Below are positions 1 to 64,000 of a stretch of DNA of 64,000 nucleotides, piece after piece (the first letter of the stretch is position 1; every line of letters begins with the position of its first letter). The stretch is from Pedococcus bigeumensis (GTDB taxonomy: Bacteria > Actinomycetota > Actinomycetes > Actinomycetales > Dermatophilaceae). Under the pieces are notes generated by a model. The model was given only the letters and a program-made list of their open reading frames with translations. It searched no databases and was not told the DNA's origin. Location of the stretch: the NCBI RefSeq assembly GCF_006438965.1, contig NZ_RCZM01000001.1, positions 435,097-499,096 on the forward strand, in the 5' to 3' direction. The translations under genes and the position numbers were made by a program.

Positions 1-39
1 GTCTCACCCGAGTGAGGCGGCCTGGCCCTGGGGTCGCGC

Positions 40-87
40 CCGGTTGAAGGATCCTGTGGGCCATGACCCGCGAAATGCTTCAACCGG
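40..87 (-). terminator. Inverted repeat after the PPOX gene, possible terminator
   Basis: CCGGTTGAAG at 40-49 is perfectly complementary to CTTCAACCGG at 78-87, with a 28-base loop that can form a small inner GGG/CCC stem. It lies just past the stop codon of the minus-strand gene 124-537, where a terminator is expected. There is no U-run, as is common in high-GC actinobacteria. Confidence 0.4.
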
Positions 88-123
88 CGGCGTGGTGCGG
101 CCCTTGCCGGACCAAGGTCTGCG

Positions 124-537
124 TCAGGCAGCGTCAGCGGCGGGAGTGATCCGCAGCATGACGCGCTGCGGTGCGCCGCGGCGGAGCAGCCGCTCGACAC
201 CCATGACGATGCGGTACTCGAGTCCGTACTTGGCGCCCATCACCTCGCCCAACCGAGCCGTCGCCCCGAATCCCTCGACAACCTCAGCCACTCCCGCGAC
301 CGGGGGGACAGACGTGTTGACGGTGCCGCGACGGCTGGACGGCCGGAGCTCGATCCGCTCGTCGTTGCGCAGCCGCTTCACCTTGCCGCTCCCGCTCGGA
401 GTGGTCACGACCAGCGAGTCACCGTCCCGGCCAACCCACACGGTGGTGGGCACACCCACGCCCGACTTGCGGAAGGTGGTGAGGGAGACGAACTTCTCTT
501 CGCCGAGGGAGGCCAGGTCAGGGGTGAGGGTCACCAC
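124..537 (-). CDS. PPOX-class F420-dependent oxidoreductase-like protein
   Basis: This 137-residue protein has the length and split-barrel pattern of the pyridoxamine-5'-phosphate-oxidase-like family that in actinobacteria binds F420, heme or flavin. Typical stretches are 'KFVSLTTFRKSGVGVPTTVWV' near residues 15-35 (cytoplasmic beta strands around the cofactor) and 'GSGKVKRLRNDERIELRP' near 49-66. No signal peptide or membrane segment is present, so it should be cytoplasmic. The GTG start at 537 lies inside the last codons of the upstream FHA-FtsK gene, giving a 7-base overlap and likely translational coupling. Cofactor (F420 versus FMN) and substrate cannot be told from sequence by eye. A functional link to the ATPase is only inferred from the overlap. 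Confidence 0.8.
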   Translation of the reverse strand: MVTLTPDLASLGEEKFVSLTTFRKSGVGVPTTVWVGRDGDSLVVTTPSGSGKVKRLRNDERIELRPSSRRGTVNTSVPPVAGVAEVVEGFGATARLGEVMGAKYGLEYRIVMGVERLLRRGAPQRVMLRITPAADAA

Positions 538-3500
538 CTGACACTAGTCGCCTCGAGCGGCACCGGATCGCAGGTCGCCACCTGCAGGGCGGTTGCCACC
601 CCGCCACGGACGAGGTAGCCGCGACCAGGCAAGGCAGCACGGTCGACTGGCACCCGCACGCCGAACACGTCCGCCTCAGCCGGGCTTGCCGGACCAAGCA
701 TGATGCCGGTCCGGTGTCGCGCCAGCTCGACCGCGAGGCCGCGGTACTGCACCGAAAGGACGCCTGCATCTGAGCCGCCCACGATCAGACCACCGTCGCG
801 GTCGACCAGCGCGGCCAGCTGCTTGAGCGCCGACTCGACCGGGGTGTCGAGCAGCTCATCGGCGTTGTCCACCAGTACCGCCAGGTCCGGCACCGCCCGG
901 CGCAGTGCCATGAGCTCACCCGGCTGCGCGGGGTCGTCGCACCACACCACCTGCGGGTCGTCGCGAAGGGTCCCCCACGGACCAGGCCGCGTGGCGACGA
1001 CCGCGACCCGACGGTTGCGAGCAAGCAGGCCGACGGCTAGTGCTGTGAGGGTGGTCGAGACACCAGCACCGTTGCTGCCGCTCACGATCCACCGGCGGCC
1101 ATCACGGGTTGGGGACAGTCCCAGGGAAGTCAGCTCGTCGCCGCCGAGTCCGAGCAGCACGGTGTCGTCGGGCCCGTCAGGACGGGGCAGTGATGCTGCG
1201 TCGACCCGCCGCGGGAGCGGGTCGACCCGCCACGGCAGGCGGGTCGTGTGGGTCGCGTGCCCCGCCTCGGTCCGCCCGGACGACGGTGGGAGGGCGACCT
1301 GGACCTCGGTGCCGTCGAGCAGCACCCCCCGACCTGGTGGCTGGTGGGTGGGTAGGGCCTTCGCCGGCAGACCCGCGAGCACCGCATCGGTCCGGTCCGC
1401 GAGCCGCAGCAGGACACGGTGGGTCAGTGCCGAGGCTGCGCGGCCGACCAGGAGGGCCCGGTCACCGGCCAGGACTCCCGTGAGCCCGACTCCTGCGCCC
1501 TCCCGGAGCACCCCCAGCAGCCTCTCGACGAGGGCGCCGTGCGTGACGTCGTCGGTCCGTTGGGCGAGGACGTCCCAGTCGTCGACGAGGAGGAGCAAGG
1601 CGGGCGGCGCCACGGGGTCTCCCGCGTGCCACCACTCGGCGAAGGTGGCGTGGCGACTGGCGGCGACCTGCTGCCGGCGGTCCGCCACGTCGACCGAGAG
1701 CCGGGCGACCAGCCGCTGGAGACGTGGCAGGTCGTCCCACACCGCATGGCTGCCGCAGTGGGGCAACGACTCGACGCCGGACAGCGAACCTCCGCTCACG
1801 GCATACACGTGCAGGTGTGCCGGGTCGACGGCGGACGCGGCCCGACGGGCCACTGTCAGCAGGGCGGTGCTGCGGCCGCTTCCTGACGTGCCAGAGAAGC
1901 CCCAGTGCCCTGGCGCGGCGAGGTCGACCTCGAGGGGCCACTGACGTTGCGCCGCAGGTTCGTCCGCGAGTCCGATGGCGACACGGAAGGCAGACTCGGC
2001 GGGTGGCAGGGACTCCGCCGCGAGCTGCGTCGGCAGGGCCGCCAGCCACGGGCTGGGAGCCGGGCGCGCACCAATGAGGACGGCAGCCCCCGACACGACG
2101 TGGACGACGGTGGCCAGATCCGTGGTCACCGTTTCGTGTTCGTCCGTAGGGTCCGGCCACGGCGCCGACGTGCGGTCCCACTCCACCACCCTGACGCGTA
2201 TGCCGCGTGGCTCGGTTGCGCGGGAACGTCCCCCCGCGTGCGCCGCCTGGAACGCCACGAGCGAGCCACCACCGGCACGGGCGTAGCCGCGGCCGGGTAC
2301 GGCCCGGTCCAGCCCGGCGGCATCAGGGGTGTCGATGACGTCGTCGGAGTCGGCCCGGTCGCGGACCCGAAGGGCGATGCGCAGGTTCACGTTGGCCTTG
2401 ATGTCGGCCGTCACGACACCGGCGGGCCGTTGCGTCGCCACGACGACATGGACGCCCAGCGACCTCCCGAGAGCGGCGACGCGGACCATCCCGTCGACGA
2501 ACTCAGGGAGCTCCTCGGCCAGCGCCCGGAACTCGTCGATGACGATCACCAGCCGCGCCAAGGGGGAGGCGCTGGCCGACGACGAGGACTGGTAGGAAAC
2601 GAAGTCCGCTACATCAGCCTCGGCGAAGAGGCGCTCCCGGCGCTTGAGCTCGGCGGTCAGTGAGGCGAGGGCGCGGTCTGCGAGGTGGTCGTCGAGGTCG
2701 GTGACCAGGCCCGAGACATGGGGCAGGTTGTCGCACTCGCGGAAGGCGGCGCCGCCCTTGTAGTCGATCAGGACGAAGGAGAGGTGCTCGGGACGGTTGT
2801 GGAGCGCCAGCGACGCGACCAGGCTGCGCAGCAGCTCGGACTTGCCCGCACCGGTGGTGCCGGCCACCAGGACGTGGGGGCCGTCGGTGGCCAGGTCCAC
2901 CGTGAACGGACCATCGGTGGTCCGGCCCACGGGCACCGTCGTGCGGTGCGGGCGTCGCGCCCAGGTGCGAGCGGCGTTGGCCGCGCTGAGCCCGTCGGCG
3001 CTGTCGGGGTCGGTCAACAGCTCGGCAAGCCCGAGAGAGGTCGGCAGTGAGCTGTCCTGGGCTCCCGGGGTCGCGTCGCGAAGTGGGGCAAGTCCCCGGG
3101 AGAGCCGGTCGGCCCACCACGGGCCGACCAGGTCGACGACCAGGTCGGTGGCCGCACCACCCGGAAGGTGCAGCGAGGCGCCGGCGGGCGCGGTCAGGTC
3201 GACGACCGCTCCGGCCTCGGACGGCAGCTCGGCACGGTCGTCGTTGAGCGCCAGGACACAGATGCCGACGGAGGGGCCGTGCTCGAGGACCTCGGCGAGG
3301 TAGGGGACGCCACGCAGGGCTGTCGCCCCGTCCAGGACGACGACCGTGCGGGGTCCGGACCAGGGTTTCCCAGCCGGTGTCGACGTGGTCCGGCGCGTGC
3401 TGACCCGATGGGCCAGCTCGGTGACCGCACGCCGGGCGGTGGAGTCGGCGTCCAGGCTGGCGACCCACAGTGCGCCCGCTCGGCCGTCCGGGCGGCGGAC

Positions 3501-4913
3501 ATGGGGGAGTCGGCTCAGCCATGACCAGCTGTCGTCGGCTCGCCCGCCCCCCGCGATGAGGACCAGGTCGAGATCGAGGGGCGAGTGCAGCGTGACGAGC
3601 TGGCCGACGACGGCGCGGAGCAGCGCCAGCACCGCAGTGCGGTCGCCGCAGACACCGAGGACCCCGATGTCAGCCAACGGCAGGGCACATGGAACCCGTT
3701 CCAGCGCAGGGTGTTCCGGAGCCGGATCGCCCGGGGGACGAATGACCCGCAGGGCAGCGGGCGTGGTGCACCGCCCGATGCTGACCGTGAGTGCATCGAC
3801 GTCCGCGCGCCGCCGTTCCCAGAGCCGGGCCGTGGGCATCGTCGCGATCGCGAGGGTCTCGGCGGGATCCGGCAGCGACCGTCGTAACGTCCGGGCCTCC
3901 TCGGCGCAGGCGGCCACCACCCGCTCGCGGGCGCTGGCGAGATGACGCAGGTATGCCGCGTGCTCCACGGCATACCTGCGTCTGCTCCCCACGCGGTCAC
4001 TGAGGGTGCTGCCCGCCATGAGGATGGGACTCATCAGCGCGAAGGCGAGCATCATCGGTCCGAAGAAGATGGCCATCACGGCTGCGAACGGAACGGGCAG
4101 CGCCATCGCGATCCACGGCGCGCCGGTGCGGCGAGGCGGATCGGGCGGTATCGGAAGCGCGATCGACACCGGCGTGGGAGGGGCGAGGAGACGAGGTCGT
4201 CGGTTGACGGCTCGGGTCCCGTCCGCCCTCGCGGTGCAGGCGGCGGGCACGGCACCGGCCGGGCGCAGCACCAGAAGGGTGTCGCCGACGCGGACGACCG
4301 TACCGACGACCAGGGACTGCGGTTCGGCGCCGACCGGTGCGTCGTCGAGGTAGGTGCCATTGGTCGAACCCAGGTCCGCGAGCGTGATGGCGTCGGCGGT
4401 GACGCGGATGGACGCGTGCAGTCGGGAGAGGCCCGGGTCGTCGAGACAGACGGTGGCCTCCTCGGAGCGACCCAGGGTGTGGACACCGGGAGCGAGCTCG
4501 ACCGTCCGGCCGGCGTCGGGTCCGTGGACGATCGCCAGTGCCACGGGGGTGCGTTGGGTGACCCGGGTTGCGGGGAGTGCGAGAGCCGTGCGGCAGCCCA
4601 GCGTGATCGCCGCTCCGTCGACGAGGGGGTCGCGGCCCACGGGTGCGTCGTCGGCGAGCAGGACACCGCCAACCCACATCGCCGGGGCCTGAAGGGCGCC
4701 GTGGTTGGACGCGGGTGCGAGGGTGCCTGCGAGGGTGCCTGCGAGGGTGCCTGCGAGGGTGCCTGCGAGGGTGCCTGCGAGGGTGCCTGCGAGGGCGTCG
4801 GCGAGCTCGCGCGCCGTGGAGCCCCGGGGAGCCTCGACCTGCACCTCGAGGGGACCCGTCGAGGGCGAGGCCAGGTCTGTGGACCGCTGCACGACGGTCA
4901 GCTGGAGTCGCAT
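531..4913 (-). CDS. FHA-domain FtsK/SpoIIIE (EccC/EssC-like) membrane ATPase
   Basis: The 1460-residue protein starts with a ubiquitin-like region (about 1-110). A six-fold AGTL repeat interrupts it at residues 42-65. Next comes an FHA phosphothreonine-binding domain (about 125-216; GRS 148-150, SRLH 163-166, GSTNGT 182-187), a two-helix membrane hairpin (about 264-300) and three FtsK-type ATPase modules. Module 1 has a full Walker A (GTTGAGKSE, Lys691), Walker B (VIVIDEF) and ATQRPAG motif. Modules 2 and 3 have degenerate Walker A loops (GTSGSGRST with Arg at about 1014; GSNGAGVST with Val at about 1285). This plan is that of type VII secretion motor proteins EssC/EccC, where the first ATPase is usually the active one. 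No WXG100, EccB, EccD or EccE gene is visible. It is divergent from the Tad pilus operon. A role in protein translocation is inferred; substrate unknown. Confidence 0.85.
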   Translation of the reverse strand: MRLQLTVVQRSTDLASPSTGPLEVQVEAPRGSTARELADALAGTLAGTLAGTLAGTLAGTLAGTLAPASNHGALQAPAMWVGGVLLADDAPVGRDPLVDGAAITLGCRTALALPATRVTQRTPVALAIVHGPDAGRTVELAPGVHTLGRSEEATVCLDDPGLSRLHASIRVTADAITLADLGSTNGTYLDDAPVGAEPQSLVVGTVVRVGDTLLVLRPAGAVPAACTARADGTRAVNRRPRLLAPPTPVSIALPIPPDPPRRTGAPWIAMALPVPFAAVMAIFFGPMMLAFALMSPILMAGSTLSDRVGSRRRYAVEHAAYLRHLASARERVVAACAEEARTLRRSLPDPAETLAIATMPTARLWERRRADVDALTVSIGRCTTPAALRVIRPPGDPAPEHPALERVPCALPLADIGVLGVCGDRTAVLALLRAVVGQLVTLHSPLDLDLVLIAGGGRADDSWSWLSRLPHVRRPDGRAGALWVASLDADSTARRAVTELAHRVSTRRTTSTPAGKPWSGPRTVVVLDGATALRGVPYLAEVLEHGPSVGICVLALNDDRAELPSEAGAVVDLTAPAGASLHLPGGAATDLVVDLVGPWWADRLSRGLAPLRDATPGAQDSSLPTSLGLAELLTDPDSADGLSAANAARTWARRPHRTTVPVGRTTDGPFTVDLATDGPHVLVAGTTGAGKSELLRSLVASLALHNRPEHLSFVLIDYKGGAAFRECDNLPHVSGLVTDLDDHLADRALASLTAELKRRERLFAEADVADFVSYQSSSSASASPLARLVIVIDEFRALAEELPEFVDGMVRVAALGRSLGVHVVVATQRPAGVVTADIKANVNLRIALRVRDRADSDDVIDTPDAAGLDRAVPGRGYARAGGGSLVAFQAAHAGGRSRATEPRGIRVRVVEWDRTSAPWPDPTDEHETVTTDLATVVHVVSGAAVLIGARPAPSPWLAALPTQLAAESLPPAESAFRVAIGLADEPAAQRQWPLEVDLAAPGHWGFSGTSGSGRSTALLTVARRAASAVDPAHLHVYAVSGGSLSGVESLPHCGSHAVWDDLPRLQRLVARLSVDVADRRQQVAASRHATFAEWWHAGDPVAPPALLLLVDDWDVLAQRTDDVTHGALVERLLGVLREGAGVGLTGVLAGDRALLVGRAASALTHRVLLRLADRTDAVLAGLPAKALPTHQPPGRGVLLDGTEVQVALPPSSGRTEAGHATHTTRLPWRVDPLPRRVDAASLPRPDGPDDTVLLGLGGDELTSLGLSPTRDGRRWIVSGSNGAGVSTTLTALAVGLLARNRRVAVVATRPGPWGTLRDDPQVVWCDDPAQPGELMALRRAVPDLAVLVDNADELLDTPVESALKQLAALVDRDGGLIVGGSDAGVLSVQYRGLAVELARHRTGIMLGPASPAEADVFGVRVPVDRAALPGRGYLVRGGVATALQVATCDPVPLEATSVRW
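3944..3982. repeat. Perfect 15-bp intragenic inverted repeat made of two GTATGCCG words
   Basis: GACGCAGGTATGCCG at 3944-3958 is exactly complementary to 3968-3982, with a 9-base loop. The arms contain the words at 3951 and 3968 in opposite orientation. It lies inside the FHA-FtsK gene and is translated as RRYAVEHAAYLRHL just after the membrane hairpin, so a strong hairpin has been built inside coding DNA by choice of AGG, TAT GCC and GCA TAC codons. Confidence 0.8.
4717..4788. repeat. Six perfect 12-bp tandem repeats (AGTL repeat in protein)
   Basis: The unit GCGAGGGTGCCT is repeated six times without change and a diverged unit follows at 4789-4800. The unit length is a multiple of three. 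The repeat encodes (Ala-Gly-Thr-Leu)x6 near the N-terminus of the FHA-FtsK protein, so copy-number change by slippage would keep the frame. It is not a CRISPR array: there are no spacers. Confidence 0.9.
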
Positions 4914-4952
4914 CCGGCGACGGTAGGCAGCGGGAGGTGAATGCCGCGGCAG

Positions 4953-4973
4953 TTATCCACCGCCTGTGGATGA
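4953..4973. promoter_or_regulatory. Inverted pair of DnaA-box-like sites in the divergent FHA-FtsK/tad intergenic region
   Basis: TTATCCACC (4953-4961) and TGTGGATGA (4965-4973) are opposed and contain the arms ATCCAC/GTGGAT with a 5-base loop. Each differs by one or two bases from the DnaA box TTATCCACA. It could be an operator for one of the divergent transcripts or a DnaA binding site. No wider box cluster or oriC context is present. A GTATGCCG word lies downstream at 5003. Confidence 0.3.
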
Positions 4974-5080
4974 CGGGCGGCGGACTGCCCGATTTCGCCC
5001 TAGTATGCCGCTGACGTCCGCATACGAGGTTAGACGTGGGGTTGGCCTCGACGCGGTGGAGACGTCAGGGGGAGGGTGAT

Positions 5081-6304
5081 GTGGACGCGGTCATGACCGT
5101 CGAGTCCGAGGTGCGGGAGCTGATCCGGCGTTCCGGGGTCGACCCTGCCCGGGACGTCGTGGAGCTGGATCGCCTGGTGCGCGACGCGGTGGCCGACTAC
5201 GACGAGCGCTCGCTGCACGGCAGCCTGCCCGCGCTCGCCAACATCGAGGACGCCGTGAAGTCGGTGAAGGATGCGGTCGCGGGGTTCGGTCCGCTCCAGC
5301 CGTACTTCGACGACCCCGACGTCGAAGAGATCTGGATCAACGAGCCGACCAAGGTGTTCATCGCGCGTGGCGGCACCGCCGAGCTGACGACTACGATGCT
5401 CACCGCCGACGGCGTCCGCGACCTCGTGGAACGGATGCTCAAGACGAGCGGCCGCCGGGTCGACCTGTCGAGCCCTTTCGTCGACGCGGTCCTGCCCGAC
5501 GGGTCGCGGCTGCACGTCGTCATCCCCGACATCACCCGGGCACACTGGTCGGTCAACATCCGCAAGTTCGTGGTGCGGGCCTCCCACCTCGACGACCTCG
5601 TCGGACTCGGCACCCTGACTCCGCACGCGGCGCGGTTCCTCGGCGCCGCAGTCGCGTCCGGGCTCAACATCCTCGTGGCCGGCGGCACCCAGGCCGGCAA
5701 GACCACCCTGCTCAACTGCCTGAGTGCTGCCATCCCGCCACGCGAACGGGTGGTGACCTGTGAAGAGGTCTTCGAGCTGAAGATCCCCCTGCGGGATGTG
5801 GCGTCGATGCAGTGCCGACAGCCGAGTCTGGAAGGCACCGGGGAGATCCCGTTGCGGCGGCTGGTCAAGGAGGCGCTGCGGATGCGCCCGTCGCGCATCA
5901 TCGTCGGCGAGGTGCGTCAGGCGGAGAGCCTCGACCTGCTGATCGCCCTCAACAGCGGGCTCCCGGGCATGTGCACCATCCACGCCAACAGCGCTCGCGA
6001 GGCCATCACGAAGATGTGCACGCTGCCGCTGCTGGCCGGGGAGAACGTCGGCAGCCGGTTCGTCGTGCCCACCGTCGCGGGGTCCATCGACATCGTCGTG
6101 CACGCCGCCCTCGAGCACGACGGCGTCCGCCGGGTGCGCGAGATCGTGGCGGTGCCCGGGCGGGTCGAGGGTGACGTCGTCGAGACGGCCGACATCTTCA
6201 CCCAGCGCGAGGGTGTGCTGCGTCGTGCCGATGGTTTCCCGCCGCACACGGACCGGTTCCGACGGGCTGGTTACGACGTCGCAGCGCTGTTGGCGCAGGA
6301 GTGA
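5081..6304 (+). CDS. tadA: Tad/Flp pilus assembly ATPase TadA (CpaF family)
   Basis: TadA is the cytoplasmic secretion ATPase that powers Flp pilus assembly. The protein has the CpaF layout: an N-terminal all-alpha/PAS-like region including 'GPLQPYFDDPDVEEIWIN' (typical of CpaF), a Walker A GGTQAGKTTLL loop, an Asp-box-type stretch 'RVVTCEEVFELKI', a Walker-B-like 'RMRPSRIIVGEVR' and 'TIHANSAREAI' with the conserved His. I chose the GTG at 5081 (407 residues) because GGGAGG lies about 8 bases upstream. An upstream GTG at 5036 would add 15 residues without a better site. It heads a seven-gene pilus operon; tadB follows 4 bases after its stop. Confidence 0.92.
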   Translation: MDAVMTVESEVRELIRRSGVDPARDVVELDRLVRDAVADYDERSLHGSLPALANIEDAVKSVKDAVAGFGPLQPYFDDPDVEEIWINEPTKVFIARGGTAELTTTMLTADGVRDLVERMLKTSGRRVDLSSPFVDAVLPDGSRLHVVIPDITRAHWSVNIRKFVVRASHLDDLVGLGTLTPHAARFLGAAVASGLNILVAGGTQAGKTTLLNCLSAAIPPRERVVTCEEVFELKIPLRDVASMQCRQPSLEGTGEIPLRRLVKEALRMRPSRIIVGEVRQAESLDLLIALNSGLPGMCTIHANSAREAITKMCTLPLLAGENVGSRFVVPTVAGSIDIVVHAALEHDGVRRVREIVAVPGRVEGDVVETADIFTQREGVLRRADGFPPHTDRFRRAGYDVAALLAQE

Positions 6305-6308
6305 CACC

Positions 6309-7175
6309 GTGACCGGAATCGTCGTAGGGCTGCTGCTGGGGTGTGGTCTGTTCTGCCTCTGGTGGTCAGCCTGGGTGCCGCAGCCGAAGCAGTCGGGACC
6401 GCGTCGTACCTCCCTGATGGACCGGTTGCGCGACGAGCTGGTCCAAGCGGGCTATCAGTCGGTCGGACCACGCAGCCTGGTCGTGGCGTGCCTGATGGCG
6501 TTCGTGGTCGTAGGTCTGCTGGTCCTCGCGACCACGCGCGTGGGGCCGGTGGCCCTCTGTTTCGCCCTCATCGCGGGGTACGGACCCTTCGCCCTGGTGC
6601 GCATGCGGGCAAGGCGGCGGCGTGCGAACCTGCGCGAGCTGTGGCCGGACGCCGTCGACAACATCACTTCCGGCGTACGTGCCGGCCTGGCCCTGCCGGA
6701 GGCTCTCAGCCAGCTGGCGATCCGTGGGCCCGAGGAGCTGCGGCCGGCGTTTCGCGCCTTTGCGGAGGACTACCGGGCGAGTGGGCGGTTCCACGACTGC
6801 CTCGACCGGCTCAAGGACCGGCTCAGCGATCCGGTCGGCGACCGGCTCGTCGAGTCGCTCCGGATCGCCCGGGAGGTGGGCGGCAGCGACCTCGGCCGGC
6901 TGCTGCGCACCCTCTCGACCTTCCTGCGCGAGGACAGTCGGACCCGGTCCGAGCTGGAGACCCGCCAAGGGTGGACCGTTAACGCGGCCCGGCTCGCTGT
7001 CGCGGCACCCTGGATCGTCCTGGCGATGCTGTGCACCCGACCCGAGTCGATCCAGGCCTATGCGACCACGACCGGCACGCTGATCCTGCTCGTCGGCGCG
7101 GCGGTGTCGGCCGCGGCCTACCGGATCATGGTCTTCATCGGGCGGCTGCCCGAGGACGAACGAGTGCTGCGGTGA
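6309..7175 (+). CDS. tadB: Tad pilus inner-membrane platform protein TadB
   Basis: A 288-residue type II secretion F-domain protein. It opens with a membrane helix (GIVVGLLLGCGLFCLWW), has a second helix pair near residues 58-95, and then the cytoplasmic F domain with 'LPEALSQLAIRGPEELRPAF' and 'DRLVESLRIAREVGGSDLG', signatures of TadB. Two C-terminal helices end the protein. TadB and TadC form the membrane platform on which TadA acts. The GTG at 6309 is preferred because it begins 4 bases after tadA; the frame is open further upstream but only overlaps tadA. Confidence 0.9.
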   Translation: MTGIVVGLLLGCGLFCLWWSAWVPQPKQSGPRRTSLMDRLRDELVQAGYQSVGPRSLVVACLMAFVVVGLLVLATTRVGPVALCFALIAGYGPFALVRMRARRRRANLRELWPDAVDNITSGVRAGLALPEALSQLAIRGPEELRPAFRAFAEDYRASGRFHDCLDRLKDRLSDPVGDRLVESLRIAREVGGSDLGRLLRTLSTFLREDSRTRSELETRQGWTVNAARLAVAAPWIVLAMLCTRPESIQAYATTTGTLILLVGAAVSAAAYRIMVFIGRLPEDERVLR

Positions 7176-8104
7176 GCGCGTCGCTGGCTGGCGCGGCCAT
7201 CGGGTTCGCACTGGGGCTGGGGCTTCTCCTGGTTTGGGCCGGTCTGCCGCGCAACCGTCGGGCCACCCTCAACGACCGGCTGCTGCCCTACCTGCGCGAC
7301 GCGCCACGCCCATCGCGGCTGCTGGCCAGTCGCCAGGTCGGCGGGACCGGCGCCCTGCGGGTGTTGGCTGGGCCGGTGGTCGCCGATCTCGGCGGTCGCA
7401 TCGAGTCCATCCTCGGCGGTTCAGCGTCGGTCAAGCGACGACTGCTGCGAGCGGGCAAGGCTCCGGACGTCGACCGGTTCCGCGCCGAGCAGGTCCTGTG
7501 GGGTGCTGTAGGGCTGCTCGTCGGTCTCGTCCTCGGCAGCGTCATCTGGCTCGGCCAAGGCGGGTCGGTGGTTCGGGCGGTCCTCATCGTGCTGTGCAGC
7601 GTTGGCGTCGGCGTCGTTGCACGCGACCAGTGGCTCAGCCACGAGGCCAACGTGCGTGAGCAGCGGATGCTCAGCGAGTTCCCCACCATCGCCGAGCTAT
7701 TGGCCCTGGCCGTGGGCGCGGGCGAGGGCGCCGTGGGTGCGCTGGAACGCGTCTGCCGCCTCTCGCACGGCGAGCTGTCCGCCGAGCTCGGGCGCTGCCT
7801 CGCTGACGCGCGGGCCGGGGCCAACCTGCCGACGGCACTGCAGGGGCTGGCCGACCGCACCGGCCTGATGAGCCTCTCGAGATTCGTCGACGGCATGGTC
7901 ATCGCGGTCGAGCGGGGGACGCCCCTGGCCGACGTGCTCCGGGCACAGGCGCAGGACGTCCGTGAGACCGGGCGGCGTGCCGTCATGGAAGCCGGCGGCA
8001 AGAAGGAGATCGCGATGATGGTCCCCGTCGTGTTCCTCGTGCTGCCGATCACCGTCCTGTTCGCCGTCTTCCCGGGTTTCGCCTTCCTGCGGTTCTCGAT
8101 CTGA
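7172..8104 (+). CDS. tadC: Tad pilus inner-membrane platform protein TadC
   Basis: A 310-residue F-domain protein paired with TadB. Features are an N-terminal helix (ASLAGAAIGFALGLGLLLVW), a mid pair of helices (about residues 108-150), the F-domain motif 'LSEFPTIAELLALAVGAGEGAVGALERV', and a C-terminal helix ending in 'VLPITVLFAVFPGF', as in TadC. The GTG start overlaps the tadB stop (GTGA), a coupled start. Together with TadA and TadB it forms the pilus extrusion machine. Confidence 0.9.
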   Translation: MSASLAGAAIGFALGLGLLLVWAGLPRNRRATLNDRLLPYLRDAPRPSRLLASRQVGGTGALRVLAGPVVADLGGRIESILGGSASVKRRLLRAGKAPDVDRFRAEQVLWGAVGLLVGLVLGSVIWLGQGGSVVRAVLIVLCSVGVGVVARDQWLSHEANVREQRMLSEFPTIAELLALAVGAGEGAVGALERVCRLSHGELSAELGRCLADARAGANLPTALQGLADRTGLMSLSRFVDGMVIAVERGTPLADVLRAQAQDVRETGRRAVMEAGGKKEIAMMVPVVFLVLPITVLFAVFPGFAFLRFSI

Positions 8105-8157
8105 CCTCCACCAGCACTTCTGATCTGCCACCAGCCACAGCACACGAGAGGAACCTC

Positions 8158-8367
8158 ATGACCACCCTTCACCGATCCGTGGTGCGCGCTCAGCTCGCTG
8201 CGGCACGCGCCATCCGAGGCGGCAGCCGACGCAACGAGCGTGGCGACGTCCCGGGCTGGGTCCTGATCACGTTGATGACGGCTGGCCTGGTGGCGGCCCT
8301 GTGGGCAGTGGCCGAGGACCAGCTCAAGGCGCTGTTCACCGACGCGCTCAACAGCGCACGGCGGTAG
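8158..8367 (+). CDS. Short Flp-like pilin / DUF4244-type pilus protein
   Basis: The 69-residue protein has a basic leader of about 28 residues ending in RNERGD, then a single hydrophobic segment (VPGWVLITLMTAGLVAALWAVA) and a short amphipathic tail. This is the plan of actinobacterial Flp pilins, where a prepilin peptidase cuts at the Gly before the hydrophobic helix; here the candidate site is G|D next to the helix. A GAGAGG ribosome site lies 6-11 bases before the ATG. Its place between tadC and the TadE-like genes supports the major-pilin role. No prepilin peptidase gene is visible in the window. Confidence 0.8.
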   Translation: MTTLHRSVVRAQLAAARAIRGGSRRNERGDVPGWVLITLMTAGLVAALWAVAEDQLKALFTDALNSARR

Positions 8368-8370
8368 CTC

Positions 8371-8766
8371 GTGCGGTGGGCCGCGGCCAGACGGCGGGGC
8401 GAAGCAGGTGCTGCCATCGTCGACTTCGTCCTGGTCTCGGTGCTCGTGTCCGTGCTGTTCCTCGCCGTGTTCCAGGTCGGCGTGGCCCTGTACATTCGCA
8501 ACACCATCATCTCGTGTGCCTCCGAGGGCGCCCGCTTCGGCGCGCGAGCTGACGCTGACCCGGACGATGGGGCAGCCCGTACTCGCGAGCTGATCGATGC
8601 CTCGCTCTCGGCTCGGTTTGCCCAGGACGTCTCTGCCGAGGTCGAGGATGCAGGCGGCGTGCAGGTCGTGTCCGTGCACGTCCGGGCGCCGCTGCCCGTC
8701 CTAGGCCCCTTCGGTCCCGACAGCGGCTTCGACCTCGTGGGCCGGGCCTTCCTGGAGCGGCAGTGA
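8371..8766 (+). CDS. TadE-like pseudopilin
   Basis: A 131-residue protein with a short basic N-terminus, the TadE motif region 'GEAGAAIVDFVLVSVLVSVL' (Glu/Asp next to the helix start), one membrane segment, and a small extracytoplasmic domain. TadE-like minor pilins are processed and added to the Flp pilus. The GTG start lies 3 bases after the pilin stop, and the stop overlaps the next start (TGATG). Confidence 0.85.
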   Translation: MRWAAARRRGEAGAAIVDFVLVSVLVSVLFLAVFQVGVALYIRNTIISCASEGARFGARADADPDDGAARTRELIDASLSARFAQDVSAEVEDAGGVQVVSVHVRAPLPVLGPFGPDSGFDLVGRAFLERQ

Positions 8767-9230
8767 TGCTCGCCCTGCGTCGGCGACTCCTCGCCCTGAA
8801 GGCGGCGGGCGAGCATGGCAGCGCCATCGTGGAGTTCGTCTTCCTCGCCGTGCTGCTGATGGTGCCGCTCTTCTACCTCGTGATGACCTTGTCCCGGATC
8901 CAGGCAGGGGCGTATGCCGCGTCGACCGCGGCGCGCGAAGCCGGCCGGGCCTTCGTGACGGCTTCCGAGCCCGCGGCGGCCGAGGAGCGAGCTCTCGCCG
9001 CCGCACGGATCGCCTTCGAGGACCAAGGATTTGGCGTGGACGAGGCGCAGCTGACGATGAAGTGTGACGGCACCCCGTGCCTGCGCCCAGATGGTCGGAT
9101 CGAGATGTCCACGACGGTCACGGTGCCGCTACCCCTGGTCCCCTCGTTCGTCCGCGGCGTGGTGCCGCTGGAGGTGCCTGTCACCGCCAGCCACGTGGCG
9201 GTCGTCGACCGGTTCAGGGGACAGCCATGA
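8766..9230 (+). CDS. TadE/TadG-like pseudopilin
   Basis: A 154-residue protein with the TadE-type signature 'GSAIVEFVFLAVLLMVPLFY' at residues 17-36 and an extracytoplasmic domain that contains two cysteines (KCDGTPC), possibly a disulfide. It is a second minor pilin in the operon. ATG 8766 overlaps the previous stop by one base; a GTG one codon earlier is also possible. Residues '[13 protein letters not shown]' match the helix-following segment common to TadE/TadG families. Confidence 0.82.
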   Translation: MLALRRRLLALKAAGEHGSAIVEFVFLAVLLMVPLFYLVMTLSRIQAGAYAASTAAREAGRAFVTASEPAAAEERALAAARIAFEDQGFGVDEAQLTMKCDGTPCLRPDGRIEMSTTVTVPLPLVPSFVRGVVPLEVPVTASHVAVVDRFRGQP

Positions 9231-9697
9231 AAGAGGCCTGCCGTCGCCGCTTGCACCGTGGCGGCGGGGAAGCCGGTCAGGTGACGCTCTTGGTCCTCGG
9301 CTTCAGCATCGTGGCGATCCTGCTCATCGTCGGGACGGTCGCGGTCACCTCCGTCCAGCTGTCCCGGATGAGGCTGCTCGACGCGGCCGACGGCGCGGCC
9401 CTGGATGCGGCGGACTCCCTGGACCTCGGTGCCTACCGGGGCGGGCTGGGGGAGGCGGTCGCCGTCAACGACGCCACGGTCCGCGGGACGGCGGTGCAGT
9501 ACCTCGCCGAGCGACCGAGGCCGGAGAGCATGCTCGCCTGGCAGGTGGCTCCTGGTACGGGTAGCCCGGACGGACAGACCGCGGTGGTCCGCATCTCCGG
9601 CCAGGCCGATCTGCCGCTGGTCGGCGGTCTGCTCGACACCATGGGCGGCTCGGTGACGATCACCGTCGAGTCCCGCGCTCGCGCCAACCTCGAGTAG
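9227..9697 (+). CDS. TadG-like pilus-assembly protein
   Basis: A 156-residue protein starting at an ATGA overlap with the previous gene. It has a membrane segment at about residues 17-42 (VTLLVLGFSIVAILLIVGTV) followed by 'QLSRMRLLDAADGAALDAADSL', the pattern of the TadG N-terminal domain, and a short extracytoplasmic domain. It lacks the long VWA domain of full TadG. It is the last gene of the tad operon; a hairpin follows about 100 bases downstream. Confidence 0.75.
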   Translation: MKEACRRRLHRGGGEAGQVTLLVLGFSIVAILLIVGTVAVTSVQLSRMRLLDAADGAALDAADSLDLGAYRGGLGEAVAVNDATVRGTAVQYLAERPRPESMLAWQVAPGTGSPDGQTAVVRISGQADLPLVGGLLDTMGGSVTITVESRARANLE

Positions 9698-9798
9698 CGA
9701 CGCCGTAGTCCCTGAGCGGGCGCGCCGACGGCGCCGCGGACGGCACCGCGGACGGCCACAAGTGGGCCGGGAGGCCACCACGCGGCATACCCCAGTGT

Positions 9799-9816
9799 GG
9801 GCAGGACCACCTGCCC
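9799..9816 (+). terminator. Hairpin downstream of the tad operon
   Basis: GGGCAGG (9799-9805) pairs with CCTGCCC (9810-9816) over a 4-base loop and is followed by a G/C-rich run. It lies between the tad operon and the thiolase gene, next to a CGGCATAC word at 9783. Likely a terminator for the tad transcript, without a U-tract. Confidence 0.4.
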
Positions 9817-9891
9817 GGGCGGGCTCGTGCGAGCGGTGCCGCATTAGAGTGAACGGAGGTAGTCCCCAATGGCGCTGGAGGCCTTGTCACC

Positions 9892-11112
9892 ATGTCTGAT
9901 CGTCCCGTTTCCGTCATCGTCGCGGGTGCCCGCACCCCCATGGGCCGGCTGCTCGGCTCGCTGAAGGGCTTCTCGGGCGCCGACCTCGGCGGCTTCGCCA
10001 TCAAGGGCGCCCTGGAGAAGGCCGGCGTGAGCCCCGACCAGGTCGACTACGTGATCATGGGCCAGGTGCTGCTGGCCGGCGCCGGGCAGATCCCCGCCCG
10101 CCAGGCCGCCGCCAAGGCCGGCATCCCCATGTCCGTCCCCGCGCTGACGATCAACAAGGTCTGCCTGTCCGGCATCAACGCGATCGCCATGGCCGACCAG
10201 CTGATTCGCGCGGGTGAGGTCGACATCGTCGTCGCCGGTGGCCAGGAGTCGATGACCAACGCTCCCCACCTGCTCGAGAAGTCCCGCGAGGGCTACAAGT
10301 ACGGCGACGTGACGATGCGCGACCACATGGCCTTCGACGGCCTGTGGGACGCCTTCACCGACCAGGCGATGGGCCTGCTCACCGAGCAGGCGAACACCGG
10401 CGACCAGGAGTTCAGCCGCGAGCAGCAGGACGAGTTCGCCGCCCGCAGCCACCAGCTCGCCGCCCGGGCCTGGAAGGACGGCCTGTTCGACGACGAGGTC
10501 ATCACCGTCTCCATCCCGCAGCGCAAGGGTGACCCGCTCGAGTTCAAGACCGACGAGGGCATCCGCGCCGACACGACGACCGAGACGCTCGGCAAGCTGC
10601 GCCCGGCGTTCTCCAAGGACGGCACCATCACCGCCGGCACGGCCAGCCAGATCAGCGACGGCGCCGCCGCGGTCGTGGTCATGAGCAAGGCCAAGGCCGA
10701 GGAGCTGGGGCTCGCCTGGGTCGCCGAGATCGGCGCACACGGCATGGTCGCCGGTCCCGACTCGACGCTGCAGCAGCAGCCCGCGCGGGCCATCGCCAAG
10801 GCCTGTGAGCGCGAGGGCATCACGCCCGCCGACCTCGACCTCGTCGAGATCAACGAGGCTTTCGCCGCGGTCGGCCTGGCCTCGGCCAAGGAGCTTGGCA
10901 TCGACGTCGACAAGGTCAACGTCAACGGTGGCGCGATCGCCCTCGGTCACCCGATCGGCATGTCCGGAGCCAGGATCGCGCTGCACCTCGCACTCGAGCT
11001 CGGCCGTCGTGGTGGCGGCATCGGCGCAGCCGCCCTATGCGGCGGTGGCGGTCAGGGCGACGCCCTCATCGTGCGCGTGCCGAAGACCGACGCCGCCGAC
11101 GCCAAGGCCTGA
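9892..11112 (+). CDS. Acetyl-CoA C-acyltransferase (thiolase)
   Basis: A 406-residue thiolase of the acetoacetyl-CoA/3-ketoacyl-CoA type. The nucleophile is Cys91 in '[14 protein letters not shown]'. The C-terminal half carries 'NEAFAAVG', the catalytic His in '[17 protein letters not shown]' and the second Cys in CGGGGQGDA. It joins or cleaves acyl-CoA and acetyl-CoA in the cytoplasm. GGAGG sits about 12 bases before the ATG. The next gene, meaB, starts on the base after its stop, so the two are coupled. Degradative versus biosynthetic direction cannot be decided here. Confidence 0.93.
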
Positions 11113-12075
11113 GTGGCTCCCCGCACCGTCGACGTCCCTGCCCTGGTCGAATCGGCCAGGGCAGGGTCGCCTCGTGCCGTGGCGCGGTTGATCTCGCTCG
11201 TCGAGGACGGCCATCCGGCGCTGCGTGAGGTGATGGCAGCCCTCGCACCCCACACTGGCCGAGCGCACATCATCGGGATCACCGGCAGTCCGGGCGTCGG
11301 CAAGTCCACGTCCACCAACGCGCTCGTCGGCGCACTGCGCAAGCAGGGCAAGCGGATCGGCATCCTCGCCGTCGACCCGTCCTCGCCGTTCTCCGGTGGT
11401 GCGCTGCTCGGTGACCGGGTGCGGATGCAGGACCACGCCCTCGACCCCGACGTCTACATCCGCTCGATGGCCAGCCGCGGTCACCTGGGCGGGCTCTCGT
11501 GGACCACGCCCCAGGCGCTGCGCGTCCTGGACGCGGCCGGGTGCGACGTGATCCTTGTCGAGACCGTCGGCGTGGGCCAGTCCGAGGTCGAGGTCGCTGG
11601 CCTCGCTGACACGACGATCGTGCTGCTGGCGCCCGGCATGGGTGACGGCATCCAGGCCGCCAAGGCGGGCATCCTCGAGATCGGCGACCTCTTCGTCGTC
11701 AACAAGGCCGACCGCGACGGCGCCGACGCGACGGTCCGCGACATCCGGCACATGATCTCCCTGGGTGACCGCACTGAGCCCAACCTGTGGCGCCCGCCGG
11801 TGCTGAAAACCGTTGCGCAGCAAGGCCAGGGGATCGACGAGGTCATCGAGGCCATCAAGAAGCACACCGCGTGGATGGAGGAGTCCGGCGCGCTGCGTGA
11901 GCGTCGCATCCGACGCGCAGGAGACGAGATCGAGTCGATCGCGCTGCAGGCCCTGCGCGCCAAGATGGGCGACCTGCGCCACGGCAACGGCGTGGACGAG
12001 CTCGCCGCCGCCGTCGTGGACGGCACGACCGACCCGTATGCCGCGGCTGACCAGATCGTGGCCGCCCTCGCCTGA
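11113..12075 (+). CDS. meaB: MeaB-type GTPase, chaperone of B12-dependent acyl-CoA mutase
   Basis: A G3E-family GTPase of 320 residues. It has GSPGVGKST (Walker A, about residues 59-67), '[19 protein letters not shown]' (family signature), [10 protein letters not shown] (G3 region) and NKAD (G4). MeaB protects and reactivates adenosylcobalamin-dependent mutases such as methylmalonyl- or isobutyryl-CoA mutase. The GTG start directly follows the thiolase stop. A mutase large subunit is encoded 11.4 kb away at 23509, a likely client, although another mutase may exist outside the window. Confidence 0.93.
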
Positions 12076-12110
12076 GCGCCCTCCCGCAGTCCGAGGCGGC
12101 CAGGGGTGGG

Positions 12111-12156
12111 TCTTTGAAGGATCCGCCACGTCAGGACGTGGCGGATCCTGCAAAGA
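12111..12156. terminator. 46-bp near-perfect palindrome between convergent meaB and globin genes
   Basis: The left 22 bases and the right 22 bases pair at 21 of 22 positions around a 2-base centre. The core stem runs AGGATCCGCCACGTC (12118-12132) and its complement. The palindrome lies 35 bases after meaB and 28 bases after the end of the globin gene, so it can act as a bidirectional terminator. Confidence 0.85.
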
Positions 12157-12184
12157 CTCGCGGTCGCCGGGCCGGCAGAGGTGC

Positions 12185-12652
12185 TCAGTCGCGGCCGGAG
12201 GTGACCAGGCCGTCCCAGTCCCAGCGCGGCATACCGAAGCCGGCGGGGACGCTCGCCCCCGACTCGTGGAACTCGTTGACGTCGGCGACCGCCCACTCCA
12301 TGTAGGCCCGCAGGGCCGCCCGGAACTCCGGATCCGCCGGCAGCCCGACGTCGTCGGCGGCGGCGACGAAGCAGTCGACGAACCGCGGGCCCAGCTCGAG
12401 CATCCCGGGGCCGTTGCCCGCGTGCATGCGCAGCATCGACGAGTGGTCGCTCAGCTGCTCGGAGAACCGTGCTGGTCCGCCGAGCACCTCGGCCCAGTAG
12501 GCGGCGAGCCGCTCGACGTGCTGGGGGTTCATGTCCTGCTTGCTGAACGGGTGGTTGAGCAACGGATCGGCGAGGCACCGCTCGTGGTGAGCGCGGGCCA
12601 GGGCGAGGAACGCCTCGTCGCCCCCGGCGAACTCGTACAGGCTCGGTCGCAT
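12185..12652 (-). CDS. Truncated-hemoglobin-like globin
   Basis: A 155-residue globin of the short 2-on-2 type. It begins 'YEFAGGDEAFLALARAHHER' (helix A/B) and has 'LNHPFSKQDMNPQHVERLAAYW' (region of the E helix) and 'GGPARFSEQLSDHSSMLRMHAG', where the downstream His residues are candidates for the proximal heme ligand. Such proteins bind O2/NO or take part in redox defence. The gene stands alone, divergent from the kinase gene; the C-terminal 25 residues after the globin fold are extra. Assigned from pattern, not an alignment. Confidence 0.75.
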   Translation of the reverse strand: MRPSLYEFAGGDEAFLALARAHHERCLADPLLNHPFSKQDMNPQHVERLAAYWAEVLGGPARFSEQLSDHSSMLRMHAGNGPGMLELGPRFVDCFVAAADDVGLPADPEFRAALRAYMEWAVADVNEFHESGASVPAGFGMPRWDWDGLVTSGRD

Positions 12653-12741
12653 CCCGGCAGCGTCGCACGCGGGGGCGGTGGAGTGTCAAGGAACACCAGC
12701 GGCGAATAGGGTGAACCCCGGACCCGACCGAAAGGACCCCA

Positions 12742-14295
12742 GTGCAGCCCCAGGTGATCGCCGGACGCTACGAGGTGATCCGTTCCATCGGAAGCGGTGG
12801 GATGGGCACCGTGTGGCTCTGTCGCGACACGGTCCTCGGGCGCGAGGTGGCCGTCAAGCAGATCGGTGCTCTTCCGGGGGACTCGGCCGGCGTCGCGCGT
12901 GCCATGCGAGAGGCCCGCATCGCCGCGTCCCTCAACGACGCGCACGCCGTTGGCGTGTTCGACGTCGTGGACGAGAACGACTCGCACTGGCTGGTGATGG
13001 AGTACGTCGAGGGCCAGAGCCTGGCCGAGCAGATCCGCGACGAGGGGGCCCTGCCGCCCACCCGCGTCGCGGCCATCGGCTCCGCCGTGGCGAGCGCCCT
13101 GGCGAGGGCGCACGAGCGTGGCATCGTGCACCGGGACATCAAGCCGGGCAACATCCTCATCGACAAGGCCGGCACTCCCAAGATCAGCGACTTCGGGATC
13201 GCCCGGGCGCACACCGATGACCAGCTGACTCAGACCGGGTTCATGACGGGAACGCCCGGCTACCTGTCGCCCGAGCTGGCCCGTGGCGGCAACCCCAATG
13301 CGGCAACTGACGTCTGGGCGCTCGGCGCGACCCTCTACTACGCGGTGGAGGGGCAGCCGCCGTACGAGTCGCAGGCCAACCCCCTCGCCACCCTCCAGGC
13401 CATCGCCCGGGGCGACGCCCGGCCGATGGAGCAGGCGGGTCCGCTCGGTGGCGCCATCGCGGCGATGATGGACCAGGACGCTGACCGGCGCTGGGACATG
13501 GCCACCGCGTCCGATCGCTTGGGCCGGATCGCCGCCGGCGACACCACGATGGCCCTTCCGCCTGGCGCGGTCCTCCGAGCGGGAGCCGCGGCCGCGGCCG
13601 CCGGGGCCACGGAGGTCTTGTCGGCGCCGCTCGAGACCACTCAGCGGATGGAAGCACCCCCGGTGCCGTCGCCTGTTCCGGCACCCACGGCATACCCGCC
13701 TCAGGGTGGCGAGCCGCGGGGGAACGGGCCGCGCGACGGCGAGCGTTCGCGGGCACTGGGCTGGATCGTGGCTCTGGTCGTCCTGGCTCTGATCGGCCTC
13801 GGGATCGCGTACGCCCTCACCGACGGGTTCGGCGCCAACTCGCCCACGCCGCGCCAGACGACGACGGTGACGGCACCTCCGAAGACCGAGACGCCGAGCA
13901 CGACCAAGTCCAGCTCGTCGAGCTCCAGCTCGAGCACGACGTCGAAGTCGACCACGACCACGACGACCACCCCACCCAAGTCCGACGCGCAGCTGACCCG
14001 GTTCATCCAGACCTACTACAAGGACGTCACCAAGGCGGGCAAGCGCGACGGGACGTTCGCCGAGCTGACGCCGAAGATGCAGAGCTCCTCGGACGGTCGT
14101 GAGGGCTACGAGACGTTCTGGAGCACCATCAAGTCCGTCGAGGTCGGCGACGTGCAGTCCAATGCCGACACCGGCGTGGTGACGGCGCAGCTCAAGTTCA
14201 CCAGGCAGGACGACACCAAGAGCGACGAGGTCCACAAGATCACGGTCGTGCGGGACGGCGACTCCTGGCTGATCGACAGCGACACCCCGCAGTGA
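12742..14295 (+). CDS. Membrane Ser/Thr protein kinase (PknB-like catalytic domain)
   Basis: A 517-residue Hanks-type kinase. Visible elements are the GSGGMG glycine loop (17-22), Lys39 (AVK), HRDIKPGN (130-137), DFG (150-152), GTPGYLSPE (170-178) and a DVWALG segment. An Ala/Pro-rich linker leads to one membrane helix (about 338-357). Outside lies a Ser/Thr-rich low-complexity stalk (about 375-412) and a roughly 100-residue domain that resembles an NTF2/SnoaL-like or lumazine-type fold rather than PASTA repeats. It probably senses an extracellular signal and phosphorylates cytoplasmic proteins, FHA-containing partners being usual targets. GTG start, with GAAAGGA upstream. The next gene begins 10 bases after the stop. 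Confidence 0.9.
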   Translation: MQPQVIAGRYEVIRSIGSGGMGTVWLCRDTVLGREVAVKQIGALPGDSAGVARAMREARIAASLNDAHAVGVFDVVDENDSHWLVMEYVEGQSLAEQIRDEGALPPTRVAAIGSAVASALARAHERGIVHRDIKPGNILIDKAGTPKISDFGIARAHTDDQLTQTGFMTGTPGYLSPELARGGNPNAATDVWALGATLYYAVEGQPPYESQANPLATLQAIARGDARPMEQAGPLGGAIAAMMDQDADRRWDMATASDRLGRIAAGDTTMALPPGAVLRAGAAAAAAGATEVLSAPLETTQRMEAPPVPSPVPAPTAYPPQGGEPRGNGPRDGERSRALGWIVALVVLALIGLGIAYALTDGFGANSPTPRQTTTVTAPPKTETPSTTKSSSSSSSSSTTSKSTTTTTTTPPKSDAQLTRFIQTYYKDVTKAGKRDGTFAELTPKMQSSSDGREGYETFWSTIKSVEVGDVQSNADTGVVTAQLKFTRQDDTKSDEVHKITVVRDGDSWLIDSDTPQ

Positions 14296-14305
14296 CGACC
14301 CGGCC

Positions 14306-15994
14306 ATGACCACCCCCGCTCGCGTCCGCCCCGCGATCATGTTGATCGTCGCGGCTGAACACATTCCCACGGTGGACAGCGAGTTCGGGCGTTATGCAAG
14401 GGATTACGACATCCTGTGCGCGGACGACGCCGATGGCGGGCGTGAGCTGGTCCGCCAGGCGGCAGAGGACGAGCAACCCGTGGCCCTGGTCGGTGTCGGC
14501 TGGTCGGTGCCGGGAGTCGAGGTGGGACTGGACCTCCTCGACGAGCTGCACGCGCTGCTGCCGACTGCGCGCCGGATCTGCCTGACCTCCCGCGGCGACT
14601 ACGGGCTCTCGATGCCGAAGCTGCGCGAAGCCCTCGGCCAGGGGCGGATCGACACCTACCTGCTCATCCCGCAGGGCCCGCGCGACGAGGAGTTCCACAC
14701 CGCCGTCACCGAGTACCTCTCCGACTGGGGGTGGACCGCCTCCACGCCAGAGGTCGAGGGCGTGCAGATCATCGAAGGCGGCTCTCGCGCCGAGGTCTCA
14801 CGGATCCGCGACTTCCTCGACCGGATGGGCATCCCGCACGGCGTGTACTCGCCGGACAGCGAGGTCGGGCGGCGAGTGCTGAGCGAGCTCCCATCGGTGC
14901 AGAGCGGTGCATCCCCGGCCTTCCCCGTGGTGGCGGCCGGTGTCGTCGGCCCGGCCCTCGAGGACGCCACCGCCCGTCAGGTCGCCCGGCTGGTCTACGG
15001 CTCGCCACAGACCGTCGATGCCGATGACATCGCGGACCTCGTCGTCATCGGCTCGGGCCCGGCGGGTCTTGCGGCGGCCGTCTACGGCGCCTCCGAGGGC
15101 CTCGACACCGTCGTGATCGAGTCCGACGCGGTGGGTGGACAGGCCGGCACCAGCTCGATGATCCGCAACTACCTCGGCTTCCCCCGCGGGATCTCGGGCA
15201 TGCGGCTGGCCCAACGGGCCCGCTTCCAGGCCACCCGGTTCGGCGCGCGGATCTACACCGGGGTCGCCGCCGAGGCGATCGAGCCGGCGGCCAGCCCGGG
15301 AGACGCGCACGTGGTCCGTACCGAGGGCGGTGAGCTGCGCGCCAAGACGGTGCTCGTGGCCACCGGGGTCACCTACCGCCGCATCGGGATCGAGGCGCTC
15401 GAGGAGCTGGTCGGGCTGGGCGTCTACTACGGCGCCGCGACCAGCGCCGCCCGGGAGATGGAGGGCCGCGATGTCTTCGTCGTCGGTGGCGGCAACTCCG
15501 CGGGCCAGGCGGCGGTCTACCTTGCCCGGTATGCCGCGAGCGTCACCCTGCTCGTGCGGCGCCCCGACCTGACGACGACCATGTCGGACTACCTCATCCG
15601 GGAGATCGCCTCCACCACCCGGGTCACAGTGCGGACCGCGACCCGGGTGGTCGACGGTGGTGGTGACTCCTACCTCCAGTGGCTCTCGCTGACCGGCCCG
15701 GACGGCACCCACCGCGTCGACGCCGGTGGGCTGTTCCTGCTGCTGGGCGCCGACCCGTGCGGCGACTGGCTCCCGGACGCCATCGCCCGCGACGAGCGTG
15801 GCTTCGTCTACACCGGCCGCGAGGTGCCCATGTCGCAGTGGGCCGACGGTCGCCCACCCGCGGCCCTCGAGACCACCGTGCCCGGGATCTTCGCGGCCGG
15901 TGACCTGCGCGCCGGTTCGATGAAACGGGTCGCCTCCGCCAGTGGCGAGGGCGCCGCCACCGTGGCACTGGTACACGCCCACCTCGCGCCCTGA
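14306..15994 (+). CDS. Receiver-like domain fused to a thioredoxin-reductase-like flavoprotein lacking the redox cysteines
   Basis: Residues 1-125 resemble a response-regulator receiver. Residues 240-560 are an FAD/NAD(P)H two-domain oxidoreductase with GSGPAGLAAA (FAD), VIESDAVGGQAG, VGGGNSAGQAA (NAD(P)H) and GIFAAGDLRAG (FAD) motifs. The layout is that of fused response-regulator/thioredoxin-reductase proteins of actinobacteria and proteobacteria. Two losses are visible. The receiver's phospho-Asp position reads ALVGVGWSVPG without Asp. The site where TrxR carries CxxC reads GVYYGAATSA (about 371-380), so it cannot be a classical disulfide reductase. It follows the kinase gene by 10 bases, suggesting co-transcription. 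Electron acceptor unknown. Confidence 0.85.
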   Translation: MTTPARVRPAIMLIVAAEHIPTVDSEFGRYARDYDILCADDADGGRELVRQAAEDEQPVALVGVGWSVPGVEVGLDLLDELHALLPTARRICLTSRGDYGLSMPKLREALGQGRIDTYLLIPQGPRDEEFHTAVTEYLSDWGWTASTPEVEGVQIIEGGSRAEVSRIRDFLDRMGIPHGVYSPDSEVGRRVLSELPSVQSGASPAFPVVAAGVVGPALEDATARQVARLVYGSPQTVDADDIADLVVIGSGPAGLAAAVYGASEGLDTVVIESDAVGGQAGTSSMIRNYLGFPRGISGMRLAQRARFQATRFGARIYTGVAAEAIEPAASPGDAHVVRTEGGELRAKTVLVATGVTYRRIGIEALEELVGLGVYYGAATSAAREMEGRDVFVVGGGNSAGQAAVYLARYAASVTLLVRRPDLTTTMSDYLIREIASTTRVTVRTATRVVDGGGDSYLQWLSLTGPDGTHRVDAGGLFLLLGADPCGDWLPDAIARDERGFVYTGREVPMSQWADGRPPAALETTVPGIFAAGDLRAGSMKRVASASGEGAATVALVHAHLAP

Positions 15995-16035
15995 GCCCGT
16001 CCGTGTGCCCAACCACCTCTAACCGGAAGGACCCG

Positions 16036-16464
16036 ATGCACGCCTACGTGTCGCTCGAGCAGGACGAGGGCGGCTACCCGCCGTTCGACAGCGAGGAGCT
16101 CGACGTCGAGCTGCGCCACGACGGTGCCTGCACGGTGGTCGGGGTCCCGGTCTTCACGAACGGCATCGCGGTCGACGACATCGTCTCGGTCATCCAGACC
16201 GAGGAGGACGACCGCTGGTGGGTGACGTCCGTGATGCTCGCGTCCGGTCACGGCACGGTGCGGGTGGTCCCGCACGGCGACACGTCGTTCGACGAGATCG
16301 TGGCCGAGCTCCAGGGCGTCGGGTGTGCGGCCCACGGCACCGACTTCGGAGTGGTGGCGGTCGACGTCCCGCCGGAGGTCGATGCGGACACCCTCGACCG
16401 AGTCCTCTCGTCCGGGCGGGCGTCAGGACGGTGGGAGTTCGACGTGGGCGTGGCCGTCGGCTGA
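16036..16464 (+). CDS. DUF4265 family protein
   Basis: A 142-residue acidic cytoplasmic protein with the DUF4265 pattern: 'PFDSEELDVELRHDG', 'VPVFTNGIAVDDIVSV', 'SGHGTVRVV' and a C-terminal 'ELQGVGC' region. No function is established for the family. The ATG at 16036 is chosen over an in-frame GTG at 16003 because GGAAGG lies 6-11 bases before it. It sits 41 bases after the flavoprotein gene in the same direction. Confidence 0.8.
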   Translation: MHAYVSLEQDEGGYPPFDSEELDVELRHDGACTVVGVPVFTNGIAVDDIVSVIQTEEDDRWWVTSVMLASGHGTVRVVPHGDTSFDEIVAELQGVGCAAHGTDFGVVAVDVPPEVDADTLDRVLSSGRASGRWEFDVGVAVG

Positions 16465-16513
16465 GCAGGAAAACCATTGGCGGGCACCAACTCTGCGGGC
16501 CTACCGTCGAGGG

Positions 16514-17521
16514 ATGGAGATCCGCCGCCTCAACACCGACGATGAGGCAGAGCTTGCCCGCTTCCACGCGATCGGCGACCGCGCCGAGCGGTTCGAGCGC
16601 CCTTACGCCACGACGTGGGGCCTGGACGAGATGCGGATCGAGCTCACCGAGGAGGACCCCTCCGAACGCAAGGACTGCGTAGTCGCGATCGACGGCGAGG
16701 AGATCGTCGGAGCAGGCATTGCGTTCTCGGCGACCAACGACAACACGCACCTGTCCTGGCTGATGCCCTGGGTCGAACCCGAGCGTCGTCGTCGGGGCAT
16801 CGGCTCGGCCGTGCTGGCCGAGCTCGTCGCGATCTGCCGAGCGGACCACCGCACCGACCTGGTCATCGAGTCGGCCTATCCGTTCGACCGGCGCGAGGAC
16901 CACCCCTACCGCAGGTTCGCGGAGAAGAACGGCTTCGTCCTGGCCAACACCGAGATCCGCCGGGTGCGGACGCTGCCCGTGGAGGACGTCGACCTCGACG
17001 CCCTGATGGCCGAAGCGGCCCCACACCACGAGGGTTACCGCATCGAGGCGTTCGAGGACCCGCTGCCCGACGAGCTGCTGCCCTCACTGTGCGCTGCCCA
17101 CAACCGGCTCGCCGTCGATGCCCCGGGCGGCGACCTGGAGTTCGAGCCCGAGTCGCTCACGCCGGAGCTCGTCCGCGTCCACGAGGACCAGCGCCGGCGC
17201 CAGGGGCGTCGCAAGATCGCGACGCTCGCGATCAGCGACGCCGGTGAGGTCGTGGGGTACACCGATCTCGTCATCCCGCCCGAGGACCTGCCCAACGTGT
17301 GGCAGTGGGGCACCCTCGTGACGGCCGAGCACCGGGGCCACCACCTGGGCATGGCGATGAAGGCTCGTGCCCTCAAGGAGCTGCAGACCCGGATCGGTCC
17401 CGAGCGCACCCGCATCTTGACCTGCAACGCCGAGCAGAACGGCTACATGGTCTCGATCAACGAGCGCCTCGGGTTCCGCGCCGTCGAGGTGACCCCGGCC
17501 TTCCTCCTGCGCCAGTCGTGA
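16514..17521 (+). CDS. Tandem GNAT acetyltransferase
   Basis: A 335-residue protein with two GNAT folds. The first (1-150) holds 'WVEPERRRRGIGSAVLAEL', the acetyl-CoA loop RRRGIG. The second (160-335) holds 'LVTAEHRGHHLGMAMKA' with RGHHLG. The layout resembles mycothiol synthase and other double-GNAT proteins, but the sequence does not let me name MshD. The ATG at 16514 is chosen because it begins the domain; the frame is open upstream without a good ribosome site. Substrate unknown. Confidence 0.85.
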   Translation: MEIRRLNTDDEAELARFHAIGDRAERFERPYATTWGLDEMRIELTEEDPSERKDCVVAIDGEEIVGAGIAFSATNDNTHLSWLMPWVEPERRRRGIGSAVLAELVAICRADHRTDLVIESAYPFDRREDHPYRRFAEKNGFVLANTEIRRVRTLPVEDVDLDALMAEAAPHHEGYRIEAFEDPLPDELLPSLCAAHNRLAVDAPGGDLEFEPESLTPELVRVHEDQRRRQGRRKIATLAISDAGEVVGYTDLVIPPEDLPNVWQWGTLVTAEHRGHHLGMAMKARALKELQTRIGPERTRILTCNAEQNGYMVSINERLGFRAVEVTPAFLLRQS

Positions 17522-17584
17522 GCCGGCTGCGGCAACCCACCGGGCGCGTGCCGCGGTGCCGGCCACGCGGCATACGGTGGGGTC

Positions 17585-17893
17585 ATGCTCGTTGCCTTCT
17601 CCGTCGCCCCGTCCATCCCCGCCGACACCACCGGTTCGGTGAGTGAGGCGGTCGCCGCCGCCGTCACCGTCGTGCGCGAGTCCGGTCTGCCGCACCGCAC
17701 CTCGTCGATGTTCACCGAGATCGAGGGGGACTGGGACGAGGTGATGGCCGTGGTCAAGGGTGCGGTCGACGCCGTGGCCGCGTTCGGCCCGCGGGTGAGC
17801 CTGGTGCTCAAGGCCGACATCCGCGACGGGTATGCCGGTGAGCTGACCGCCAAGCTCGACCGCCTCGAAGCAGCGATCGACGCCCAGGAGTAG
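17585..17893 (+). CDS. MTH1187/YkoF-type thiamine-binding protein
   Basis: A 102-residue protein of the DUF77/MTH1187 family, a ferredoxin-like fold that binds thiamine-type ligands in characterised members. Typical are the N-terminal 'LVAFSVAPS', the 'HRTSSMFTEIEGDWDEVM' segment and 'RVSLVLKADIRDG'. Cytoplasmic, no transporter neighbours. I see no TPP riboswitch before it. A CGGCATAC word lies just upstream at 17568. Confidence 0.82.
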   Translation: MLVAFSVAPSIPADTTGSVSEAVAAAVTVVRESGLPHRTSSMFTEIEGDWDEVMAVVKGAVDAVAAFGPRVSLVLKADIRDGYAGELTAKLDRLEAAIDAQE

Positions 17894-18073
17894 CCCAGGA
17901 GCAGCCAGGGAGTCGTCCGCAAGGAACGCTGGCTGGCACGCCCTCCGAGCGTGAATTGTTGCCGGAATGTGGCCCACTGCCGGATGAATCCGCCTTAGGG
18001 TCGAGCGGGACCGGGACCGGCACGAGACGCCGGCCCGAGGGGACGAACCGGGACGCACGGAGGTACTGACGGC

Positions 18074-21000
18074 ATGTGGGCTGCGATCAGATATCGCCGA
18101 GCCCAGGCCGGGGTCCTCGTGCTGCTGTCGGCGCTGATCGCCACCTGCGCCGTGTTCGCGCCGCTCTACCAGCGGGCGCTCGAGCAGGCGCTCCTACGCT
18201 CCAGCATCAGCTCGGCCAGCATCGCCGACACGGCCCTGGTGGTCCGAGCCGGCCGGGGGACGGCCAACCCGAGCTTCGCCAGTGCAGCCCTCTCCGGCAA
18301 TGTCCCGGCCTCGGTGCAGGTGCTCTACGGCGACCCCATCGGGCAGATGTCCGACGCCATCAGCATCGTGCCGAAGGCCGGCCTCAAGCACTCGCCGGGA
18401 GATCTCGTCGCACGTGACCAGGTCTGCCAGCACCTCAAGATCACCACCGGCACCTGTCCCAAGGCGGTCGGCGAGGTGCTGGTCTCCGCGAAGGACATGG
18501 CCGCCTGGAAGTGGCCCCTCGGCAAGACGTTCGACACCACGGTGCCCGGTCTCGGCCAGGGTGAGAAGCCCACCGCCACCCTCAAGGTCGTCGGGGCCTA
18601 CGAGGTCGTGCCGGACGAGGGCTACTGGCTGCGCACCCAGCTGGACGGCAAGTCGGGCTCGCTCATAGACGTCGGTCTCGAGCAGGTGCCGGCCATCGAC
18701 GACTTCGTCACCCCCGAGGCGACGTTCACCAAGGACTGGAGCGTGGCGCAGGCGACGTTGACGCTGCCGCTGCGACGCGACCTGTTCACGCTGGGCAACC
18801 TGCAGCAGATCTCCGACGTGCTGGCTGCCAAGGGCGGCAACCGGGCGGCCGGACAGGGGATCGACGGCGCGCTGGTGGAGACCCAGCTGCCCACGATCAT
18901 CGACGGGATCCGGGTGGGGCAGCACCAGCTGCGCGTCATCGTCCCGCTCCTGATGGCCCAGCTGGGCCTGCTGGCGGCGGCCATCCTGCTGCTCGTCGCG
19001 CAGGCCGCGGTGGAGCAGCGGCGACCTGAGGTGGCCCTGGCCCGGCTCCGCGGCCGCAGCCGTGAGGGGGCCGGGCGGATCGTCATGGGGGAGCTCGCCG
19101 CGACCGTCGCGATCGGGCTGCCCATCGGGTTCCTGCTCGCGCTCCTGCTGACCACCCTGGTGCGGTGGTTCCTGCTTCCCGAAGGTGTCCCGTTCGAGGT
19201 GCCCTGGTACTCCGTCCTGGCGCTCGCGGCGTCGGCCGTCGTGTGCGCGGTGGCCATCTGGCTCGCCGCGCGCCCCGTTCAGCGGCTCACCGTCTCGGCC
19301 CTGCTGCGACGGGTGTCCCGCGAGCGTGCGCGGGCCTTCGGGATCGTGGACATCCTGGCCGTGGCCCTGGCCGCGTTCGGCCTCATCGGGCTGGCGACCG
19401 GGACGCTCGGGGGACCGCTGGCCCTCGTGACGCCGACCCTGATCGCCCTCGCTGCCGGACTCGTCGCCTCCCGTCTGGCCGTCCCGGTCGCAGGTGCCAG
19501 CGGTCGCGCCAACCTGCGCCGGGGTCGGATCGGGCCGGCCCTGACCGCCTTCGGGCTCGAGCGCCGGCCCACGCTGCGCAAGGTCGTCACCGTGGTCAGC
19601 GTCGCCGTGGCGCTCACCGTGTTCGCCGCCAACGCACTCGTCGTGGGCGACCGCAACTGGACGGCGCGAGCCCAGGTGCAGACCGGTGCCCCCGCCGTCA
19701 TCGACACCGACAGCCGCAACCCCGCCAGCCTGCTGGCCACCGTGCGGGCGATCGACCCGACAGGTACCAAGGCCAGCCCCGTGGCGATCGTCCGACGCAC
19801 CGACCAGAAGTCGACGGCGACCATGGCGGTGGTCACCAGGGACTTCGAGGAGACGTCGTTCGCGCCGCCTGGTGAGCCGTACCGACTGGGCGCGCTCGCC
19901 CCACCCGACATCGCGCCGGTCCAGCTCCGTGGCACGCGGGTCACCGGCCGGATCGCCTGGAACCTCACCACCCCCGAGGGCCAGCTCGCCCAACGGCCGA
20001 CCGGCCAGTCCGGGGCCCCGCTGCCTCCCGGGGTGGGTCCGGGCTCGGAGGAGCCCTCCGAGCTGCGCATCTCGGTGACGACGCCCCAAGGTCAGCGCCT
20101 GACGCGGGTGATCGGCCAGGTCCCGTTGCAGGGCAAGGGATCTGCCGAGCTCAAGGGCTTGCTGCTCTGCCCGGACGGCTGCCGTCTCGACGGGCTCGAG
20201 TTCCGCAAGACCGACCAGCAGGCCAGTGAGGTCAGCGGCACGCTCAGCATCACCGGGCTGGGCATCGACGGGAAGTCCCTCGACCTCGCCGCACCCAACC
20301 AGTGGAACCCGTTCGTCGCGCCCGCCACGAGCAGCGGAGACGCGCTCAAGCAGGTGCCGGCGACGGGCGACACCCTTGCCCTCGAGCTGGTCAGCACGGG
20401 CTTCGCGCTCGAGCTCTCGCACGCCGACGTCCCGGCCGTCGTCCCGGGCCTGCTCGCAGGTCCGATGCCGCCCGGGGGTTCCGCCCAGGGTTTCGACGCG
20501 GTCGGCATCAACGGTGCCCCGCTGACGGCAGCCGTCCAGCAGACGGTCGACACCCTCCCGGTCCTGGGCGGCCAGGGGGTCCTCGTGGACTACGAGACGC
20601 TGGCTCGCTTGGGTGGTCGCCTGCCCGACAGCGGGACGCTCTCGGTCTGGGTCAGCGACCCTGCCCGTGCCGACGCCGTGGCCCAGAGCCTGACCACGCA
20701 AGGGGTCGGCGTCCTGGCCAGGCACAGCGTGGCCACGGCCAAGGACCGCCTCGACGAGTCCGCGTCGGCCTGGGGTCTGCGACTGGCCGCCTTCACCGGT
20801 GCGATGGGTGTCCTGCTCGCAGCCCTGGTGGTGCTCGTCATGACGGTCACCGGCTGGCGGGTCGTGGCGCGTGACCTCGCTGCCCTGCACATGTCCGGCG
20901 TCCCGCTCAAGGAGCTGCGGCGCTCGCTCGTGCGCGAACAGGTCGTGCTCGTCCTGGTCGGCACCGTGGTGGGGGTGATCTGCGGCGCGGTGAGCTCGTT

Positions 21001-21193
21001 CATCGCGATGCCACTGATCCCGTTGTTCGACAGCGCCTCCGACCCGGTGCCGGCCCTCGAGCTCGCACCGGACACCCTGGCCATCGTCGGCGCCGCAGTG
21101 GTGGCCGGCCTGGTGTTGGTCGCCGTGGGGTGGCTGGCCGCCGTGGGTGCCGGGCGCAGGATCACGTTGCGACGGATCAGGGAGTCACTGTGA
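18074..21193 (+). CDS. FtsX-like ABC transporter permease (MacB-type, large)
   Basis: A 1039-residue permease with an N-terminal helix (about 12-33), a first extracytoplasmic domain (about 40-290), a helix cluster at about 293-312, 345-368, 376-475 and 504-525, a second large extracytoplasmic domain (about 530-895) and three terminal helices (about 902-925, 950-978, 1000-1025). The helix-flanking segments 'RRPEVALARLRGRS' and 'DLAALHMSGVPLKELRRSL' are FtsX coupling motifs. GGAGG lies upstream of the ATG. The stop overlaps the first ATPase gene. Such exporters move lipids, peptides or lipoproteins, or transmit signals to cell-wall enzymes; cargo unknown. Confidence 0.9.
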   Translation: MWAAIRYRRAQAGVLVLLSALIATCAVFAPLYQRALEQALLRSSISSASIADTALVVRAGRGTANPSFASAALSGNVPASVQVLYGDPIGQMSDAISIVPKAGLKHSPGDLVARDQVCQHLKITTGTCPKAVGEVLVSAKDMAAWKWPLGKTFDTTVPGLGQGEKPTATLKVVGAYEVVPDEGYWLRTQLDGKSGSLIDVGLEQVPAIDDFVTPEATFTKDWSVAQATLTLPLRRDLFTLGNLQQISDVLAAKGGNRAAGQGIDGALVETQLPTIIDGIRVGQHQLRVIVPLLMAQLGLLAAAILLLVAQAAVEQRRPEVALARLRGRSREGAGRIVMGELAATVAIGLPIGFLLALLLTTLVRWFLLPEGVPFEVPWYSVLALAASAVVCAVAIWLAARPVQRLTVSALLRRVSRERARAFGIVDILAVALAAFGLIGLATGTLGGPLALVTPTLIALAAGLVASRLAVPVAGASGRANLRRGRIGPALTAFGLERRPTLRKVVTVVSVAVALTVFAANALVVGDRNWTARAQVQTGAPAVIDTDSRNPASLLATVRAIDPTGTKASPVAIVRRTDQKSTATMAVVTRDFEETSFAPPGEPYRLGALAPPDIAPVQLRGTRVTGRIAWNLTTPEGQLAQRPTGQSGAPLPPGVGPGSEEPSELRISVTTPQGQRLTRVIGQVPLQGKGSAELKGLLLCPDGCRLDGLEFRKTDQQASEVSGTLSITGLGIDGKSLDLAAPNQWNPFVAPATSSGDALKQVPATGDTLALELVSTGFALELSHADVPAVVPGLLAGPMPPGGSAQGFDAVGINGAPLTAAVQQTVDTLPVLGGQGVLVDYETLARLGGRLPDSGTLSVWVSDPARADAVAQSLTTQGVGVLARHSVATAKDRLDESASAWGLRLAAFTGAMGVLLAALVVLVMTVTGWRVVARDLAALHMSGVPLKELRRSLVREQVVLVLVGTVVGVICGAVSSFIAMPLIPLFDSASDPVPALELAPDTLAIVGAAVVAGLVLVAVGWLAAVGAGRRITLRRIRESL

Positions 21194-22089
21194 GCACCAG
21201 CGCTTTGACTGGGGTGAGCGGGAGCTCCGAGAGTCGCGGCACTTCCAGCAGGGGGCTGCGGGTCACCACGCGCGGCCTCGTCCACATCTACCGGGCTGAG
21301 GGCCACGACGTGGCAGCCCTGTCCGGGGTCGACCTCACCGTCCACCCGGGTGAGGTGGTCGGGCTGCTGGGTCCGTCCGGCGCGGGCAAGTCGACCCTGC
21401 TCACGCTGTTCGGCGGGCTGATGCGCCCCAGCGCGGGCCGGGTGCTCGTCGGGGAGCACGAGCTGTCCACCATGTCCGAAGCCGACCTCGACCGGTTCCG
21501 CGCCGCGGAGGTGGGCCTCGTCCTGCAGGGCGCCACCCGAAACCTGTTGCCCTACCTCACTGCCCGCCAGAACGTCGAGTTCGCCCAGAGCTCGGCCCGC
21601 AAGGCCGGTCGTGAGGTGCCACCGCCCGGTGAGGTGCTGGAGCTCGTCGGCCTCCACCACGCGGCGACCGCGCCGCTCGACTCGCTGCCGCCGGGACAGC
21701 TCCAGCTCGCGGCGCTCGCGGTCGCGCTCGCCAGCCGTCCGGGACTGTTGCTCGGCGACGAGCCGACCTCGCAGCTGCACCACTCGTCCCGCGACCTCGT
21801 GCTCGACACGTTGCACCGGGTCAACCAGGAGTGGGGGACCACCGTCGTGGTCGTGACCCACGACCCCGAGGTGGCCGCGCGGCTGCCGCGCACGGTCACC
21901 ATCCGCGACGGCCGCGTCGGTGGCGAGGGCCGTTCCGGCGAGGCGTATGCCGTGGTGTCAGCGGACGGCTCGCTGCCCCTTCCGCCCGCAGCTGTGGGTG
22001 CATTCCCTCCCGGGGCGCTGGTGCGGGTGCACGAGGTCGACGGCGTCTGGACGCTGATCCCGCAGGGCAGGGGTGAGACGGATGAGTAA
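21190..22089 (+). CDS. ABC transporter ATP-binding protein with altered signature motif
   Basis: A 299-residue ATPase of the LolD/MacB type. It has Walker A GPSGAGKST, Q-loop VLQGA, Walker B LLLGDEPT and His switch VVTHDPE. The signature LSGGQ is replaced by LPPGQ (in 'LDSLPPGQLQLAALAVAL'), so one of the two ATP sites of the transporter is probably weak. Starts at GTGA overlapping the permease stop. It likely forms a heterodimer with the next gene product, which has an intact signature. Confidence 0.9.
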   Translation: MSTSALTGVSGSSESRGTSSRGLRVTTRGLVHIYRAEGHDVAALSGVDLTVHPGEVVGLLGPSGAGKSTLLTLFGGLMRPSAGRVLVGEHELSTMSEADLDRFRAAEVGLVLQGATRNLLPYLTARQNVEFAQSSARKAGREVPPPGEVLELVGLHHAATAPLDSLPPGQLQLAALAVALASRPGLLLGDEPTSQLHHSSRDLVLDTLHRVNQEWGTTVVVVTHDPEVAARLPRTVTIRDGRVGGEGRSGEAYAVVSADGSLPLPPAAVGAFPPGALVRVHEVDGVWTLIPQGRGETDE

Positions 22090-22831
22090 TAACCGCCGCG
22101 AGGGTGACGCGGACGTCTGGGCGATGACCGACGGACACCGCCCCGGGGACGGTGCGGAGCTCGAGGACGTGGAGTCGCCGCCCCTGAGCGTGGAGGGTGT
22201 GACCGTCCGCTACGGGTCGACGGTCGCGGTCGTCGACGCAGACCTTGAGGCCTATGCCGGCGAGTTCATCGCCATCACGGGCCACAGCGGTGCCGGGAAG
22301 TCGTCCCTGCTGTGGGCGATCGGTGGCGCGGTGGCCTGCGAGGGCACCGTCCGGATCGGCGACGAAGAGGTCCGCGACCGCGCCCAGGCCGCCCGCCTGG
22401 GCATCGAGGTGATCCCGCAGGGGAGTGCCCTCGCGGTCCTGCTCTCGGCCGAGGAGAACGTCACGCTGCCGCTGCTGGCGCGCGGGGTGCGCGCAGAGCA
22501 GGCCCAGCGACGGGCCAAGGCAGCGCTGGAGTCCGTCGGTCTGCACGAGTCCGGCAGCCACCTCGCCGAGGAGCTGAGCGGCGGTCAGCAGCAGCGGGTG
22601 GCGGTGGCCCGTGGCCTTGCCCTGCGCGGCAGGGTGCTGCTCGCCGATGAGCCCACCTCCGAGCTCGACCACGACAACCGTGAACGCGTCCTGGCGCTGC
22701 TGCGGGCCGAAGCCCGGCGGGGCGCGATCGTCATCATGGCGACGCACGACCCCGAGGCGGCCGAGGAGGCCGACGGCGAGATCCGTCTCGATGATGGACA
22801 GCTCGAGACCATCCGCACCCCCGCGGGCTAG
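22082..22831 (+). CDS. ABC transporter ATP-binding protein
   Basis: A 249-residue ATPase with Walker A GHSGAGKSS, Q-loop VIPQGS, signature LSGGQQQR, Walker B VLLADEPTSELD and His switch MATHDPE. It overlaps the previous gene by 8 bases. I chose ATG 22082; an ATG three codons upstream is also in frame. Together with the preceding ATPase and the FtsX permease it forms one exporter, followed directly by a MarR regulator gene. Confidence 0.9.
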   Translation: MSNNRREGDADVWAMTDGHRPGDGAELEDVESPPLSVEGVTVRYGSTVAVVDADLEAYAGEFIAITGHSGAGKSSLLWAIGGAVACEGTVRIGDEEVRDRAQAARLGIEVIPQGSALAVLLSAEENVTLPLLARGVRAEQAQRRAKAALESVGLHESGSHLAEELSGGQQQRVAVARGLALRGRVLLADEPTSELDHDNRERVLALLRAEARRGAIVIMATHDPEAAEEADGEIRLDDGQLETIRTPAG

Positions 22832-22841
22832 CCTGCTGCGC

Positions 22842-23357
22842 GTGCCGAAGCCGATTCGCCTGCCGTTCGACCCGATCACGCGCGCGGCGCAGCTGTGGAC
22901 CAGGCGCTGGGGGCGCACCTCCCAGCCGTTGGCGATGGCCAGCGCGACGTCGATCATGCGGGTCCAGCAGCTCCTCATCACCGACTATGACGCGCTGGTC
23001 GGCAGGCACGGCCTCACCTTCGCCCGCTACGAGGCGCTGGTGCTGCTCGCGTTCAGCCGTGACGGCAGGCTGGGCATGAGCAAGATCGGCCAGCGGCTGA
23101 TGGTCCACCCCACGAGCGCCACCAACATCATCCAGCGGCTCGACGCCCAGGGCTTCGTCGAGCGGGTGCCCAACCCCGACGACGGCCGCGGCACCCTCGC
23201 GGTCATCACCCCGGCCGGACGCGCAGCAATGGAAGCCGCGACCGCCGACCTGGTGCAGCACAAGTTCGGGCTGGGCATGCTGACCGCCGCCGAGCACGAG
23301 CAGCTCTTCGACCTGCTGCGCAAGGTGCGGGTCGGCGCTGCTGACTTCGACGCCTGA
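22842..23357 (+). CDS. MarR-family transcriptional regulator
   Basis: A 171-residue winged-helix regulator. It has the MarR pattern 'LTFARYEALVLLAF', 'GRLGMSKIGQRLMVHPTSATNIIQRLDAQGFVERVPNPDDGRGTLAVITPAGR'-type recognition helix, wing (Asp-Asp-Gly-Arg) and dimer helices. GTG start 11 bases after the ABC ATPase stop. It is the last gene of the exporter operon and probably controls it in response to a ligand, or controls the mutase gene downstream; no MarR-like operator is obvious. Confidence 0.88.
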   Translation: MPKPIRLPFDPITRAAQLWTRRWGRTSQPLAMASATSIMRVQQLLITDYDALVGRHGLTFARYEALVLLAFSRDGRLGMSKIGQRLMVHPTSATNIIQRLDAQGFVERVPNPDDGRGTLAVITPAGRAAMEAATADLVQHKFGLGMLTAAEHEQLFDLLRKVRVGAADFDA

Positions 23358-23392
23358 CCCAGCCACCCGGCATACCCACCCTTGCTCGCCCT

Positions 23393-23436
23393 GTTGGAAG
23401 CGAAACTTCCGGATATCCGGAAGTTTCGCTTCCAAC
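23393..23436. terminator. Perfect 44-bp palindrome after marR
   Basis: A perfect inverted repeat with 22-base arms and no spacer, centred on GGATATCC; the arm begins GTTGGAAGCGAAACTTCC. It starts 36 bases after the marR stop, and 23368 just before it carries a CGGCATAC word. The hairpin would terminate the exporter-marR transcript. The A/T content of the stem (GAAAC) differs from the C/G-only stems elsewhere in the window. Confidence 0.8.
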
Positions 23437-23476
23437 CTGACCGCCCGGGCCGGGGCCGGAGGGAGGCTGGCGTGAC

Positions 23477-23500
23477 ATTTACTAGGACGTCCTAGTAAAT
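23477..23500. promoter_or_regulatory. 24-bp perfect palindromic operator over the mutase promoter
   Basis: ATTTACTAGGAC (23477-23488) is followed directly by its exact complement, ending 8 bases before the ATG. GTGACA at 23472-23477 and TAAATT at 23496-23501 are 18 bases apart and could be -35 and -10 elements, which would put the transcript start at or next to the ATG (leaderless). The palindrome fills the spacer, an ideal repressor site. The convergent TetR gene at 25245 is the natural candidate regulator. Confidence 0.7.
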
Positions 23501-23508
23501 TGGCAGGC

Positions 23509-25248
23509 ATGCCCGAGAACCCTGCACCCACCACCCCCGCGACGAGCGACGGCGCTGCGCGCTGGCAGGCCCGCTACGACGCGGCCCAGGCGAAGGGCCA
23601 GGTGCGGGACGCCGACTTCACCACGCTCTCGCAGATGCCGGTGGAGCCCGTCTACGGGCCGACCGACGGCTCCGAGGTGCCAGAGCGGATCGGCTGGCCG
23701 GGGGAGTACCCCTTCACGCGTGGCCTCTACCCGACCGGTTATCGCGGCCGCACCTGGACGATCCGGCAGTTCGCCGGCTTCGGCAACGCGGTGCAGACCA
23801 ACGAGCGCTACAAGATGATCCTCGAGCGCGGGGGCGGCGGTCTCTCGGTGGCCTTCGACATGCCCACCCTGATGGGGCGCGACTCGGACGACCCGATGGC
23901 CCTGGGCGAGGTCGGCCACTGTGGCGTCGCGATCGACTCCGCTGCCGACATGGAGGTGCTGTTCAACGAGCTGCCGCTCGAGGACATCACCACGTCGATG
24001 ACGATCAGCGGCCCGGCCGTCCCGGTGTTCTGCATGTACCTCGTCGCCTCCGAGCGCCAGGGGGTCGACCTCGGCGTCCTCAACGGCACGCTGCAGACCG
24101 ACATCTTCAAGGAGTACATCGCCCAGAAGGAGTGGCTGTTCGCTCCCGAGCCGCACCTGCGCCTGATCGGCGACCTGATGGAGTACTGCGCCGAGAACAT
24201 CCCTGACTACAAGCCGCTATCGGTCTCGGGCTACCACATCCGCGAGGCCGGTTCGACGGCTGCGCAGGAGCTCGCGTTCACCCTCGCTGACGGTTTCGGC
24301 TACGTCGAGCTGGGCCTGTCGCGCGGCCTCGACATCGAGAAGTTCGCACCTGGTCTGTCGTTCTTCTTCGACAGCCACCTCGACTTCTTCGAGGAGATCG
24401 CCAAGTTCCGCGCGGCCCGTCGCATCTGGGCCCGCTGGCTGCGCGACACCTACGGCGCGAAGACCGACAAGGCCCAGTGGCTGCGGTTCCACACCCAGAC
24501 CGCCGGAGTCTCCCTGACTGCCCAGCAGCCCTACAACAACGTGGTCCGCACCGCCGTCGAGGCGCTCGCGGCCGTCCTCGGTGGCACCAACTCGTTGCAC
24601 ACCAACGCCCTCGACGAGACCCTCGCGCTGCCCAGTGAGCAGGCCGCCGAGATCGCGCTGCGCACCCAGCAGGTGCTCATGGAGGAGACCGGCGTCGTCA
24701 ACGTCGCGGACCCCCTCGGCGGCAGCTGGTACGTCGAGGCCCTCACCGACAAGATCGAGGCCGAGGCCGAGGCGATCTTCGACAAGATCAGGGCGATGGG
24801 CGAGCTCGGCAAGCCCCGCAACGCCGAGGGCGGTGTCGACCACGCGGTCGGCCCGATGACCTCAGGCATCCTGCGCGGCATCGAGGACGGCTGGTTCATG
24901 TCCGAGATCGCCGAGGCGGCGTTCCAGTACCAGGTGTCGCTGGAGAAGGGTGACAAGAAGGTCGTGGGCGTCAACTGCCACACCGCCTCGGTCACCCACC
25001 AGCTCGAGATCCTGCGGGTCAGCCACGAGGTCGAGACCGACCAGGTGGCCGCCCTCAAGACGCGCAAGTCGGGCCGCGACGAGGACGCCGTGCGCGCCGC
25101 CGTGCAGCACATGGTCGAGGTTGCCCGGACCAGCGGGAACATGGTCCCGGCCATGCTCGACGCTGCGCGCGCCGAGGCGACGCTGGGGGAGATCTGCGAC
25201 GCGTTGCGGGACGAGTGGGGCGTCTACCGCGAGCCGGCCCGCTTCTAG
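23509..25248 (+). CDS. icmA: B12-dependent acyl-CoA mutase large subunit, likely isobutyryl-CoA mutase IcmA
   Basis: A 579-residue mutase catalytic (TIM-barrel) subunit without the C-terminal B12-binding domain, as in large subunits that pair with a separate small subunit. Sequence reads 'YPFTRGLYPTGYRGRTWTIR', then QFAGF. In methylmalonyl-CoA mutase two residues that set substrate choice are Tyr89 and Arg207; isobutyryl-CoA mutase has Phe and Gln. Here the same positions are Phe88 (RQFAGF) and Gln206 (IAQKEW), 118 apart as in the known enzymes. So isomerisation of isobutyryl-CoA to n-butyryl-CoA is inferred. No small subunit gene is in the window; MeaB at 11113 is a possible partner. I prefer ATG 23509 to TTG 23500. 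No clear ribosome site, consistent with a leaderless transcript. It overlaps the convergent tetR by 4 bases. Confidence 0.85.
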   Translation: MPENPAPTTPATSDGAARWQARYDAAQAKGQVRDADFTTLSQMPVEPVYGPTDGSEVPERIGWPGEYPFTRGLYPTGYRGRTWTIRQFAGFGNAVQTNERYKMILERGGGGLSVAFDMPTLMGRDSDDPMALGEVGHCGVAIDSAADMEVLFNELPLEDITTSMTISGPAVPVFCMYLVASERQGVDLGVLNGTLQTDIFKEYIAQKEWLFAPEPHLRLIGDLMEYCAENIPDYKPLSVSGYHIREAGSTAAQELAFTLADGFGYVELGLSRGLDIEKFAPGLSFFFDSHLDFFEEIAKFRAARRIWARWLRDTYGAKTDKAQWLRFHTQTAGVSLTAQQPYNNVVRTAVEALAAVLGGTNSLHTNALDETLALPSEQAAEIALRTQQVLMEETGVVNVADPLGGSWYVEALTDKIEAEAEAIFDKIRAMGELGKPRNAEGGVDHAVGPMTSGILRGIEDGWFMSEIAEAAFQYQVSLEKGDKKVVGVNCHTASVTHQLEILRVSHEVETDQVAALKTRKSGRDEDAVRAAVQHMVEVARTSGNMVPAMLDAARAEATLGEICDALRDEWGVYREPARF

Positions 25249-25898
25249 ACCGGGTCGTCGGCCTCGCGCTGCTCGCGGCGGAGCCGGGCATAGGCGACGT
25301 CGGCCAGCAGGCCGATGAGCCCGTCGATGAAGGCCTCGTCGGGCACACCCGTCGCCAGCGCCCGGTGCATGACGGACCCGACCACGACGTCGGCGAGCAG
25401 GTCGACGTCGATCATGTCCTGGCGGATCTCGCCCCGGTCGATGGCACGCTGCACGGAGGTGGCGACCAGCGCGTGCAACCGGGTCGACAGGGACTCCCGC
25501 ACGCGCAGGCCGACGCCCCCGGGGTCACGGGCCGACTCGGCCAGCAACGCGGCATACGCACCGCCGGTGGAGGGGTCGCGCAGCAGCCGCGCCGCCTCGC
25601 CGATGCCGGCGCGCATGTCCGCCTCCAACGAGCCCTGGTCGCCGATCTCGATCTCGTCGAAGCTCGCGGCCACGGCATGCACAGCGAGCTCGATCTTCGA
25701 CGGCCAGCGCCGGTAGAGCGTGCTCTTGGCCACACCGGCCTTGGCGGCCACGTGCTCCATCGACATCCGAGCAACGCCCTTGTCGGCGAGCACCTGCCGT
25801 GCCGCAGCGGTGATCGCCTGCTCAGTGGCCTCCTCGCGGGGGCGACCGGGGCGGCGACTTCGGCCCTGCCGTGAACGTGAGGTCATCCCGGCGATCAT
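25245..25898 (-). CDS. TetR-family transcriptional regulator
   Basis: A 217-residue regulator with an N-terminal HTH: 'AITAAARQVLADKGVARMSM', then 'VAAKAGVAKSTLYRRWPSK' as recognition helix, followed by an all-helical ligand domain of normal size. The basic leader RSRQGRSRRPGRPR is typical. Stop codons of this gene and of the mutase overlap tail to tail. It probably represses the mutase through the 24-bp palindrome at 23477 and is released by an acyl-CoA or a pathway product; that site is not repeated before its own start. ATG 25898 or the ATG four codons later may be the start. Confidence 0.9.
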   Translation of the reverse strand: MIAGMTSRSRQGRSRRPGRPREEATEQAITAAARQVLADKGVARMSMEHVAAKAGVAKSTLYRRWPSKIELAVHAVAASFDEIEIGDQGSLEADMRAGIGEAARLLRDPSTGGAYAALLAESARDPGGVGLRVRESLSTRLHALVATSVQRAIDRGEIRQDMIDVDLLADVVVGSVMHRALATGVPDEAFIDGLIGLLADVAYARLRREQREADDPV

Positions 25899-26023
25899 GC
25901 CACTGACCGCACGATTTCAGGGGGTGGGGATTTGTCGTGGTGGACCAACCTGGGTCATGGTGGTGTGATTGCCGGCTGCGGGGTACGCCCGTGTGCCGGC
26001 CCACTCACGTAAGGATTTCTACT

Positions 26024-26761
26024 GTGTCGATTGTGGCCAAACGCGCGCTCCTCGCCGCGCTGACCGTGATCGGACTCGTGCTCCTGCTCGTCGGAGCCTG
26101 GTTCACCGTCCACCTCGGGTCGTCCGGCAGCGCCGTGCTCAGGTCCACTCCTGCCAGCGACGCGGTCGTCGTCATCGAGCCCTCCGTGCTCAACCGGGTC
26201 GACCGTCCGGTGAGCATCACCGCCGTGGCTGCCCCCGGCACGAAGATCTGGATGGGTCGCACCACGCCCACCGATGCAGAGGCCATCGTGGGGGGCGCCG
26301 ACCGCACGTCGGTCACGGGCGCCCACATCCGGGACTGGAGCCTGGTGCAGTCGCGGTCCGGTGCAGGGACTGCCCCGAACCTGGCGAGCGCCGACATCTG
26401 GCGCCAGACCGCGTCCGGCGACGGCCGGGTGCGCATCACGGTCGACCAGAGCGGTGCCCCCGAGTCGGTCGTCATCGCCGCACCGGACGGCAAGCCGGTC
26501 GACCTGACGTCACTCCGGGTCACCATCGCGCGACCCACCTGGTTCTTCCAGGCGCTCCTCGCGACGCTGGTGGGACTGCTGGCCACGGTGGCCGGGGCCG
26601 CTGGGCTCTGGCAGAGCTGGCGACACCCGACCCGGGGTCCGGCGCTGGTTCCCGCCGACGGGCCGGACGACGGGCCGGACGAGGCGTCGGCAGACCGGCC
26701 GGACAAGGCGCCCGTCGACCAGCCAGATACCGACGAACCCACCCAGGAGGTGTCCGCATGA
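26024..26761 (+). CDS. Two-helix membrane protein of unknown function
   Basis: A 246-residue protein with an N-terminal membrane helix (about 8-32, LLAALTVIGLVLLLVGAWF), an extracytoplasmic domain of about 145 residues rich in beta-forming segments, a second helix (about 178-202) and an acidic Pro/Asp-rich cytoplasmic tail with short repeats of the type PDDGPDEASADRPDKAP. No family is recognised. GTG start preceded by AAGGAT. Its stop overlaps the start of a lipoprotein gene (ATGA), so the two probably work together at the cell surface. Confidence 0.75.
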   Translation: MSIVAKRALLAALTVIGLVLLLVGAWFTVHLGSSGSAVLRSTPASDAVVVIEPSVLNRVDRPVSITAVAAPGTKIWMGRTTPTDAEAIVGGADRTSVTGAHIRDWSLVQSRSGAGTAPNLASADIWRQTASGDGRVRITVDQSGAPESVVIAAPDGKPVDLTSLRVTIARPTWFFQALLATLVGLLATVAGAAGLWQSWRHPTRGPALVPADGPDDGPDEASADRPDKAPVDQPDTDEPTQEVSA

Positions 26762-27747
26762 GCCGCTCGACCACCCGCATCGCGCTCGTCGGTGCCCTCA
26801 GCCTCGCCCTCGCCGGGTGTGGCGCCGGGGCCGGACTCGCGGGCATCCACGACGCACCCAGCCAGGTCACGACCACCGCGCCGATCTCCGCCGATACTGC
26901 CGAGACCATCGCCACCCGGGTCCTCGCCCAGGCCGCCGAGGCCAGTGCGGCCAAGCCCGCAGACGCCGAGGCGCTCCGGACCGAGGCGCTCACCGGCAGT
27001 GCGCTCGCCGTTGCCAATGCCGCCAGCCGGCTCGAGACCGATGCACCCGCCCCCACGGCACCCCTGACGCGCGCGGAGCCACCCAAGGTCCTCGGGGTCT
27101 CGCGTGGCACGGGCTGGCCGCGGCTGATCCTCGTCCAGACCAGCACCGCTGAGAACGGTGCGGTGCTCAACCTGCTGGTCTCGCCCGATGCCAAGACGCC
27201 CTACCGGCTCAGCGCGGCCGCGCCGATGCAGCCGGGTGCCACGGTGGCCGCTCTCGACTCGCTGAGCACCGGTTCGCCGCTGGTTGCCCCCGGTGCCAAG
27301 CTCGCGGTGCAGCCTGCCGACCTGCTCAAGGAGTATGCCGCGAGCCTCGCCTACCCCAAGCCGGTCGCCACCACCGATGTCGACCCCGCTGAGCCGTTCG
27401 CGACAGCGATCCGCGGGCACGCGGCCGAGCAGGCCAAGACCTTCGGCAAGCTCGCGACCCTCACGCAGGCGCACACGGTCGAGCCGGACAACACCGTCGC
27501 CATCTCGCTGCGGGGTGGCGGAGCCCTCGTCTTCGGGCTGCTCGAACGCACCGACACGATCACGCTGCGCCCCGGCGGAAAGTCGCTCACGCCCAGCGCC
27601 GACTTCCAGCGGCTGGTCCGCAAGAAGACGCTGACCAAGAGCGCCGAGCTCAAGTCCTACGAGACCGTCGTCTTCACCGTGCCGGTCGAGGGCAAGGCCC
27701 AGGTCGTCGCCGTCGACGAGGTGCTGTTCTCGGCCCAGGGCAAGTAA
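26758..27747 (+). CDS. Secreted lipoprotein of unknown function
   Basis: A 329-residue protein with a lipoprotein signal (SRSTTRIALVGALSLALAGC; lipobox LALAGC, Cys21). The mature part is Ala/Thr-rich at first, then has a repeated alpha/beta pattern such as 'WPRLILVQTSTAENGAVLNL' and 'TVAISLRGGGALVFGLLERT'. No catalytic motif seen. It is coupled to the preceding membrane-protein gene and lies 14 bases before the YbbN-like gene. It may be a surface component of a two-protein complex; function not assignable. Confidence 0.8.
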   Translation: MSRSTTRIALVGALSLALAGCGAGAGLAGIHDAPSQVTTTAPISADTAETIATRVLAQAAEASAAKPADAEALRTEALTGSALAVANAASRLETDAPAPTAPLTRAEPPKVLGVSRGTGWPRLILVQTSTAENGAVLNLLVSPDAKTPYRLSAAAPMQPGATVAALDSLSTGSPLVAPGAKLAVQPADLLKEYAASLAYPKPVATTDVDPAEPFATAIRGHAAEQAKTFGKLATLTQAHTVEPDNTVAISLRGGGALVFGLLERTDTITLRPGGKSLTPSADFQRLVRKKTLTKSAELKSYETVVFTVPVEGKAQVVAVDEVLFSAQGK

Positions 27748-27761
27748 GGGACAATCGCCGC

Positions 27762-28745
27762 ATGAGTGATCGGCCGTTGACCACGGGTGGCCTGCGGGGC
27801 GCCATCGACCTGACCGCGTTGCGGAGCCAGCCCCCGTCGGGCGCACCGTCTGCCGCTGCCGGAGGGTCCGCCGCAGGGGCGGCCGGTGGCGCGGCTGCGG
27901 GTGCCGGAGTGGCCGGGCGCACCGGCGTGGTCGTCGAGGGGACCGACACCAACTTCCAGGAGATCGCGAACGCCTCGGTCGGTGTGCCGATGCTGTTGGT
28001 CCTGTGGGCGGCCCAGATCCCCGAGTCGCTCGACTACCTCGACACGGTCGTCGCGGTCGCAGGCAGCTACGAGGGTCGGTTCCAGGTCGTCAGCGTCAAC
28101 GTCGAGGAGAACCCGACGCTGCTGCGCGCCTTCCAGGTCCAGAGCGTCCCGGTGACAATAGGCCTCATCCAGGGCCAGCCGGTGCCCATGTTCGCGGGCA
28201 TCCAGCCCGACACCGCCCTGCGTCCGGTGCTCGACGAGTTCCTCGGCCTGGCGGTGCAGCACGGCGTGACCGGGCGCGTGGACATCGCCGGGGCGGGCGC
28301 CGCCCCCGAAGGCGAAGAGGTCGAGGAGCAGCTCCCCCCGCTGCACCAAGAGGCCTACGACGCCATCGAGCGGGGCGACCTCGATGGTGCCGCCACGGCA
28401 TACCAGCAGGCGTTGAAGCAGAACCCTGCGGACGCGGACGCCGAGCTCGGGCTTGCCCAGGTGGGCCTGATGCAGCGCACCGACGGTGCGGACCTGCAGG
28501 CGGCCCGCGCAGCGGCGGCCGAGCACCCGACCGACGTCGCCGCCCAGGGGCTCGTCGCGGACCTCGACGTCCTCGGTGGTCACGTGGAGGACGCGTTCCT
28601 GCGGCTTCTCGACCTGGTCCGGGCCACTGCTGGTGAGGAGCGGGAGCAGGCCAAGAACCACCTGCTGCAGCTGTTCGCGGTGGTCGGGTCGCACGACGAG
28701 CGGGTGCGCAAGGCGCGCACGGCGCTGATGAGCGCGCTGTTCTGA
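27762..28745 (+). CDS. YbbN/CnoX-like thioredoxin-fold and TPR protein
   Basis: A 327-residue cytoplasmic protein. It has a flexible Ala/Gly-rich N-terminus (1-50), a thioredoxin fold (about 55-165) in which the CxxC position reads WAAQIPES with no cysteine, and a helical TPR-like half (about 190-327; 'LPPLHQEAYDAIERGDLDGA'). The cis-Pro segment 'VQSVPVTIGLIQGQ' fits the fold. E. coli CnoX (YbbN) is a chaperone-like holdase that hands clients to GroEL and DnaK; a holdase role without disulfide chemistry is inferred here. The length equals other actinobacterial tetratricopeptide/thioredoxin co-chaperones. Confidence 0.88.
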   Translation: MSDRPLTTGGLRGAIDLTALRSQPPSGAPSAAAGGSAAGAAGGAAAGAGVAGRTGVVVEGTDTNFQEIANASVGVPMLLVLWAAQIPESLDYLDTVVAVAGSYEGRFQVVSVNVEENPTLLRAFQVQSVPVTIGLIQGQPVPMFAGIQPDTALRPVLDEFLGLAVQHGVTGRVDIAGAGAAPEGEEVEEQLPPLHQEAYDAIERGDLDGAATAYQQALKQNPADADAELGLAQVGLMQRTDGADLQAARAAAAEHPTDVAAQGLVADLDVLGGHVEDAFLRLLDLVRATAGEEREQAKNHLLQLFAVVGSHDERVRKARTALMSALF

Positions 28746-28810
28746 CAGCTGTCCCAGATGTTGGGGGGAGGGGGTAGTAAGCGCGCCCCCTGAGCCGACA
28801 GGATGGGTGC

Positions 28811-30124
28811 ATGGCAAAGACGCAGGAACACCTCATCGGACTGTTGCTGGGCGCGGAGGGTGACTGGCCGCGCGCGTTCGAGACGCTCGCCGGGCGGCTG
28901 GGCGTCCTGACCGGCCCCGACGGCTCGAGCCACCAGATCAACACCGAACGCATGACGATCGAGCCGTTCAACCTGCGGGACAAACCGCGGCAGGACCTGG
29001 TGATCGACCGACTGGCCTACTGGTACTACCACCCGCGGGAGTGGCTCAAGAAGGCCGCCCTGATGGATGACGTCTACCTGCTCAACAGTCCGTTCACCTT
29101 CCAGTCCATGGAGAAGCACTCCGCCTACTGTGCCCTGCTGCGCCTGGGGATGAACGTCCCCGAGACCGTCCTGGTGCCCTACAAGAACCCCATCGACAAC
29201 GCGCGCTGGGCCTTCACGGCGGCCCGCTACAACAAGGAGTTCGACCTCGACGCGATCGCCGAGCAGATCGGCTACCCGCTGTTCATGAAGCCGTTCGACG
29301 GTGGCGGCTGGCGCGGCGTGTCACAGGTCAAGAACGTCGACGACCTGCACAGCGCCTACGACGACTCCGGCGAGATGCTGATGCACCTGCAGGCGTCGGT
29401 AGCGGACTTCGAGGTGTTTGCGCGCGCGCTGACGATCGGGCCCGAGACGATGGTGATGAAGTTCCAGCCCGACGAGCCGATGCACAACAGGTATGCCGTC
29501 CAGCACGGCTTCCTCGGCGAAGGCGTGGGCACCGAGGCGGTCACCATCGCCCAGACGGTGAACGCGTTCTTCCGGTGGGAGTTCAACTCCTGCGAGATGC
29601 TCGTGAAGGACGGCGTGGTCTACCCGATCGACTACGCGAACGCCTGCCCGGACGTGGCTGTCACCTCGCTGCACTACTACTTCCCGTGGGCGATGAAGGC
29701 GCTGCTCAAGTGGTCGGTGTTCTGCGTGGCCACCGGACGCAAGGCGCGCACCCAGGTCGACACCGGGCCGTGGTTCGAGATCGCCGACGACGCGGCGCTC
29801 GACTACGGCGCGAAGCTCGGGGCGTACCAGGGGCTGGCCGATGCCCACTTCGACACCGACCACTACCGCGAGTTCTGTGAGGTGGCGCTCCCGAACATCG
29901 ACGACATGGTGCTCGAGTGGGTGGACTCACCCGACTTCCGCAGCCTGCTGACCGACACCATCCAGACGACCTATCCCCAGCACGAGTGGGACAAGTTCGA
30001 AGGCCACTTCGGCGGCCTGACCAAGATGTGGGTCAAGGACGAGCAGTCCCGGCTCGGCACTGGCAGCTCTGCTGTCGACGAGACCGTCGTGAGCGGGCCG
30101 GCGCCCGCCCTCACGGCCGACTGA
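28811..30124 (+). CDS. ATP-grasp domain protein of unknown function
   Basis: A 437-residue RimK/glutathione-synthetase-like ATP-grasp enzyme. The region 'MEKHSAYCALLRLGMNVPET' matches the pre-ATP-grasp linker, 'YPLFMKPFDGGGWRGVSQV' is the lysine/glycine-rich ATP loop, and 'KDGVVYPIDYANACPDVAV' holds the Asp/Asn metal ligands. ATP-grasp enzymes join a carboxylate to an amine or thiol through an acyl-phosphate. Acceptor and product are unknown, and the gene is alone between the YbbN-like gene and a terminator. A C-terminal tail after about residue 415 looks disordered. Confidence 0.78.
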   Translation: MAKTQEHLIGLLLGAEGDWPRAFETLAGRLGVLTGPDGSSHQINTERMTIEPFNLRDKPRQDLVIDRLAYWYYHPREWLKKAALMDDVYLLNSPFTFQSMEKHSAYCALLRLGMNVPETVLVPYKNPIDNARWAFTAARYNKEFDLDAIAEQIGYPLFMKPFDGGGWRGVSQVKNVDDLHSAYDDSGEMLMHLQASVADFEVFARALTIGPETMVMKFQPDEPMHNRYAVQHGFLGEGVGTEAVTIAQTVNAFFRWEFNSCEMLVKDGVVYPIDYANACPDVAVTSLHYYFPWAMKALLKWSVFCVATGRKARTQVDTGPWFEIADDAALDYGAKLGAYQGLADAHFDTDHYREFCEVALPNIDDMVLEWVDSPDFRSLLTDTIQTTYPQHEWDKFEGHFGGLTKMWVKDEQSRLGTGSSAVDETVVSGPAPALTAD

Positions 30125-30153
30125 AGGTCAGTCGCCTGCTGGACGCACGATGA

Positions 30154-30182
30154 ACGGGCCCCGCCAGTCTGGCGGGGCCCGT
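30154..30182. terminator. Strong hairpin after the ATP-grasp gene
   Basis: ACGGGCCCCGCCAG (30154-30167) and its exact complement (30169-30182) form a 14-bp stem with a 1-base centre. It starts 29 bases after the ATP-grasp stop. Rho-independent-type terminator without U-run. Confidence 0.85.
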
Positions 30183-30206
30183 CGGGTCATGCGGGGTGCG
30201 GGAGCC

Positions 30207-30377
30207 TCAACAGGCCCGGCACTCCTGTTCGATCTGGTGTCGGCGTGCCTCGGGCTGCATGAGCCGGGGGCGACGCAGGCCGCGGAGCTGGTCGAGTGTG
30301 GCAATGTTGGGACGCGAGCTGCCCATGCGAGGCAACGTGCGAGGCCCGGGCGTGTGTGGCGGGTTCGTGGGCGTCAT
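30207..30377 (-). CDS. Possible small 56-residue protein
   Basis: On the minus strand downstream of pgm there is a 56-codon frame starting ATG at 30377. It contains 'RTLPRMGSSRPNIATLDQLR' and ends with the cysteine pair CRAC before the stop. Third positions are mostly G or C, but so is the region. There is no good ribosome site: the nearest GGAGG is 20 bases from the ATG. The C-terminal CRAC could be a metal ligand or just chance. It is one of the two intergenic stretches above 300 bases in the window, so the frame is listed but is uncertain. Confidence 0.25.
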   Translation of the reverse strand: MTPTNPPHTPGPRTLPRMGSSRPNIATLDQLRGLRRPRLMQPEARRHQIEQECRAC

Positions 30378-30397
30378 GTCTTGGTCAACGGAGCGTC

Positions 30398-30426
30398 CCT
30401 CCGGTTTGTTCCGGAGGATGCCTCCG
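30398..30426 (-). promoter_or_regulatory. Three-segment alternative hairpin downstream of pgm
   Basis: In transcript sense (minus strand) the order is CGGAGG, CAT, CCTCCGG, AACAAA, CCGGAGG. The middle segment can pair with the first or the third but not both. It may simply terminate the glgE-pgm transcript, or it may be a switch ahead of the small frame at 30207-30377. No U-run follows. Confidence 0.4.
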
Positions 30427-30455
30427 AATTTATCCGCCCCGGTCAGCCGCCTCGG

Positions 30456-32102
30456 TCAGCCGCCGAGGGCCGCTCCGACGACGTCCTTGGCCTCGGCCTG
30501 CACCTGGGCGAGGTGCTCGGCGCCCTTGAACGACTCCGCGTAGATCTTGTAGACGTCCTCGGTCCCCGACGGACGGGCGGCAAACCACGCGCTCTCGGTC
30601 GTCACCTTGAGACCGCCGATGGCTGCCCCGTTGCCGGGCGCCTCGGTCAGCTTGGCCGTGATCGGCTCACCGGCCAACGAGTCGGCAGCCACGTCACCGG
30701 GGGAGAGGGCGGCGAGCTTGGCCTTCTGGTCGCGGGTGGCCGCGGCGTCGATGCGTGCGTAGGCCGGGTCGCCGTGCTTCTCGGTCAGCTCGCTGTAGTG
30801 CTGGCTGGGGCTCTGGCCGGTCACGGCGAGGATCTCGGAGGCGAGCAGCGCCAGGATGATGCCGTCCTTGTCGGTGGTCCAGGCCTTCCCGTCGCGGCGC
30901 AGGAACGACGCACCGGCCGACTCCTCGCCACCGAAGCCGAAGCTCCCGTCGATGAGTCCGGGCACGAACCACTTGAACCCGACCGGCACCTCGACGAGCC
31001 GCCGCCCGCCGATGTCGGCAGCGACCCGGTCGATCATGGAGGAGGACACCAGCGTCTTGCCGATGGCGGCATCGGCCGGCCAGTCGGGGCGCGCGCCACC
31101 GAACAGGTACTGGATGGCCACAGCGAGGAAGTGGTTGGGGTTCATCAACCCGCCGTCCGGCGTGACGATGCCGTGCCGGTCGGAGTCGGCGTCGTTGCCG
31201 GTCGCGATGTCGTACTCGTCCTTGCGCTCGATGAGGGACGCCATCGCGTAGGGGGAGGAGCAGTCCATCCGGATCTTGCCGTCCCAGTCCAGGGTCATGA
31301 ACCGCCAGGTCGGGTCGACGAGAGGGTTGACCACGGTGAGGTCGAGGCCGTGGCGCTCCGCGATCTCCCCCCAGTAGTGGACCGCGGCGCCGCCCAGCGG
31401 GTCTGCTCCGATCCGCACGCCGGCGTCCTTGATCCGTTGCAGGTCGACGACGTTCGGTAGGTCGTCGATGTAGGTACCCAGGAAGTCGTAGGGCTGTGCG
31501 TGGGCGCGAGCCCGGCTGAAGGGGATGCGACGGACGTCCTTGAGGCCATCGGCGATCAGCTCGTTGGCGCGGGCAGCGATGACCTTCGTCGCATCGCTGT
31601 CCGCGGGCCCTCCGTGCGGCGGGTTGTACTTGAACCCACCGTCCGCGGGCGGGTTGTGGGAGGGGGTGACGACGATCCCGTCGGCGAGCACCGACCCGCT
31701 GGTCCGGCCCTCGTTGGCGCGGATGATCGCGTGGCTGACAGCGGGTGTGGGGGTGTAGCCGTCGCGGTCGTCGACCAGGACGATCACGTCGTTGGCTGCC
31801 AGCACCTCGAGCGCCGAGGCCCAGGCCGGTTCCGAGAGGCCATGGGTGTCACGACCGATGAACAGCGGACCGTCGTAGCCCTGAGAGCTGCGGTAGTCGC
31901 AGATGGCCTGGGTTGTCGCCAGGATGTGGGCCTCGTTGAAGGCCGTCTTCAGGCTGGACCCCCTGTGGCCCGACGTGCCGAAGGCGACCTGTTGGTCGAT
32001 GTCGTCCGGGTCCGGCACCAAGGTGTAGTAGGCCGTGACGAGGTGGGCGACGTCGACGAGGTCGGAGGGCTGGGCGAGCTGTCCTGCGCGCGGGTCGTTC
32101 AT
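30456..32102 (-). CDS. pgm: Phosphoglucomutase, alpha-D-glucose type
   Basis: A 548-residue enzyme that interconverts glucose-1-phosphate and glucose-6-phosphate. Motifs are [11 protein letters not shown], the catalytic serine loop '[19 protein letters not shown]', the metal-binding '[12 protein letters not shown]', the sugar loop '[11 protein letters not shown]' and the phosphate loop '[12 protein letters not shown]'. The ATG at 32102 overlaps the vanZ stop (ATGA). It is the last gene of the GlgE operon and links glucan breakdown by GlgP to central metabolism. Confidence 0.95.
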
Positions 32103-32650
32103 GGGGCCACCCTTCCACTTTCGCGCCGTGCTGCCCACCGCAGTCCCACGAGCAGGATCCCCGCAGCCAGCCCCAGCAGCACTCCCGTGAGGTTGTCGGC
32201 CAGGTCGGTGGTGTCGCAGGCTCGCTGCAGCCCCCGGAAAACCTGCTGACCGGCCTCGTAGCCGAAGGGGAGCGCCGCCGCCACGGCGACGACCGCCAGC
32301 CCCTCGGGACGGCGCAGCCGAGTGGCGACGAGGGCGGCGAAAACCCCGACGGGCACGAGCAGCAGCACGTTGAGGATGCGCTGGTCGTCAGCGGTGACTG
32401 CAGCGAGCCCCAGGGCCACCGGGTGGATGGCACACGACCGGTCGGGTTCGAGGACCCCGGTGTCGGTGACGCCCGGCGGCGACATGGTCACCACGGTGGC
32501 GAAAGCCACCGCACCCCCGAGCAGGACGCGCTCGAGGGTGACGACGAGGTGGGCGCGGCCGCGCCAGACCCACCACGCCGCCAGCACGGCATACGCCAGG
32601 ACGACCGGGACCACGAGCACGGGGATCCGGTAGCCCCAGAAGTGGGTCAC
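32099..32650 (-). CDS. VanZ-like membrane protein
   Basis: A 183-residue protein with four or five membrane helices and the VanZ-family motifs '[18 protein letters not shown]', '[11 protein letters not shown]' and '[19 protein letters not shown]'. VanZ was named for teicoplanin resistance but most members have unknown function. It overlaps glgB (GTGA) and pgm (ATGA) by 4 bases each, so it is firmly part of the glucan operon, an unusual companion there. Confidence 0.85.
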
Positions 32651-35316
32651 CCGGCAGTGTCCTCCACGGGGGCGAGGTAGACCGCGGTGAGGGCCGCCAC
32701 CCGAACCTCGACGGAGTAGGGCTGGCCGTCGGCGCCCTGGTCCTGGGCCGTGACGACGACCTCCGCCTGGCTCGGGGTGCCGAACTCGTCGTATCCGCTC
32801 GTGTCGAGGATGACCTTCCAGTCACCGGCTCGCGGAACACCGATCCGCATCGGGTCACGGGCGAGCCCACCGAAGTTGACCACCACCGCAACCACGGCTC
32901 CCTGGCGGTCCGGCGTGCCGAATCGCAGGTAGGAGTAGGTGTTCCACGAGTTGTCATCCGCGTTGAGCCACTCGAAGCCGGCAGGGTCGGAGTCCAGCGC
33001 CCAGAGCGCCTCGTTGCCGCGGTAGACCCGGTTGAGCTCCTTGACCAGGTTGTGCACGCGGTAGTGCGCGGCGTGGTCGAGCAGCCACCAGTCGAGCCCT
33101 CGGCCGTCGGCCCACTCGGCCTCCTGGGCGAACTCGGTGCCCATGAAGAGCAGCTGCTTGCCGGGGTGGCTCCAGATGTAGGCGAGGAAGGCACGCACCG
33201 TCGCCAGCTGGTCGTAACGGCTGCCGGGGACCTTGCGCAGCAGCGACCCCTTGCCGTGCACGACCTCGTCGTGGCTGATCGGGAGAAGGTAGTTCTCGCT
33301 GAACGCGTACATGAGCGAGAAGGTCAGCAGGTGGTGGTGGTACTGCCGGTGGATCGGGTCCTCCTTGAGGTACTTCAAGGAGTCGTTCATCCAGCCCATG
33401 TTCCACTTCAGCCCGAAGCCGAGCCCACCCGTGCTGGTCGGCTTGGTGACGCCCGGCCAGGACGTGGACTCCTCGGCGATCGTGACGATCCCGGGCACCC
33501 GCTTGTATGCCGTGGCGTTGGCCTCCTGGAGCAGGCCCACCGCCTCGAGGTTCTCGCGGCCGCCGTGGATGTTGGGGATCCACTCGCCGTCCTTGCGGGC
33601 GTAGTCGAGGTAGAGCATCGAGGCGACGCCGTCGACCCGGAGGCCGTCTATGTGGAACTCCTCCATCCAGTAGACCGCGTTGGCCACGAGGAAGTTGCGC
33701 ACCTGCATCCGGCCGAAGTCGAAGATGTAGGAACCCCACTCGGGGTGCCAGCCCTTGCGCGGGTCGGCGTGCTCGTAGAGCGGCAGCCCGTCGAACCGCG
33801 CCAGCGCCCAGGGGTCGGTGGCGAAGTGGCCGGGCACCCAGTCGAGGATCACGCCGATCCCGGCCTGGTGCAGCCGGTCCACGAGGTAGCGGAACTCGTC
33901 AGGACGACCGAACCGTGCGCTCGGGGCGTAGTAGCTCGTCACGTGGTAGCCCCATGACGGCGGGTACGGGTGCTCCATGACCGGCATCAGCTCGACGTGC
34001 GTGAAGCCCAGGTCGGCCACGTAGTTGACCAGGTGCTCCGCGAGGTCCACGTAGCTGTGGTCGCGGCGCCAGGACCCGAGGTGCAGCTCGTAGACGCTCA
34101 TGGGGGCCGTGTGCGGGTCGCTCTGGGCCCGCGTGGTCATCCACTCGTCGTCGTCCCAGCGGTAGCGCGACTGCACGACCGACGAGGCGCGACCGGGGGG
34201 CAGCTCGGTGGCACGGGCCATCGGGTCGGCCTTCTCGCGGACCTTCCCGTCGGCCCCCCGCACGAGGAACTTGTAGAGGGTGCCGTCGCCGACGCCCGGG
34301 ATGAACAGCTCCCAGACCCCGGACTCGCCGAGCAGTCGCATGGAGTGGCTGCGGGTGTCCCAGCCGTTGAAGTCGCCAGCCACGTGTACGGCCTGGGCGC
34401 GTGGTGCCCACACAGCGAAGGACGTGCCGACCACGGTGCCCATCGGGCCCGGGTACTCGCGGACGTGGGCGCCGAGGACGGTCCACAGCTCCTCGTGCCG
34501 GCCCTCACCGATGAGGTGCAGGTCGATCGGCCCGAGCGTGGGGGCGAACCGGTAAGGGTCGTCCATCTCGTGCTCGATGCCGTCGGCGTAGGCGACGATG
34601 AGGCGGTAGTCCTGGGTCTCGGTGGCACCGACGCGCAGGCCACCCCAGACGCCGTCGCTCTCGTGGGTCAGCTCGATCCGCTCGCCGTCCTGGAACCGCA
34701 CCGCCACCACGGACGCGAACGGCCGGTAGGCGCGCACGATCAGGCCGTCCGCCTCGAGGTGGTGGCCGAGCAGGTCGTGCGGCTGCTGGTGCCGGCCGTC
34801 GGCCAGGGCGCGGATCGCCTCGGCGGGCGTCGTGGGTGCGGGCACCGGCTCCGGGTCGCGGTCGACGGGGGGCTCGGTGACCGGCCGGGCAGCAGCGCGA
34901 GCCGCGACGCGGGTCGCGGGCGCAGCCGGTTGCTCCGCATCAGTAGCGGCCTCCGGGTCGGGGAGGCCGAACCAGGTGCGCGTGGCGGGGGCTTCGGCGG
35001 CCGGTGCATCGGTAGCCGACGTCGACTCAGCGGCGTCCTCAGTGGCGTCCTCGGCGGAGGTCGGCTCGACTGCGGCATCCGAGGCCGTCAGGTCGGCCAC
35101 GTCAACAGCGGGCGTCTGCTCGGCGCCGTCATCCGCGGGCGTCGGCTCCGCGTCCTCGGTGGCCGTCGGCGCGGCACCATCATCGGGCTGCGCCGGCTCC
35201 GCCACGTCCTCGACCGGTGTCGCCTCCGGGGCGACCTCGGGTGCCGAGGCCTCGTCGGGCGTCGTAGCAGCAGACGGCTCCGACTTCTGCTTCTTCTTGC
35301 CGAACCGTGGGCTCAT
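32647..35316 (-). CDS. glgB: 1,4-alpha-glucan branching enzyme GlgB with long acidic N-terminal extension
   Basis: An 889-residue GH13 branching enzyme. A low-complexity Ala/Glu/Asp/Thr-rich region of about 160 residues (after the basic start MSPRFGKKKQKSE) precedes two N-terminal carbohydrate-binding-type domains, then the GH13 barrel with 'GLRVDGVASMLYLDY' (Asp nucleophile), 'IAEEST' (acid/base Glu) and 'ISHDEVVHGK', and a C-terminal beta domain. Usual length is about 730 residues. It creates alpha-1,6 branches in the glucan built by GlgE. The ATG at 35316 overlaps the mak stop (ATGA); GGAAAG lies upstream. Confidence 0.94.
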   Translation of the reverse strand: MSPRFGKKKQKSEPSAATTPDEASAPEVAPEATPVEDVAEPAQPDDGAAPTATEDAEPTPADDGAEQTPAVDVADLTASDAAVEPTSAEDATEDAAESTSATDAPAAEAPATRTWFGLPDPEAATDAEQPAAPATRVAARAAARPVTEPPVDRDPEPVPAPTTPAEAIRALADGRHQQPHDLLGHHLEADGLIVRAYRPFASVVAVRFQDGERIELTHESDGVWGGLRVGATETQDYRLIVAYADGIEHEMDDPYRFAPTLGPIDLHLIGEGRHEELWTVLGAHVREYPGPMGTVVGTSFAVWAPRAQAVHVAGDFNGWDTRSHSMRLLGESGVWELFIPGVGDGTLYKFLVRGADGKVREKADPMARATELPPGRASSVVQSRYRWDDDEWMTTRAQSDPHTAPMSVYELHLGSWRRDHSYVDLAEHLVNYVADLGFTHVELMPVMEHPYPPSWGYHVTSYYAPSARFGRPDEFRYLVDRLHQAGIGVILDWVPGHFATDPWALARFDGLPLYEHADPRKGWHPEWGSYIFDFGRMQVRNFLVANAVYWMEEFHIDGLRVDGVASMLYLDYARKDGEWIPNIHGGRENLEAVGLLQEANATAYKRVPGIVTIAEESTSWPGVTKPTSTGGLGFGLKWNMGWMNDSLKYLKEDPIHRQYHHHLLTFSLMYAFSENYLLPISHDEVVHGKGSLLRKVPGSRYDQLATVRAFLAYIWSHPGKQLLFMGTEFAQEAEWADGRGLDWWLLDHAAHYRVHNLVKELNRVYRGNEALWALDSDPAGFEWLNADDNSWNTYSYLRFGTPDRQGAVVAVVVNFGGLARDPMRIGVPRAGDWKVILDTSGYDEFGTPSQAEVVVTAQDQGADGQPYSVEVRVAALTAVYLAPVEDTAG

Positions 35317-36744
35317 GTCAGGTCTTTCCTCGCGTCGTCGAGCAGTCGGACCACGGCAGCCGTGGGAATGGTCAGCCAGGTCGGCCGGTTGCGGGCCTCG
35401 TACACGACCTCGTAGAGGGCCTTGTCCAGCTGGAAGGCAATGAGTAGCGCGGCGTCCTCGCGCGGGTCGCGACCGCACTGCGCGGCGTACCCGTCGAGGA
35501 AGGCCTCCTGGGCGCCCTGCGCCCAGTCACGGGCGCTGCCGCCGGGATGGGACTGCTCCCACGAACCCGCGGCGTAGTCGAACGAGCGCAGCATGCCGGC
35601 GATGTCGCGCACGGCGAGGTCGGGCAGGCTGCGTTCGGCGAGCGGACGCAGCGGCTCGCCCTCGAAGTCGAGCAGCACCCAGCCCCGCTCGGCCACCTTG
35701 AGCACTTGGCCCAGGTGGTAGTCGCCATGGATACGTTGCAGCGCAGGCCAGCTCGCGTTCACGGCGCGGTCGACCACATCGGCGATCCGGTGCTCGTAGG
35801 CCGCGAGTGCCGGGACCTCGGAGGCAGCCGCGATGTACCGCGCGCGCATCCCTGCCGCGACACCGGCGATCGCCTCGGGGGACACGGGCTCGGTGGGGAG
35901 CACCTCCGCCAGGCGGGCGTGCACCTCCGCGGTGGCCGCGCCGAGCTGGCGGGCCGACTCGTCGAAGTCCTCGTGGGCGGCGACCGCGCGCAGCGCGACC
36001 CGCCAGGCATCTTCGGTGCCGGGGAAGAACTCCTGTGCGAACGCCAGGTGCCCGTATGCCGGCTCGTCAGCGTCCGCGACGCTCGGCCAGGTGGCGCTGA
36101 CCGTGCCGACCATGGTGGGCACGCGCGTCGAGCCCGCCTCGGACAGCGCCCCCTGCACCGTGACATCGGGGTTCTCGCCGGCCTGCAGGGTGCGGAAAAC
36201 CTTGCAGATCAACGGCTTCGGCACACCATCGCCGTCGGTGCAGTCGAAGATGATCGAGGTGTTGGACTGCTCGCCGGACAGCACCTTGGCGGACTTGAGC
36301 AGGGTCTCGGACGTCCACGACGGGTGTCGTTTGGACACGACGGCCGGCTCAGGGGTGTCGGAGGCGCTGCCCGCCTGGGGGGCGGCCTGCTCGAGGACCA
36401 GGGCGAGCAGCTGGGCGGCATAGACCGGGTCGTGGGTGCCGTCGTAGACCCAGCGCTTGCCCAGCACGCTGTGCTCCATGGTGCCCACGAGCGCGTGCTG
36501 GCCGCCATCGAGCGGCGCGCCGCGGTAGGTGAGCGGGACCTGGTAGAGCACCGGCTCGGGGCCGCCCTCGTCGACGACGAGCAGCGTCTCGATGCCCACC
36601 GCTCCGGCCGGGTCGTCGAGCCGCCACGACCAGACCTTGCGCAGCACCGGGAGCCGGCCCTTCGCGGCATACCACCGCTGGCGCGCCATCCACGGACCGA
36701 TGAGCTCGAGCTTGGTCGGGGAGATCGTGGCGGTGTCGTGGATC

Positions 36745-36752
<8 letters not shown>
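35313..36752 (-). CDS. mak: Maltokinase (Mak/Pep2)
   Basis: A 479-residue kinase that phosphorylates maltose to maltose-1-phosphate with ATP, the donor for GlgE. The eukaryotic-kinase-like C-lobe shows 'IHGDYHLGQVLKV' (catalytic loop) and 'VLLDFEGEPLRPLAER' (metal Asp). The N-terminal cap begins 'WMARQRWYAAKGR', typical of the family. Overlaps treS by 8 bases and glgB by 4. ATG 36752 is chosen because an upstream GTG/ATG would lie deep in treS. Confidence 0.94.
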
Positions 36753-38453
<1,701 letters not shown>

Positions 38454-38454
<1 letters not shown>

Positions 38455-40604
38455 CAGAACCTCCGGATTGCGACGATGTGGACGGGCTCGGTCTCGGGTC
38501 CGAGTCTGACGTAGACGTGCTCTCCCCAGTGCCACGACCCCCCGGTGATCAGGTCCTGGGCGGCGATCCCGTCGTGGTAGTCGAGGCCGAGCGCAGGCAT
38601 GTCGAGGTGCACGGTCGACTCGCGCGTGCTGTGCGGGTCGAGGTTGGCGATGACGATGATGGTGTCGTCCGTGCCGTCGGCCAGGATCCGCCGCTTGGAG
38701 AACGCCATGATGTTCTCGTCGTCCACGTGGTGGAAGGTGATGTTGCGAAGCCAGTGCAGCGTGGGGTGGTCGCGGCGGATCTCGTTGAGCTTGGTGAGGT
38801 AGCCGGCCAGTGACTGGCCCTCCTTGACCCCGCCGGGCTCGTAGTCCTCCCAGCGGCGGTTCTTGTACTGGTACTTCTCGTTGTCGATCTGCTCCTCGGC
38901 GCCCGGCCGGGCCACGTGCTCGATCAGCTCGTAGCCGGCGTAGATCCCGTAGGTCGGCACCAGTGTCGCCGCCAGCGCGGCTCGCAGCTTCCACGCCGCG
39001 GGACCGCCGAACTGCATGTAGGGCGTGAGGATGTCGTGCGTGGTGGGCCAGAACGACGGGCGCATGTAGGCCGCAGCGTCGCCGGCGAGCTCCTCGACGT
39101 ACTCCTCGAGCTCCCACTTCTGGTTGCGCCAGGTGTAGTAGGTGTAGGACTGCTGGAAGCCGACCTTGCCGAGCGAGTGCATCATCGCCGGTTTGGTGAA
39201 CGCCTCGGCCAGCCAGATCACGTCGGGGTGGTCACGGCCCACGTCGGCGATGATCCACTGCCAGAACTCGACCGGCTTGGTGTGCGGGTTGTCGACGCGG
39301 AAGATCTTGACCCCGTGGTCGATCCACACCTGGATCACCCGGCGCATCTCGGCGAACGACCCGACCGGGTCGTTGTCGAAGTTGAGCGGGTAGATGTCCT
39401 GGTACTTCTTCGGCGGGTTCTCGGCGTACGCGATCGTGCCGTCGGCACGGTGCTTGAACCACTCCGGGTGCGTCTTGACGTAGGGATGGTCGGGGGAGGC
39501 CTGGAGCGCGATGTCCATGGCGATCTCCAGGTCGAGCTCGGCAGCCCGCGCGACGAAGTAGTCGAAGTCGTCGAAGTCGCCGAGGTCGGGGTGGATCGCG
39601 TCGTGGCCGCCGTCGGGGGAGCCGATCGCATAGGGGCTGCCCGGGTCGTCGGGGCCGGCGCCGAGGGTGTTGTTGGGTCCCTTGCGCGCTGTCGTGCCGA
39701 TCGGGTGGATCGGCGTCAGGTAGACGACGTCGAAGCCCATCCGAGCGATCGCGGGCAGCCGCTCGGCGGCGGTACGCAACGTGCCGCTCGTCCACTTCCC
39801 GGTCTCGGGGTCCTGCACCGCGCCTTCGGAGCGGGGGAAGATCTCGTACCACGCGCCATACAGCGCACGCTCACGCTCCACGAGCAACGGGTATGCCGTG
39901 GACGGGCTCACGTACTCACGCAGCGGGCGGGCGGCCAGCTCGGCCCGCACGGACGGGTCGGTGCCGGCGTGCAGCCGTGCCAAGGGCGGGCGGCGGGTGT
40001 CACGCAGCGCGGTGACGGCGTCCTCGAGGACGGCCCGCTGCTCCGCGGTGCGGCTGACCTCGGACAGGGCGCGCTCGAGCACGAGGGCGCCCTCCTCGAG
40101 CATCAGCTCGGCGTCGACCTCGGCCGTCACCTTGATGGTCGCGTCGTGGTCCCAGGTGCCGTACGGGTCGGACCAGCCCTCGACGCGGTAGGTCCACCAC
40201 CCCTCGCTGTCCGGCTCGACCACGGCGCTCCAGGTGTTCAGGCCCGGGTTGACCGACGTCATCGCGGTGAGCCGCTCCGAGCCGTCCGGCGCCACGAGGA
40301 CGACGGAGGCGTTGACGGCGTCGTGTCCCTCGCGGAAGACGGTGGCTCCGACGGTGAACTGCTCACCCACGACGGCCTTGGCCGGCCGGGCTCCTCCGTC
40401 GACGACCGGGCTGACGTCCTGGACCGGGATCCGGCCGATCGGGGCCTGGGGGGGAGTCGTCGTCGGAGCCGCGGGGGCGGTCTGCGGAGCAGGCTGTGGT
40501 GGTGCCTTCGTCGGAGTGGTCGCGCCCGATGACCTTCGGCTGGTGCGTCGAGCGGCGGATGAGTCAGGAGTGTCAGGTGTGGTGGCCTGTGGCGTCGCTG
40601 TCAC
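38454..40604 (-). CDS. glgE: Maltose-1-phosphate maltosyltransferase GlgE
   Basis: A 716-residue GH13_3 enzyme that adds maltosyl units from maltose-1-phosphate to alpha-1,4-glucan. It has an N-terminal Pro/Thr-rich tail (about 55 residues), a domain N with 'NTWSAVVEPDSEGWWTYRVE', and the catalytic barrel with 'KIFRVDNPHTKP' (nucleophile Asp) and 'IWLAEAFTKP' (acid/base Glu). The GTG at 40604 is chosen; the frame is open 99 bases further but that part is intergenic and holds operator-like repeats. It is the first gene of glgE-treS-mak-glgB-vanZ-pgm. Confidence 0.94.
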
Positions 40605-40643
40605 GGGCCCGACGCTACTCGGTCTGGGGCGACGCGCACCTCC

Positions 40644-40659
40644 CCATCTGCACAGATGG
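40644..40659. promoter_or_regulatory. 16-bp inverted repeat between glgE and glgP
   Basis: CCATCTG-CA-CAGATGG, arms of 7 bases around a 2-base centre. It lies about 40 bases before the glgE start and resembles the CTGTGCACAG-type palindromes at 56130, 56194 and 63552. Likely an operator for the glucan operon. Confidence 0.45.
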
Positions 40660-40674
40660 ACGGCGTGATGCAAT

Positions 40675-40695
40675 TTCTTGAAAGTTCTGCAAGAA
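40675..40695. promoter_or_regulatory. LacI/MalR-like operator between glgE and glgP
   Basis: TTCTTG (40675-40680) and CAAGAA (40690-40695) are inverted with a 9-base spacer. The CTTGAAAG...CTGCAAG form recalls operators of LacI-family maltose regulators in actinobacteria. It sits 33 bases before the glgP start and 71 before glgE, so it could control both directions. The match is by memory of the family, not a search. Confidence 0.4.
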
Positions 40696-40727
40696 CGCGT
40701 CATTCAGATTGAGGTTCAGGCCTTAGG

Positions 40728-43316
40728 ATGCCCCACGTGAAGGCGATCCGACGCTTCAGCGTCCGTACTGTTCTGCCCGCGCCGATTGCCGCTCTCGGCG
40801 ACCTGGCCAGCAACCTGCGGTGGTCCTGGCACCCACCCACCCGCGACCTGTTCCAGCGGATCGATTCGCAGCGGTGGGACAAGGTGCGCAAGGACCCCGT
40901 CCGCCTGCTCTCGACGCTGTCGCCGAAAGAGCTTTCCGACCTTGCCGGCGACTCGGAGTTCGTCTCTGCGGTCTCGGCCGCCAAGGCGGACCTGGACCGG
41001 TACCAGTCGGAGCCGCGGTGGTTCCAGGCGTGGGCCGGCGAGGTCGAAGGCGGCGCCCCCAAGGCGATCGGCTACTTCAGCCCCGAGTTCGGCATCACGG
41101 AGGTGCTGCCGCAGTACTCCGGGGGCCTCGGCATCCTCGCCGGTGACCACCTGAAGACGGCGTCCGACCTCGGTGTCCCGATCGTCGGTGTCGGCCTCTT
41201 CTACAAGACCGGCTACTTCAAGCAGAGCCTCAACCGTGATGGCTGGCAGCAGGAGACCTACCCGGTGCTCGACCCGGACGGGCTGCCGCTCAGCCTGCTC
41301 CGCGAGGAGGACGACACCCCGTGCGTCATCACGCTGGCGCTGCCCGGCGGCCGTGAGCTGCACGCCCACGTCTGGAAGGCGCAGGTCGGCCGCGTGCCGC
41401 TGCTCCTCCTCGACTCGGACGTCCCCGACAACGACGACGCCGCCCGCAACATCACCAACCGCCTCTACGGCGGCGGCGGCGAGCAGCGGCTCCAGCAGGA
41501 GATGCTGCTCGGCATCGGTGGTGTCCGTGCGCTCCGTCTCTGGTCGCGACTGACCGGCGCCCCGACGCCGGACGTCTACCACACCAACGAAGGCCACGCC
41601 GGGTTCCTCGGCGTCGAGCGGATCCACGAGCTGACCCAGTCCGCGGGGCTCACCTTCGAAGAGGCCCTGGAGGCCGTCCGCGCCGCCACCGTCTTCACCA
41701 CGCACACCCCCGTGCCGGCCGGCATCGACCGGTTCGAGGCCGACCTCATCACCCGCCACTTCGGCGGCGACCTCGCCGTCGAGGGCGTGCCGATCGACCG
41801 GCTGCTGACCCTCGGCGCCGAGGACTACCCCGGCGGCCAGGCGGGCATGTTCAACATGGCCGTGATGGGCCTGCGCCTCGGACAGCGGGCGAACGGCGTG
41901 TCGCAGCTGCACGGTGTGGTCAGCCGCGAGATGTTCGACGGGCTGTGGCCGGGCTTCGACGACGACGAGGTCCCGATCACGAGTGTCACCAACGGTGTTC
42001 ACGCCGGCACCTGGGTCGACCGCAAGGTCTACGAGGTCGCCGCCAAGCACCTCGGCACCACCGACATCGAGCGCCACAACGCGTGGGACCGCATCGGCGA
42101 GGTGCCTCGCGACGCGATCTGGTCGACCAAGCGCGAGATGCGCGAGCAGCTCGTCAAGGAGGCCCGCCGTCGCACCAGGTCGTCGTGGAAGAAGCGTGGC
42201 GCCAGCCCGGCCGAGCTCGGCTGGGTCGACGACATCCTCGACCCCGACGTCCTGACCATCGGGTTCGCCCGCCGGGTGCCGACCTACAAGCGGCTCACCC
42301 TGATGCTCCGCGACCCCGACCGCCTCAAGAAGCTGCTCCTCGACGAGAAGCGGCCGATCCAGCTCGTCATCGCCGGCAAGTCCCACCCGGCCGACGAGAC
42401 CGGCAAGCAGCTCATCCAGCAGATGGTCCGCTTCGCCGACGACCCGGAGATCCGCCACCGCATCGTGTTCCTCCCGAACTACGACATCGCGATGGCGCAG
42501 TACCTCTACCCGGGCTGCGACGTGTGGCTCAACAACCCGCTGCGCCCGTTCGAGGCGTGCGGCACGTCCGGCATGAAGGCCGCTCTCAACGGCGGCCTCA
42601 ACCTGTCGATCCTCGACGGGTGGTGGGACGAGTGGTTCGACGGCGAGAACGGCTGGGCCATCCCGACCGCTGACGGTGTCGAGGACGCCGAGCGCCGTGA
42701 CGACATCGAGGCCGCTGCGCTCTACGACCTCATCGAGAACTCGGTCGCCCCGCGGTTCTACGACGTCGACGCCGAGGGACTGCCGCAGAACTGGATCTCG
42801 ATGATCACGCACACCCTGGCGACGCTCGGGCCCAAGGTCCTGGCCAGCCGGATGGTGCGCGACTACACGACCCAGCTCTACGGACCGGCTGCCCGGGCCG
42901 GGTGGTCGCTCAACGGTGCGACGTTCGAGGGCGCCCGCGACCTCGCCGCCTACAAGACCAAGGTCAAGGCGGCGTGGCCGAGCGTGCACGTCGACCACGT
43001 GGAGTCCTCGGGTGTCGGTGACAGCCCGCAGATCGGCGAGACGCTGCACGTCCGCGCCTACGTCTCCCTCGCCGACCTCACGCCTGACGAGGTCGACGTC
43101 CAGGTCGTCTACGGCACGGCACGCGACTCCGACGAGCTGCGCGACGTGTTGAGCGAGCCCCTGCAGTTCGTCGAGTCCTACGAGGGTGGTCGACACCAGT
43201 TCGCGGGCGACCTCGCGCTGGCTCGCACCGGGTCCTTCGGCTACACGGTCCGGGTGCTGCCCAAGCACGCCGGTCTGGCCAGCACGAGCGAGCTCGGGTT
43301 GGTGGCCAACGCCTGA
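40728..43316 (+). CDS. glgP: Alpha-glucan (glycogen) phosphorylase
   Basis: An 862-residue GT35 enzyme that releases glucose-1-phosphate from alpha-1,4-glucans using pyridoxal phosphate. The N-terminal DUF3417-type region includes 'GDLASNLRWSWHPPTRDLFQ', as in the actinobacterial and archaeal form. The lysine that binds PLP lies in 'EACGTSGMKAALNGGLNLS' and is followed by 'DGWWDEWF'. GAGG lies upstream of the ATG; a GTG three codons later is also possible. Divergent from glgE, giving opposed synthesis and breakdown genes sharing one control region. The protein contains no GTATGCCG word. Confidence 0.94.
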   Translation: MPHVKAIRRFSVRTVLPAPIAALGDLASNLRWSWHPPTRDLFQRIDSQRWDKVRKDPVRLLSTLSPKELSDLAGDSEFVSAVSAAKADLDRYQSEPRWFQAWAGEVEGGAPKAIGYFSPEFGITEVLPQYSGGLGILAGDHLKTASDLGVPIVGVGLFYKTGYFKQSLNRDGWQQETYPVLDPDGLPLSLLREEDDTPCVITLALPGGRELHAHVWKAQVGRVPLLLLDSDVPDNDDAARNITNRLYGGGGEQRLQQEMLLGIGGVRALRLWSRLTGAPTPDVYHTNEGHAGFLGVERIHELTQSAGLTFEEALEAVRAATVFTTHTPVPAGIDRFEADLITRHFGGDLAVEGVPIDRLLTLGAEDYPGGQAGMFNMAVMGLRLGQRANGVSQLHGVVSREMFDGLWPGFDDDEVPITSVTNGVHAGTWVDRKVYEVAAKHLGTTDIERHNAWDRIGEVPRDAIWSTKREMREQLVKEARRRTRSSWKKRGASPAELGWVDDILDPDVLTIGFARRVPTYKRLTLMLRDPDRLKKLLLDEKRPIQLVIAGKSHPADETGKQLIQQMVRFADDPEIRHRIVFLPNYDIAMAQYLYPGCDVWLNNPLRPFEACGTSGMKAALNGGLNLSILDGWWDEWFDGENGWAIPTADGVEDAERRDDIEAAALYDLIENSVAPRFYDVDAEGLPQNWISMITHTLATLGPKVLASRMVRDYTTQLYGPAARAGWSLNGATFEGARDLAAYKTKVKAAWPSVHVDHVESSGVGDSPQIGETLHVRAYVSLADLTPDEVDVQVVYGTARDSDELRDVLSEPLQFVESYEGGRHQFAGDLALARTGSFGYTVRVLPKHAGLASTSELGLVANA

Positions 43317-43351
43317 GGCGTCCCCCGAGGTCACCACAAGCCAACAGCAGC

Positions 43352-43391
43352 AAGGTATGCCGCGTGCGGAGGTCCGCACGCGGCATACCTT
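43352..43391. terminator. 40-bp hairpin terminator built from two GTATGCCG words
   Basis: The 19-base arm beginning AAGGTATGCCGCGTGCGGA (43352) pairs perfectly with its complement ending at 43391, around a 2-base centre. Each arm carries one GTATGCCG word. The hairpin lies 36 bases after glgP and 30 bases from the end of the convergent oxidoreductase gene, and is followed by TTTG on the plus side. It is a bidirectional terminator of the kind formed by paired uptake sequences in other bacteria. Confidence 0.85.
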
Positions 43392-43420
43392 TGCCTTGGG
43401 TCGAGTGGTGCTCCTGGGGC

Positions 43421-44281
43421 TCAACGGCCCTTGAGCAGCTCGACGACGGGAGCCAGCCGATCGGCGTTGTCGACACCGGCGCAGACGTAGGAGACCCCGG
43501 TGACCGCGCGACGTCGCTGGAGGGTCTCGGCCATCTCGGCCGGGCTCCCGGGGAGGTAGCTCGCGGCCCCGGTGGCGAGCAGCTTGTCGACGGTCAGGCC
43601 CATCCGCTCCTCCAGCCAGGCCGGGATGTCGTCGCCGACGGCGCTGAGGTTGGTGTTGAGGACGACCTGCCTGCCGGCCTCGGCCGCAGCGTCGGTGACG
43701 ACCCGGCCCATCCGGGCGACCTCCGCCTCGTCCGCGAAGGGTGAGGCGCCGAGCGCGACCACATCGGCCGTGCGCCCGGCGAGGGCCAGCATCTTCGGCC
43801 CGGAGGCTGCCACCGTGACCCGCACTGCGGGGGTGCGGGCGCGGACGGCGGTGATGGTCTGCTCCAGGTGCGACATCCGCTCTGTGGGCGTGCCGAACGG
43901 GATCCCGAGCCGCTCCGCCTCGGCCTTCGAGTCGGGACGGCCCGCGCCCAGACCCATCTCGACGCGACCGCCCGAAAGCTGGTGCAGCGCAGCGGCATCC
44001 GCGGCGACGTGCCCGGGGCTGCGCAAGGGCGTGGCGATGACGTAGGGGCCCACGCTGAGGCGCTCGGTCACGGCCGCGGAGGCTGCATTCGCGACCACCG
44101 GGGCCACGGCGTCGAGGTTGTCGGGCACCAGCAGGCTGTCGAAGCCCAGCGCCTCCACGCGGCGCGAGAGCTCGAGCCAGTCCAGTCCCGGGCGCGGCAT
44201 CGCGACCAGCCCGAACCGGAACTGCGCGGTGGATCGGTTGGTGGGCGCTGTGGTGGTGGTGTGGTCGGTCTGGCTGGTCAT
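43421..44281 (-). CDS. LLM-class (luciferase-like) oxidoreductase, probably F420-dependent
   Basis: A 286-residue TIM-barrel oxidoreductase of the luciferase-like family. Typical stretches are 'FGLVAMPRPGLDWLELSRRV' (strand 1), 'LGFDSLLVPDNLDAVAP', 'LSVGPYVIATPLRSPGHVA', 'GGRVEMGLGAGRPDSKAEAE' and 'RVTVAASGPKMLALAG'. Members with this short size in actinobacteria use F420. The ATG at 44281 is chosen since the upstream frame is low-complexity. Convergent with glgP. Substrate unknown. Confidence 0.85.
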   Translation of the reverse strand: MTSQTDHTTTTAPTNRSTAQFRFGLVAMPRPGLDWLELSRRVEALGFDSLLVPDNLDAVAPVVANAASAAVTERLSVGPYVIATPLRSPGHVAADAAALHQLSGGRVEMGLGAGRPDSKAEAERLGIPFGTPTERMSHLEQTITAVRARTPAVRVTVAASGPKMLALAGRTADVVALGASPFADEAEVARMGRVVTDAAAEAGRQVVLNTNLSAVGDDIPAWLEERMGLTVDKLLATGAASYLPGSPAEMAETLQRRRAVTGVSYVCAGVDNADRLAPVVELLKGR

Positions 44282-44460
44282 CGTCGCTCCTCGGTGGATC
44301 TGCGGACCTCTCCACCGTCCCGCGGCGAACGGACCGAGGCATCCTCCGAGGGGCGACACCGGGCCTACTCCCGCGGGAGCAGCAGACGCCGGATCGGCTC
44401 CCACCGTCGACGGTCTTCGAAGGTGGGAGCCTCGGCGCGGCGCGATTCAGGCCGTCGGTG

Positions 44461-45084
44461 TCACGCCATCTCGGGCAGGTGGAGGTGAGCGAACGCCACC
44501 TCCAGCTCTGCGACTTCGTCGATGGTCGCTCCGATGTCCCTGCTGGCGGCTTCGCGGATCCCAGTAGCGGCGTCGCGGCTGGCCTCGACCTGTTCGCGCC
44601 GCTCGAAGGTGACGGTGCTCACCGCGCGGCCGGTCTCGCGGCTGATGAGCAGGCTGGCGCTGCAGAAGCCGTCGAGCTCCTGGACCTTGGGGAGGACGGC
44701 CATCCGGAAGACGTCTGCGGCACGGTCGCCGTTGTCGGCCATGCCGCTCAACCAGGTGACCCGGGCGCAGGCACCGTCGGGCATGGCGTGGTCACGGTGG
44801 ACGACGGCCACCTCCCAGGTGTCAACGGTGCTGGTGCTGGCGCCCAGGGCTCGCTCGGCTCCATCCCGCAAGGGGCGCACCCTGTCGGCGCTGTCCCGCA
44901 GTGCAGCCTCGGACTCCCAGGACGACGTAGCGATGCAACGGCCGGACGCGCGGTCCGCGAGCATCGACATCCCGACACAGCCATCGATTCCGGTGATCAC
45001 GGGAGTGACCTCGTCCCGGACGTTGGCGATGCCGTCGTCGATCTTGGAGGGTTCTGCCTGGACGGTGGTGGTGCGTGCATACAC
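44461..45084 (-). CDS. Duplicated antibiotic-biosynthesis-monooxygenase (ABM)-barrel protein
   Basis: A 207-residue protein made of two dimeric alpha-beta-barrel halves, each with the helix-strand order of ABM/EthD-like proteins. The first half has 'GCVGMSMLADRASGRCIATS' and the second 'GFCSASLLISRETGRAVSTV', clearly related and suggesting an internal duplication. GGAG lies 7 bases before the GTG at 45084. It may bind or oxidise a small aromatic. It follows the FAD monooxygenase gene after 146 bases, where a CGGGGC/GCCCCG hairpin (45102-45116) lies. Confidence 0.78.
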   Translation of the reverse strand: MYARTTTVQAEPSKIDDGIANVRDEVTPVITGIDGCVGMSMLADRASGRCIATSSWESEAALRDSADRVRPLRDGAERALGASTSTVDTWEVAVVHRDHAMPDGACARVTWLSGMADNGDRAADVFRMAVLPKVQELDGFCSASLLISRETGRAVSTVTFERREQVEASRDAATGIREAASRDIGATIDEVAELEVAFAHLHLPEMA

Positions 45085-45230
45085 GACGAAACTCCTCTGC
45101 TCGGGGCAGCGCCCCGACGGCGCTACCGTCATCGTCAACACTGCTCCGGTGCCCGGGCCGCGGCAAGAGGGATGCCCGAAATGCTCCCCGTCGTTTTTCG
45201 ACGGAACGGCCGTCCGCTTCCGACCTGTCG

Positions 45231-46727
45231 TCAGGCGTCGCCGGTCGGTTCCTTCGTGACACGTCGCTCCGTGGCGTCGGGGGTCCCGAACCAGGTGGTC
45301 AGTGCCTCCTCCAGCCCCGCCGGGGTCCCGTCTCCCACCCAGGCGACGTGGCCGTCAGGTCTGACCAGCACCGCCACCGGAGGGTCGACCGGGCCCACCA
45401 CGGGGAGCTCCCAGACGCCGTCGTAGGAGGCATCCACCAGCTGCACCCGGTCCGCCCAGGGCCCCTCGGTGACGCTGCCAGGGGTCCCGAAGTTGACCAG
45501 CACCGGGCGAGCCGCGTGCAGCAGGGAGTAGGCCGTCATTTCGCCGTCACCAGTCTGCAGGTCGAGGTCAGGCATCCGCCGGCCGAGCAGCGGGTGCCCT
45601 TCGCCCAGGTCGTAGTGGACGGTGAGACCCGAGATGAGGCCGACCAGGTGCCTGCGTGGCTCGTCCATGGCGACCAGCTCGTCCAAGAGGTCGCGCACCG
45701 AGGCGATCCGCGCGTCCTGGCGCTGGAGTGCGCTCGTCGCCTTCGAGTACTCCAAGGCTCTGGCTCCGGCTGGGTGCCGCTCTGCGTGGTAGCTGTCCAG
45801 CAGGCTCTCCGAGGACACGCCGTGGACCACCTGGGCGAGCTTCCAGCCTAGGTTCGCCGCGTCCTGGATGCCCAGTCCTATCCCCTGGCCGCCGGCGGGT
45901 GAGTGGATGTGCGCGGCATCACCGGCGAGCAGCACCCGCCCGCTGCGGTATGCCGCCGCCTGACGGGTTGCGTCGCTGAACCGCGAGATCCAGGTCGGGT
46001 GGTGCACCCCCAAATCGGTGCCGTAGACCGAGGTCAGGTTCTCGCTGAGGTCGGCCAGCGTGGGCTCCGTGGTGATCCCGAGCTCCGGCTCGCTGGAGAC
46101 CACGCGCACGGTCCGGCCGTCCTCCATGAAGCTCAGTCCGTGCAGGCCGGCGGCGTCGAACTTGATGCCGACCGGCAGCTCCTCGGTCACCTCGACCTCG
46201 GCGATCATGGCGCTCGTGGTCGCCTCCCACCCGGGGAAGTCGATCCCGGCCGCCTTGCGGATGGGGCTGCGCCCGCCATCGGCGCCGACGACGTACTTGG
46301 CGCGCAGCTCCTCGCCGCCAACAAGCCGAACCACGACGCCATCGTCGTCCTGGACGCAACCAGCCACCTCGAGCCCGCGACGGATCGGCACTCCCAGCTC
46401 GTCGACCCAGCCGGCCAGGATCCGTTCGATGTGGTTCTGCCACAACCCGAGCGTGTAGGGGTGACGGGTCGGGAAGTCGCTGATGTCCAGCAGCAACCTC
46501 CCCGAGAACGGCACCTGGTGCTTCGTCCCCTCCGCGAGGAACCGGTCGGCGATGCCGCGCTGGTCGAGGATCTCGATCGTGCGCGCGTGGAACCCGCCCG
46601 CACGCGAACCCACCAGCTCCGCCGTGGGCCGGCGCTCCACGATCACGACATCGACCCCCGCCAAGGTCAGCTCGCCGGCCAGCATCAGGCCAGTTGGACC
46701 CGCCCCCACCACAACCACGTCCACCAT
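45231..46727 (-). CDS. FAD-dependent aromatic-type monooxygenase (PHBH/rifampicin-monooxygenase-like)
   Basis: A 498-residue class A flavoprotein monooxygenase. It has GAGPTGLMLAGEL (FAD), 'YVVGADGGRSPIRKAAG' (DG motif) and 'RVLLAGDAAHIHSPAGGQG' (GD motif), then a C-terminal thioredoxin-like domain (about 390-498). This three-domain plan is that of polyketide hydroxylases (PgaE, RdmE) and rifampicin monooxygenase. A role in detoxifying or making an aromatic compound is inferred; no polyketide genes are nearby. GAGGAGGG lies 6-13 bases before the ATG. Confidence 0.88.
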   Translation of the reverse strand: MVDVVVVGAGPTGLMLAGELTLAGVDVVIVERRPTAELVGSRAGGFHARTIEILDQRGIADRFLAEGTKHQVPFSGRLLLDISDFPTRHPYTLGLWQNHIERILAGWVDELGVPIRRGLEVAGCVQDDDGVVVRLVGGEELRAKYVVGADGGRSPIRKAAGIDFPGWEATTSAMIAEVEVTEELPVGIKFDAAGLHGLSFMEDGRTVRVVSSEPELGITTEPTLADLSENLTSVYGTDLGVHHPTWISRFSDATRQAAAYRSGRVLLAGDAAHIHSPAGGQGIGLGIQDAANLGWKLAQVVHGVSSESLLDSYHAERHPAGARALEYSKATSALQRQDARIASVRDLLDELVAMDEPRRHLVGLISGLTVHYDLGEGHPLLGRRMPDLDLQTGDGEMTAYSLLHAARPVLVNFGTPGSVTEGPWADRVQLVDASYDGVWELPVVGPVDPPVAVLVRPDGHVAWVGDGTPAGLEEALTTWFGTPDATERRVTKEPTGDA

Positions 46728-46753
46728 GCGATTCCCTCCTCAGTGCCGTCCCG

Positions 46754-46775
46754 CACGGTGCCGTCGTGCACCGTG
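46754..46775. promoter_or_regulatory. Operator-like inverted repeat before the FAD monooxygenase gene
   Basis: CACGGTGC (46754-46761) and GCACCGTG (46768-46775) are perfect inverted arms with a 6-base spacer, 26-48 bases before the monooxygenase start. Size and position fit a dimeric repressor site. No regulator gene is adjacent. Confidence 0.4.
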
Positions 46776-46839
46776 TCGCCCAGGCGCAATGCCGCCCATC
46801 TCAGGGCACGGCCGCCCAGTGTGAGCCACCGCAGGGGCC

Positions 46840-46903
46840 TTGTCGCAAGCCCCCCTTGGCGCTATATCTTGGAAGTGGCAGGGAGCGTTCGCTCCCTGCC
46901 ACT
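46840..46903 (+). promoter_or_regulatory. Sigma-70-like promoter followed at the start site by a 14-bp hairpin
   Basis: TTGTCG (46840-46845) and TATATC (46863-46868) are 17 bases apart, the best -35/-10 pair seen in the window. Six bases later an inverted repeat begins: AGTGGCAGGGAGC (46874-46886) and its complement (46891-46903). The predicted transcript would begin with this hairpin. It is 208 bases before the kinase gene at 47111. It may be a 5' stabiliser, an early terminator giving a tiny RNA, or a repressor operator. The rest of 46728-47110 holds the repeat at 46754 and nothing else I recognise. Confidence 0.5.
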
Positions 46904-47110
46904 GCTGTCTCCGCTCCCAGCCGTGGGTGCGCTCGCAGGGGTGCGCGGGGCACTTCGGCCACAGCCCCAGCGTGCCCCAGCGGTCGGCCCTAGTCCGTTA
47001 GGTTCGAGCGGTTGCACAAACCCGGAGAAATGGGCAGAACCGGATGCAGTTGCGGCTACCCTGCAGCGTGTGCTGGGGAGCCGCAAATAAGAGTCTGGGG
47101 TGAGCGGTCG

Positions 47111-48919
47111 GTGGTCTTGACCTCGACGGGAGTGCAGGCGCTGCGAGGCCTGTCGGAGCTGATGAACCGCGCCAGCGGTCAGGAGAGCCTGCAGGACGTG
47201 CTCGACCTGATCGTCGAGGGCGCAGCAGACGTGGTGGGCTTTCGGGTGGCCGCGGTCAGCCTCCTGCAGCCGGACGGGGATCTCGAGGTGGTCGCCGTGG
47301 CTGGTGACCCCGGAGCACGTCGCGAGCTGATGGGACGACGGACCCCGCGAGGCCTGGTCGAGGCCGAGTTCGACATCGCCGAGCAGTGGGGCACCCTGCG
47401 CTTCGTCCCGGCGAACCGGCTGCCGCAGACGTCGGATCCCGGCTGGGTGGCGGAGGGCTGGGATGCCGCGACCGGGGAGCCGGACTCGTGGGACCCCCAG
47501 GACACGTTGCTGGCGCCCTTCTACGACGTCGCCGGCAAGTGGCTCGGGATGATCTCCGTCGACTTGCCGCTCAGTGGGAAGCGTCCTGACGAGATGCAGC
47601 AGGGCCTGCTGGAGGTCTTCGCGAACCAGGCGGGTATCGCCATCAACGGCGCCCGACAGCGGCTCGCACTGGCCGAACAGATACGTCTCGCCGCGGCGGT
47701 GCACACCGTCTCCCGGATCTCCCAAGAGGTTCTGGACCCCGCTCGTGCCGTCGAGGCTGTCGTCGAACCGGTGCTGGAGGGTCTGAAGGGGTCTGCCATC
47801 TGGGTGCGCACGTTCGGCCACGAGAACGACCCAGCCGTTGACAGCGTCGTCGCCCATTCCGGACAGGGCACGGCCACCGCTCCGGCCGAGGTCGTGGAAC
47901 TGGTGCGGCGGGTGGCGCAGCGGTGCTGGCGACAGCGGACCGCGGCCATGGTGCGTTCAGGGGCCTCCTACCCGGAAGGGCTGCTGACCGACCAGGAAGT
48001 CGGCATCATGCTCGGGTTCACGGCGTCCTTCAGCGGCGGGGCGGTGATGCTCGCCCCTATCGGTGCGGCCAGCGAGTGCCTGGGGCACCTCGCCATCGCC
48101 CGGTCGGCCCAGGAGCCGGAGTGGAGCGACGCGGAGGCGGCTGCGGCCCTGGAGATGGGCCGGGACATCGGACGCGCCATCGTCAACGCGCGGCTGCTGA
48201 AGCTCGAGCGCCGCCTGGTCGACCAGTTCCGCCAGTCCGACCGGGCGAAGACCTCGCTGTTCGCGACGGTGGCGCACGAGCTGAAGAACCCGCTCACGTC
48301 CATCGTCGGCCACCTGGAGCTCCTGCGCGACGACCCACAGACGGACAGTGACTGGTCCCTGGGGGTCATGGAACGCAACACCCGCCGCTTGCAGTCACTG
48401 GTCGACGACCTGCTCACCCTGGCGAAGGTCAGTGACCCGGACCGTCCCCTGGTCAGCGGCCAGGTCGACCTCGCCCGCCTGACCCAGGACGCGATCGACA
48501 TGTTCCTGCCCGGCGCCGACCAGCGCGGCATCCAGCTGACCAGCGACCTCGTCGAGGGTCTCGCCGTGGTCGACGGCAACGCTGACGAGCTCGCCCGGGT
48601 GGTCGACAACCTGGTGAGCAACGCGGTGAAGTTCAGCCCCGACAACGGAGTCGTGCAGCTGAGGACACGTCGTGACGCCGACACCGTCGTGCTGCTCTGC
48701 TCCGACAGTGGGCTCGGGATCTCCAAGGAGGACCAGGGGTCCCTGTTCACCGAGTTCTTCCGCAGCACCAACCCCGCGGCCCTCGAGGTCCCCGGCACCG
48801 GCCTCGGCCTGAGCATCGTCGCGCGCATCATCGCGCGCCATGGCGGCACGATCAGCGTGGAGTCCGAGCTAGGCAGCGGCACGACCTTCGAGGTGGCGCT
48901 CCCGGCCACCACCGCCTAG
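47111..48919 (+). CDS. GAF-GAF sensor histidine kinase
   Basis: A 602-residue cytoplasmic histidine kinase without membrane segments. Two GAF domains (about 10-155 and 190-365) come first, then the HisKA helix 'LFATVAHELKNPLTSIVGHL' with phospho-acceptor His389, and the HATPase domain with N box 'DNLVSNAVKFSP', G1 'CSDSGLGISKED' and 'GTGLGLSIVARIIARHGG'. The GAF domains may bind a small molecule, heme or redox cofactor. It is an orphan: no response regulator gene is adjacent. I chose GTG 47111 with GGGGTGAG upstream; the frame is open to 47012. Its stop overlaps the convergent glgX stop. Confidence 0.9.
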   Translation: MVLTSTGVQALRGLSELMNRASGQESLQDVLDLIVEGAADVVGFRVAAVSLLQPDGDLEVVAVAGDPGARRELMGRRTPRGLVEAEFDIAEQWGTLRFVPANRLPQTSDPGWVAEGWDAATGEPDSWDPQDTLLAPFYDVAGKWLGMISVDLPLSGKRPDEMQQGLLEVFANQAGIAINGARQRLALAEQIRLAAAVHTVSRISQEVLDPARAVEAVVEPVLEGLKGSAIWVRTFGHENDPAVDSVVAHSGQGTATAPAEVVELVRRVAQRCWRQRTAAMVRSGASYPEGLLTDQEVGIMLGFTASFSGGAVMLAPIGAASECLGHLAIARSAQEPEWSDAEAAAALEMGRDIGRAIVNARLLKLERRLVDQFRQSDRAKTSLFATVAHELKNPLTSIVGHLELLRDDPQTDSDWSLGVMERNTRRLQSLVDDLLTLAKVSDPDRPLVSGQVDLARLTQDAIDMFLPGADQRGIQLTSDLVEGLAVVDGNADELARVVDNLVSNAVKFSPDNGVVQLRTRRDADTVVLLCSDSGLGISKEDQGSLFTEFFRSTNPAALEVPGTGLGLSIVARIIARHGGTISVESELGSGTTFEVALPATTA

Positions 48920-51072
48920 GTCGGGTCGACCGCGCGGTACACCCTGATGCAGGTGGGGCCGATCTCCACCGGTCCGGGAAGCGTTGCGGCAGTTGGTGAT
49001 GCGGGCCGTTCGTCGGTCGAGTCCCACAACAGCTGGTATGCCGTGAGGCCGGCTACCGCCGGCAACGTGACCTTCTCGACGTCCGGCGCGCCATGGAGTA
49101 CGACGAGCAGGGAGGCCTGACCGATCCAGGCGCCGTTGAGCAGCATCTGGAGGGTGCGGGTGGACGGATCCTCCCACCGGCCGTTGGCCATCGGGTTGCC
49201 CTCGACGTCGAACCAGGCGAGGTCGGTCGAGCCGTCCTCGTGCACCTCACGTCCGGTGAAGAAGGTGCGCTGCCGCAGGACCGGGTGGTCGGCACGCAGC
49301 CGTGTCAGGAACCGGGTGGTGGCCAGGAGGTCCTGCTGCCAGCCCTCGAGACCCCAGTCGAACCAGGAGGTCTCGTTGTCCTGGCAGTAGGGGTTGTTGT
49401 TGCCCCCCTGCGTGCGGCCGAACTCGTCGCCCGCATTGAGCATCGGCACCCCGGTCGCGAGGAGCGTGGTGGCCAGCAGGTTGCGGACCGACCGCCGCCT
49501 GACCTCCTCCACCTCCGGGTCTGCGGGGCCGGTCTCCGGGCCCTCGACCCCGTGGTTCCACGACTGGTTGTTGTCGCTGCCGTCCCGGTTGCCCTCACCG
49601 TTGGGGCCGTTGTGCTTGGAGTTGTAGCGGGTGAGATCCGTGGCGGTGAAGCCGTCGTGCGCCGCGACGAAGTTCACCGACGCGACGGGACCCCGGTCCC
49701 GCGCGCCGAACAGGTCCTGCGACCCGGCCATCCGGGTCGCCAGCTCGCGCACCCCGTGACCCTGGTGGTGGCCGGCTGCCTGCGCCTTGAGGTCGTCCAG
49801 CCAGAAGGTGCGCACCGAGTCGCGGAACCGGTCGTTCCACTCGGCGAAGGGTGGCGGGAACTGGCCGGTCCGCCAGCCGTGGATGCCGACGTCCCAGGGC
49901 TCGGCGATGAGCTTGACCCGGGACAGCACCGGGTCGGTCCGCAGCGCCACGAGGAACGGGTGGTTGGGGTCGTAGTCGTCGTTCTGGCCACGGCCGAGTG
50001 CGACCGCCAGGTCGAACCGGAAGCCGTCGACGTGGCACTCGTTGACCCAGTAGCGCAGCGAGTCGAGCACCATCTTGCAGACCATTGCGTGCCGCAGGTC
50101 GAGGGTGTTGCCGCAGCCGGTGACGTCGATGTCCTGGCCGCGCTCGTCGAGCCGGTAGTAGGCCCGGTTGTCCAGACCGCGCCACGACAGCGACGCACCG
50201 GTGCGGCCCGCCTGCTCGGCCGTGTGGTTGTAGACGACGTCGAGGATGACCTCGATCCCCTCGGCGTGCAGCAGCCGCACCATGCCCTTGAACTCGTCGA
50301 GCGCGCCCTGCGGGTCGGGAGTCGAGGCGTACATCGCGTGGGGGGCGAAGAAGCCCAACGTGTTGTAGCCCCAGTAGTTGCTCAGCCCACGCTGGACGAC
50401 CTCTGGTTCGGACGTGAACGCCTGCACCGGGAGCAGCTCCACCGCGGTGGCGCCCAAGGCCTTGAGGTGGGCGATCACGGACGGGTGGCACAGGCCGGCA
50501 TACGTGCCCCGCAGGTGCTCAGGCACCTCAGGGTGCTGCCTGGTCATGCCGCGCACGTGGGTCTCGTAGACCACGCTGTCGGCGAGCGGGGTGTGCGGAG
50601 GTGCGTCGTCGCCCCACGCGAAGCCTTCGTCGACGACCACGCAGCGCGGCACGGCGCTGGCGCTGTCGAGGGTGCTGCGCACGAGGTCGTCGCCCTTGAG
50701 GCGGTGGCCGACCCGGTGGGCAAAGACCTCGGGGGTCCATGACACGTCGCCCTCGATGGCGCGCGCGTAGGGATCGAGCAGGACCTTGGCCGGGTTGTAG
50801 CGCAGCCCCTCGGCCGGACGCCACGGTCCGTCGACCCGCAGGCCGTAGCGCTGACCGGCCACGACGCCCGGGAGGAATCCGAACCAGGTGCCATGGGTGC
50901 GCTCGGTGAGCGGCACGCGGCGCTCCGAGCTGCCGTCCGCGTCGTCCTTGTCGAACAGGCAGACCTCGACGGAGTCGGCATGCCCGGCGTAGACGGCGAA
51001 CTCGGCCCCGCCCTCGACGAGGGTCATGCCCAGGGTGGGAGGAAGGTCACGCGGGCGCGTGGCGGGCGACAT
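48916..51072 (-). CDS. glgX: Glycogen debranching enzyme GlgX
   Basis: A 718-residue GH13_11 isoamylase-type enzyme that removes alpha-1,6 branches left by GlgP. It has a CBM48 domain ('[20 protein letters not shown]'), the barrel motifs '[13 protein letters not shown]', '[16 protein letters not shown]', '[10 protein letters not shown]', '[13 protein letters not shown]', and the '[20 protein letters not shown]' segment typical of GlgX. Completes the glucan-breakdown set with GlgP and Pgm although it lies outside the operon. Contains two GTATGCCG words (49036, 50496). Confidence 0.95.
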
Positions 51073-51107
51073 GGCCCTCAGCCTAGGCAGTGGTTACGGT
51101 TGGGGAC

Positions 51108-51596
51108 ATGACGGATCCGACTTCGCTGCCCAACTTCCCGCCCCCCGCGAACGAGCACCCGCTCCGCGGTCGGGTCCTGGACGCCCTCATCGACCAGGGA
51201 CTGGCGCCCAACGTGGACGACGACGGCGATGTCGCCTTCACCGTGCAGGACCAGCAGCTGTTCGTGCGGTGCAGCGAGGGCGACTTCCAGATCATGCGGG
51301 TCTTCGGCCAGTGGGCCATCAGCGACACCGTCCCCAGCGACCCGCTGACCCGACTCGCCACCTGCAACGAGATCACCCTGCAGATGAACGTCGTCAAGGC
51401 CGGCCTCGCCAACGACACCCTGGTCGTCACCAGCGAGCACATCGTCGACCAGGCCAGCAACGTGACGGCCCTGGTCAACGTCTCGACCCAGCTCGTCCTG
51501 GCCGGCGTGCAGATGTGGCACGAGCGGATCATGGGCGGCGGGGACGACTCCGGCCCCGGTGCGGGCCAGCCCGCTCCCGAGGGCGACCCGGCATGA
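51108..51596 (+). CDS. YbjN-domain (type III secretion chaperone-like) protein
   Basis: A 162-residue acidic protein with the YbjN fold pattern: 'VLDALIDQGLAPNVDDDGDV', 'FRVRCSEGDFQ'-like strands and 'RLATCNEITLQMNVVKAGLA' with a following 'LVVTSEHIVDQASNVTAL'. Actinobacterial members are of unknown function. It overlaps the enoyl-CoA hydratase gene by 4 bases (ATGA). Divergent from glgX, 35 bases apart. Confidence 0.8.
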   Translation: MTDPTSLPNFPPPANEHPLRGRVLDALIDQGLAPNVDDDGDVAFTVQDQQLFVRCSEGDFQIMRVFGQWAISDTVPSDPLTRLATCNEITLQMNVVKAGLANDTLVVTSEHIVDQASNVTALVNVSTQLVLAGVQMWHERIMGGGDDSGPGAGQPAPEGDPA

Positions 51597-52387
51597 GCGA
51601 CGGCCCCTCCAGCAGCGTCGTCTCGCTCGAGGTCGAGGGGGGGATCGCGACGATCCGGCTCAACCGCCCGCCGATGAACGCGCTCAACGCCGAGGTGCAG
51701 TCCGCCCTGTCCGCCGCCGCGATCGAGGCCGGTCAGCGACGCGACGTCTACGGCGTCATCCTCTACGGCGGCGAGAAGGTCTTCGCAGCGGGTGCGGACA
51801 TCAAGGAGATGGAGAGGATGTCATACACGGACATGGCCGACCACTCCGGCTCCCTCCAGGACTTCACCCGCACCATCGCCAAGATCCCGAAGCCGACCGT
51901 CGCCGCCATCACCGGCTACGCCCTCGGTGGCGGGTGCGAGGTGGCGCTCGCGTGCGACTTCCGGGTCGCCGCCAAGAACGCCAAGCTGGGCCAGCCCGAG
52001 ATCCTGCTCGGCGTCATCCCCGGCGCCGGCGGCACGCAGCGACTGGCTCGCCTGGTCGGGCCGGCCAAGGCCAAGGACATCGTCTTCTCCGGACGTTTCG
52101 TGTCCGCTGACGAGGCACTCGCGATCGGGCTCGTCGACGAGGTCGTCGAGGCCGAGGACGTGTATGCCGCCGCGAAGGCGCGGCTCGCGCCGTACGTCGG
52201 CGGACCGGCCTACGCCATCCGCGCCGCCAAGGAGGCCATCGACCGAGGCCTGGAGACCGACCTCGAGACCGGCCTGGAGATCGAGCGGATGCTGTTCAGC
52301 TCCCTGTTCGCCACCAAGGACCGCGAGATCGGGATGAAGTCGTTCGTCGAGAACGGTCCCGGCAAGGCGAAGTTCGAGGGCGCCTGA
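51593..52387 (+). CDS. Enoyl-CoA hydratase/isomerase family protein
   Basis: A 264-residue crotonase-fold enzyme. The oxyanion-hole segments are 'FAAGADIKEM' (residues about 62-71) and 'GYALGGGCEVALACDFR', and the two catalytic glutamates are expected at GGCEVAL and 'QPEILLGVIPGAGGTQRLAR'; both Glu are present, supporting hydration of trans-2-enoyl-CoA. Next to the methyltransferase gene (3 bases apart). The same neighbourhood, echA17 beside methyltransferase genes, exists in Mycobacterium tuberculosis (from memory). Confidence 0.92.
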   Translation: MSDGPSSSVVSLEVEGGIATIRLNRPPMNALNAEVQSALSAAAIEAGQRRDVYGVILYGGEKVFAAGADIKEMERMSYTDMADHSGSLQDFTRTIAKIPKPTVAAITGYALGGGCEVALACDFRVAAKNAKLGQPEILLGVIPGAGGTQRLARLVGPAKAKDIVFSGRFVSADEALAIGLVDEVVEAEDVYAAAKARLAPYVGGPAYAIRAAKEAIDRGLETDLETGLEIERMLFSSLFATKDREIGMKSFVENGPGKAKFEGA

Positions 52388-52390
52388 GCA

Positions 52391-53341
52391 ATGGCAGCCA
52401 CGAGCAAGGCGGCGACGGCCGAGCAGGTGGCCGCGGCCTATGCCGACAACAAGCTGGCCCAGGTGCTCTACCACGACTGGGAAGCCGCGACCTACGACGA
52501 GAAGTGGTCGATCTCGTTCGACCGCCGGTGCATCGAGTACGCACGCGACCGGTTCGAGGCCATCACCGGCTCGCCGGACCCGCTGCCCTACGCCGCGGCA
52601 CTCGAGCTCGGCGCGGGCACCGGGTTCTTCTCGCTCAACCTCAAGCAGGCAGGCATCCTCGACGCGGTGCACGTCACGGACCTGTCGCCCGGGATGGTCG
52701 AGGCAGCCAAGGCCAACGCTGAGATGCTCGGCTTCTCCGTCCAGGGCAGGGTGGCCGACGCAGAGCGAATCCCCTATGACGACAACACCTTTGACATCGT
52801 CGTCGGACACGCCGTCATCCACCACATCCCCGATGTCGAGGCCGCCTTCCGCGAGGTCCTCCGGGTGCTCAAGCCCGGTGGCCGCTTTGTCATCGCCGGT
52901 GAGCCCACCAAAGTGGGCGACAGGTACGCCCGGCGGCTGGGCAGCCTGACCTGGAAGGCGACCAAGGCCGTCACCCAGCTGGCGCCCCTGCGGGACGCCT
53001 GGGCCAAGGACAAGGAAGCCCTCGACGAGTCGTCCCGCGCCGCCGCGCTCGAGGCGGTCGTCGACCTGCACACCTTCGACCCGGACGAGCTGGCGCGGAT
53101 GGCGCTGCGGGCCGGTGCGGTCGGGGTGGACACCAAGACCGAGGAGCTCACTGCCGCCTTCGTCGGGTGGCCGATCCGCACCTTCGAGGCAGCCGTCAAG
53201 CCCGGCGCGCTGGGCTGGAACTGGGCGATGTTCGCCTACGGCTCGTGGAAGCGGCTGTCCGCCGTCGACCGGGTCCTCGCCAAGGCGGTGCCCGCGCGGT
53301 TCTTCTACAACGTCGGCATCACCGGCGTGAAGCCCGGCTGA
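52391..53341 (+). CDS. SAM-dependent methyltransferase, Rv3037c/Rv3038c type
   Basis: A 316-residue class I methyltransferase with 'ALELGAGTGFFSLNLKQAGI' (SAM glycine motif), 'VTDLSPGMVEAA', 'DAERIPYDDNTFDIVVGHAV' and 'VLKPGGRFVIAGEP', then a helical C-terminal cap. The N-terminal 'QVLYHDWEAATYDEKWSISF' is a recognisable family mark shared with mycobacterial genes near the methylglucose-lipopolysaccharide locus. Substrate unproven; a sugar or lipid O-methyl transfer is possible. Confidence 0.88.
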   Translation: MAATSKAATAEQVAAAYADNKLAQVLYHDWEAATYDEKWSISFDRRCIEYARDRFEAITGSPDPLPYAAALELGAGTGFFSLNLKQAGILDAVHVTDLSPGMVEAAKANAEMLGFSVQGRVADAERIPYDDNTFDIVVGHAVIHHIPDVEAAFREVLRVLKPGGRFVIAGEPTKVGDRYARRLGSLTWKATKAVTQLAPLRDAWAKDKEALDESSRAAALEAVVDLHTFDPDELARMALRAGAVGVDTKTEELTAAFVGWPIRTFEAAVKPGALGWNWAMFAYGSWKRLSAVDRVLAKAVPARFFYNVGITGVKPG

Positions 53342-53378
53342 CGGCACGACCACGGAAGACCCCGGAATCGAGCCACCA

Positions 53379-54044
53379 GTGACTTCGGCAGCAAACGCGG
53401 ACATGTCGCCGTCCGACCACGGCGAGCGCGCCCGGCACGGTCCCACCGGGTCGGTCCGGCCGCTTGCCTGGTTCCGCTGGGTCGGCTGGGCGATGGCCAA
53501 CAAGGCGTTCACGCGGCACCACCTGCTGAGCTACCTGCGGATGGCGCGAGCCAGTGCCCGCTACCCGTCGCTGCGGTTCGAGGGCCCCTGCTTCATCGGG
53601 CCGGACGTCCGGTTCGAGGTGCGCGAGGGCTACGGCCGCCTCGTGGTGGGCGCCTACACCCACTTCGGGGCGCACGCCCGGGTGCGGGCCCACGAGGGGA
53701 CCCTGCGGATCGGTGCGAAGTCGGTCATCGGCATCCGCAACACCCTCAACTGCTGGATCGACATCTCGATCGGCGAGGCCTGCCTCTTCGGTGACGACAT
53801 CTACGTCTGCGACTTCGACCACGTGACGACCTCGCTCGAGGTGCCGATCAAGGACCAGGGCATCGTGAAGTCGCCGGTCCGGATCGGTGACGACGTCTGG
53901 CTCGGCACCAAGGTCGTCGTCACGCGAGGCACCGACATCGGTGACCACTGCGTCGTCGCGGCCTCGGCCGTCGCTCGTGGTGAGTACGCGCCGCGGTCGA
54001 TCATCGCCGGCATACCGGGCAGGGTCGTGAAGGTGCGCACCTGA
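53379..54044 (+). CDS. Hexapeptide-repeat (left-handed beta-helix) acyltransferase, Rv3034c-like
   Basis: A 221-residue protein with consecutive hexapeptide turns such as 'CFIGPDVRFEVREGYGRLVV', 'TLRIGAKSVIGIRNTLNCWI' and 'VRIGDDVWLGTKVVVTRGTD', ending 'PRSIIAGIPGRVVKV' as in maltose/galactoside O-acetyltransferases. The His in 'CDFDHVTTS' is the candidate catalytic base. An acyl group is moved from acyl-CoA to a sugar hydroxyl, in mycobacteria probably on methylated glucan. The IAGIPG segment uses an ATA codon inside a GTATGCCG-complement word at 54008. GTG start. Convergent with the GH57 gene. Confidence 0.88.
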   Translation: MTSAANADMSPSDHGERARHGPTGSVRPLAWFRWVGWAMANKAFTRHHLLSYLRMARASARYPSLRFEGPCFIGPDVRFEVREGYGRLVVGAYTHFGAHARVRAHEGTLRIGAKSVIGIRNTLNCWIDISIGEACLFGDDIYVCDFDHVTTSLEVPIKDQGIVKSPVRIGDDVWLGTKVVVTRGTDIGDHCVVAASAVARGEYAPRSIIAGIPGRVVKVRT

Positions 54045-54061
54045 CCCCTGGTGGTCGCGCG

Positions 54062-55597
54062 TCAGGTGGCGTGCGGAACGGTCACGCGCGCGTCGAGTGA
54101 GGGGAACGCCCCGTCCCTGGCCGCCAACCGGGAGGCCTCGGCGCGTGCGTCGTCACGGCGGCCGTCCTGGACGAGCTGGGCCAGCTGGTGGAAGTCGCGG
54201 CGGTGCAGCTCGGCCCGTCGCCTGGCGTAGTCGACCGACTGCCCCCGCGTCACGAGGAACGCCCAGTCGCTCGACAGGGCATGGAACAGCGACGTGAGCA
54301 GCTGGTCGAGGTCGGGCCTGCGGGTCTGCAGCCGACCGGCGGCGCGTTCCCTGCCGACGAGGTCGAGCCAGCGACGTTGCAGCCACTCGTTCTCGTGCGC
54401 GATCTGCCGCACGCCCGGGCCGTCCCAGACCGAGAAGTCCTTACCGGCACCCCACGACCCGGGCCCCAGGTCCAGCTCGCCCGCAACGTGTCCGGCGGCG
54501 AGCGCCTGCCCGACGGTGGTGACCGTGACACCGGCGGCGCGCAGCGCACGGATCGCCTTGCCCAGGAAGGCCGGGCCTTCGTGCCACCAGTGACCGAACA
54601 GCTCGGTGTCGTATGCCGCGACGACCAGTCCCGGGGTCCCGGTCACCTCGTGCGCGTGGCCGAGCCGCGCACGGACCGCGCTCACGAAGTGCTCCACGTC
54701 GGCGTCGACCTGGGCTGCTGCGGCGACGGGGTCGTAGGGCGACTTGTGCTCGACGCCCACGTCGGGCTCGGTGATGGCCCAGAGCCGGATGCCGGTGAAC
54801 TCCTCGCGGGCGTGGAAGTCGCGGTAGGCGGCGGCGCCGGGATACCCGCTGCGGGAGGACCAGATCAGGTTGGTGACGTCGAGGTCGCGGGGGACCGCCA
54901 ACAGGTCGCTCCCGGCAACCCGCCACGCACCGTGCGGGTGGCCGCCGGCGTCTCCGACGGTCTGCTCGTCGACGACGAAGTGGCTGATCCCGGCCGAGGT
55001 GAACGCGGACGCCAGCGCGGGGGACCACGCGCACTCCGGCGCCCAGATGCCTCTGGGACGGACCCCGTGGCGCCAGGCGCTGTCGGCCAGACCTGAGTCG
55101 AGGGCCGTCGCCACGAACTCGGGCTGGAGCAGCGGCAGCAACGGATGCGCGGCCGGACCGCCCAGCAGCTCGACCACGCCGCCGTCGCGCAGCGAACGCA
55201 GCACGGGAGCGCCTCCAGCCCGCCAGCGCGACTCGAGCAGCCCCTGGACCCGGCTCGCGGCGGCATACTCGTGGGCAGCGGTCCCGCGACGGTGGGGGTC
55301 GTCGTCGAAGCCCATCTCACGGGCCCGCTGCTGCCACAGGCCGACCCACGTCTGGGTGTCGGCTCGCATGCGCGGGTGGTCGAGCTGGGCGGCCAGCACG
55401 GGGGTGACCCCGAGGGTGAGGACGTCGCGATGACCTTCTGCCGCAAGGGAGTCCAGCTCGGCGACCAATGGGACGTAGGACTCGGCCCAGGCCTGGAACA
55501 GCCATTCCTCGCCCAGTGGCCACACCCCGTGACCGGGCAGCCAGGGGAGGTGTGAGTGCAGGACGAGGCAGAAGGAGCCCGGCACCGGAGGAGTCAC
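54062..55597 (-). CDS. Glycoside hydrolase family 57 protein, branching-enzyme type (Rv3031-like)
   Basis: A 511-residue GH57 enzyme. It starts 'FCLVLHSHLPWLPGHGVWPL' (motif 1), has 'RGIWAPECAWSP' with the nucleophile Glu (motif 3) and 'VVAAYDTELFGHWWHEGPAF' with the acid/base Asp (motif 4), and a C-terminal helical domain. This set of motifs is that of AmyC-type alpha-1,4-glucan branching enzymes. In mycobacteria Rv3031 is placed in methylglucose-lipopolysaccharide synthesis. So the window has two branching enzymes of unrelated fold (GlgB and this one). Followed by the MmcQ-like gene upstream on the same strand. Confidence 0.9.
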   Translation of the reverse strand: MTPPVPGSFCLVLHSHLPWLPGHGVWPLGEEWLFQAWAESYVPLVAELDSLAAEGHRDVLTLGVTPVLAAQLDHPRMRADTQTWVGLWQQRAREMGFDDDPHRRGTAAHEYAAASRVQGLLESRWRAGGAPVLRSLRDGGVVELLGGPAAHPLLPLLQPEFVATALDSGLADSAWRHGVRPRGIWAPECAWSPALASAFTSAGISHFVVDEQTVGDAGGHPHGAWRVAGSDLLAVPRDLDVTNLIWSSRSGYPGAAAYRDFHAREEFTGIRLWAITEPDVGVEHKSPYDPVAAAAQVDADVEHFVSAVRARLGHAHEVTGTPGLVVAAYDTELFGHWWHEGPAFLGKAIRALRAAGVTVTTVGQALAAGHVAGELDLGPGSWGAGKDFSVWDGPGVRQIAHENEWLQRRWLDLVGRERAAGRLQTRRPDLDQLLTSLFHALSSDWAFLVTRGQSVDYARRRAELHRRDFHQLAQLVQDGRRDDARAEASRLAARDGAFPSLDARVTVPHAT

Positions 55598-55624
55598 GAG
55601 GAACCAGTCTGCCGCACGCCCGGC

Positions 55625-56071
55625 TCAGGTCGCGGGACGCTCCACGAGCCGCGCGAGCTTCTGCGGTGCCATCAGGCAGTAGCTCTCGGTCAGCAGCTCG
55701 GTGACCTCAGACCAGTCGGCGTCGGTGGTCAGCACCAGGCCGACGACCTGGGGGTTCCACTCCGGCTTGTAGAACGGGAACCCCGACCCGACCAGCGCCT
55801 CGAGCTCGTCGCCTGCGGAGCGGAACGTGATCACGTCGATCGGGCCGGTCGCGCCGGTGGCGCGGCCGAACACCGAGCGACCAGCCGGGTCGACCCGGGC
55901 CAGGTGGGCGAAGGTCCGCTGCCGGATCCGCCAGCGCACGCCGATCCAGGCGTCCTGCTCGTGGGCCCCGGGCAGGGCCAGGCAGATCTCGCCGACCCGC
56001 GCGACCAGGGGCGGGGCAAGGTCGAGCTCGATGGCGCCCACGGATCCGACGGTATGACGAACCACCGACAC
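55625..56071 (-). CDS. MmcQ/YjbR-family protein
   Basis: A 148-residue protein of the MmcQ/YjbR fold: 'LPGAHEQDAWIGVRWRIRQR', a central 'FRSAGDELEALVGSGFPFYK' and 'VVGLVLTTDADWSEVTELL'. Family members are DNA-binding-like small proteins of unclear role. GTG start at 56071; the next GTG two codons later is also possible. Transcribed toward the GH57 gene, 27 bases before it. Confidence 0.82.
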   Translation of the reverse strand: MSVVRHTVGSVGAIELDLAPPLVARVGEICLALPGAHEQDAWIGVRWRIRQRTFAHLARVDPAGRSVFGRATGATGPIDVITFRSAGDELEALVGSGFPFYKPEWNPQVVGLVLTTDADWSEVTELLTESYCLMAPQKLARLVERPAT

Positions 56072-56129
56072 CCGTCCGCCGCCGTGCCTGGCCGGACAGT
56101 GATCGGGCGGCCCGACCAGCAGCCGCGTG

Positions 56130-56205
56130 ACCTCTGTGCACAGAGGTGAGGCCGACTGCGCACTGAGCGGGTCTCTGTGCAGCTGTCCGATCGTCTGTGC
56201 ACAGA
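56130..56205. repeat. Pair of CTGTGCACAG palindromes between mmcQ and arfB
   Basis: ACCTCTGTGCACAGAGGT (56130-56147) is an 18-bp perfect palindrome, and TCTGTGCACAGA recurs at 56194-56205. A half-like copy TCTCTGTGCAG begins at 56172. They lie between divergent starts, so operator function is possible. The same word recurs at 63552-63565. Confidence 0.6.
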
Positions 56206-56218
56206 TGCGGGGTGGACC

Positions 56219-56722
56219 ATGTGGTGGAGTGGACCCGTGGCCTCACCCATCGCCGGACGACCCCAGCCCGGCACGGCTCTGTCCGTCCCCGCCGGCCCCG
56301 GGCTGAGCCAGGGCCTGGTCATCGACGCGGGCGAGCTGGTGGAACGGTTCTCCCGCTCGTCCGGTCCAGGCGGCCAGGGGGTCAACACCACCGACAGCCG
56401 GGTCGAGCTCGACTTCGACCCCAGCACCTCCCGAGCCGTCGCGGGGCTGCCCGACGCGGTGCGGGAGCGGCTGCTGGACCGGCTCGCCTCCAGGCTCGTC
56501 GGCGGCAGGCTGATCGTCGTCGCGTCCGAGCACCGCTCCCAGCGCCAGAACCGGGTGGTCGCCCGTCAGCGCCTGGTCACGATGGTGCGAGAGGCCGCCG
56601 CACCCGACCCTCCGCAACGCCGACCCACAAGGCGCACCAAGGGTTCGCAGCGGCGCCGGATCGAGAGCAAGAAGCGCAGGGGTCAGCTCAAGTCCGCGCG
56701 CCGCACCACCGACGACGGCTGA
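56219..56722 (+). CDS. arfB: Peptidyl-tRNA hydrolase ArfB (YaeJ), ribosome rescue
   Basis: A 167-residue GGQ-domain protein that frees stalled ribosomes without a stop codon. The GGQ motif is in 'RSSGPGGQGVNTTDSRVEL' and the C-terminal tail is strongly basic ('RRRIESKKRRGQLKSARR'), the part that enters the empty mRNA channel. The length fits the family; the N-terminal 30 residues may be shorter if the GTG at 56237 is used. Convergent with the methyltransferase gene. Confidence 0.9.
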   Translation: MWWSGPVASPIAGRPQPGTALSVPAGPGLSQGLVIDAGELVERFSRSSGPGGQGVNTTDSRVELDFDPSTSRAVAGLPDAVRERLLDRLASRLVGGRLIVVASEHRSQRQNRVVARQRLVTMVREAAAPDPPQRRPTRRTKGSQRRRIESKKRRGQLKSARRTTDDG

Positions 56723-56753
56723 GCCGGCGAACCGGTCACCGAGCCCCTGGCAG

Positions 56754-57521
56754 CTACAGCTCCACCACGGCGAACAGGTCGAGACAGGCGTCCTCGGGAT
56801 CGCCCAGGAGGAAGTCGTCGACCGTCACCGACCCGACCACGCCATGCAGGTCGTCGCGCCAGTCGTCGGGCGCCATGTCCTGTTGCGCCACGACGATCGA
56901 CCCGTACTCGTCCTCCCAGCGCAGCAACCGCTCGCCGTGACCGAGGCCCAGCACCGTCACCCCCGCGCCAGGTAGCCAGCGACCCAGCTCACCGGCCAGC
57001 TCGTCGGCGTCGTACTCGCGGCAGTGGTAGAGGTTCGTCGGCCGCTCCCGCCGCCCGAGCCCGGGGGAGAAGGTCGCCCGGTTCGGCGTCGACAGCACCA
57101 CGACACCGCCCGCGCGCGTGACGCGGGCCAGCTCGCGCACGTAGTCGTCCGGCGTCCAGATGTGCTCGAGCACCTGGAGCGAGACCGTCAGGTCCGCCGC
57201 GCCCGTCGCCAGTGGCAGCGCCGTCAGCCCACCCCGGAGGTATGCCGTCCGCTCACCTCCGTGGGTCCGTGCGGCGTGCGACGTGGTCGCTGAGTCGTAG
57301 TCGACGCCGACCACGCACAAGTCCGGCCACGCCTCGCGAAGGAGGCCCGCGGCATACCCTTCACCGCAGCCGGCGTCGAGGACGACGCGTGGCGTGGTCG
57401 GAACCCAGCCGGGGACGGCGGCATACCCGGCCTCGTGGCGACGGAACCAGTAGTTCTCGGCCGCGATGCCAGGGATGGTGCGCTCACCGGTGATGGTCAG
57501 CGCGGTGGGTGGTGTGGGCAC
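56754..57521 (-). CDS. SAM-dependent methyltransferase, Rv3030-like
   Basis: A 255-residue class I methyltransferase. Its opening 'LTITGERTIPGIAAENYWFR' followed by RHE is a hallmark of the mycobacterial Rv3030 family, which is implicated in 6-O-methylation of glucan in methylglucose lipopolysaccharide. The SAM motif is VVLDAGCGEGYAAG; 'LQVLEHIWTPDDYVRELARV' and 'GGVVVLSTPNRATFSPG' follow. GTG 57521 has GGAGG 5 bases upstream. Divergent from etfB. Confidence 0.9.
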   Translation of the reverse strand: MPTPPTALTITGERTIPGIAAENYWFRRHEAGYAAVPGWVPTTPRVVLDAGCGEGYAAGLLREAWPDLCVVGVDYDSATTSHAARTHGGERTAYLRGGLTALPLATGAADLTVSLQVLEHIWTPDDYVRELARVTRAGGVVVLSTPNRATFSPGLGRRERPTNLYHCREYDADELAGELGRWLPGAGVTVLGLGHGERLLRWEDEYGSIVVAQQDMAPDDWRDDLHGVVGSVTVDDFLLGDPEDACLDLFAVVEL

Positions 57522-57590
57522 CGTCACCTCCTCTGCGCGACTTCGGACTTGCACGGGTGGCCTCGTGGTGAGCGTCACGCGGTGCTGGCG

Positions 57591-57619
57591 TGTCGATTCC
57601 GGGGCGGGGCTGTAAGGAT
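57591..57619 (+). promoter_or_regulatory. Possible etfBA promoter
   Basis: TGTCGA (57591-57596) and TAAGGAT (57613-57619) are 16 bases apart, about 100 bases before etfB. TAAGGAT resembles the actinobacterial -10 hexamer. Ribosome site AGAGGG lies before the ATG at 57716. Moderate support only. Confidence 0.35.
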
Positions 57620-57715
57620 GGCACCTGACCAATTTCGAACCCAGCAGGTCGACCAAGAGAACCCTGCAGTGTCGACCCAACGGTCTTCATTCACAGAAAG
57701 AGGGACGAGCAGCGC

Positions 57716-58498
57716 ATGAACATCGTCGTCTGCGTGAAGTACGTGCCGGATGCACAGTCCGACCGCACGTTCAACGAGTCCGACAACACCACCGACCGGG
57801 TGGGCGTTGACGGTCTGCTGTCCGAGCTCGACGAGTACGCCGTCGAGGAGGCCCTCAAGCTCGTGGAGGCCGGGGAAGGCGAAGTGACCGTCGTCACCGT
57901 CGGACCGGACCAGGCTGCCGACGCGCTCAAGAAGGCGCTGCAGATGGGTGCCCACAAGGCCGTCCACGTCAAGGACGACGCGATCCACGGCTCGGACGCC
58001 GTCGCGACGTCGCTGGTCCTGGCCGAGGCGATCAAGAAGACAGGCACCCCCGACCTCGTCATCACCGGCATGGCCTCGACCGACGGCACGATGAGCGTCG
58101 TCCCCGCGATGCTCGCCGAGCGACTCGGCCTGCCGCAGGTGACCTTCGCGTCCGAGCTGTCCGTCGACGGCACGACCGTGACGATCCGCCGCGACGGTGA
58201 CGCCGCCTCGGAGACGATCGTCGCGACGCTGCCCGCGCTCGTGTCGGTCACCGACCAGATCAACGAGCCGCGCTACCCCTCGTTCAAGGGGATCATGGCC
58301 GCGAAGAAGAAGCCGGTCGAGGAGTGGGCGCTCGCCGACCTCGGCATCGACGCCTCGCAGGTCGGCCTCGACGCCGCCTGGACCAAGGTCGAGTCGTTCA
58401 CCAAGCGCCCCCCGCGCGAGCAGGGCCAGATCGTCACCGACGACGGCGACGGCGGCACCAAGCTCGCGGAGTTCCTGTCCGCGCAGAAGTTCATCTGA
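57716..58498 (+). CDS. etfB: Electron transfer flavoprotein beta subunit
   Basis: A 260-residue ETF beta subunit that accepts electrons from acyl-CoA dehydrogenases. The start 'NIVVCVKYVPDAQSDRTFNE' and 'ELDEYAVEEALKLVEAGEG', 'VTVGPDQAADALKKALQMGA' (AMP-binding region) and 'PALVSVTDQINEPRYPSFKG' are family signatures, the last being the ETF-beta recognition loop area. Followed by etfA after 48 bases. Its orthologs are Rv3029c-type FixA genes beside Rv3030 in mycobacteria. Confidence 0.95.
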   Translation: MNIVVCVKYVPDAQSDRTFNESDNTTDRVGVDGLLSELDEYAVEEALKLVEAGEGEVTVVTVGPDQAADALKKALQMGAHKAVHVKDDAIHGSDAVATSLVLAEAIKKTGTPDLVITGMASTDGTMSVVPAMLAERLGLPQVTFASELSVDGTTVTIRRDGDAASETIVATLPALVSVTDQINEPRYPSFKGIMAAKKKPVEEWALADLGIDASQVGLDAAWTKVESFTKRPPREQGQIVTDDGDGGTKLAEFLSAQKFI

Positions 58499-58546
58499 GC
58501 CGGCCAGAACCGCTGCGTAGGACCAACAGAAAGAGGAACACCACTC

Positions 58547-59506
58547 ATGGCTGAAGTACTCGTCCTGGTCGACCACGCGAACGGCACCGTTCGCAAGACC
58601 ACCTCAGAACTGCTCACCATCGCCCGCCGCCTCGGCGAGCCCAGCGCCGTGTTCGTCGGCAGCGGGTTCGACGCGGCCAAGGAGACGCTGGCCAAGTACG
58701 GCGCGGAGAAGGTCTACCGCGTCGAGAACGCCGACGTCACCGACTACCTCGTGGCTCCGCAGGCCGAGCTGCTCGCGCAGCTCGTCGAGAAGACCGGCGC
58801 CGCCGCGGTGCTGATCCCCAGCAACTCGGCCGGCAAGGAGATCGCGGCCCGTCTGGCAATCAAGACCGACTCGGGTCTGATCACCGACGCCGTCGACGTC
58901 CAGGCCGGTGAGGGCGGTGGCGTGTCCACCACCCAGTCCGTCTTCGCTGGTTCCTACAGCGTGAAGTCGACCATCACCAAGGGCACCCCGATCGTCACGG
59001 TCAAGCCCAACTCGGCGGCTCCTGAGGAGTCTGCCGGCGCGGCTGCTGACGAGGCGTTCGAACCGACCATCTCCGAGGGTGCCAAGGGCGCCAAGGTGAC
59101 CGAGTCCAAGCCGAAGGAGGCCACCGGTCGCCCCGAGCTGACCGAGGCCGCCATCGTGGTCTCGGGTGGTCGTGGCACCGGCGGCGACTTCTCGCCGGTC
59201 GAGACCTTCGCGGACTCCCTCGGTGCCGCTGTCGGCGCCTCGCGTGCCGCCGTCGACGCCGGCTGGTACCCGCACACCTCGCAGGTCGGCCAGACCGGCA
59301 AGCAGGTCTCGCCGCAGCTCTACGTCGCGTGCGGCATCTCCGGGGCCATCCAGCACCGCGCGGGCATGCAGACGTCCAAGACGATCATCGCGATCAACAA
59401 GGACGAAGAAGCCCCGATCTTCGAGCTCGTCGACTTCGGTGTCGTGGGCGACCTGTTCACGGTCCTCCCGCAGGCCACCGCGGCCGTCAACGCCAGCAAG
59501 GGCTAG
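58547..59506 (+). CDS. etfA: Electron transfer flavoprotein alpha subunit
   Basis: A 319-residue ETF alpha subunit. The C-terminal FAD-binding domain shows '[20 protein letters not shown]', '[20 protein letters not shown]', '[19 protein letters not shown]' and '[20 protein letters not shown]', all standard. With EtfB it passes electrons to an ETF:quinone oxidoreductase. AGAGGA lies upstream of the ATG, and a strong terminator follows. Confidence 0.96.
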
Positions 59507-59527
59507 TCAAGGCAAAGACACGCATCC

Positions 59528-59560
59528 GAAGGGCCCCGACCGCGCTGGTCGGGGCCTTTC
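59528..59560 (+). terminator. Rho-independent terminator of etfBA
   Basis: GGCCCCGACC (59532-59541), loop GCGCT, GGTCGGGGCC (59547-59556), extended by GAAG/TTTC at the base and ending in TTT. It begins 22 bases after etfA. Classic terminator. Confidence 0.9.
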
Positions 59561-59563
59561 GGC

Positions 59564-59585
59564 GTATGCCGGTCACCCGGCATAC
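59564..59585. terminator. Second hairpin after etfA made of paired GTATGCCG words
   Basis: GTATGCCGG (59564-59572), loop TCAC, CCGGCATAC (59577-59585). A perfect 9-bp stem directly following the classic terminator. The arms are two opposed GTATGCCG words, the same design as at 43352-43391 and 3944-3982. Confidence 0.7.
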
Positions 59586-59769
59586 CGGGGAACGTCCCGG
59601 ACCGCACGCGACCCGGGGCGCCGCCGCTGCCGGCAAAGCCGCGGCACCATGCGTGGGTACGGACGTGGGTCATGCCAACGGCCTACGTCAGATGTCCCGT
59701 CGACCCCATCCGTACGGCCCGTGTGCTCCCTGCCGGGCACCCCTAGCGTGACGGCACGAGGAGGCCGTC

Positions 59770-62700
59770 ATGCAGGCACGGCGAGTCATCACCATCGGGG
59801 CTGCGCTGGCCGCAGGGCTGCTCTCGGTGCCGATCGGCCTGCCGGCAGCCGCCGCGCCCCCTCCGTCACCACACGGTCCGCGACCCCAGAGTGTTCGCAA
59901 CCTGCCGGTGGCCGACGTGCGGGGCGCCCCGGTCGACACGAGCCCGCGGGTCCTGACGCAACCGGACGGCACCGCTCTCACCGTCCGAGCGGTCGGCGAC
60001 GGCGTCAGCCACGGGGTGGAGACACTGGACGGCTACGCCGTCGTCCAGACGCCCACGGGCCGGTGGGAGTACGCAGCCGGCCGCGCCGCGAACGGCAAGC
60101 TCAAGCCGTCGGGCAAGGTGGTTGGCAGGGACCGTCCTGCCGTGGGGACTGCCAAGCACCAGCGGGACGTGGCAGCCACGCCGACCACGACCCTGGTGCC
60201 GGCGGCACTCAACACGGGCACGCAGCGCACCTTGGTCATCCTCGTGCAGTTCACCAACCAGGCGAGCGTCGGCAGCACCCCCGCCCAGTGGAGCGGGAAG
60301 TACTTCGGTCCGGGCAACAGTGTCCGGTCGTACTACCAGCAGGCCTCGGGAAACCAGCTCGACTTCGCACCCGCTGCCGAGTCCAGCGGAACGCCGAACG
60401 ACGGCGTCGTCGGGTGGCTGACGCTGCCCTATGCGCACCCCAACTTCGGGGGGAACTTCGGCGCCGTGGTCAACGGGCTCCTTGTCGAGAAGCAGCTGAC
60501 CAGGGACGCGATCCTGGCCGCCGACCCGTACGTCAACTTCGCCTCGTACGACACGAACGGCGATGGAAACCTGCAACCCTCGGAGCTGCACCTCACCGTG
60601 ATCGTCGCGGGCTACGAGAGCAGTGTCTTCAACTCGTGCGGCCCGAGCGTCTGGGGTCACAAGAGCAACCTGTACGGCTCGTACACGCCCATGGTCGACA
60701 ACGTCTGGGCGGGAAACCTGGGGTACACCCAGTTCGGTGAATGGCACCGCACCTGCAGCACGGCGACCTGGAACAACATGGCGACGATCGGGATCATGGC
60801 GCACGAGATCGGCCACGACCTCGGCTGGCCGGACCTCTACGACACCGTCCCCGGGGGAAACAACCCCGACTCGTCCGGGATCGGCGCGTGGAGTGTCATG
60901 TCGGGCGGTTCATGGGGGACCGTGCCGGGCCAGAACATCGGGGACAGTCCGGTGCTGCCGGATGCCTGGTCCCGCTCGTTCCAAGGCTGGGTGACGCCGA
61001 CGCCGGTGGGTGCGAGCACGACCGTGATGCTCCGCTCCGCGTCCACGAGCCTTGATGCCGTGCGCCTGCGGGACAACCCCAACGGCGTCGACTGGGCGTA
61101 CGGAGCCAGCGGCAGCGGGGAGTACTTCCTCGTGGAGAACCGACAACGGACCGGCTTCGACGCGGCCCTTCCCGGGTGCGGCCTCCTGGTGTGGCACGTC
61201 GACGAGACACGTCCGGGGGACAACAGCGCCAACTCGGACGAGCTGAGACGGCTGGTGGACCTCGAGCAGGCGGACGGTCTCAAGCAGCTCGACGCCCCTG
61301 GACAGGACGGGGACAGCGGCGACCCCTTCCCGGGCTCCACGCATAACCTGGCGTTCACCGGCGCGACCAACCCCGACAGCAACCTCTACAGCGGTGCAGG
61401 GTCCGGGGTCTCCATGTCGCTCACCAACCAGGCCTGCGCGCCGAGCATGAGCGCGACGGTGGCAGCCGTGGTCGGGACCGCACCCGAGAATGACGGATTT
61501 GCCACCGCGCAGGTGCTGCCGGGGTCGTCCGGCAACGTGACCGGGACCTCGGTGGGCGCGACGAAGGAGTCGGGTGAGCCGGACCATGCGGGCAACCCGG
61601 GTGGCGCGTCGGTCTGGTACTCGTGGACCGCGCCAACTTCGGGGAAGCTGACGCTGAGCTCGGCGGGGTCGAGCTTCGACACGTTGATGGGCGTCTACCA
61701 GGGGTCGACCGTCTCGGCACTGACGGAACGGGGATCGAACGACGACGAGAACCATGCGAGTGGTGTCGTCACGTCGCGGATTGCTGACCTGGCCGTGACC
61801 GGTGGGCAGGTCTACCGGATTGCGGTGGATGGGTTCAAGGACGGTGTCGCGGCGGCCGAGGCGGGCACGGTCAAGGTGGCCTGGTCGTTCGCAGCGACGC
61901 CTCCGGCGAACGACGCCTTCGCTGCCGCGCAGGTGTGGTCTGGGTCGTCGGGCAGCGTGACGGGGACGTCGCTGGGTGCGACGAAGGAGTCGGGTGAGCC
62001 GGACCATGCGGGCAACCCGGGTGGCGCATCGGTCTGGTACTCGTGGACCGCGCCATCTTCGGGGAAGCTGACGCTGAGCTCGGCGGGGTCGAGCTTCGAC
62101 ACGTTGATGGGGGTCTACCAGGGGACGAGTGTCTCGGCTCTGACCCTGCGGGCCTCCAACGACGACGAGGACAACGCCGGCGGGCTCTACACGTCGAAGG
62201 TGACGGATCTGGCGGTGACGGGAGGGCAGGCCTACCGGATCGCCGTCGATGGCTACCAGGAGGGTGCTGCGGCGGCCGAGGCGGGCGCGGTCAAGGTGGC
62301 CTGGTCGTTCGCGGCCACCCCGCCCGAGCCCAGCCACTTCACCCCCCTGACGCCGGCCCGGTTGCTGGACACGCGGTCTGGTGTCGGTGCGCCGAAGGCG
62401 GCGGTTGCTGCGGGTGGGACGGTGTCGTTGAAGGTGGCTGGGTTGGGCGGGGTGCCGGCCACTGGGGTGGGGGCGGTGGTCCTGAACGTGACGGTGGCAC
62501 AACCGAGTGCGGCTGGTTTCGTGACGGTGTGGCCGGCGGGGGAGGGCCGTCCGGTGACGTCGAACCTCAACTTCGTGAAGGCTCGGACGGTGCCGAACCT
62601 GGTGGTGGTGAAGGTGGGTGCGGGTGGCTTCGTCGACCTGTACAACTCCAGTGGGAGCACCCAGCTGATCGCCGACGTCATGGGCTGGTTCCCCGAGGGC

Positions 62701-63441
62701 AGTGACTTCACGGGGGTCTCACCGACCCGCCTGCTCGACACCCGGTCAGGCAACGGGACGCCTCAGGGTCCGGTGCCGGGCGGCCAGGCTGTCTCCGTCG
62801 ACGTCACCGGGCGTGGCGGGGTCCCAGCCACCGGGGTGGGTGCGGTGGTGCTCAACGTGACGGTGACCGGTCCGACGACCTCCGGCTACGTCACGGTCTG
62901 GCCGCACGTGCAGTCCAGGCCGGCGACCTCCAACCTGAACTTCTCGCCCGGCCAGACGGTGCCGAACCTCGTCATTGTCAAGGTCGGTCCGGACGGACTG
63001 GTGGACCTGTTCAACAGTGCCGGTCAGACGCACCTCCTGGCCGACGTCATGGGGTGGTTCCCCGACGGCAGCGAGTTCACCGGCCTGACGCCGGCCCGGT
63101 TGCTGGACACGCGGTCTGGTGTCGGTGCGCCGAAGGCGGCGGTTGCTGCGGGTGGGACGGTGTCGTTGAAGGTGGCTGGGTTGGGCGGGGTGCCGGCCAC
63201 TGGGGTGGGGGCGGTGGTCCTGAACGTGACGGTGGCACAACCGAGTGCGGCTGGTTTCGTGACGGTGTGGCCGGCGGGGGAGGGCCGTCCGGTGACGTCG
63301 AACCTCAACTTCGTGAAGGCTCAGACGGTGCCGAATCTGGTGGTGGTGAAGGTGGGTGCGGGTGGCTTCGTCGACCTGTACAACTCCAGTGGGAGCACCC
63401 AGCTGATCGCCGACGTCATGGGCTGGTTCCCCACCCCGTAG
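59770..63441 (+). CDS. Secreted M6-type metalloprotease with repeat domains
   Basis: A 1223-residue exoprotein. The signal peptide (about 1-29, ending near PAAAAP) is followed by a propeptide-like region. The catalytic domain of the immune inhibitor A (M6) type has zinc motif HEIGH at 345-349, continuing DLGWPDLYD. An EF-hand-like loop DTNGDGNLQPSE lies near residues 260-271. Two repeats of about 140 residues follow (572-855; 'GEPDHAGNPGGASVWYSW' in each), then three repeats of about 123 residues (860-1223) each starting ARLLDTRSG and ending ADVMGWFP. No LPXTG or membrane anchor: released, or bound to the wall by the repeats. It digests extracellular proteins. No GTATGCCG word in 3.7 kb. Confidence 0.9.
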   Translation: MQARRVITIGAALAAGLLSVPIGLPAAAAPPPSPHGPRPQSVRNLPVADVRGAPVDTSPRVLTQPDGTALTVRAVGDGVSHGVETLDGYAVVQTPTGRWEYAAGRAANGKLKPSGKVVGRDRPAVGTAKHQRDVAATPTTTLVPAALNTGTQRTLVILVQFTNQASVGSTPAQWSGKYFGPGNSVRSYYQQASGNQLDFAPAAESSGTPNDGVVGWLTLPYAHPNFGGNFGAVVNGLLVEKQLTRDAILAADPYVNFASYDTNGDGNLQPSELHLTVIVAGYESSVFNSCGPSVWGHKSNLYGSYTPMVDNVWAGNLGYTQFGEWHRTCSTATWNNMATIGIMAHEIGHDLGWPDLYDTVPGGNNPDSSGIGAWSVMSGGSWGTVPGQNIGDSPVLPDAWSRSFQGWVTPTPVGASTTVMLRSASTSLDAVRLRDNPNGVDWAYGASGSGEYFLVENRQRTGFDAALPGCGLLVWHVDETRPGDNSANSDELRRLVDLEQADGLKQLDAPGQDGDSGDPFPGSTHNLAFTGATNPDSNLYSGAGSGVSMSLTNQACAPSMSATVAAVVGTAPENDGFATAQVLPGSSGNVTGTSVGATKESGEPDHAGNPGGASVWYSWTAPTSGKLTLSSAGSSFDTLMGVYQGSTVSALTERGSNDDENHASGVVTSRIADLAVTGGQVYRIAVDGFKDGVAAAEAGTVKVAWSFAATPPANDAFAAAQVWSGSSGSVTGTSLGATKESGEPDHAGNPGGASVWYSWTAPSSGKLTLSSAGSSFDTLMGVYQGTSVSALTLRASNDDEDNAGGLYTSKVTDLAVTGGQAYRIAVDGYQEGAAAAEAGAVKVAWSFAATPPEPSHFTPLTPARLLDTRSGVGAPKAAVAAGGTVSLKVAGLGGVPATGVGAVVLNVTVAQPSAAGFVTVWPAGEGRPVTSNLNFVKARTVPNLVVVKVGAGGFVDLYNSSGSTQLIADVMGWFPEGSDFTGVSPTRLLDTRSGNGTPQGPVPGGQAVSVDVTGRGGVPATGVGAVVLNVTVTGPTTSGYVTVWPHVQSRPATSNLNFSPGQTVPNLVIVKVGPDGLVDLFNSAGQTHLLADVMGWFPDGSEFTGLTPARLLDTRSGVGAPKAAVAAGGTVSLKVAGLGGVPATGVGAVVLNVTVAQPSAAGFVTVWPAGEGRPVTSNLNFVKAQTVPNLVVVKVGAGGFVDLYNSSGSTQLIADVMGWFPTP
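61561..62120. repeat. Two copies of a 140-residue repeat in the M6 protease
   Basis: The DNA around 61561-61700 recurs at 61981-62120 (offset 420 bases) with only a few changes: the stretch from the start of KESGEPDHAG to GVYQG is almost identical. Flanks are more diverged, so homogenisation by gene conversion is likely. Confidence 0.75.
62347..62694 (+). repeat. 348-bp direct repeat in the M6 protease, copy 1
   Basis: This copy encodes the first RLLDTR repeat unit. It is identical to 63085-63432 except for two bases by eye (62585 G versus A at 63323; 62598 C versus T at 63336). The middle unit (62718-63062) is much more diverged. Confidence 0.9.
63085..63432 (+). repeat. 348-bp direct repeat in the M6 protease, copy 2
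   Basis: Copy 2 of the unit at 62347-62694, 738 bases downstream, encoding the third RLLDTR unit up to five codons before the stop. About 99.4% identity by hand comparison; recent duplication or conversion. Confidence 0.9.
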
Positions 63442-63493
63442 CCGACGCGTTGCTGCCGGGCGGAGTCAGCCGGCCACACGGCATACGCCGGTG

Positions 63494-63565
63494 TGTGCAC
63501 AGAGGTTGGGCTTGGTGGGCAGAGATCAGCTCTCTGCGCACCTTGGCTGGGCTCTGTGCACAGAG
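63494..63565. repeat. Cluster of CTGTGCACAG-type palindromes after the M6 protease
   Basis: TGTGCACAGAGG starts at 63494, GCAGAGA-TCAGC-TCTCTGC is at 63519-63537, and CTCTGTGCACAGAG at 63552-63565. They lie between convergent genes, unlike the related set at 56130-56205 between divergent genes. A CGGCATAC word is at 63479. Confidence 0.55.
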
Positions 63566-63589
63566 GCTGGACAGGCGCCCGGACACCCA

Positions 63590-63626
63590 GAACGCCTCGG
63601 ACCACAGGGGGTGGTCCGAGGCGTTC
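63590..63626. terminator. Bidirectional terminator between the two protease genes
   Basis: GAACGCCTCGGACCAC (63590-63605) and its exact complement (63611-63626) form a 16-bp stem with a 5-base loop between the convergent M6 protease and subtilase genes. Confidence 0.85.
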
Positions 63627-63716
63627 CGCCGGTCCGGCGCCGTGCGCACGCTGGAACCGGTGAAGCCCCCGGGACCCCCTCACAGGGCCCGGGGACTTCG
63701 TACCGTCCGCTGGCTG

Positions 63717-64000
63717 CTAGCGGACGGCGTTGGCGGCGGCGACGACGTCGACCAGGCCGTGGCCCTTGTCGAAGCTCGTCGTGCCGTTGGTGCCGGCTTC
63801 GTAGGCCGCACCGTTGGTGTACTTGTACGCCGTGGTCTCCAGGGCCGCCTCGATCTGCGCCGGGGTGGCGTTCGGGTTGGCCTGGAACAGCTGCGCGACG
63901 ATGCCCGAGATGTGTGGGGTGGCCATCGAGGTGCCGCTGATCGTGTTGTAGTCGCCGTTCTCCTTAGGGTCGAGCCCAGAGGAGCAGATCGGCAGGTAGA
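63717..64000 (-). CDS. Subtilisin-like S8 serine protease, C-terminal part (runs off the window)
   Basis: The visible 94 codons read through to the edge of the window, so the N-terminus and most of the catalytic domain are missing. The active-site serine is in 'NTISGTSMATPHISGIVAQL' and is followed by 'NPNATPAQIEAAL' and 'GHGLVDVVAAANAV', the normal end of a subtilase domain without extra C-terminal domain. Cysteine in 'LPICSSGLDPKENGDY' lies before the serine. Probably secreted; a second exoprotease next to the M6 enzyme. Confidence 0.9.
   Translation of the reverse strand, partial: YLPICSSGLDPKENGDYNTISGTSMATPHISGIVAQLFQANPNATPAQIEAALETTAYKYTNGAAYEAGTNGTTSFDKGHGLVDVVAAANAVR

Follow-up and report, generated by a model that had tools for sequence, protein, structure and literature searches.

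The window, the whole 64-kb stretch of DNA analysed here, contains 39 exact copies of the 8-base word GTATGCCG, 20 on the + strand and 19 on the − strand, the number and split given by the initial annotation. Three inverted pairs of the word and a Tad/Flp pilus locus are also present.

1799..1806, − strand, GTATGCCG copy
2198..2205, + strand, GTATGCCG copy
3951..3975, inverted pair with a stem longer than the words, within a predicted 1,461-aa reading frame on the − strand; −22.4 kcal/mol
3951..3958, + strand, GTATGCCG copy, left arm of inverted pair
3968..3975, − strand, GTATGCCG copy, right arm of inverted pair
5003..5010, + strand, GTATGCCG copy, ~70 bp upstream of predicted tadA start
5081..9697, + strand, Tad/Flp pilus locus tadA-tadB-tadC-(flp-like)-tadE-tadE-tadG, candidate uptake machinery
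8912..8919, + strand, GTATGCCG copy within second tadE-like gene
9783..9790, − strand, GTATGCCG copy
12036..12043, + strand, GTATGCCG copy within meaB-like gene
12227..12234, − strand, GTATGCCG copy
13688..13695, − strand, GTATGCCG copy
15529..15536, + strand, GTATGCCG copy
17568..17575, − strand, GTATGCCG copy
17830..17837, + strand, GTATGCCG copy
21945..21952, + strand, GTATGCCG copy
23368..23375, − strand, GTATGCCG copy
25550..25557, − strand, GTATGCCG copy
27333..27340, + strand, GTATGCCG copy
28396..28403, − strand, GTATGCCG copy
29491..29498, + strand, GTATGCCG copy
32587..32594, − strand, GTATGCCG copy
33505..33512, + strand, GTATGCCG copy
36054..36061, + strand, GTATGCCG copy
36665..36672, − strand, GTATGCCG copy
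39891..39898, + strand, GTATGCCG copy
43355..43388, perfect hairpin, terminator-like, in the gap separating two predicted genes that converge; −37.3 kcal/mol
43355..43362, + strand, GTATGCCG copy, left arm of inverted pair
43381..43388, − strand, GTATGCCG copy, right arm of inverted pair
45948..45955, + strand, GTATGCCG copy
49036..49043, + strand, GTATGCCG copy
50496..50503, − strand, GTATGCCG copy
52162..52169, + strand, GTATGCCG copy
54008..54015, − strand, GTATGCCG copy
54611..54618, + strand, GTATGCCG copy
55261..55268, − strand, GTATGCCG copy
57240..57247, + strand, GTATGCCG copy
57350..57357, − strand, GTATGCCG copy
57419..57426, − strand, GTATGCCG copy
59564..59585, terminator-like inverted pair, 58 nt past a predicted stop codon; −16.7 kcal/mol
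59564..59571, + strand, GTATGCCG copy, left arm of inverted pair
59578..59585, − strand, GTATGCCG copy, right arm of inverted pair
63479..63486, − strand, GTATGCCG copy

The Tad/Flp locus may be linked to GTATGCCG. The same gene order is described for tad clusters of M. luteus (PMC4322843). The small flp-like gene of the locus has no Pfam match, and an Rfam scan of the window gave no match above the gathering score. The initial annotation mentions neither this locus nor the strand-specific exclusion and the dialects described below.

The over-representation of the word is real, and bigger than originally claimed. A composition model predicts 2.24 copies in the window, so the figure of about 17-fold given earlier is correct; in 100 dinucleotide shuffles of the window the mean is 0.88 and the maximum 4. 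Nor does the count fall to near expectation in the full 4.22-Mb genome, which holds 2,551 copies (1,264/1,287 by strand), whereas the reversed word, taken as a control, has 74. Over 34 stretches the two strands are more closely balanced than chance would make them (chi-square 7.7). One-letter variants are scarce in the window, the most frequent being GGATGCCG with 13 copies. Such an extreme excess of one exact word, on both strands and throughout the genome, is expected of a DNA uptake sequence.

One conceivable source of the excess is codon-pair or dipeptide bias, or an interspersed element. Most sense copies do encode Tyr-Ala, 183 of 203 lie in one frame, and the YA dipeptide is 1.16-fold over-represented. 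However, 656 predicted genes contain 334 copies (203 sense and 131 antisense), compared with about 30 (21.3 and 9.1) after synonymous shuffling within genes. Tyr is seldom encoded by TAT (449 codons, versus 3,826 TAC), yet 183 of the 449 fall inside GTATGCCG. The word is also in excess between genes, where it had been said to occur; it is in fact denser there, at 0.87 per kb versus 0.53 per kb in coding sequence. The surroundings of the 39 window copies are mutually unrelated, which argues against an interspersed element. Composition, codon-pair bias and an interspersed element are thus ruled out by shuffles, intergenic excess and unrelated flanks, and the chance that any such bias or element is responsible is close to nil.

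Higher intergenic density is one feature of uptake sequences, and inverted pairs forming putative terminator-like hairpins are another. The inverted pairs that the initial annotation had noticed in the window extend to the whole genome, where 100 pairs with spacers of 4-34 are found and 12 are expected from copy number (8-fold). The hairpin at 43355..43388 starts 39 nt past the upstream stop. Some pairs may have been recruited as terminators.

The word is conserved above its flanks in relatives, again as an uptake sequence should be. In the relative G144, 88 of 114 aligned copies are exact, compared with 27% of flanking 8-mers, and 12 of 15 intergenic words are exact. The TAT of GTATGCCG is retained in 47 of 52 cases in G144 versus 8 of 55 elsewhere, and in the relative G142 in 33 of 47 versus 2 of 49.

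Counts in relatives, a check proposed at the outset, show that the excess is restricted to one family. This family (GTDB) includes Knoellia, Humibacillus, Terrabacter, Intrasporangium, Serinicoccus and Ornithinimicrobium. A count of 400 or more is reached in 106 of its 186 genomes and 30 of its 53 genera; 18 further genomes have 100-399 copies and 62 have fewer than 100. Among 183 genomes of 18 other families, the maximum is 167. Within the genome, density is 0.19 per kb in low-GC genes versus 0.76 in the GC-richest fifth, a difference that composition may partly explain. Low-GC genes are probably acquired. Small contigs are likewise word-poor, and there is no copy on a 14-kb contig that carries a Type ISP restriction gene; GC content confounds this poverty as a sign of recent acquisition.

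Clade-specific dialects, a further property of uptake sequences, also occur. There is strong support for GGATGCCG as a genus dialect in genera g9, g15 and g51, with 2,099-4,480 copies versus 241-1,336 in other family genomes; genomes G036 and G037 are mixed for this word. GTACGCCG, found in g3, g35 and part of g5, g6 and g7, is probably a dialect too, held with moderate confidence. Its inverted pairs are only 1.3- to 2.4-fold over expectation in the seven richest genomes, in a survey of 28 chosen genomes of the 186. Janibacter and Marihabitans use CGAAGGGGG, which is unrelated to GTATGCCG. Janibacter loci contain 89 coding copies of the 8-mer versus 16.9 by synonymous shuffling, and 16 copies in 27.7 kb of intergenic sequence. 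Close pairs of CGAAGGGGG are inverted, with 9 same-strand versus 30 opposite-strand pairs below 500 bp. Phycicoccus-type genomes showed no clear word in 190 kb. Two candidate dialects were rejected: CGATGCGG in G083, with 66 coding copies versus 14 but none in 3.9 kb of intergenic sequence, and GTACGCCG in G084, which is weak (23 versus 11, none intergenic).

The family also has competence genes, as the host of an uptake sequence should. ComEC is present in 180 of 186 genomes and ComEA at all 20 of 20 chosen comEC loci; Tad genes were surveyed in 53 of 80 named loci, those above 15 kb with matches. These genes do not separate word-bearing from word-free genomes. No gene among ComEC, T2SSE, ComEA and the Tad genes tracks the presence of GTATGCCG, since ComEC, ComEA and the Tad locus are also found in word-poor genera such as Janibacter and Phycicoccus. 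Genomes with and without the word alike have ComEA and Tad minor pilins.

The description of the copies as evenly spaced is true of each strand and barely so of both together. All copies pooled are only slightly more even than random, with 85 intervals below 500 bp versus 113 expected. Taken by strand, intervals are strongly even, with a coefficient of variation of 0.626 versus 0.851 ± 0.034 when strand labels are shuffled. Over the 34 stretches above 19 kb, which hold 436 of the 438 sampled copies, there are 34 same-strand pairs versus 87.5 expected; 53 other 8-mers, GTATGCCG left out, served as control. The 106 genomes of the 186 with at least 400 copies have 815 same-strand pairs versus 1,837 expected, with genera g22 and g48 departing from the pattern. 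The exclusion reaches 1-2 kb on the same strand, and opposite-strand copies show none. The window has a single same-strand pair within 1 kb (57350 and 57419, both −). Such same-strand exclusion and opposite-strand indifference are unexpected, and they point to reading of the word on a single strand.

Several comparisons bound this result. Copies private to different genomes show no exclusion. A strand-alternation test, pooled from 31 chosen loci of which some are congeneric with the window, reached p < 0.05 in only 3 of the 9 GTATGCCG groups when each was taken singly, with Knoellia (23/43) not among them; among the controls, GTACGCCG in genomes that do not have it as a dialect gave p = 0.029. 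Loci with GTACGCCG as the word lack strand exclusion (52/97 alternating, null 49.8). Compensating turnover, in which a lost copy is offset by a nearby same-strand gain, was in the right direction and was rejected at label-shuffle p values of 0.30, 0.057 and 0.175.

Replication polarity of the Chi or KOPS kind, against which the initial annotation had argued, is indeed absent as far as tested. Orientation of GTATGCCG has no link to GC skew (131/137 and 86/84), on replichores that are assigned roughly because skew is weak in this genome. By comparison, Chi in 300 kb of E. coli is polarised 56/14, and its 14 same-strand pairs within 1 kb, versus 10.8 expected, show no exclusion.

The initial annotation left a choice between an uptake sequence, a segregation mark and a repair or methylation target. 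The comparative evidence favours the first: a high copy number, intergenic hairpins, dialects, conservation, restriction to one family and the presence of competence genes. GTATGCCG probably serves a competence system of the Tad/Flp-pilus type in this one actinobacterial family as its DNA uptake sequence. A putative surface receptor would prefer fragments bearing the word. Uptake and recombination would then let copies build up to about one per 1.7 kb and persist. The preference of the receptor may have shifted in some genera (to GGATGCCG and probably GTACGCCG) and been replaced in Janibacter and Marihabitans (by CGAAGGGGG). There might be two channels, one served by + strand copies (for instance, by that strand entering single-stranded) and one by − strand copies, a single copy per imported tract of ~1-2 kb being enough for each. 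The reach of the exclusion is comparable with conversion fragments of 1.1-1.7 kb in Neisseria (PMC2397512), which supports uptake. Strand-resolved exclusion is not a textbook property of uptake words, because uptake in H. influenzae is reported to be independent of orientation (PMC1939737). The broader proposal is that uptake words exist beyond two Gram-negative families and that the strands of the chromosome are read separately, each with a ladder of words of its own. It is tentative and somewhat doubtful; under it, only same-strand copies would be redundant, because the orientation of the word would decide the entering strand.

An unlikely rival is a Chi-like site, an orientation-specific regulator of an end-resection enzyme of the RecBCD or AdnAB type. 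If each orientation served enzymes arriving from one side, redundancy among same-strand copies only would follow naturally, and Janibacter, which is without GTATGCCG, has a replacement word, as a site-dependent enzyme would demand. However, the polarity and spacing of Chi in E. coli are different, the enriched hairpin pairs serve no Chi role, and Phycicoccus-type genomes are without a comparable word in the 190 kb. A housekeeping enzyme is also not expected to switch its word several times within a family.

Less probable still is that an asymmetric methyltransferase or nickase labels one strand at each site, for repair discrimination or nicking. Two independent even ladders and an asymmetric word would be accounted for in this way, but the hairpins would be left unexplained, and the low counts in whole genera and the changed words would call for a dispensable, fast-changing enzyme. 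An orphan palindromic methyltransferase would find no internal palindrome in GTATGCCG, and since the word as a whole is not a palindrome either, it cannot be a palindromic methylation target. A binding site for a nucleoid-structuring or segregation protein, for which a genome-wide, conserved word that is even on each strand would be suitable, is the most improbable of the three. Copies of a structural site should not be redundant on each strand separately, there is no polarity by GC skew, and the word is missing in the 18 other sampled families. A segregation mark is disfavoured because some sister genera are without GTATGCCG or have another word.

If GTATGCCG belongs to an uptake system, it predicts gene-exchange partners in a common soil family and hints at how to transform its members. 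An independent actinobacterial system with Tad/Flp genes, dialects and an unrelated second word would also make it possible to compare how uptake specificity arose in separate cases. Should the strand-by-strand proposal be true, word spacing records strand-specific import lengths, and two or more words have evolved independently in the family. Strand-resolved exclusion offers genomic evidence on how a word is read, and can be searched for in Neisseria and Haemophilus genomes.

E. coli Chi (GCTGGTGG) is an asymmetric 8-mer read orientation-specifically. GTATGCCG resembles it in being an asymmetric 8-mer, and differs in lacking its polarity and in its exclusion. The cyanobacterial octamer HIP1 (GCGATCGC) is likewise over-represented and clade-limited. 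HIP1, however, is described as a palindrome overlapping methyltransferase sites (PMC4390886), whereas GTATGCCG is not palindromic and contains no 4-base palindrome.

Uptake sequences are described in two Gram-negative families, Neisseriaceae and Pasteurellaceae, and a literature search covering mainly open-access articles, without preprints, found no actinobacterial one. The USS of Pasteurellaceae are described as having a short core, about one copy per kb and some hairpin pairs at gene ends (PMC7811141, PMC1939737), and their even spacing is credited to Karlin et al. (PMC1939737). GTATGCCG shares these features, in another phylum, with another word and, unlike the orientation-independent uptake reported for USS, with signs of strand-by-strand reading. 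The USS receptor is described as unsettled too, with ComN predicted (PMC12616744). The DUS of Neisseriaceae differ in relying on a type IVa pilus rather than occurring beside Tad/Flp genes in Actinobacteria, where no ComP-like receptor was found; one genus group here has an unrelated word, and strand exclusion does not appear in the DUS accounts cited here. In those accounts DUS number thousands of copies, with dialects that follow phylogeny, inverted pairs tied to terminators and spacing near the length of conversion fragments (PMC3630211, PMC2397512), and in copy number, dialects, terminator-like inverted pairs and spacing GTATGCCG is like them.

The eight-base word GTATGCCG occurs in 39 exact copies in the window, 20 on the forward strand and 19 on the reverse, as counted in the initial annotation. 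The large excess over composition claimed there is borne out: 2.24 copies are expected from a composition model and 0.88 from dinucleotide shuffles. Each one-letter variant has at most 13 copies in the window. Across the 13 contigs of the 4.22-Mb genome the word occurs 2,551 times, split 1,264/1,287 by strand; the word read backwards, a control, is found 74 times. In 438 copies drawn from 760,804 bp of this genome, a weaker extension lies outside the eight letters, with G at +9 in 70%, C at +8 in 50% (A in 5%) and G at -1 in 53%.

Codon use was considered as the cause of this excess and is rejected. In the same 760,804 bp (the window and 37 sampled stretches), 656 genes were predicted with a simple codon model. 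A within-gene shuffle of synonymous codons (n = 100), which preserves each protein and its codon use, yields 21.3 sense and 9.1 antisense copies, compared with 203 and 131 observed. The shuffle is lenient toward the codon model, since 183 of the 449 codons of the rare tyrosine type TAT (TAC: 3,826) belong to the word itself. The initial annotation had also considered an excess due to codon pairs with no surplus between genes. This is not what is found: shuffling gives about 30 copies vs 334, and relative to the predicted genes the density is 0.87/kb in intergenic sequence (96 copies) vs 0.53/kb in genes (342 copies).

A second, palindromic and operator-like motif, TCTGTGCACAGA, lies at 56130-56210, 63490-63565 and 40649 of the window, clustered at two places as if one regulator stood behind both. 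Its 8-mer TCTGTGCA occurs 9 times in the window vs 7 times in 696,804 bp of other sampled sequence.

Neighbouring copies of GTATGCCG at most 100 bp apart are mostly inverted: 20 pairs run plus then minus and 6 minus then plus, with 2 on the minus strand and 1 on the plus. Many close pairs fold into stems of some length, and a number of these lie 7-60 nt past a predicted stop codon; several hairpin copies read AGGTATGCCGCGTG. The pairs in the window are:

3951/3968, forward/reverse: inverted GTATGCCG pair, foldable stem
43355/43381, forward/reverse: inverted GTATGCCG pair, foldable stem
59564/59578, forward/reverse: inverted GTATGCCG pair, foldable stem

In the whole genome, GTATGCCG-N4-34-CGGCATAC is found 100 times vs 12 expected from copy number, with 0 in the control. 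When predicted gaps 20-600 bp long are compared, word density is highest between convergent genes (2.41/kb, 16 copies), followed by tandem (1.91, 50) and divergent ones (1.22, 23).

Evidence for conservation is provided by congeneric genomes. From matching counts of the word, Phycicoccus sp. Soil802 (G144), Phycicoccus sp. Root101 (G142) and also 'Knoellia koreensis' DB2414S (G141) are taken as members of the window's genus. Alignments cover 166 kb with Soil802 (83.7% identity) and 147 kb with Root101 (79.8%). Of the aligned words, 88/114 and 44/95, respectively, are intact, vs 27% and 18% of flanking 8-mers. TAT codons within the word are still TAT in 47/52 and 33/47 cases, compared with 8/55 and 2/49 outside it. 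Intergenic copies are also retained (12/15 and 6/13). Retention is lowest in unusual reading frames, for instance 0/9 over four minor frames in Root101.

A feature absent from the initial annotation is strand exclusion. Over 34 stretches, neighbouring copies switch orientation in 289 of 402 cases vs 201 +/- 10 by label shuffle (28 of 38 in the window alone). This rate, 0.719, compares with a mean of 0.484 and a maximum of 0.589 over 53 control 8-mers. Same-strand pairs, observed over uniform expectation, run with increasing distance from 6/30.9 (<250 bp) through 4/30.5, 24/59.9 (0.5-1 kb), 43/58.5 and 48/57.0 to 133/109.6 (2-3 kb); the opposite-strand series is 48/34.6, 32/34.2, 73/67.2, 68/65.5, 65/63.9 and 129/122.9. 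Up to 1 kb there are 34 same-strand pairs vs 87.5 +/- 6.8 expected, and the minimum of 2,000 shuffles is 68.

The signal extends beyond this genome. Alternation is 155/214 in Soil802 (null 107 +/- 7), weaker in Root101 (85/143, null 72.5 +/- 5.8), and 195/308 (null 162.4 +/- 8.4) in 31 chosen further loci of genomes rich in the word. Tests of single groups give p < 0.05 in three of nine (Serinicoccus, Terrabacter/Terracoccus and four MAGs); Knoellia loci alone (23/43) do not reach it. One of two controls, GTACGCCG in genomes without that dialect, also falls below this level (23/42, p = 0.029). At spacers of 200-230, 106 whole genomes hold 815 same-strand pairs vs 1,837 expected and 1,147 convergent pairs vs 918 (4 and 15 in the window's genome). 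The direction is seen in 28 of 30 genera, the exceptions being g22 and g48.

Private copies of two genomes can be placed on one alignment. Within 1 kb, same/opposite counts are 6/4 (own and Soil802), 7/3 (own and Root101) and 9/8 (Soil802 and Root101); for copies coexisting in one genome, classes summed, they are 10/44, 7/29 and 9/38. The first two comparisons give an odds ratio of 8 when pooled (Fisher p = 1e-4; singly 0.012 and 0.005), on small numbers and with genomes common to several comparisons. Private copies lack the exclusion, so what is avoided is two copies on one strand together. The exclusion is thus not a constraint of sequence, both positions being open to the word. In the window's genome, plus-minus and minus-plus pairs are about equally free past hairpin range; therefore it is the strand that counts, not the segment separating the words. 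Judged from these arrangements, same-strand exclusion would be a redundancy of function, for each strand separately.

The word is abundant in one family. At least 400 copies occur in 106 of 186 family genomes, in 30 of 53 genera (maximum 4,724, in G100); of the remainder, 18 hold 100-399 copies and 62 hold under 100. Outside the family, 183 genomes sampled from 18 further families of its order reach at most 167 copies, and the genome at this maximum contains the reversed word 184 times. The 35 named genomes counted include Knoellia sinensis (2,485), Humibacillus xanthopallidus (3,225 and 2,908), Terrabacter sp. Root85 (2,300), Intrasporangium calvum PheN6 (1,225), Serinicoccus chungangensis (1,518) and Metallococcus carri (3,111). 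Counts are low in Janibacter indicus (18), Phycicoccus avicenniae (18), Marihabitans asiaticum (41) and two Cellulomonas genomes (24 and 31). G077 is taken as Janibacter sp. HTCC2649. Pedococcus cremeus falls in a neighbouring genus, g44, so 'Pedococcus' is a loose label here; in NCBI taxonomy, Knoellia and Pedococcus belong to Intrasporangiaceae, and Luteipulveratus belongs to Dermacoccaceae.

Lone low counts amid word-rich genera (G114 of g42, 50; G008 of g4, 37) are candidates for recent loss. Locus L013 (contig C3, 14,046 bp), a probable mobile element or defence island without any GTATGCCG, carries Type ISP restriction-modification, PLD-helicase and HEPN-domain genes.

Some of twelve GTATGCCG-poor genomes have another leading word in 60-kb samples. 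One such form is GGATGCCG, with 2,099-4,480 copies in genera g9, g15 and g51 vs 241-1,336 in other family genomes. Its loci alternate 71/109 (null 56.8 +/- 5.1), the signal being carried by G178, where there are 48 coding copies vs 9.7 by synonymous shuffle and 28 in 8.2 kb of intergenic sequence. Genomes G036 and G037 hold both forms (GTATGCCG 1,217/1,189; GGATGCCG 2,195/2,099), as in a dialect transition.

Another form, GTACGCCG, is probably a dialect of the word. It occurs in g3 (2,366, 2,618, 785), g35 (2,111, 4,185, 3,903), g5 (G013 2,529, G012 1,125, the remaining two 345 and 347), g6 (1,359) and g7 (2,216), with 35 copies vs 8.8 by synonymous shuffle in G090 and 38 vs 9.7 in G002. It is graded only probable because it is built of common codons, is also found in high-GC actinobacteria beyond the family, has inverted pairs enriched only 1.3- to 2.4-fold (seven richest genomes), and shows no strand exclusion at its loci (52/97 alternating, null 49.8). 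In the window's genus, G143 and G146 have both words raised (GTATGCCG 625/836, GTACGCCG 865/1,011), to be read either as a change of dialect under way or as GTATGCCG decaying via TAT to TAC.

In Intrasporangium-type genomes the word is extended to CGTATGCCGCTGRGC in 15 of the 16 copies inspected; at L076, L077 and L118 several copies are exact inverted hairpins. In G083 (L061-L063), CGATGCGG / ACCGCATCG has 66 coding copies vs 14 by synonymous shuffle and 0 in 3.9 kb of intergenic sequence.

Loci of Janibacter type and of Marihabitans carry an abundant word of their own, CGAAGGGGG, which bears no relation to GTATGCCG (L038-L040, L089, L090, L092, L093, L110, L128, L216, L099). In ten loci (182 kb) of Janibacter and its genus, the 8-mer CCCCCTTC has 89 coding copies vs 16.9 by shuffle and 16 in 27.7 kb of intergenic sequence; the 9-mer has 95 copies and its runner-up variant CGAAGGGAG 26. 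The density of GAAGGGRG is 0.73/kb in Janibacter-type loci and 0.80 in one Marihabitans locus, vs 0.00-0.08 in 14 other sets. Close pairs of GAAGGGGG (60 bp) are plus-minus in 7 cases, minus-plus in 5 and same-strand in 0. Pairs of the Janibacter-type word up to 500 bp apart are on opposite strands in 30 cases vs 9; overall alternation is marginal (57/95, null 49.4, p = 0.06). In Phycicoccus-type loci (190 kb) and samples of g11, g16 and g53, no comparable word was found.

Genes that could serve DNA uptake are present. One locus lies in the window:

5081-9697, forward: Tad/Flp pilus locus tadA-B-C-flp-E-E-G, gene order as in M. luteus clusters

In M. luteus, both tad clusters are reported as required for transformation (PMC4322843). 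The locus is conserved both within and outside the family, as seen in 53 loci; in L112 and L120 the four small genes are without a match, and in a further six tadG is. ComEC is present in 180 of 186 family genomes, the other six being fragmented or incomplete (two are >90% complete), and ComEA in all 20 chosen comEC loci. ComEC, ComEA and Tad genes also occur in genera without GTATGCCG, and for this reason support the possibility of uptake, not its specificity.

The main rival to uptake takes GTATGCCG for a Chi-like site. The E. coli Chi control is without the strand-exclusion signature, but the replacement word of Janibacter fits such a site as well as it fits uptake. The strand exclusion suggests a separate service of each strand. 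In Gram-positive DNA uptake, one strand enters. If an uptake word selected the entering strand, same-strand copies would be redundant across one imported tract.

Taken together, the copy number of GTATGCCG, its dialects and hairpins, its conservation and restriction to one family, and the presence of competence genes make up much of the pattern that identified the uptake sequences of Neisseriaceae (PMC3630211). The exclusion range of 1-2 kb is of the same order as the conversion-fragment length described for Neisseria (PMC2397512). Unlike the strand-wise reading proposed for GTATGCCG, uptake in H. influenzae is reported to be independent of orientation (PMC1939737).

What the first reader, a model, noticed from the sequence alone, without database searches (positions are those of the whole stretch)
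1799..63486. An 8-base word, GTATGCCG, is about 17-fold over-represented across the whole window
By hand I find 39 exact copies (positions in the feature list), split 20/19 between orientations, spread through functionally unrelated genes and intergenic spaces. A 70% G+C composition model gives about 2. It is too frequent, too exact and too evenly spaced to be a codon-pair effect alone, since it also occurs between genes and as inverted pairs. Both-strand balance argues against Chi- or KOPS-like polarity. It behaves like a DNA-uptake sequence, a nucleoid/segregation mark or a repair or methylation target. I know of no described word of this sequence in actinobacteria.
Basis: partly seen in the sequence, partly recalled or inferred. 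Interest (0 to 1): 0.88.

Follow-up and report, generated by a model that had tools for sequence, protein, structure and literature searches.

The report
Actinobacterial DNA-uptake-like genome watermark
Many bacteria of one actinobacterial family carry thousands of copies of one exact 8-letter DNA word, with one-letter variants in sister genera, and the pattern resembles the 'self' tags that Neisseria and Haemophilus use to choose which free DNA to take up, which would be new for this branch of bacteria.

Summary
Confirmed, and stronger than claimed. The window has 39 copies of GTATGCCG (0.88 expected); the genome, a Phycicoccus-like Dermatophilaceae, has 2551 against 74 of the reversed word. 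The excess survives a synonymous-codon null (180 against 15.7), is 2.6-fold denser between genes and shows no strand polarity. Spacing is more even than random. Seven intergenic inverted pairs sit just after stop codons in 380 kb. Copies are conserved as exact words between congeners (60% against 23%). Three small contigs hold 2 copies where 22 are expected. In the family 108 of 186 genomes are enriched; 22 genomes of 19 other families are not. Sister genera carry one-letter dialects: GGATGCCG, GAATGCCG, GTATGCGG, GTATGNCG. This matches DNA uptake sequences of Neisseriaceae and Pasteurellaceae. Best explanation: a self-DNA watermark read in natural transformation, perhaps by a Tad-pilus/ComEA/ComEC machine. 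Against it: near-miss words are not enriched, the machinery persists in many wordless genomes, no receptor was found, uptake is untested. I saw no report of it in the searches listed.

The parts
1799..1806 (-). GTATGCCG copy, in gene 531-4913 (-)
2198..2205 (+). GTATGCCG copy, in gene 531-4913 (-)
3951..3958 (+). GTATGCCG copy, left arm of an inverted pair inside gene 531-4913
3968..3975 (-). GTATGCCG copy, right arm of the pair inside gene 531-4913
5003..5010 (+). GTATGCCG copy, intergenic, upstream of tadA
8912..8919 (+). GTATGCCG copy, in second TadE gene
9783..9790 (-). GTATGCCG copy, intergenic, after the Tad cluster
12036..12043 (+). GTATGCCG copy, coding
12227..12234 (-). GTATGCCG copy, coding
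13688..13695 (-). GTATGCCG copy, coding
15529..15536 (+). GTATGCCG copy, coding
17568..17575 (-). GTATGCCG copy, intergenic
17830..17837 (+). GTATGCCG copy, coding
21945..21952 (+). GTATGCCG copy, coding
23368..23375 (-). GTATGCCG copy, intergenic
25550..25557 (-). GTATGCCG copy, coding
27333..27340 (+). GTATGCCG copy, coding
28396..28403 (-). GTATGCCG copy, coding
29491..29498 (+). GTATGCCG copy, coding
32587..32594 (-). GTATGCCG copy, coding
33505..33512 (+). GTATGCCG copy, coding
36054..36061 (+). GTATGCCG copy, coding
36665..36672 (-). GTATGCCG copy, coding
39891..39898 (+). GTATGCCG copy, coding
43355..43362 (+). GTATGCCG copy, left arm of intergenic hairpin, 38 bp after a stop codon
43381..43388 (-). 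GTATGCCG copy, right arm of the hairpin between convergent genes 40728-43316 (+) and 43421-44281 (-)
45948..45955 (+). GTATGCCG copy, coding
49036..49043 (+). GTATGCCG copy, coding
50496..50503 (-). GTATGCCG copy, coding
52162..52169 (+). GTATGCCG copy, coding
54008..54015 (-). GTATGCCG copy, coding
54611..54618 (+). GTATGCCG copy, coding
55261..55268 (-). GTATGCCG copy, coding
57240..57247 (+). GTATGCCG copy, coding
57350..57357 (-). GTATGCCG copy, coding
57419..57426 (-). GTATGCCG copy, coding
59564..59571 (+). GTATGCCG copy, left arm of intergenic hairpin, 57 bp after the stop of an ETF-alpha gene
59578..59585 (-). GTATGCCG copy, right arm of that hairpin
63479..63486 (-). GTATGCCG copy, intergenic
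5081..9697 (+). Tad (Flp) pilus cluster: T2SSE ATPase (TadA) 5081-6304, two T2SSF proteins 6417-7175 and 7172-8104, TadE-like 8371-8766 and 8763-9230, TadE/G-like 9281-9697. Candidate uptake pilus; the link to the word is inferred
   Evidence: Pfam hits; TadA orthologue in 95 of 95 word- or dialect-bearing genomes of at least 89% completeness, absent in 12 of 68 others, two ambiguous genomes and the own genome left out

Best explanation
GTATGCCG is a self-recognition watermark of the uptake-sequence kind. Free DNA carrying the word is preferentially bound and imported during natural transformation by a cell-surface receptor (not identified), probably on a Tad/Flp pilus feeding ComEA and ComEC. 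Biased uptake plus homologous recombination spreads and restores exact copies across the chromosome; acquired DNA lacks them. When the receptor's preference drifts by one base, the word drifts with it, giving dialects. Some copies are reused in inverted pairs after genes, presumably as terminators. Shown here: abundance, codon-independence, no polarity, even spacing, post-stop pairs, conservation as exact words, scarcity on three small contigs of one genome, dialects, presence of comEA, comEC and Tad genes. Inferred: that the word is read during uptake, which machine reads it, and how copies spread.
For: 2551 copies against 74 reversed; no polarity. Coding 180 against codon null 15.7; intergenic 52 against 1.05. 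98 of 239 TAT codons lie in the word, and the codon-favoured GTACGCCG is depleted (17 against 52.9). Nine inverted pairs in the order word then complement against 1.39 expected, none in the other order; 7 intergenic, 8-80 bp after a stop; 4 of 5 folded are far more stable than shuffles. Conservation 537 of 892 against 1918 of 8318 control 8-mers; at 24 own-genome sites 16 above control and 3 below, p = 0.0005. Two copies in 36.2 kb on three small contigs, 21.8 expected. Dialects beyond the codon null: GGATGCCG 54/7.9, 32/9.6, 46/11.5; GAATGCCG 37/2.4; GTATGCGG 18/2.5; GTATGACG 32/3.8. GGATGCCG reaches 2099-4480 copies in 7 of 186 genomes, two of them also rich in GTATGCCG. ComEC in 180 of 186. 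TadA in 95 of 95 word/dialect genomes, missing in 12 of 68 others. Micrococcus luteus needs comEA/EC and tad loci for transformation and has no type IV pili (PMC12849477, passages).
Against: No uptake experiment exists here, and no report of competence in this family was seen (12 of 888 papers listed). One-mismatch words are not enriched as a set in the own genome (summing: 259 observed, about 256 expected), whereas they are in Haemophilus and Neisseria (PMC1939737, passages). ComEA, ComEC and Tad persist in many wordless genera, and ComEC and TadA in G065, G127 and G151, which lack the word though most of their genus-mates have it. Tad pilin identities to the window (20 loci) show no obvious link with word or dialect. 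In eight dialect genomes sampled (40-95 kb each) only 3 pairs were found in the expected order, 1 intergenic, and 5 in the other order. GTACGCCG as a dialect is weak: it also exceeds the codon null in the wordless G127 (13/4.4), G207 (8/3.3) and G033 (13/3.1). The Tad association ignores relatedness.
Confidence: 0.72

Rival explanations
1. The word is the target of an orphan DNA methyltransferase or other modifying or binding enzyme (HIP1-like) and is kept abundant for repair, epigenetic or nucleoid reasons, with no role in DNA uptake. Dialects reflect drift in the enzyme's specificity.
For: HIP1 shows that an 8-mer can be very abundant and linked to methyltransferases (PMC4390886, start of abstract and passages). 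A family-restricted word with one-letter dialects would also fit a drifting enzyme. Even spacing fits a chromosome-wide mark.
Against: GTATGCCG is not a palindrome, unlike HIP1. The idea does not by itself predict inverted pairs placed just after stop codons in one order only. No methyltransferase was tested for co-occurrence, so this is weak evidence.
Confidence: 0.15
2. A polar chromosome-processing signal (Chi-, KOPS- or segregation-like) read by a translocase or recombination nuclease.
For: Genome-wide, abundant, evenly spaced, intergenic as well as coding.
Against: Strand counts over 16 stretches are no more uneven than chance (chi-square 6.2); inverted pairs occur; whole genome 1264 against 1287.
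Confidence: 0.04
3. Primarily a transcription-terminator stem module that spread through the genome.
For: Seven intergenic inverted pairs lie 8-80 bp after a stop codon; 4 of 5 folded are far more stable than shuffles; intergenic density is 2.6 times coding density.
Against: Only 18 of 236 copies are in inverted pairs within 45 bp, 14 of them intergenic; 180 copies are inside genes; dialect genomes show few pairs.
Confidence: 0.04
4. A codon-pair, dipeptide or mutational-composition artefact.
For: Coding copies favour one reading: 98 of 180 lie in the frame that reads Tyr-Ala (G-TAT-GCC-G).
Against: Synonymous-codon null 15.7 against 180, intergenic 52 against 1.05; the favoured-codon version GTACGCCG is depleted; near background in 22 genomes of 19 other families of the order.
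Confidence: 0.01

Closest known systems
DNA uptake sequences (DUS) and dialects, Neisseriaceae (PMC3630211, passages)
   Same: Short word, thousands of copies, accumulation in the core genome, dialects by lineage, genomes using two dialects; inverted pairs suggested to be terminators (PMC7371117, passages).
   Different: Here a high-GC actinobacterial family; the type IV pilus marker PilM was found in 2 of 36 genomes, so there is no obvious home for a ComP-like pilin; one-mismatch words not enriched; uptake untested.
Uptake signal sequences (USS), Pasteurellaceae (PMC1939737 passages; PMC12616744 abstract)
   Same: Copies in and between genes with non-coding excess, no orientation bias, even spacing, about 10% as inverted repeats, lineage variants (as described in those passages).
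   Different: Unrelated word. The Haemophilus core lies in a 29 bp consensus with two less conserved regions; coding copies here show little beyond the 8 bases. Near-misses not enriched.
HIP1 (GCGATCGC), cyanobacteria (PMC4390886, start of abstract and passages)
   Same: Very abundant 8-mer over many genera.
   Different: HIP1 is palindromic and tied to methyltransferases; GTATGCCG is not palindromic and has base-substitution dialects.
Transformation of Micrococcus luteus by comEA/EC and tad loci (PMC12849477, passages)
   Same: Actinobacterium with comEA/comEC and tad loci; that species has no type IV pili.
   Different: The term 'uptake sequence' does not occur in the main text of that paper; other family.

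Membership tests
DUS/USS uptake sequences | Hundreds to thousands of genomic copies far above chance | tested here: met
   2551 against 74 for the reversed word; 39 against 0.88
DUS/USS uptake sequences | Copies in both orientations without chromosomal polarity | tested here: met
   16 stretches, chi-square 6.2; no complete chromosome tested
DUS/USS uptake sequences | In genes beyond codon effects, and denser between genes | tested here: met
   180 against 15.7; 1.36 against 0.53 per kb
DUS/USS uptake sequences | Some copies as inverted pairs after genes | tested here: met
   7 intergenic pairs in 380 kb of the own genome; in eight dialect genomes 3 pairs, 1 intergenic, and 5 in the other order
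DUS/USS uptake sequences | Lineage dialects differing by single bases | tested here: met
   shared LeuS site carrying GTATGCGG in G030
DUS/USS uptake sequences | Depleted in recently acquired DNA | tested here: met
   2 in 36.2 kb on three small contigs, 21.8 expected; transposases on two of them. One genome only; that the contigs were recently acquired is inferred
DUS/USS uptake sequences | One-mismatch variants also over-represented (reported for Haemophilus and Neisseria, PMC1939737) | tested here: not met
   sum of 24 variants: 259 observed, about 256 expected
DUS/USS uptake sequences | Type IV pilus machinery with a minor-pilin receptor | tested here: not met
   PilM in 2 of 36 family genomes; Tad and ComEA/ComEC genes instead; receptor not found
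DUS/USS uptake sequences | DNA with the word is taken up preferentially | not testable with these tools
   needs an experiment; this is the functional definition
HIP1-type palindromes | Palindromic word | tested here: not met
   GTATGCCG is not its own reverse complement (sequence itself)
HIP1-type palindromes | Associated methyltransferase | not tested
   no methyltransferase profile was run across the family
Chi/KOPS polar motifs | Strand bias along each replichore | tested here: not met
   no bias in 16 stretches of 20-64 kb

The most novel reading that the evidence does not exclude
Dermatophilaceae have their own, independently evolved self-recognition system for natural transformation: an uptake word with dialects, read by a Tad-pilus-based receptor in single-membrane bacteria, showing that sequence-marked bacterial sex arose a third time and without type IV pili.
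Probability: 0.55. Interest if true: 0.94.

Novelty: new variant of a known kind. Interest (0 to 1): 0.88.

Why it matters
A 2013 paper describes the need for short uptake sequences as unique to Neisseria and members of the Pasteurellaceae (PMC3630211, passages). A third, unrelated case in a Gram-positive family (53 genera sampled), with dialects, losses and mixed genomes, would make the question of why uptake words evolve testable by comparison. It also suggests a practical handle: adding the word to DNA may make these organisms transformable; the family includes polyphosphate-accumulating wastewater bacteria (PMC12978653, search listing).

Tried and rejected
Codon or dipeptide artefact: rejected. 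Chi/KOPS polarity: disfavoured. ComEC as diagnostic gene: 180 of 186 genomes have it, so uninformative. Type IV pilus as machine: PilM in 2 of 36 family genomes. Tad cluster make-up (20 loci against the window; one, wordless G012, gave no hit for the last gene) and ComEA/ComEC presence (a hit for each in 41 of 41 comEC loci) do not separate word-bearing from wordless genomes. Tad-type ATPases in 58 relatives and 30 chosen genomes (the list was capped) led to the window-TadA profile. There my E-value cut-off of 1e-57 is arbitrary; G155 and G161 (word-bearing, 2.3e-58 and 1.9e-60) were set aside as ambiguous. Without the completeness limit the table is 109 with and 1 without TadA (G139) among word/dialect genomes, 58 and 15 among the others (G205, just under the density cut-off, is among the 15). 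The Fisher p (1.5e-5) ignores relatedness. GTACGCCG and most GTATGCGG genomes counted as wordless in it.

Prophage depletion could not be tested: PF04860 portal in 0 of 36 family genomes. Of 19 genomes re-examined for words (20-80 kb each), 6 had a clear variant, 2 a weak one (GTACGCCG), 11 none. Later looks at wordless genomes gave two weak leads (GGTCTACG in G065, CGATGCGG in G126). For G029 and G012 and G024 my gene caller failed (300, 0 and 0 coding bases), so the codon null says nothing there. Outside the family only five genomes were looked at for other words.

Literature: one search found the letters of the word in 643 papers (20 listed) and its complement in 1; the titles and abstracts listed concern other subjects and I opened none of them. 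No listing showed a report of an uptake word in Actinobacteria. Lists are capped and the library holds only part of the literature. Opened, passages or outline only: PMC3630211, PMC12616744, PMC12849477, PMC2346458, PMC7371117, PMC4390886, PMC2843746, PMC1939737. That Chi and KOPS are polar, and that Actinobacteria have one membrane, is recalled.
Full report
OBSERVATION. The 39 copies of GTATGCCG are all present, 20 on one strand and 19 on the other; dinucleotide shuffles give 0.88 on average and never more than 4. It is the leading 8-mer of the window. The window lies in a 4.22 Mb genome that holds 1264 + 1287 copies; the same word read backwards occurs 35 + 39 times.

CODING AND INTERGENIC. 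In 380 kb of this genome (window plus L017-L032) I found 236 copies: 180 inside genes, 52 between genes, 4 at boundaries. Shuffling synonymous codons within each gene leaves 15.7 on average (maximum 24 of 60 shuffles); a second-order model gives 1.05 for the intergenic part. Density is 0.53 per kb in genes and 1.36 between them. In genes, 98 of 180 copies are in the frame that reads Tyr-Ala with the Tyr codon TAT; 98 of all 239 TAT codons in the sample lie in the word, against 2056 TAC codons overall. The version with the favoured codon, GTACGCCG, is depleted, 17 against 52.9. The excess is therefore not a by-product of codon use.

STRAND, SPACING, PAIRS. Strand counts over 16 stretches are no more uneven than chance (chi-square 6.2). 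Spacing is more even than random placement (CV 0.761 against 0.972, 0 of 2000 as low; window alone 0.728, 3%). Nine inverted pairs occur within 45 bp, 1.39 expected, all in the order word then complement; seven are intergenic and 8-80 bp after an upstream stop codon, including 43355/43381 and 59564/59578 in the window. I folded five of the seven as RNA: all form hairpins, four with z from -4.5 to -8.2, one (59564) only -2.25. Intergenic copies lean to GGTATGCCGCGTG, partly the stem of such pairs.

CONSERVATION. Between 11 congeners (comEC region for all, Tad region for 8), exact 8-of-8 identity at word sites is 537 of 892 against 1918 of 8318 for nearby 8-mers at shifts that keep the codon phase. 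These comparisons overlap and the genomes are related; for 24 distinct own-genome sites the means are 0.617 and 0.197, 16 above, 3 below (p = 0.0005). The mismatch spectrum is close to all-or-none: 60% exact and 15% one mismatch, against 23% and 31% in controls. In LeuS, sites at alignment columns 344, 857 and 1282 carry a word in 12, 12 and 16 of 36 sequences across several genera; the 14 sequences from wordless genomes have no GTATGCCG anywhere in LeuS. At 344 the GTATGCGG-dialect genome G030 has GTATGCGG. Two word-bearing genomes (G009, G025) have no copy in LeuS.

SCARCE ON SMALL CONTIGS. Three small own-genome contigs (36.2 kb, 64-66% G+C) have 2 copies where 21.8 are expected. C3 (0 copies) carries Mutator-family transposases and restriction-modification-type genes, C4 (0 copies) an IS116/IS110-type transposase. 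C2, with the 2 copies, was not searched for mobile genes. Two larger contigs, sampled at 20 kb each, have 14 and 13 copies. That the small contigs are recent arrivals is inferred.

DISTRIBUTION. A LeuS scan of named genomes, with whole-genome counts for 13 of them, ties the family to Dermatophilaceae/Intrasporangiaceae. Phycicoccus sp. Soil802 is G008, by identical counts and contig length, and G008 is of the window's genus. Terrabacter, Intrasporangium chromatireducens, two Ornithinimicrobium and a Tetrasphaera MAG are word-rich; Intrasporangium flavum is not (39 + 27). Of 186 family genomes, 108 reach 100 copies per Mb, in 31 of 53 genera; 25 genera are uniformly above, 22 uniformly below (dialect genera among them), 6 mixed. 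The 22 genomes of 19 other families of the order have 2-167 copies, 0.5 to 3.6 times their reversed-word control. On a LeuS tree of 49 sequences the word label needs 11 changes, at least 10 forced by well-supported branches. So gains, losses or dialect switches are frequent; I did not determine which.

DIALECTS. Word discovery in sister genera gave one-letter variants: of 19 genomes, clear in 6, weak in 2, none in 11. Coding counts against the codon null, then intergenic counts: GGATGCCG in G083 54/7.9 and 5, G202 32/9.6 and 13, G026 46/11.5 and 11; GAATGCCG in G022 37/2.4 and 11; GTATGCGG in G030 18/2.5 and 5; in G013 GTATGCCG 57/4.8, GTATGACG 32/3.8, GTATGGCG 25/3.7, GTATGTCG 15/3.0. GTACGCCG in G131 (29/7.1) and G059 (25/6.9) is weaker and is also raised in wordless genomes (G127 13/4.4, G207 8/3.3; G033 13/3.1), so I hold it as possible only. 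Genome-wide, GGATGCCG reaches 2099-4480 copies in G026, G071, G083-G086 and G202 (7 of 186) and 241-1336 in the rest; G085 and G086 are rich in both words.

MACHINERY. ComEC is found in 180 of 186 genomes, and ComEA beside it in 41 of 41 comEC loci examined, 36 of them of this family. PilM of type IV pili is found in 2 of 36 family genomes. The window holds a Tad/Flp cluster at 5081-9697. Its TadA has an orthologue in 95 of 95 word- or dialect-rich genomes of at least 89% completeness and is missing in 12 of 68 others, six genera being wordless and without it throughout (cut-off mine, two ambiguous genomes excluded, relatedness not corrected). So a Tad pilus may be necessary; it is not sufficient. 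Micrococcus luteus needs comEA/EC and tad loci for transformation and lacks type IV pili (PMC12849477, passages).

MECHANISM AND COMPARISON. The traits listed for known uptake sequences (non-coding excess, about 10% inverted repeats, no orientation bias, even spacing; PMC1939737, passages) and dialects (PMC3630211, passages) are met. Two usual traits are not: near-miss words are not enriched as a set (24 variants, 259 against about 256), and type IV pilus genes are mostly missing. The functional definition, biased uptake, is untested. I therefore say that it works like an uptake sequence (0.72) and do not file it as a proven member. The sharp word may mean a stricter receptor or rapid restoration of damaged copies by recombination; both are inference.

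RIVALS. A methyltransferase-linked mark like HIP1 remains possible (0.15); I tested no methyltransferase. Polar signals, terminators as the primary role and codon artefacts are disfavoured by the results above.

Noticed in passing
L224 (G000 contig C3, 1-14046): Word-free island with Mutator-type transposases at both ends, a type ISP specificity domain, a short N6-methylase match and a helicase/PLD restriction-like protein.
   Followed up: partly
L228, L229, L230 (G065): GGTCTACG (CGTAGACC) is dispersed, 25 copies in 60 kb, 19 coding against a codon null of 4.7, in a wordless genome of a word-bearing genus; possibly a new word. In the own genome it is 42 against 22.
   Followed up: partly
L183, L184 (G126): CGATGCGG 33 against 5.6 in coding DNA, none intergenic; shares the ATGC core of most dialects, may be a peptide effect.
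   Followed up: no
L123 (G005): ComEC is split over two matches in a word-rich Phycicoccus-genus genome; broken gene or assembly error.
   Followed up: no
G016, G115, G116 (genus g7): Wordless genus with almost no Tad-type ATPases: none over the cut-off in G016 and G116 (83% complete), one in G115.
   Followed up: partly
G004, G009, G027, G118, G158: TadA matches much weaker than in sister species, suggesting split or interrupted frames in word-rich genomes; not examined.
   Followed up: no
window 531-4913 (-): FHA plus FtsK/SpoIIIE-type protein of 1460 aa, resembling from memory the EccC-type motor of type VII secretion, with an inverted word pair inside its coding sequence.
   Followed up: no
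G011 and G180 (genus g2): GGATGCCG moderately raised (1336 and 1210 copies against 614-949 in the other ten genomes of the genus); perhaps a decaying or incipient dialect.
   Followed up: partly
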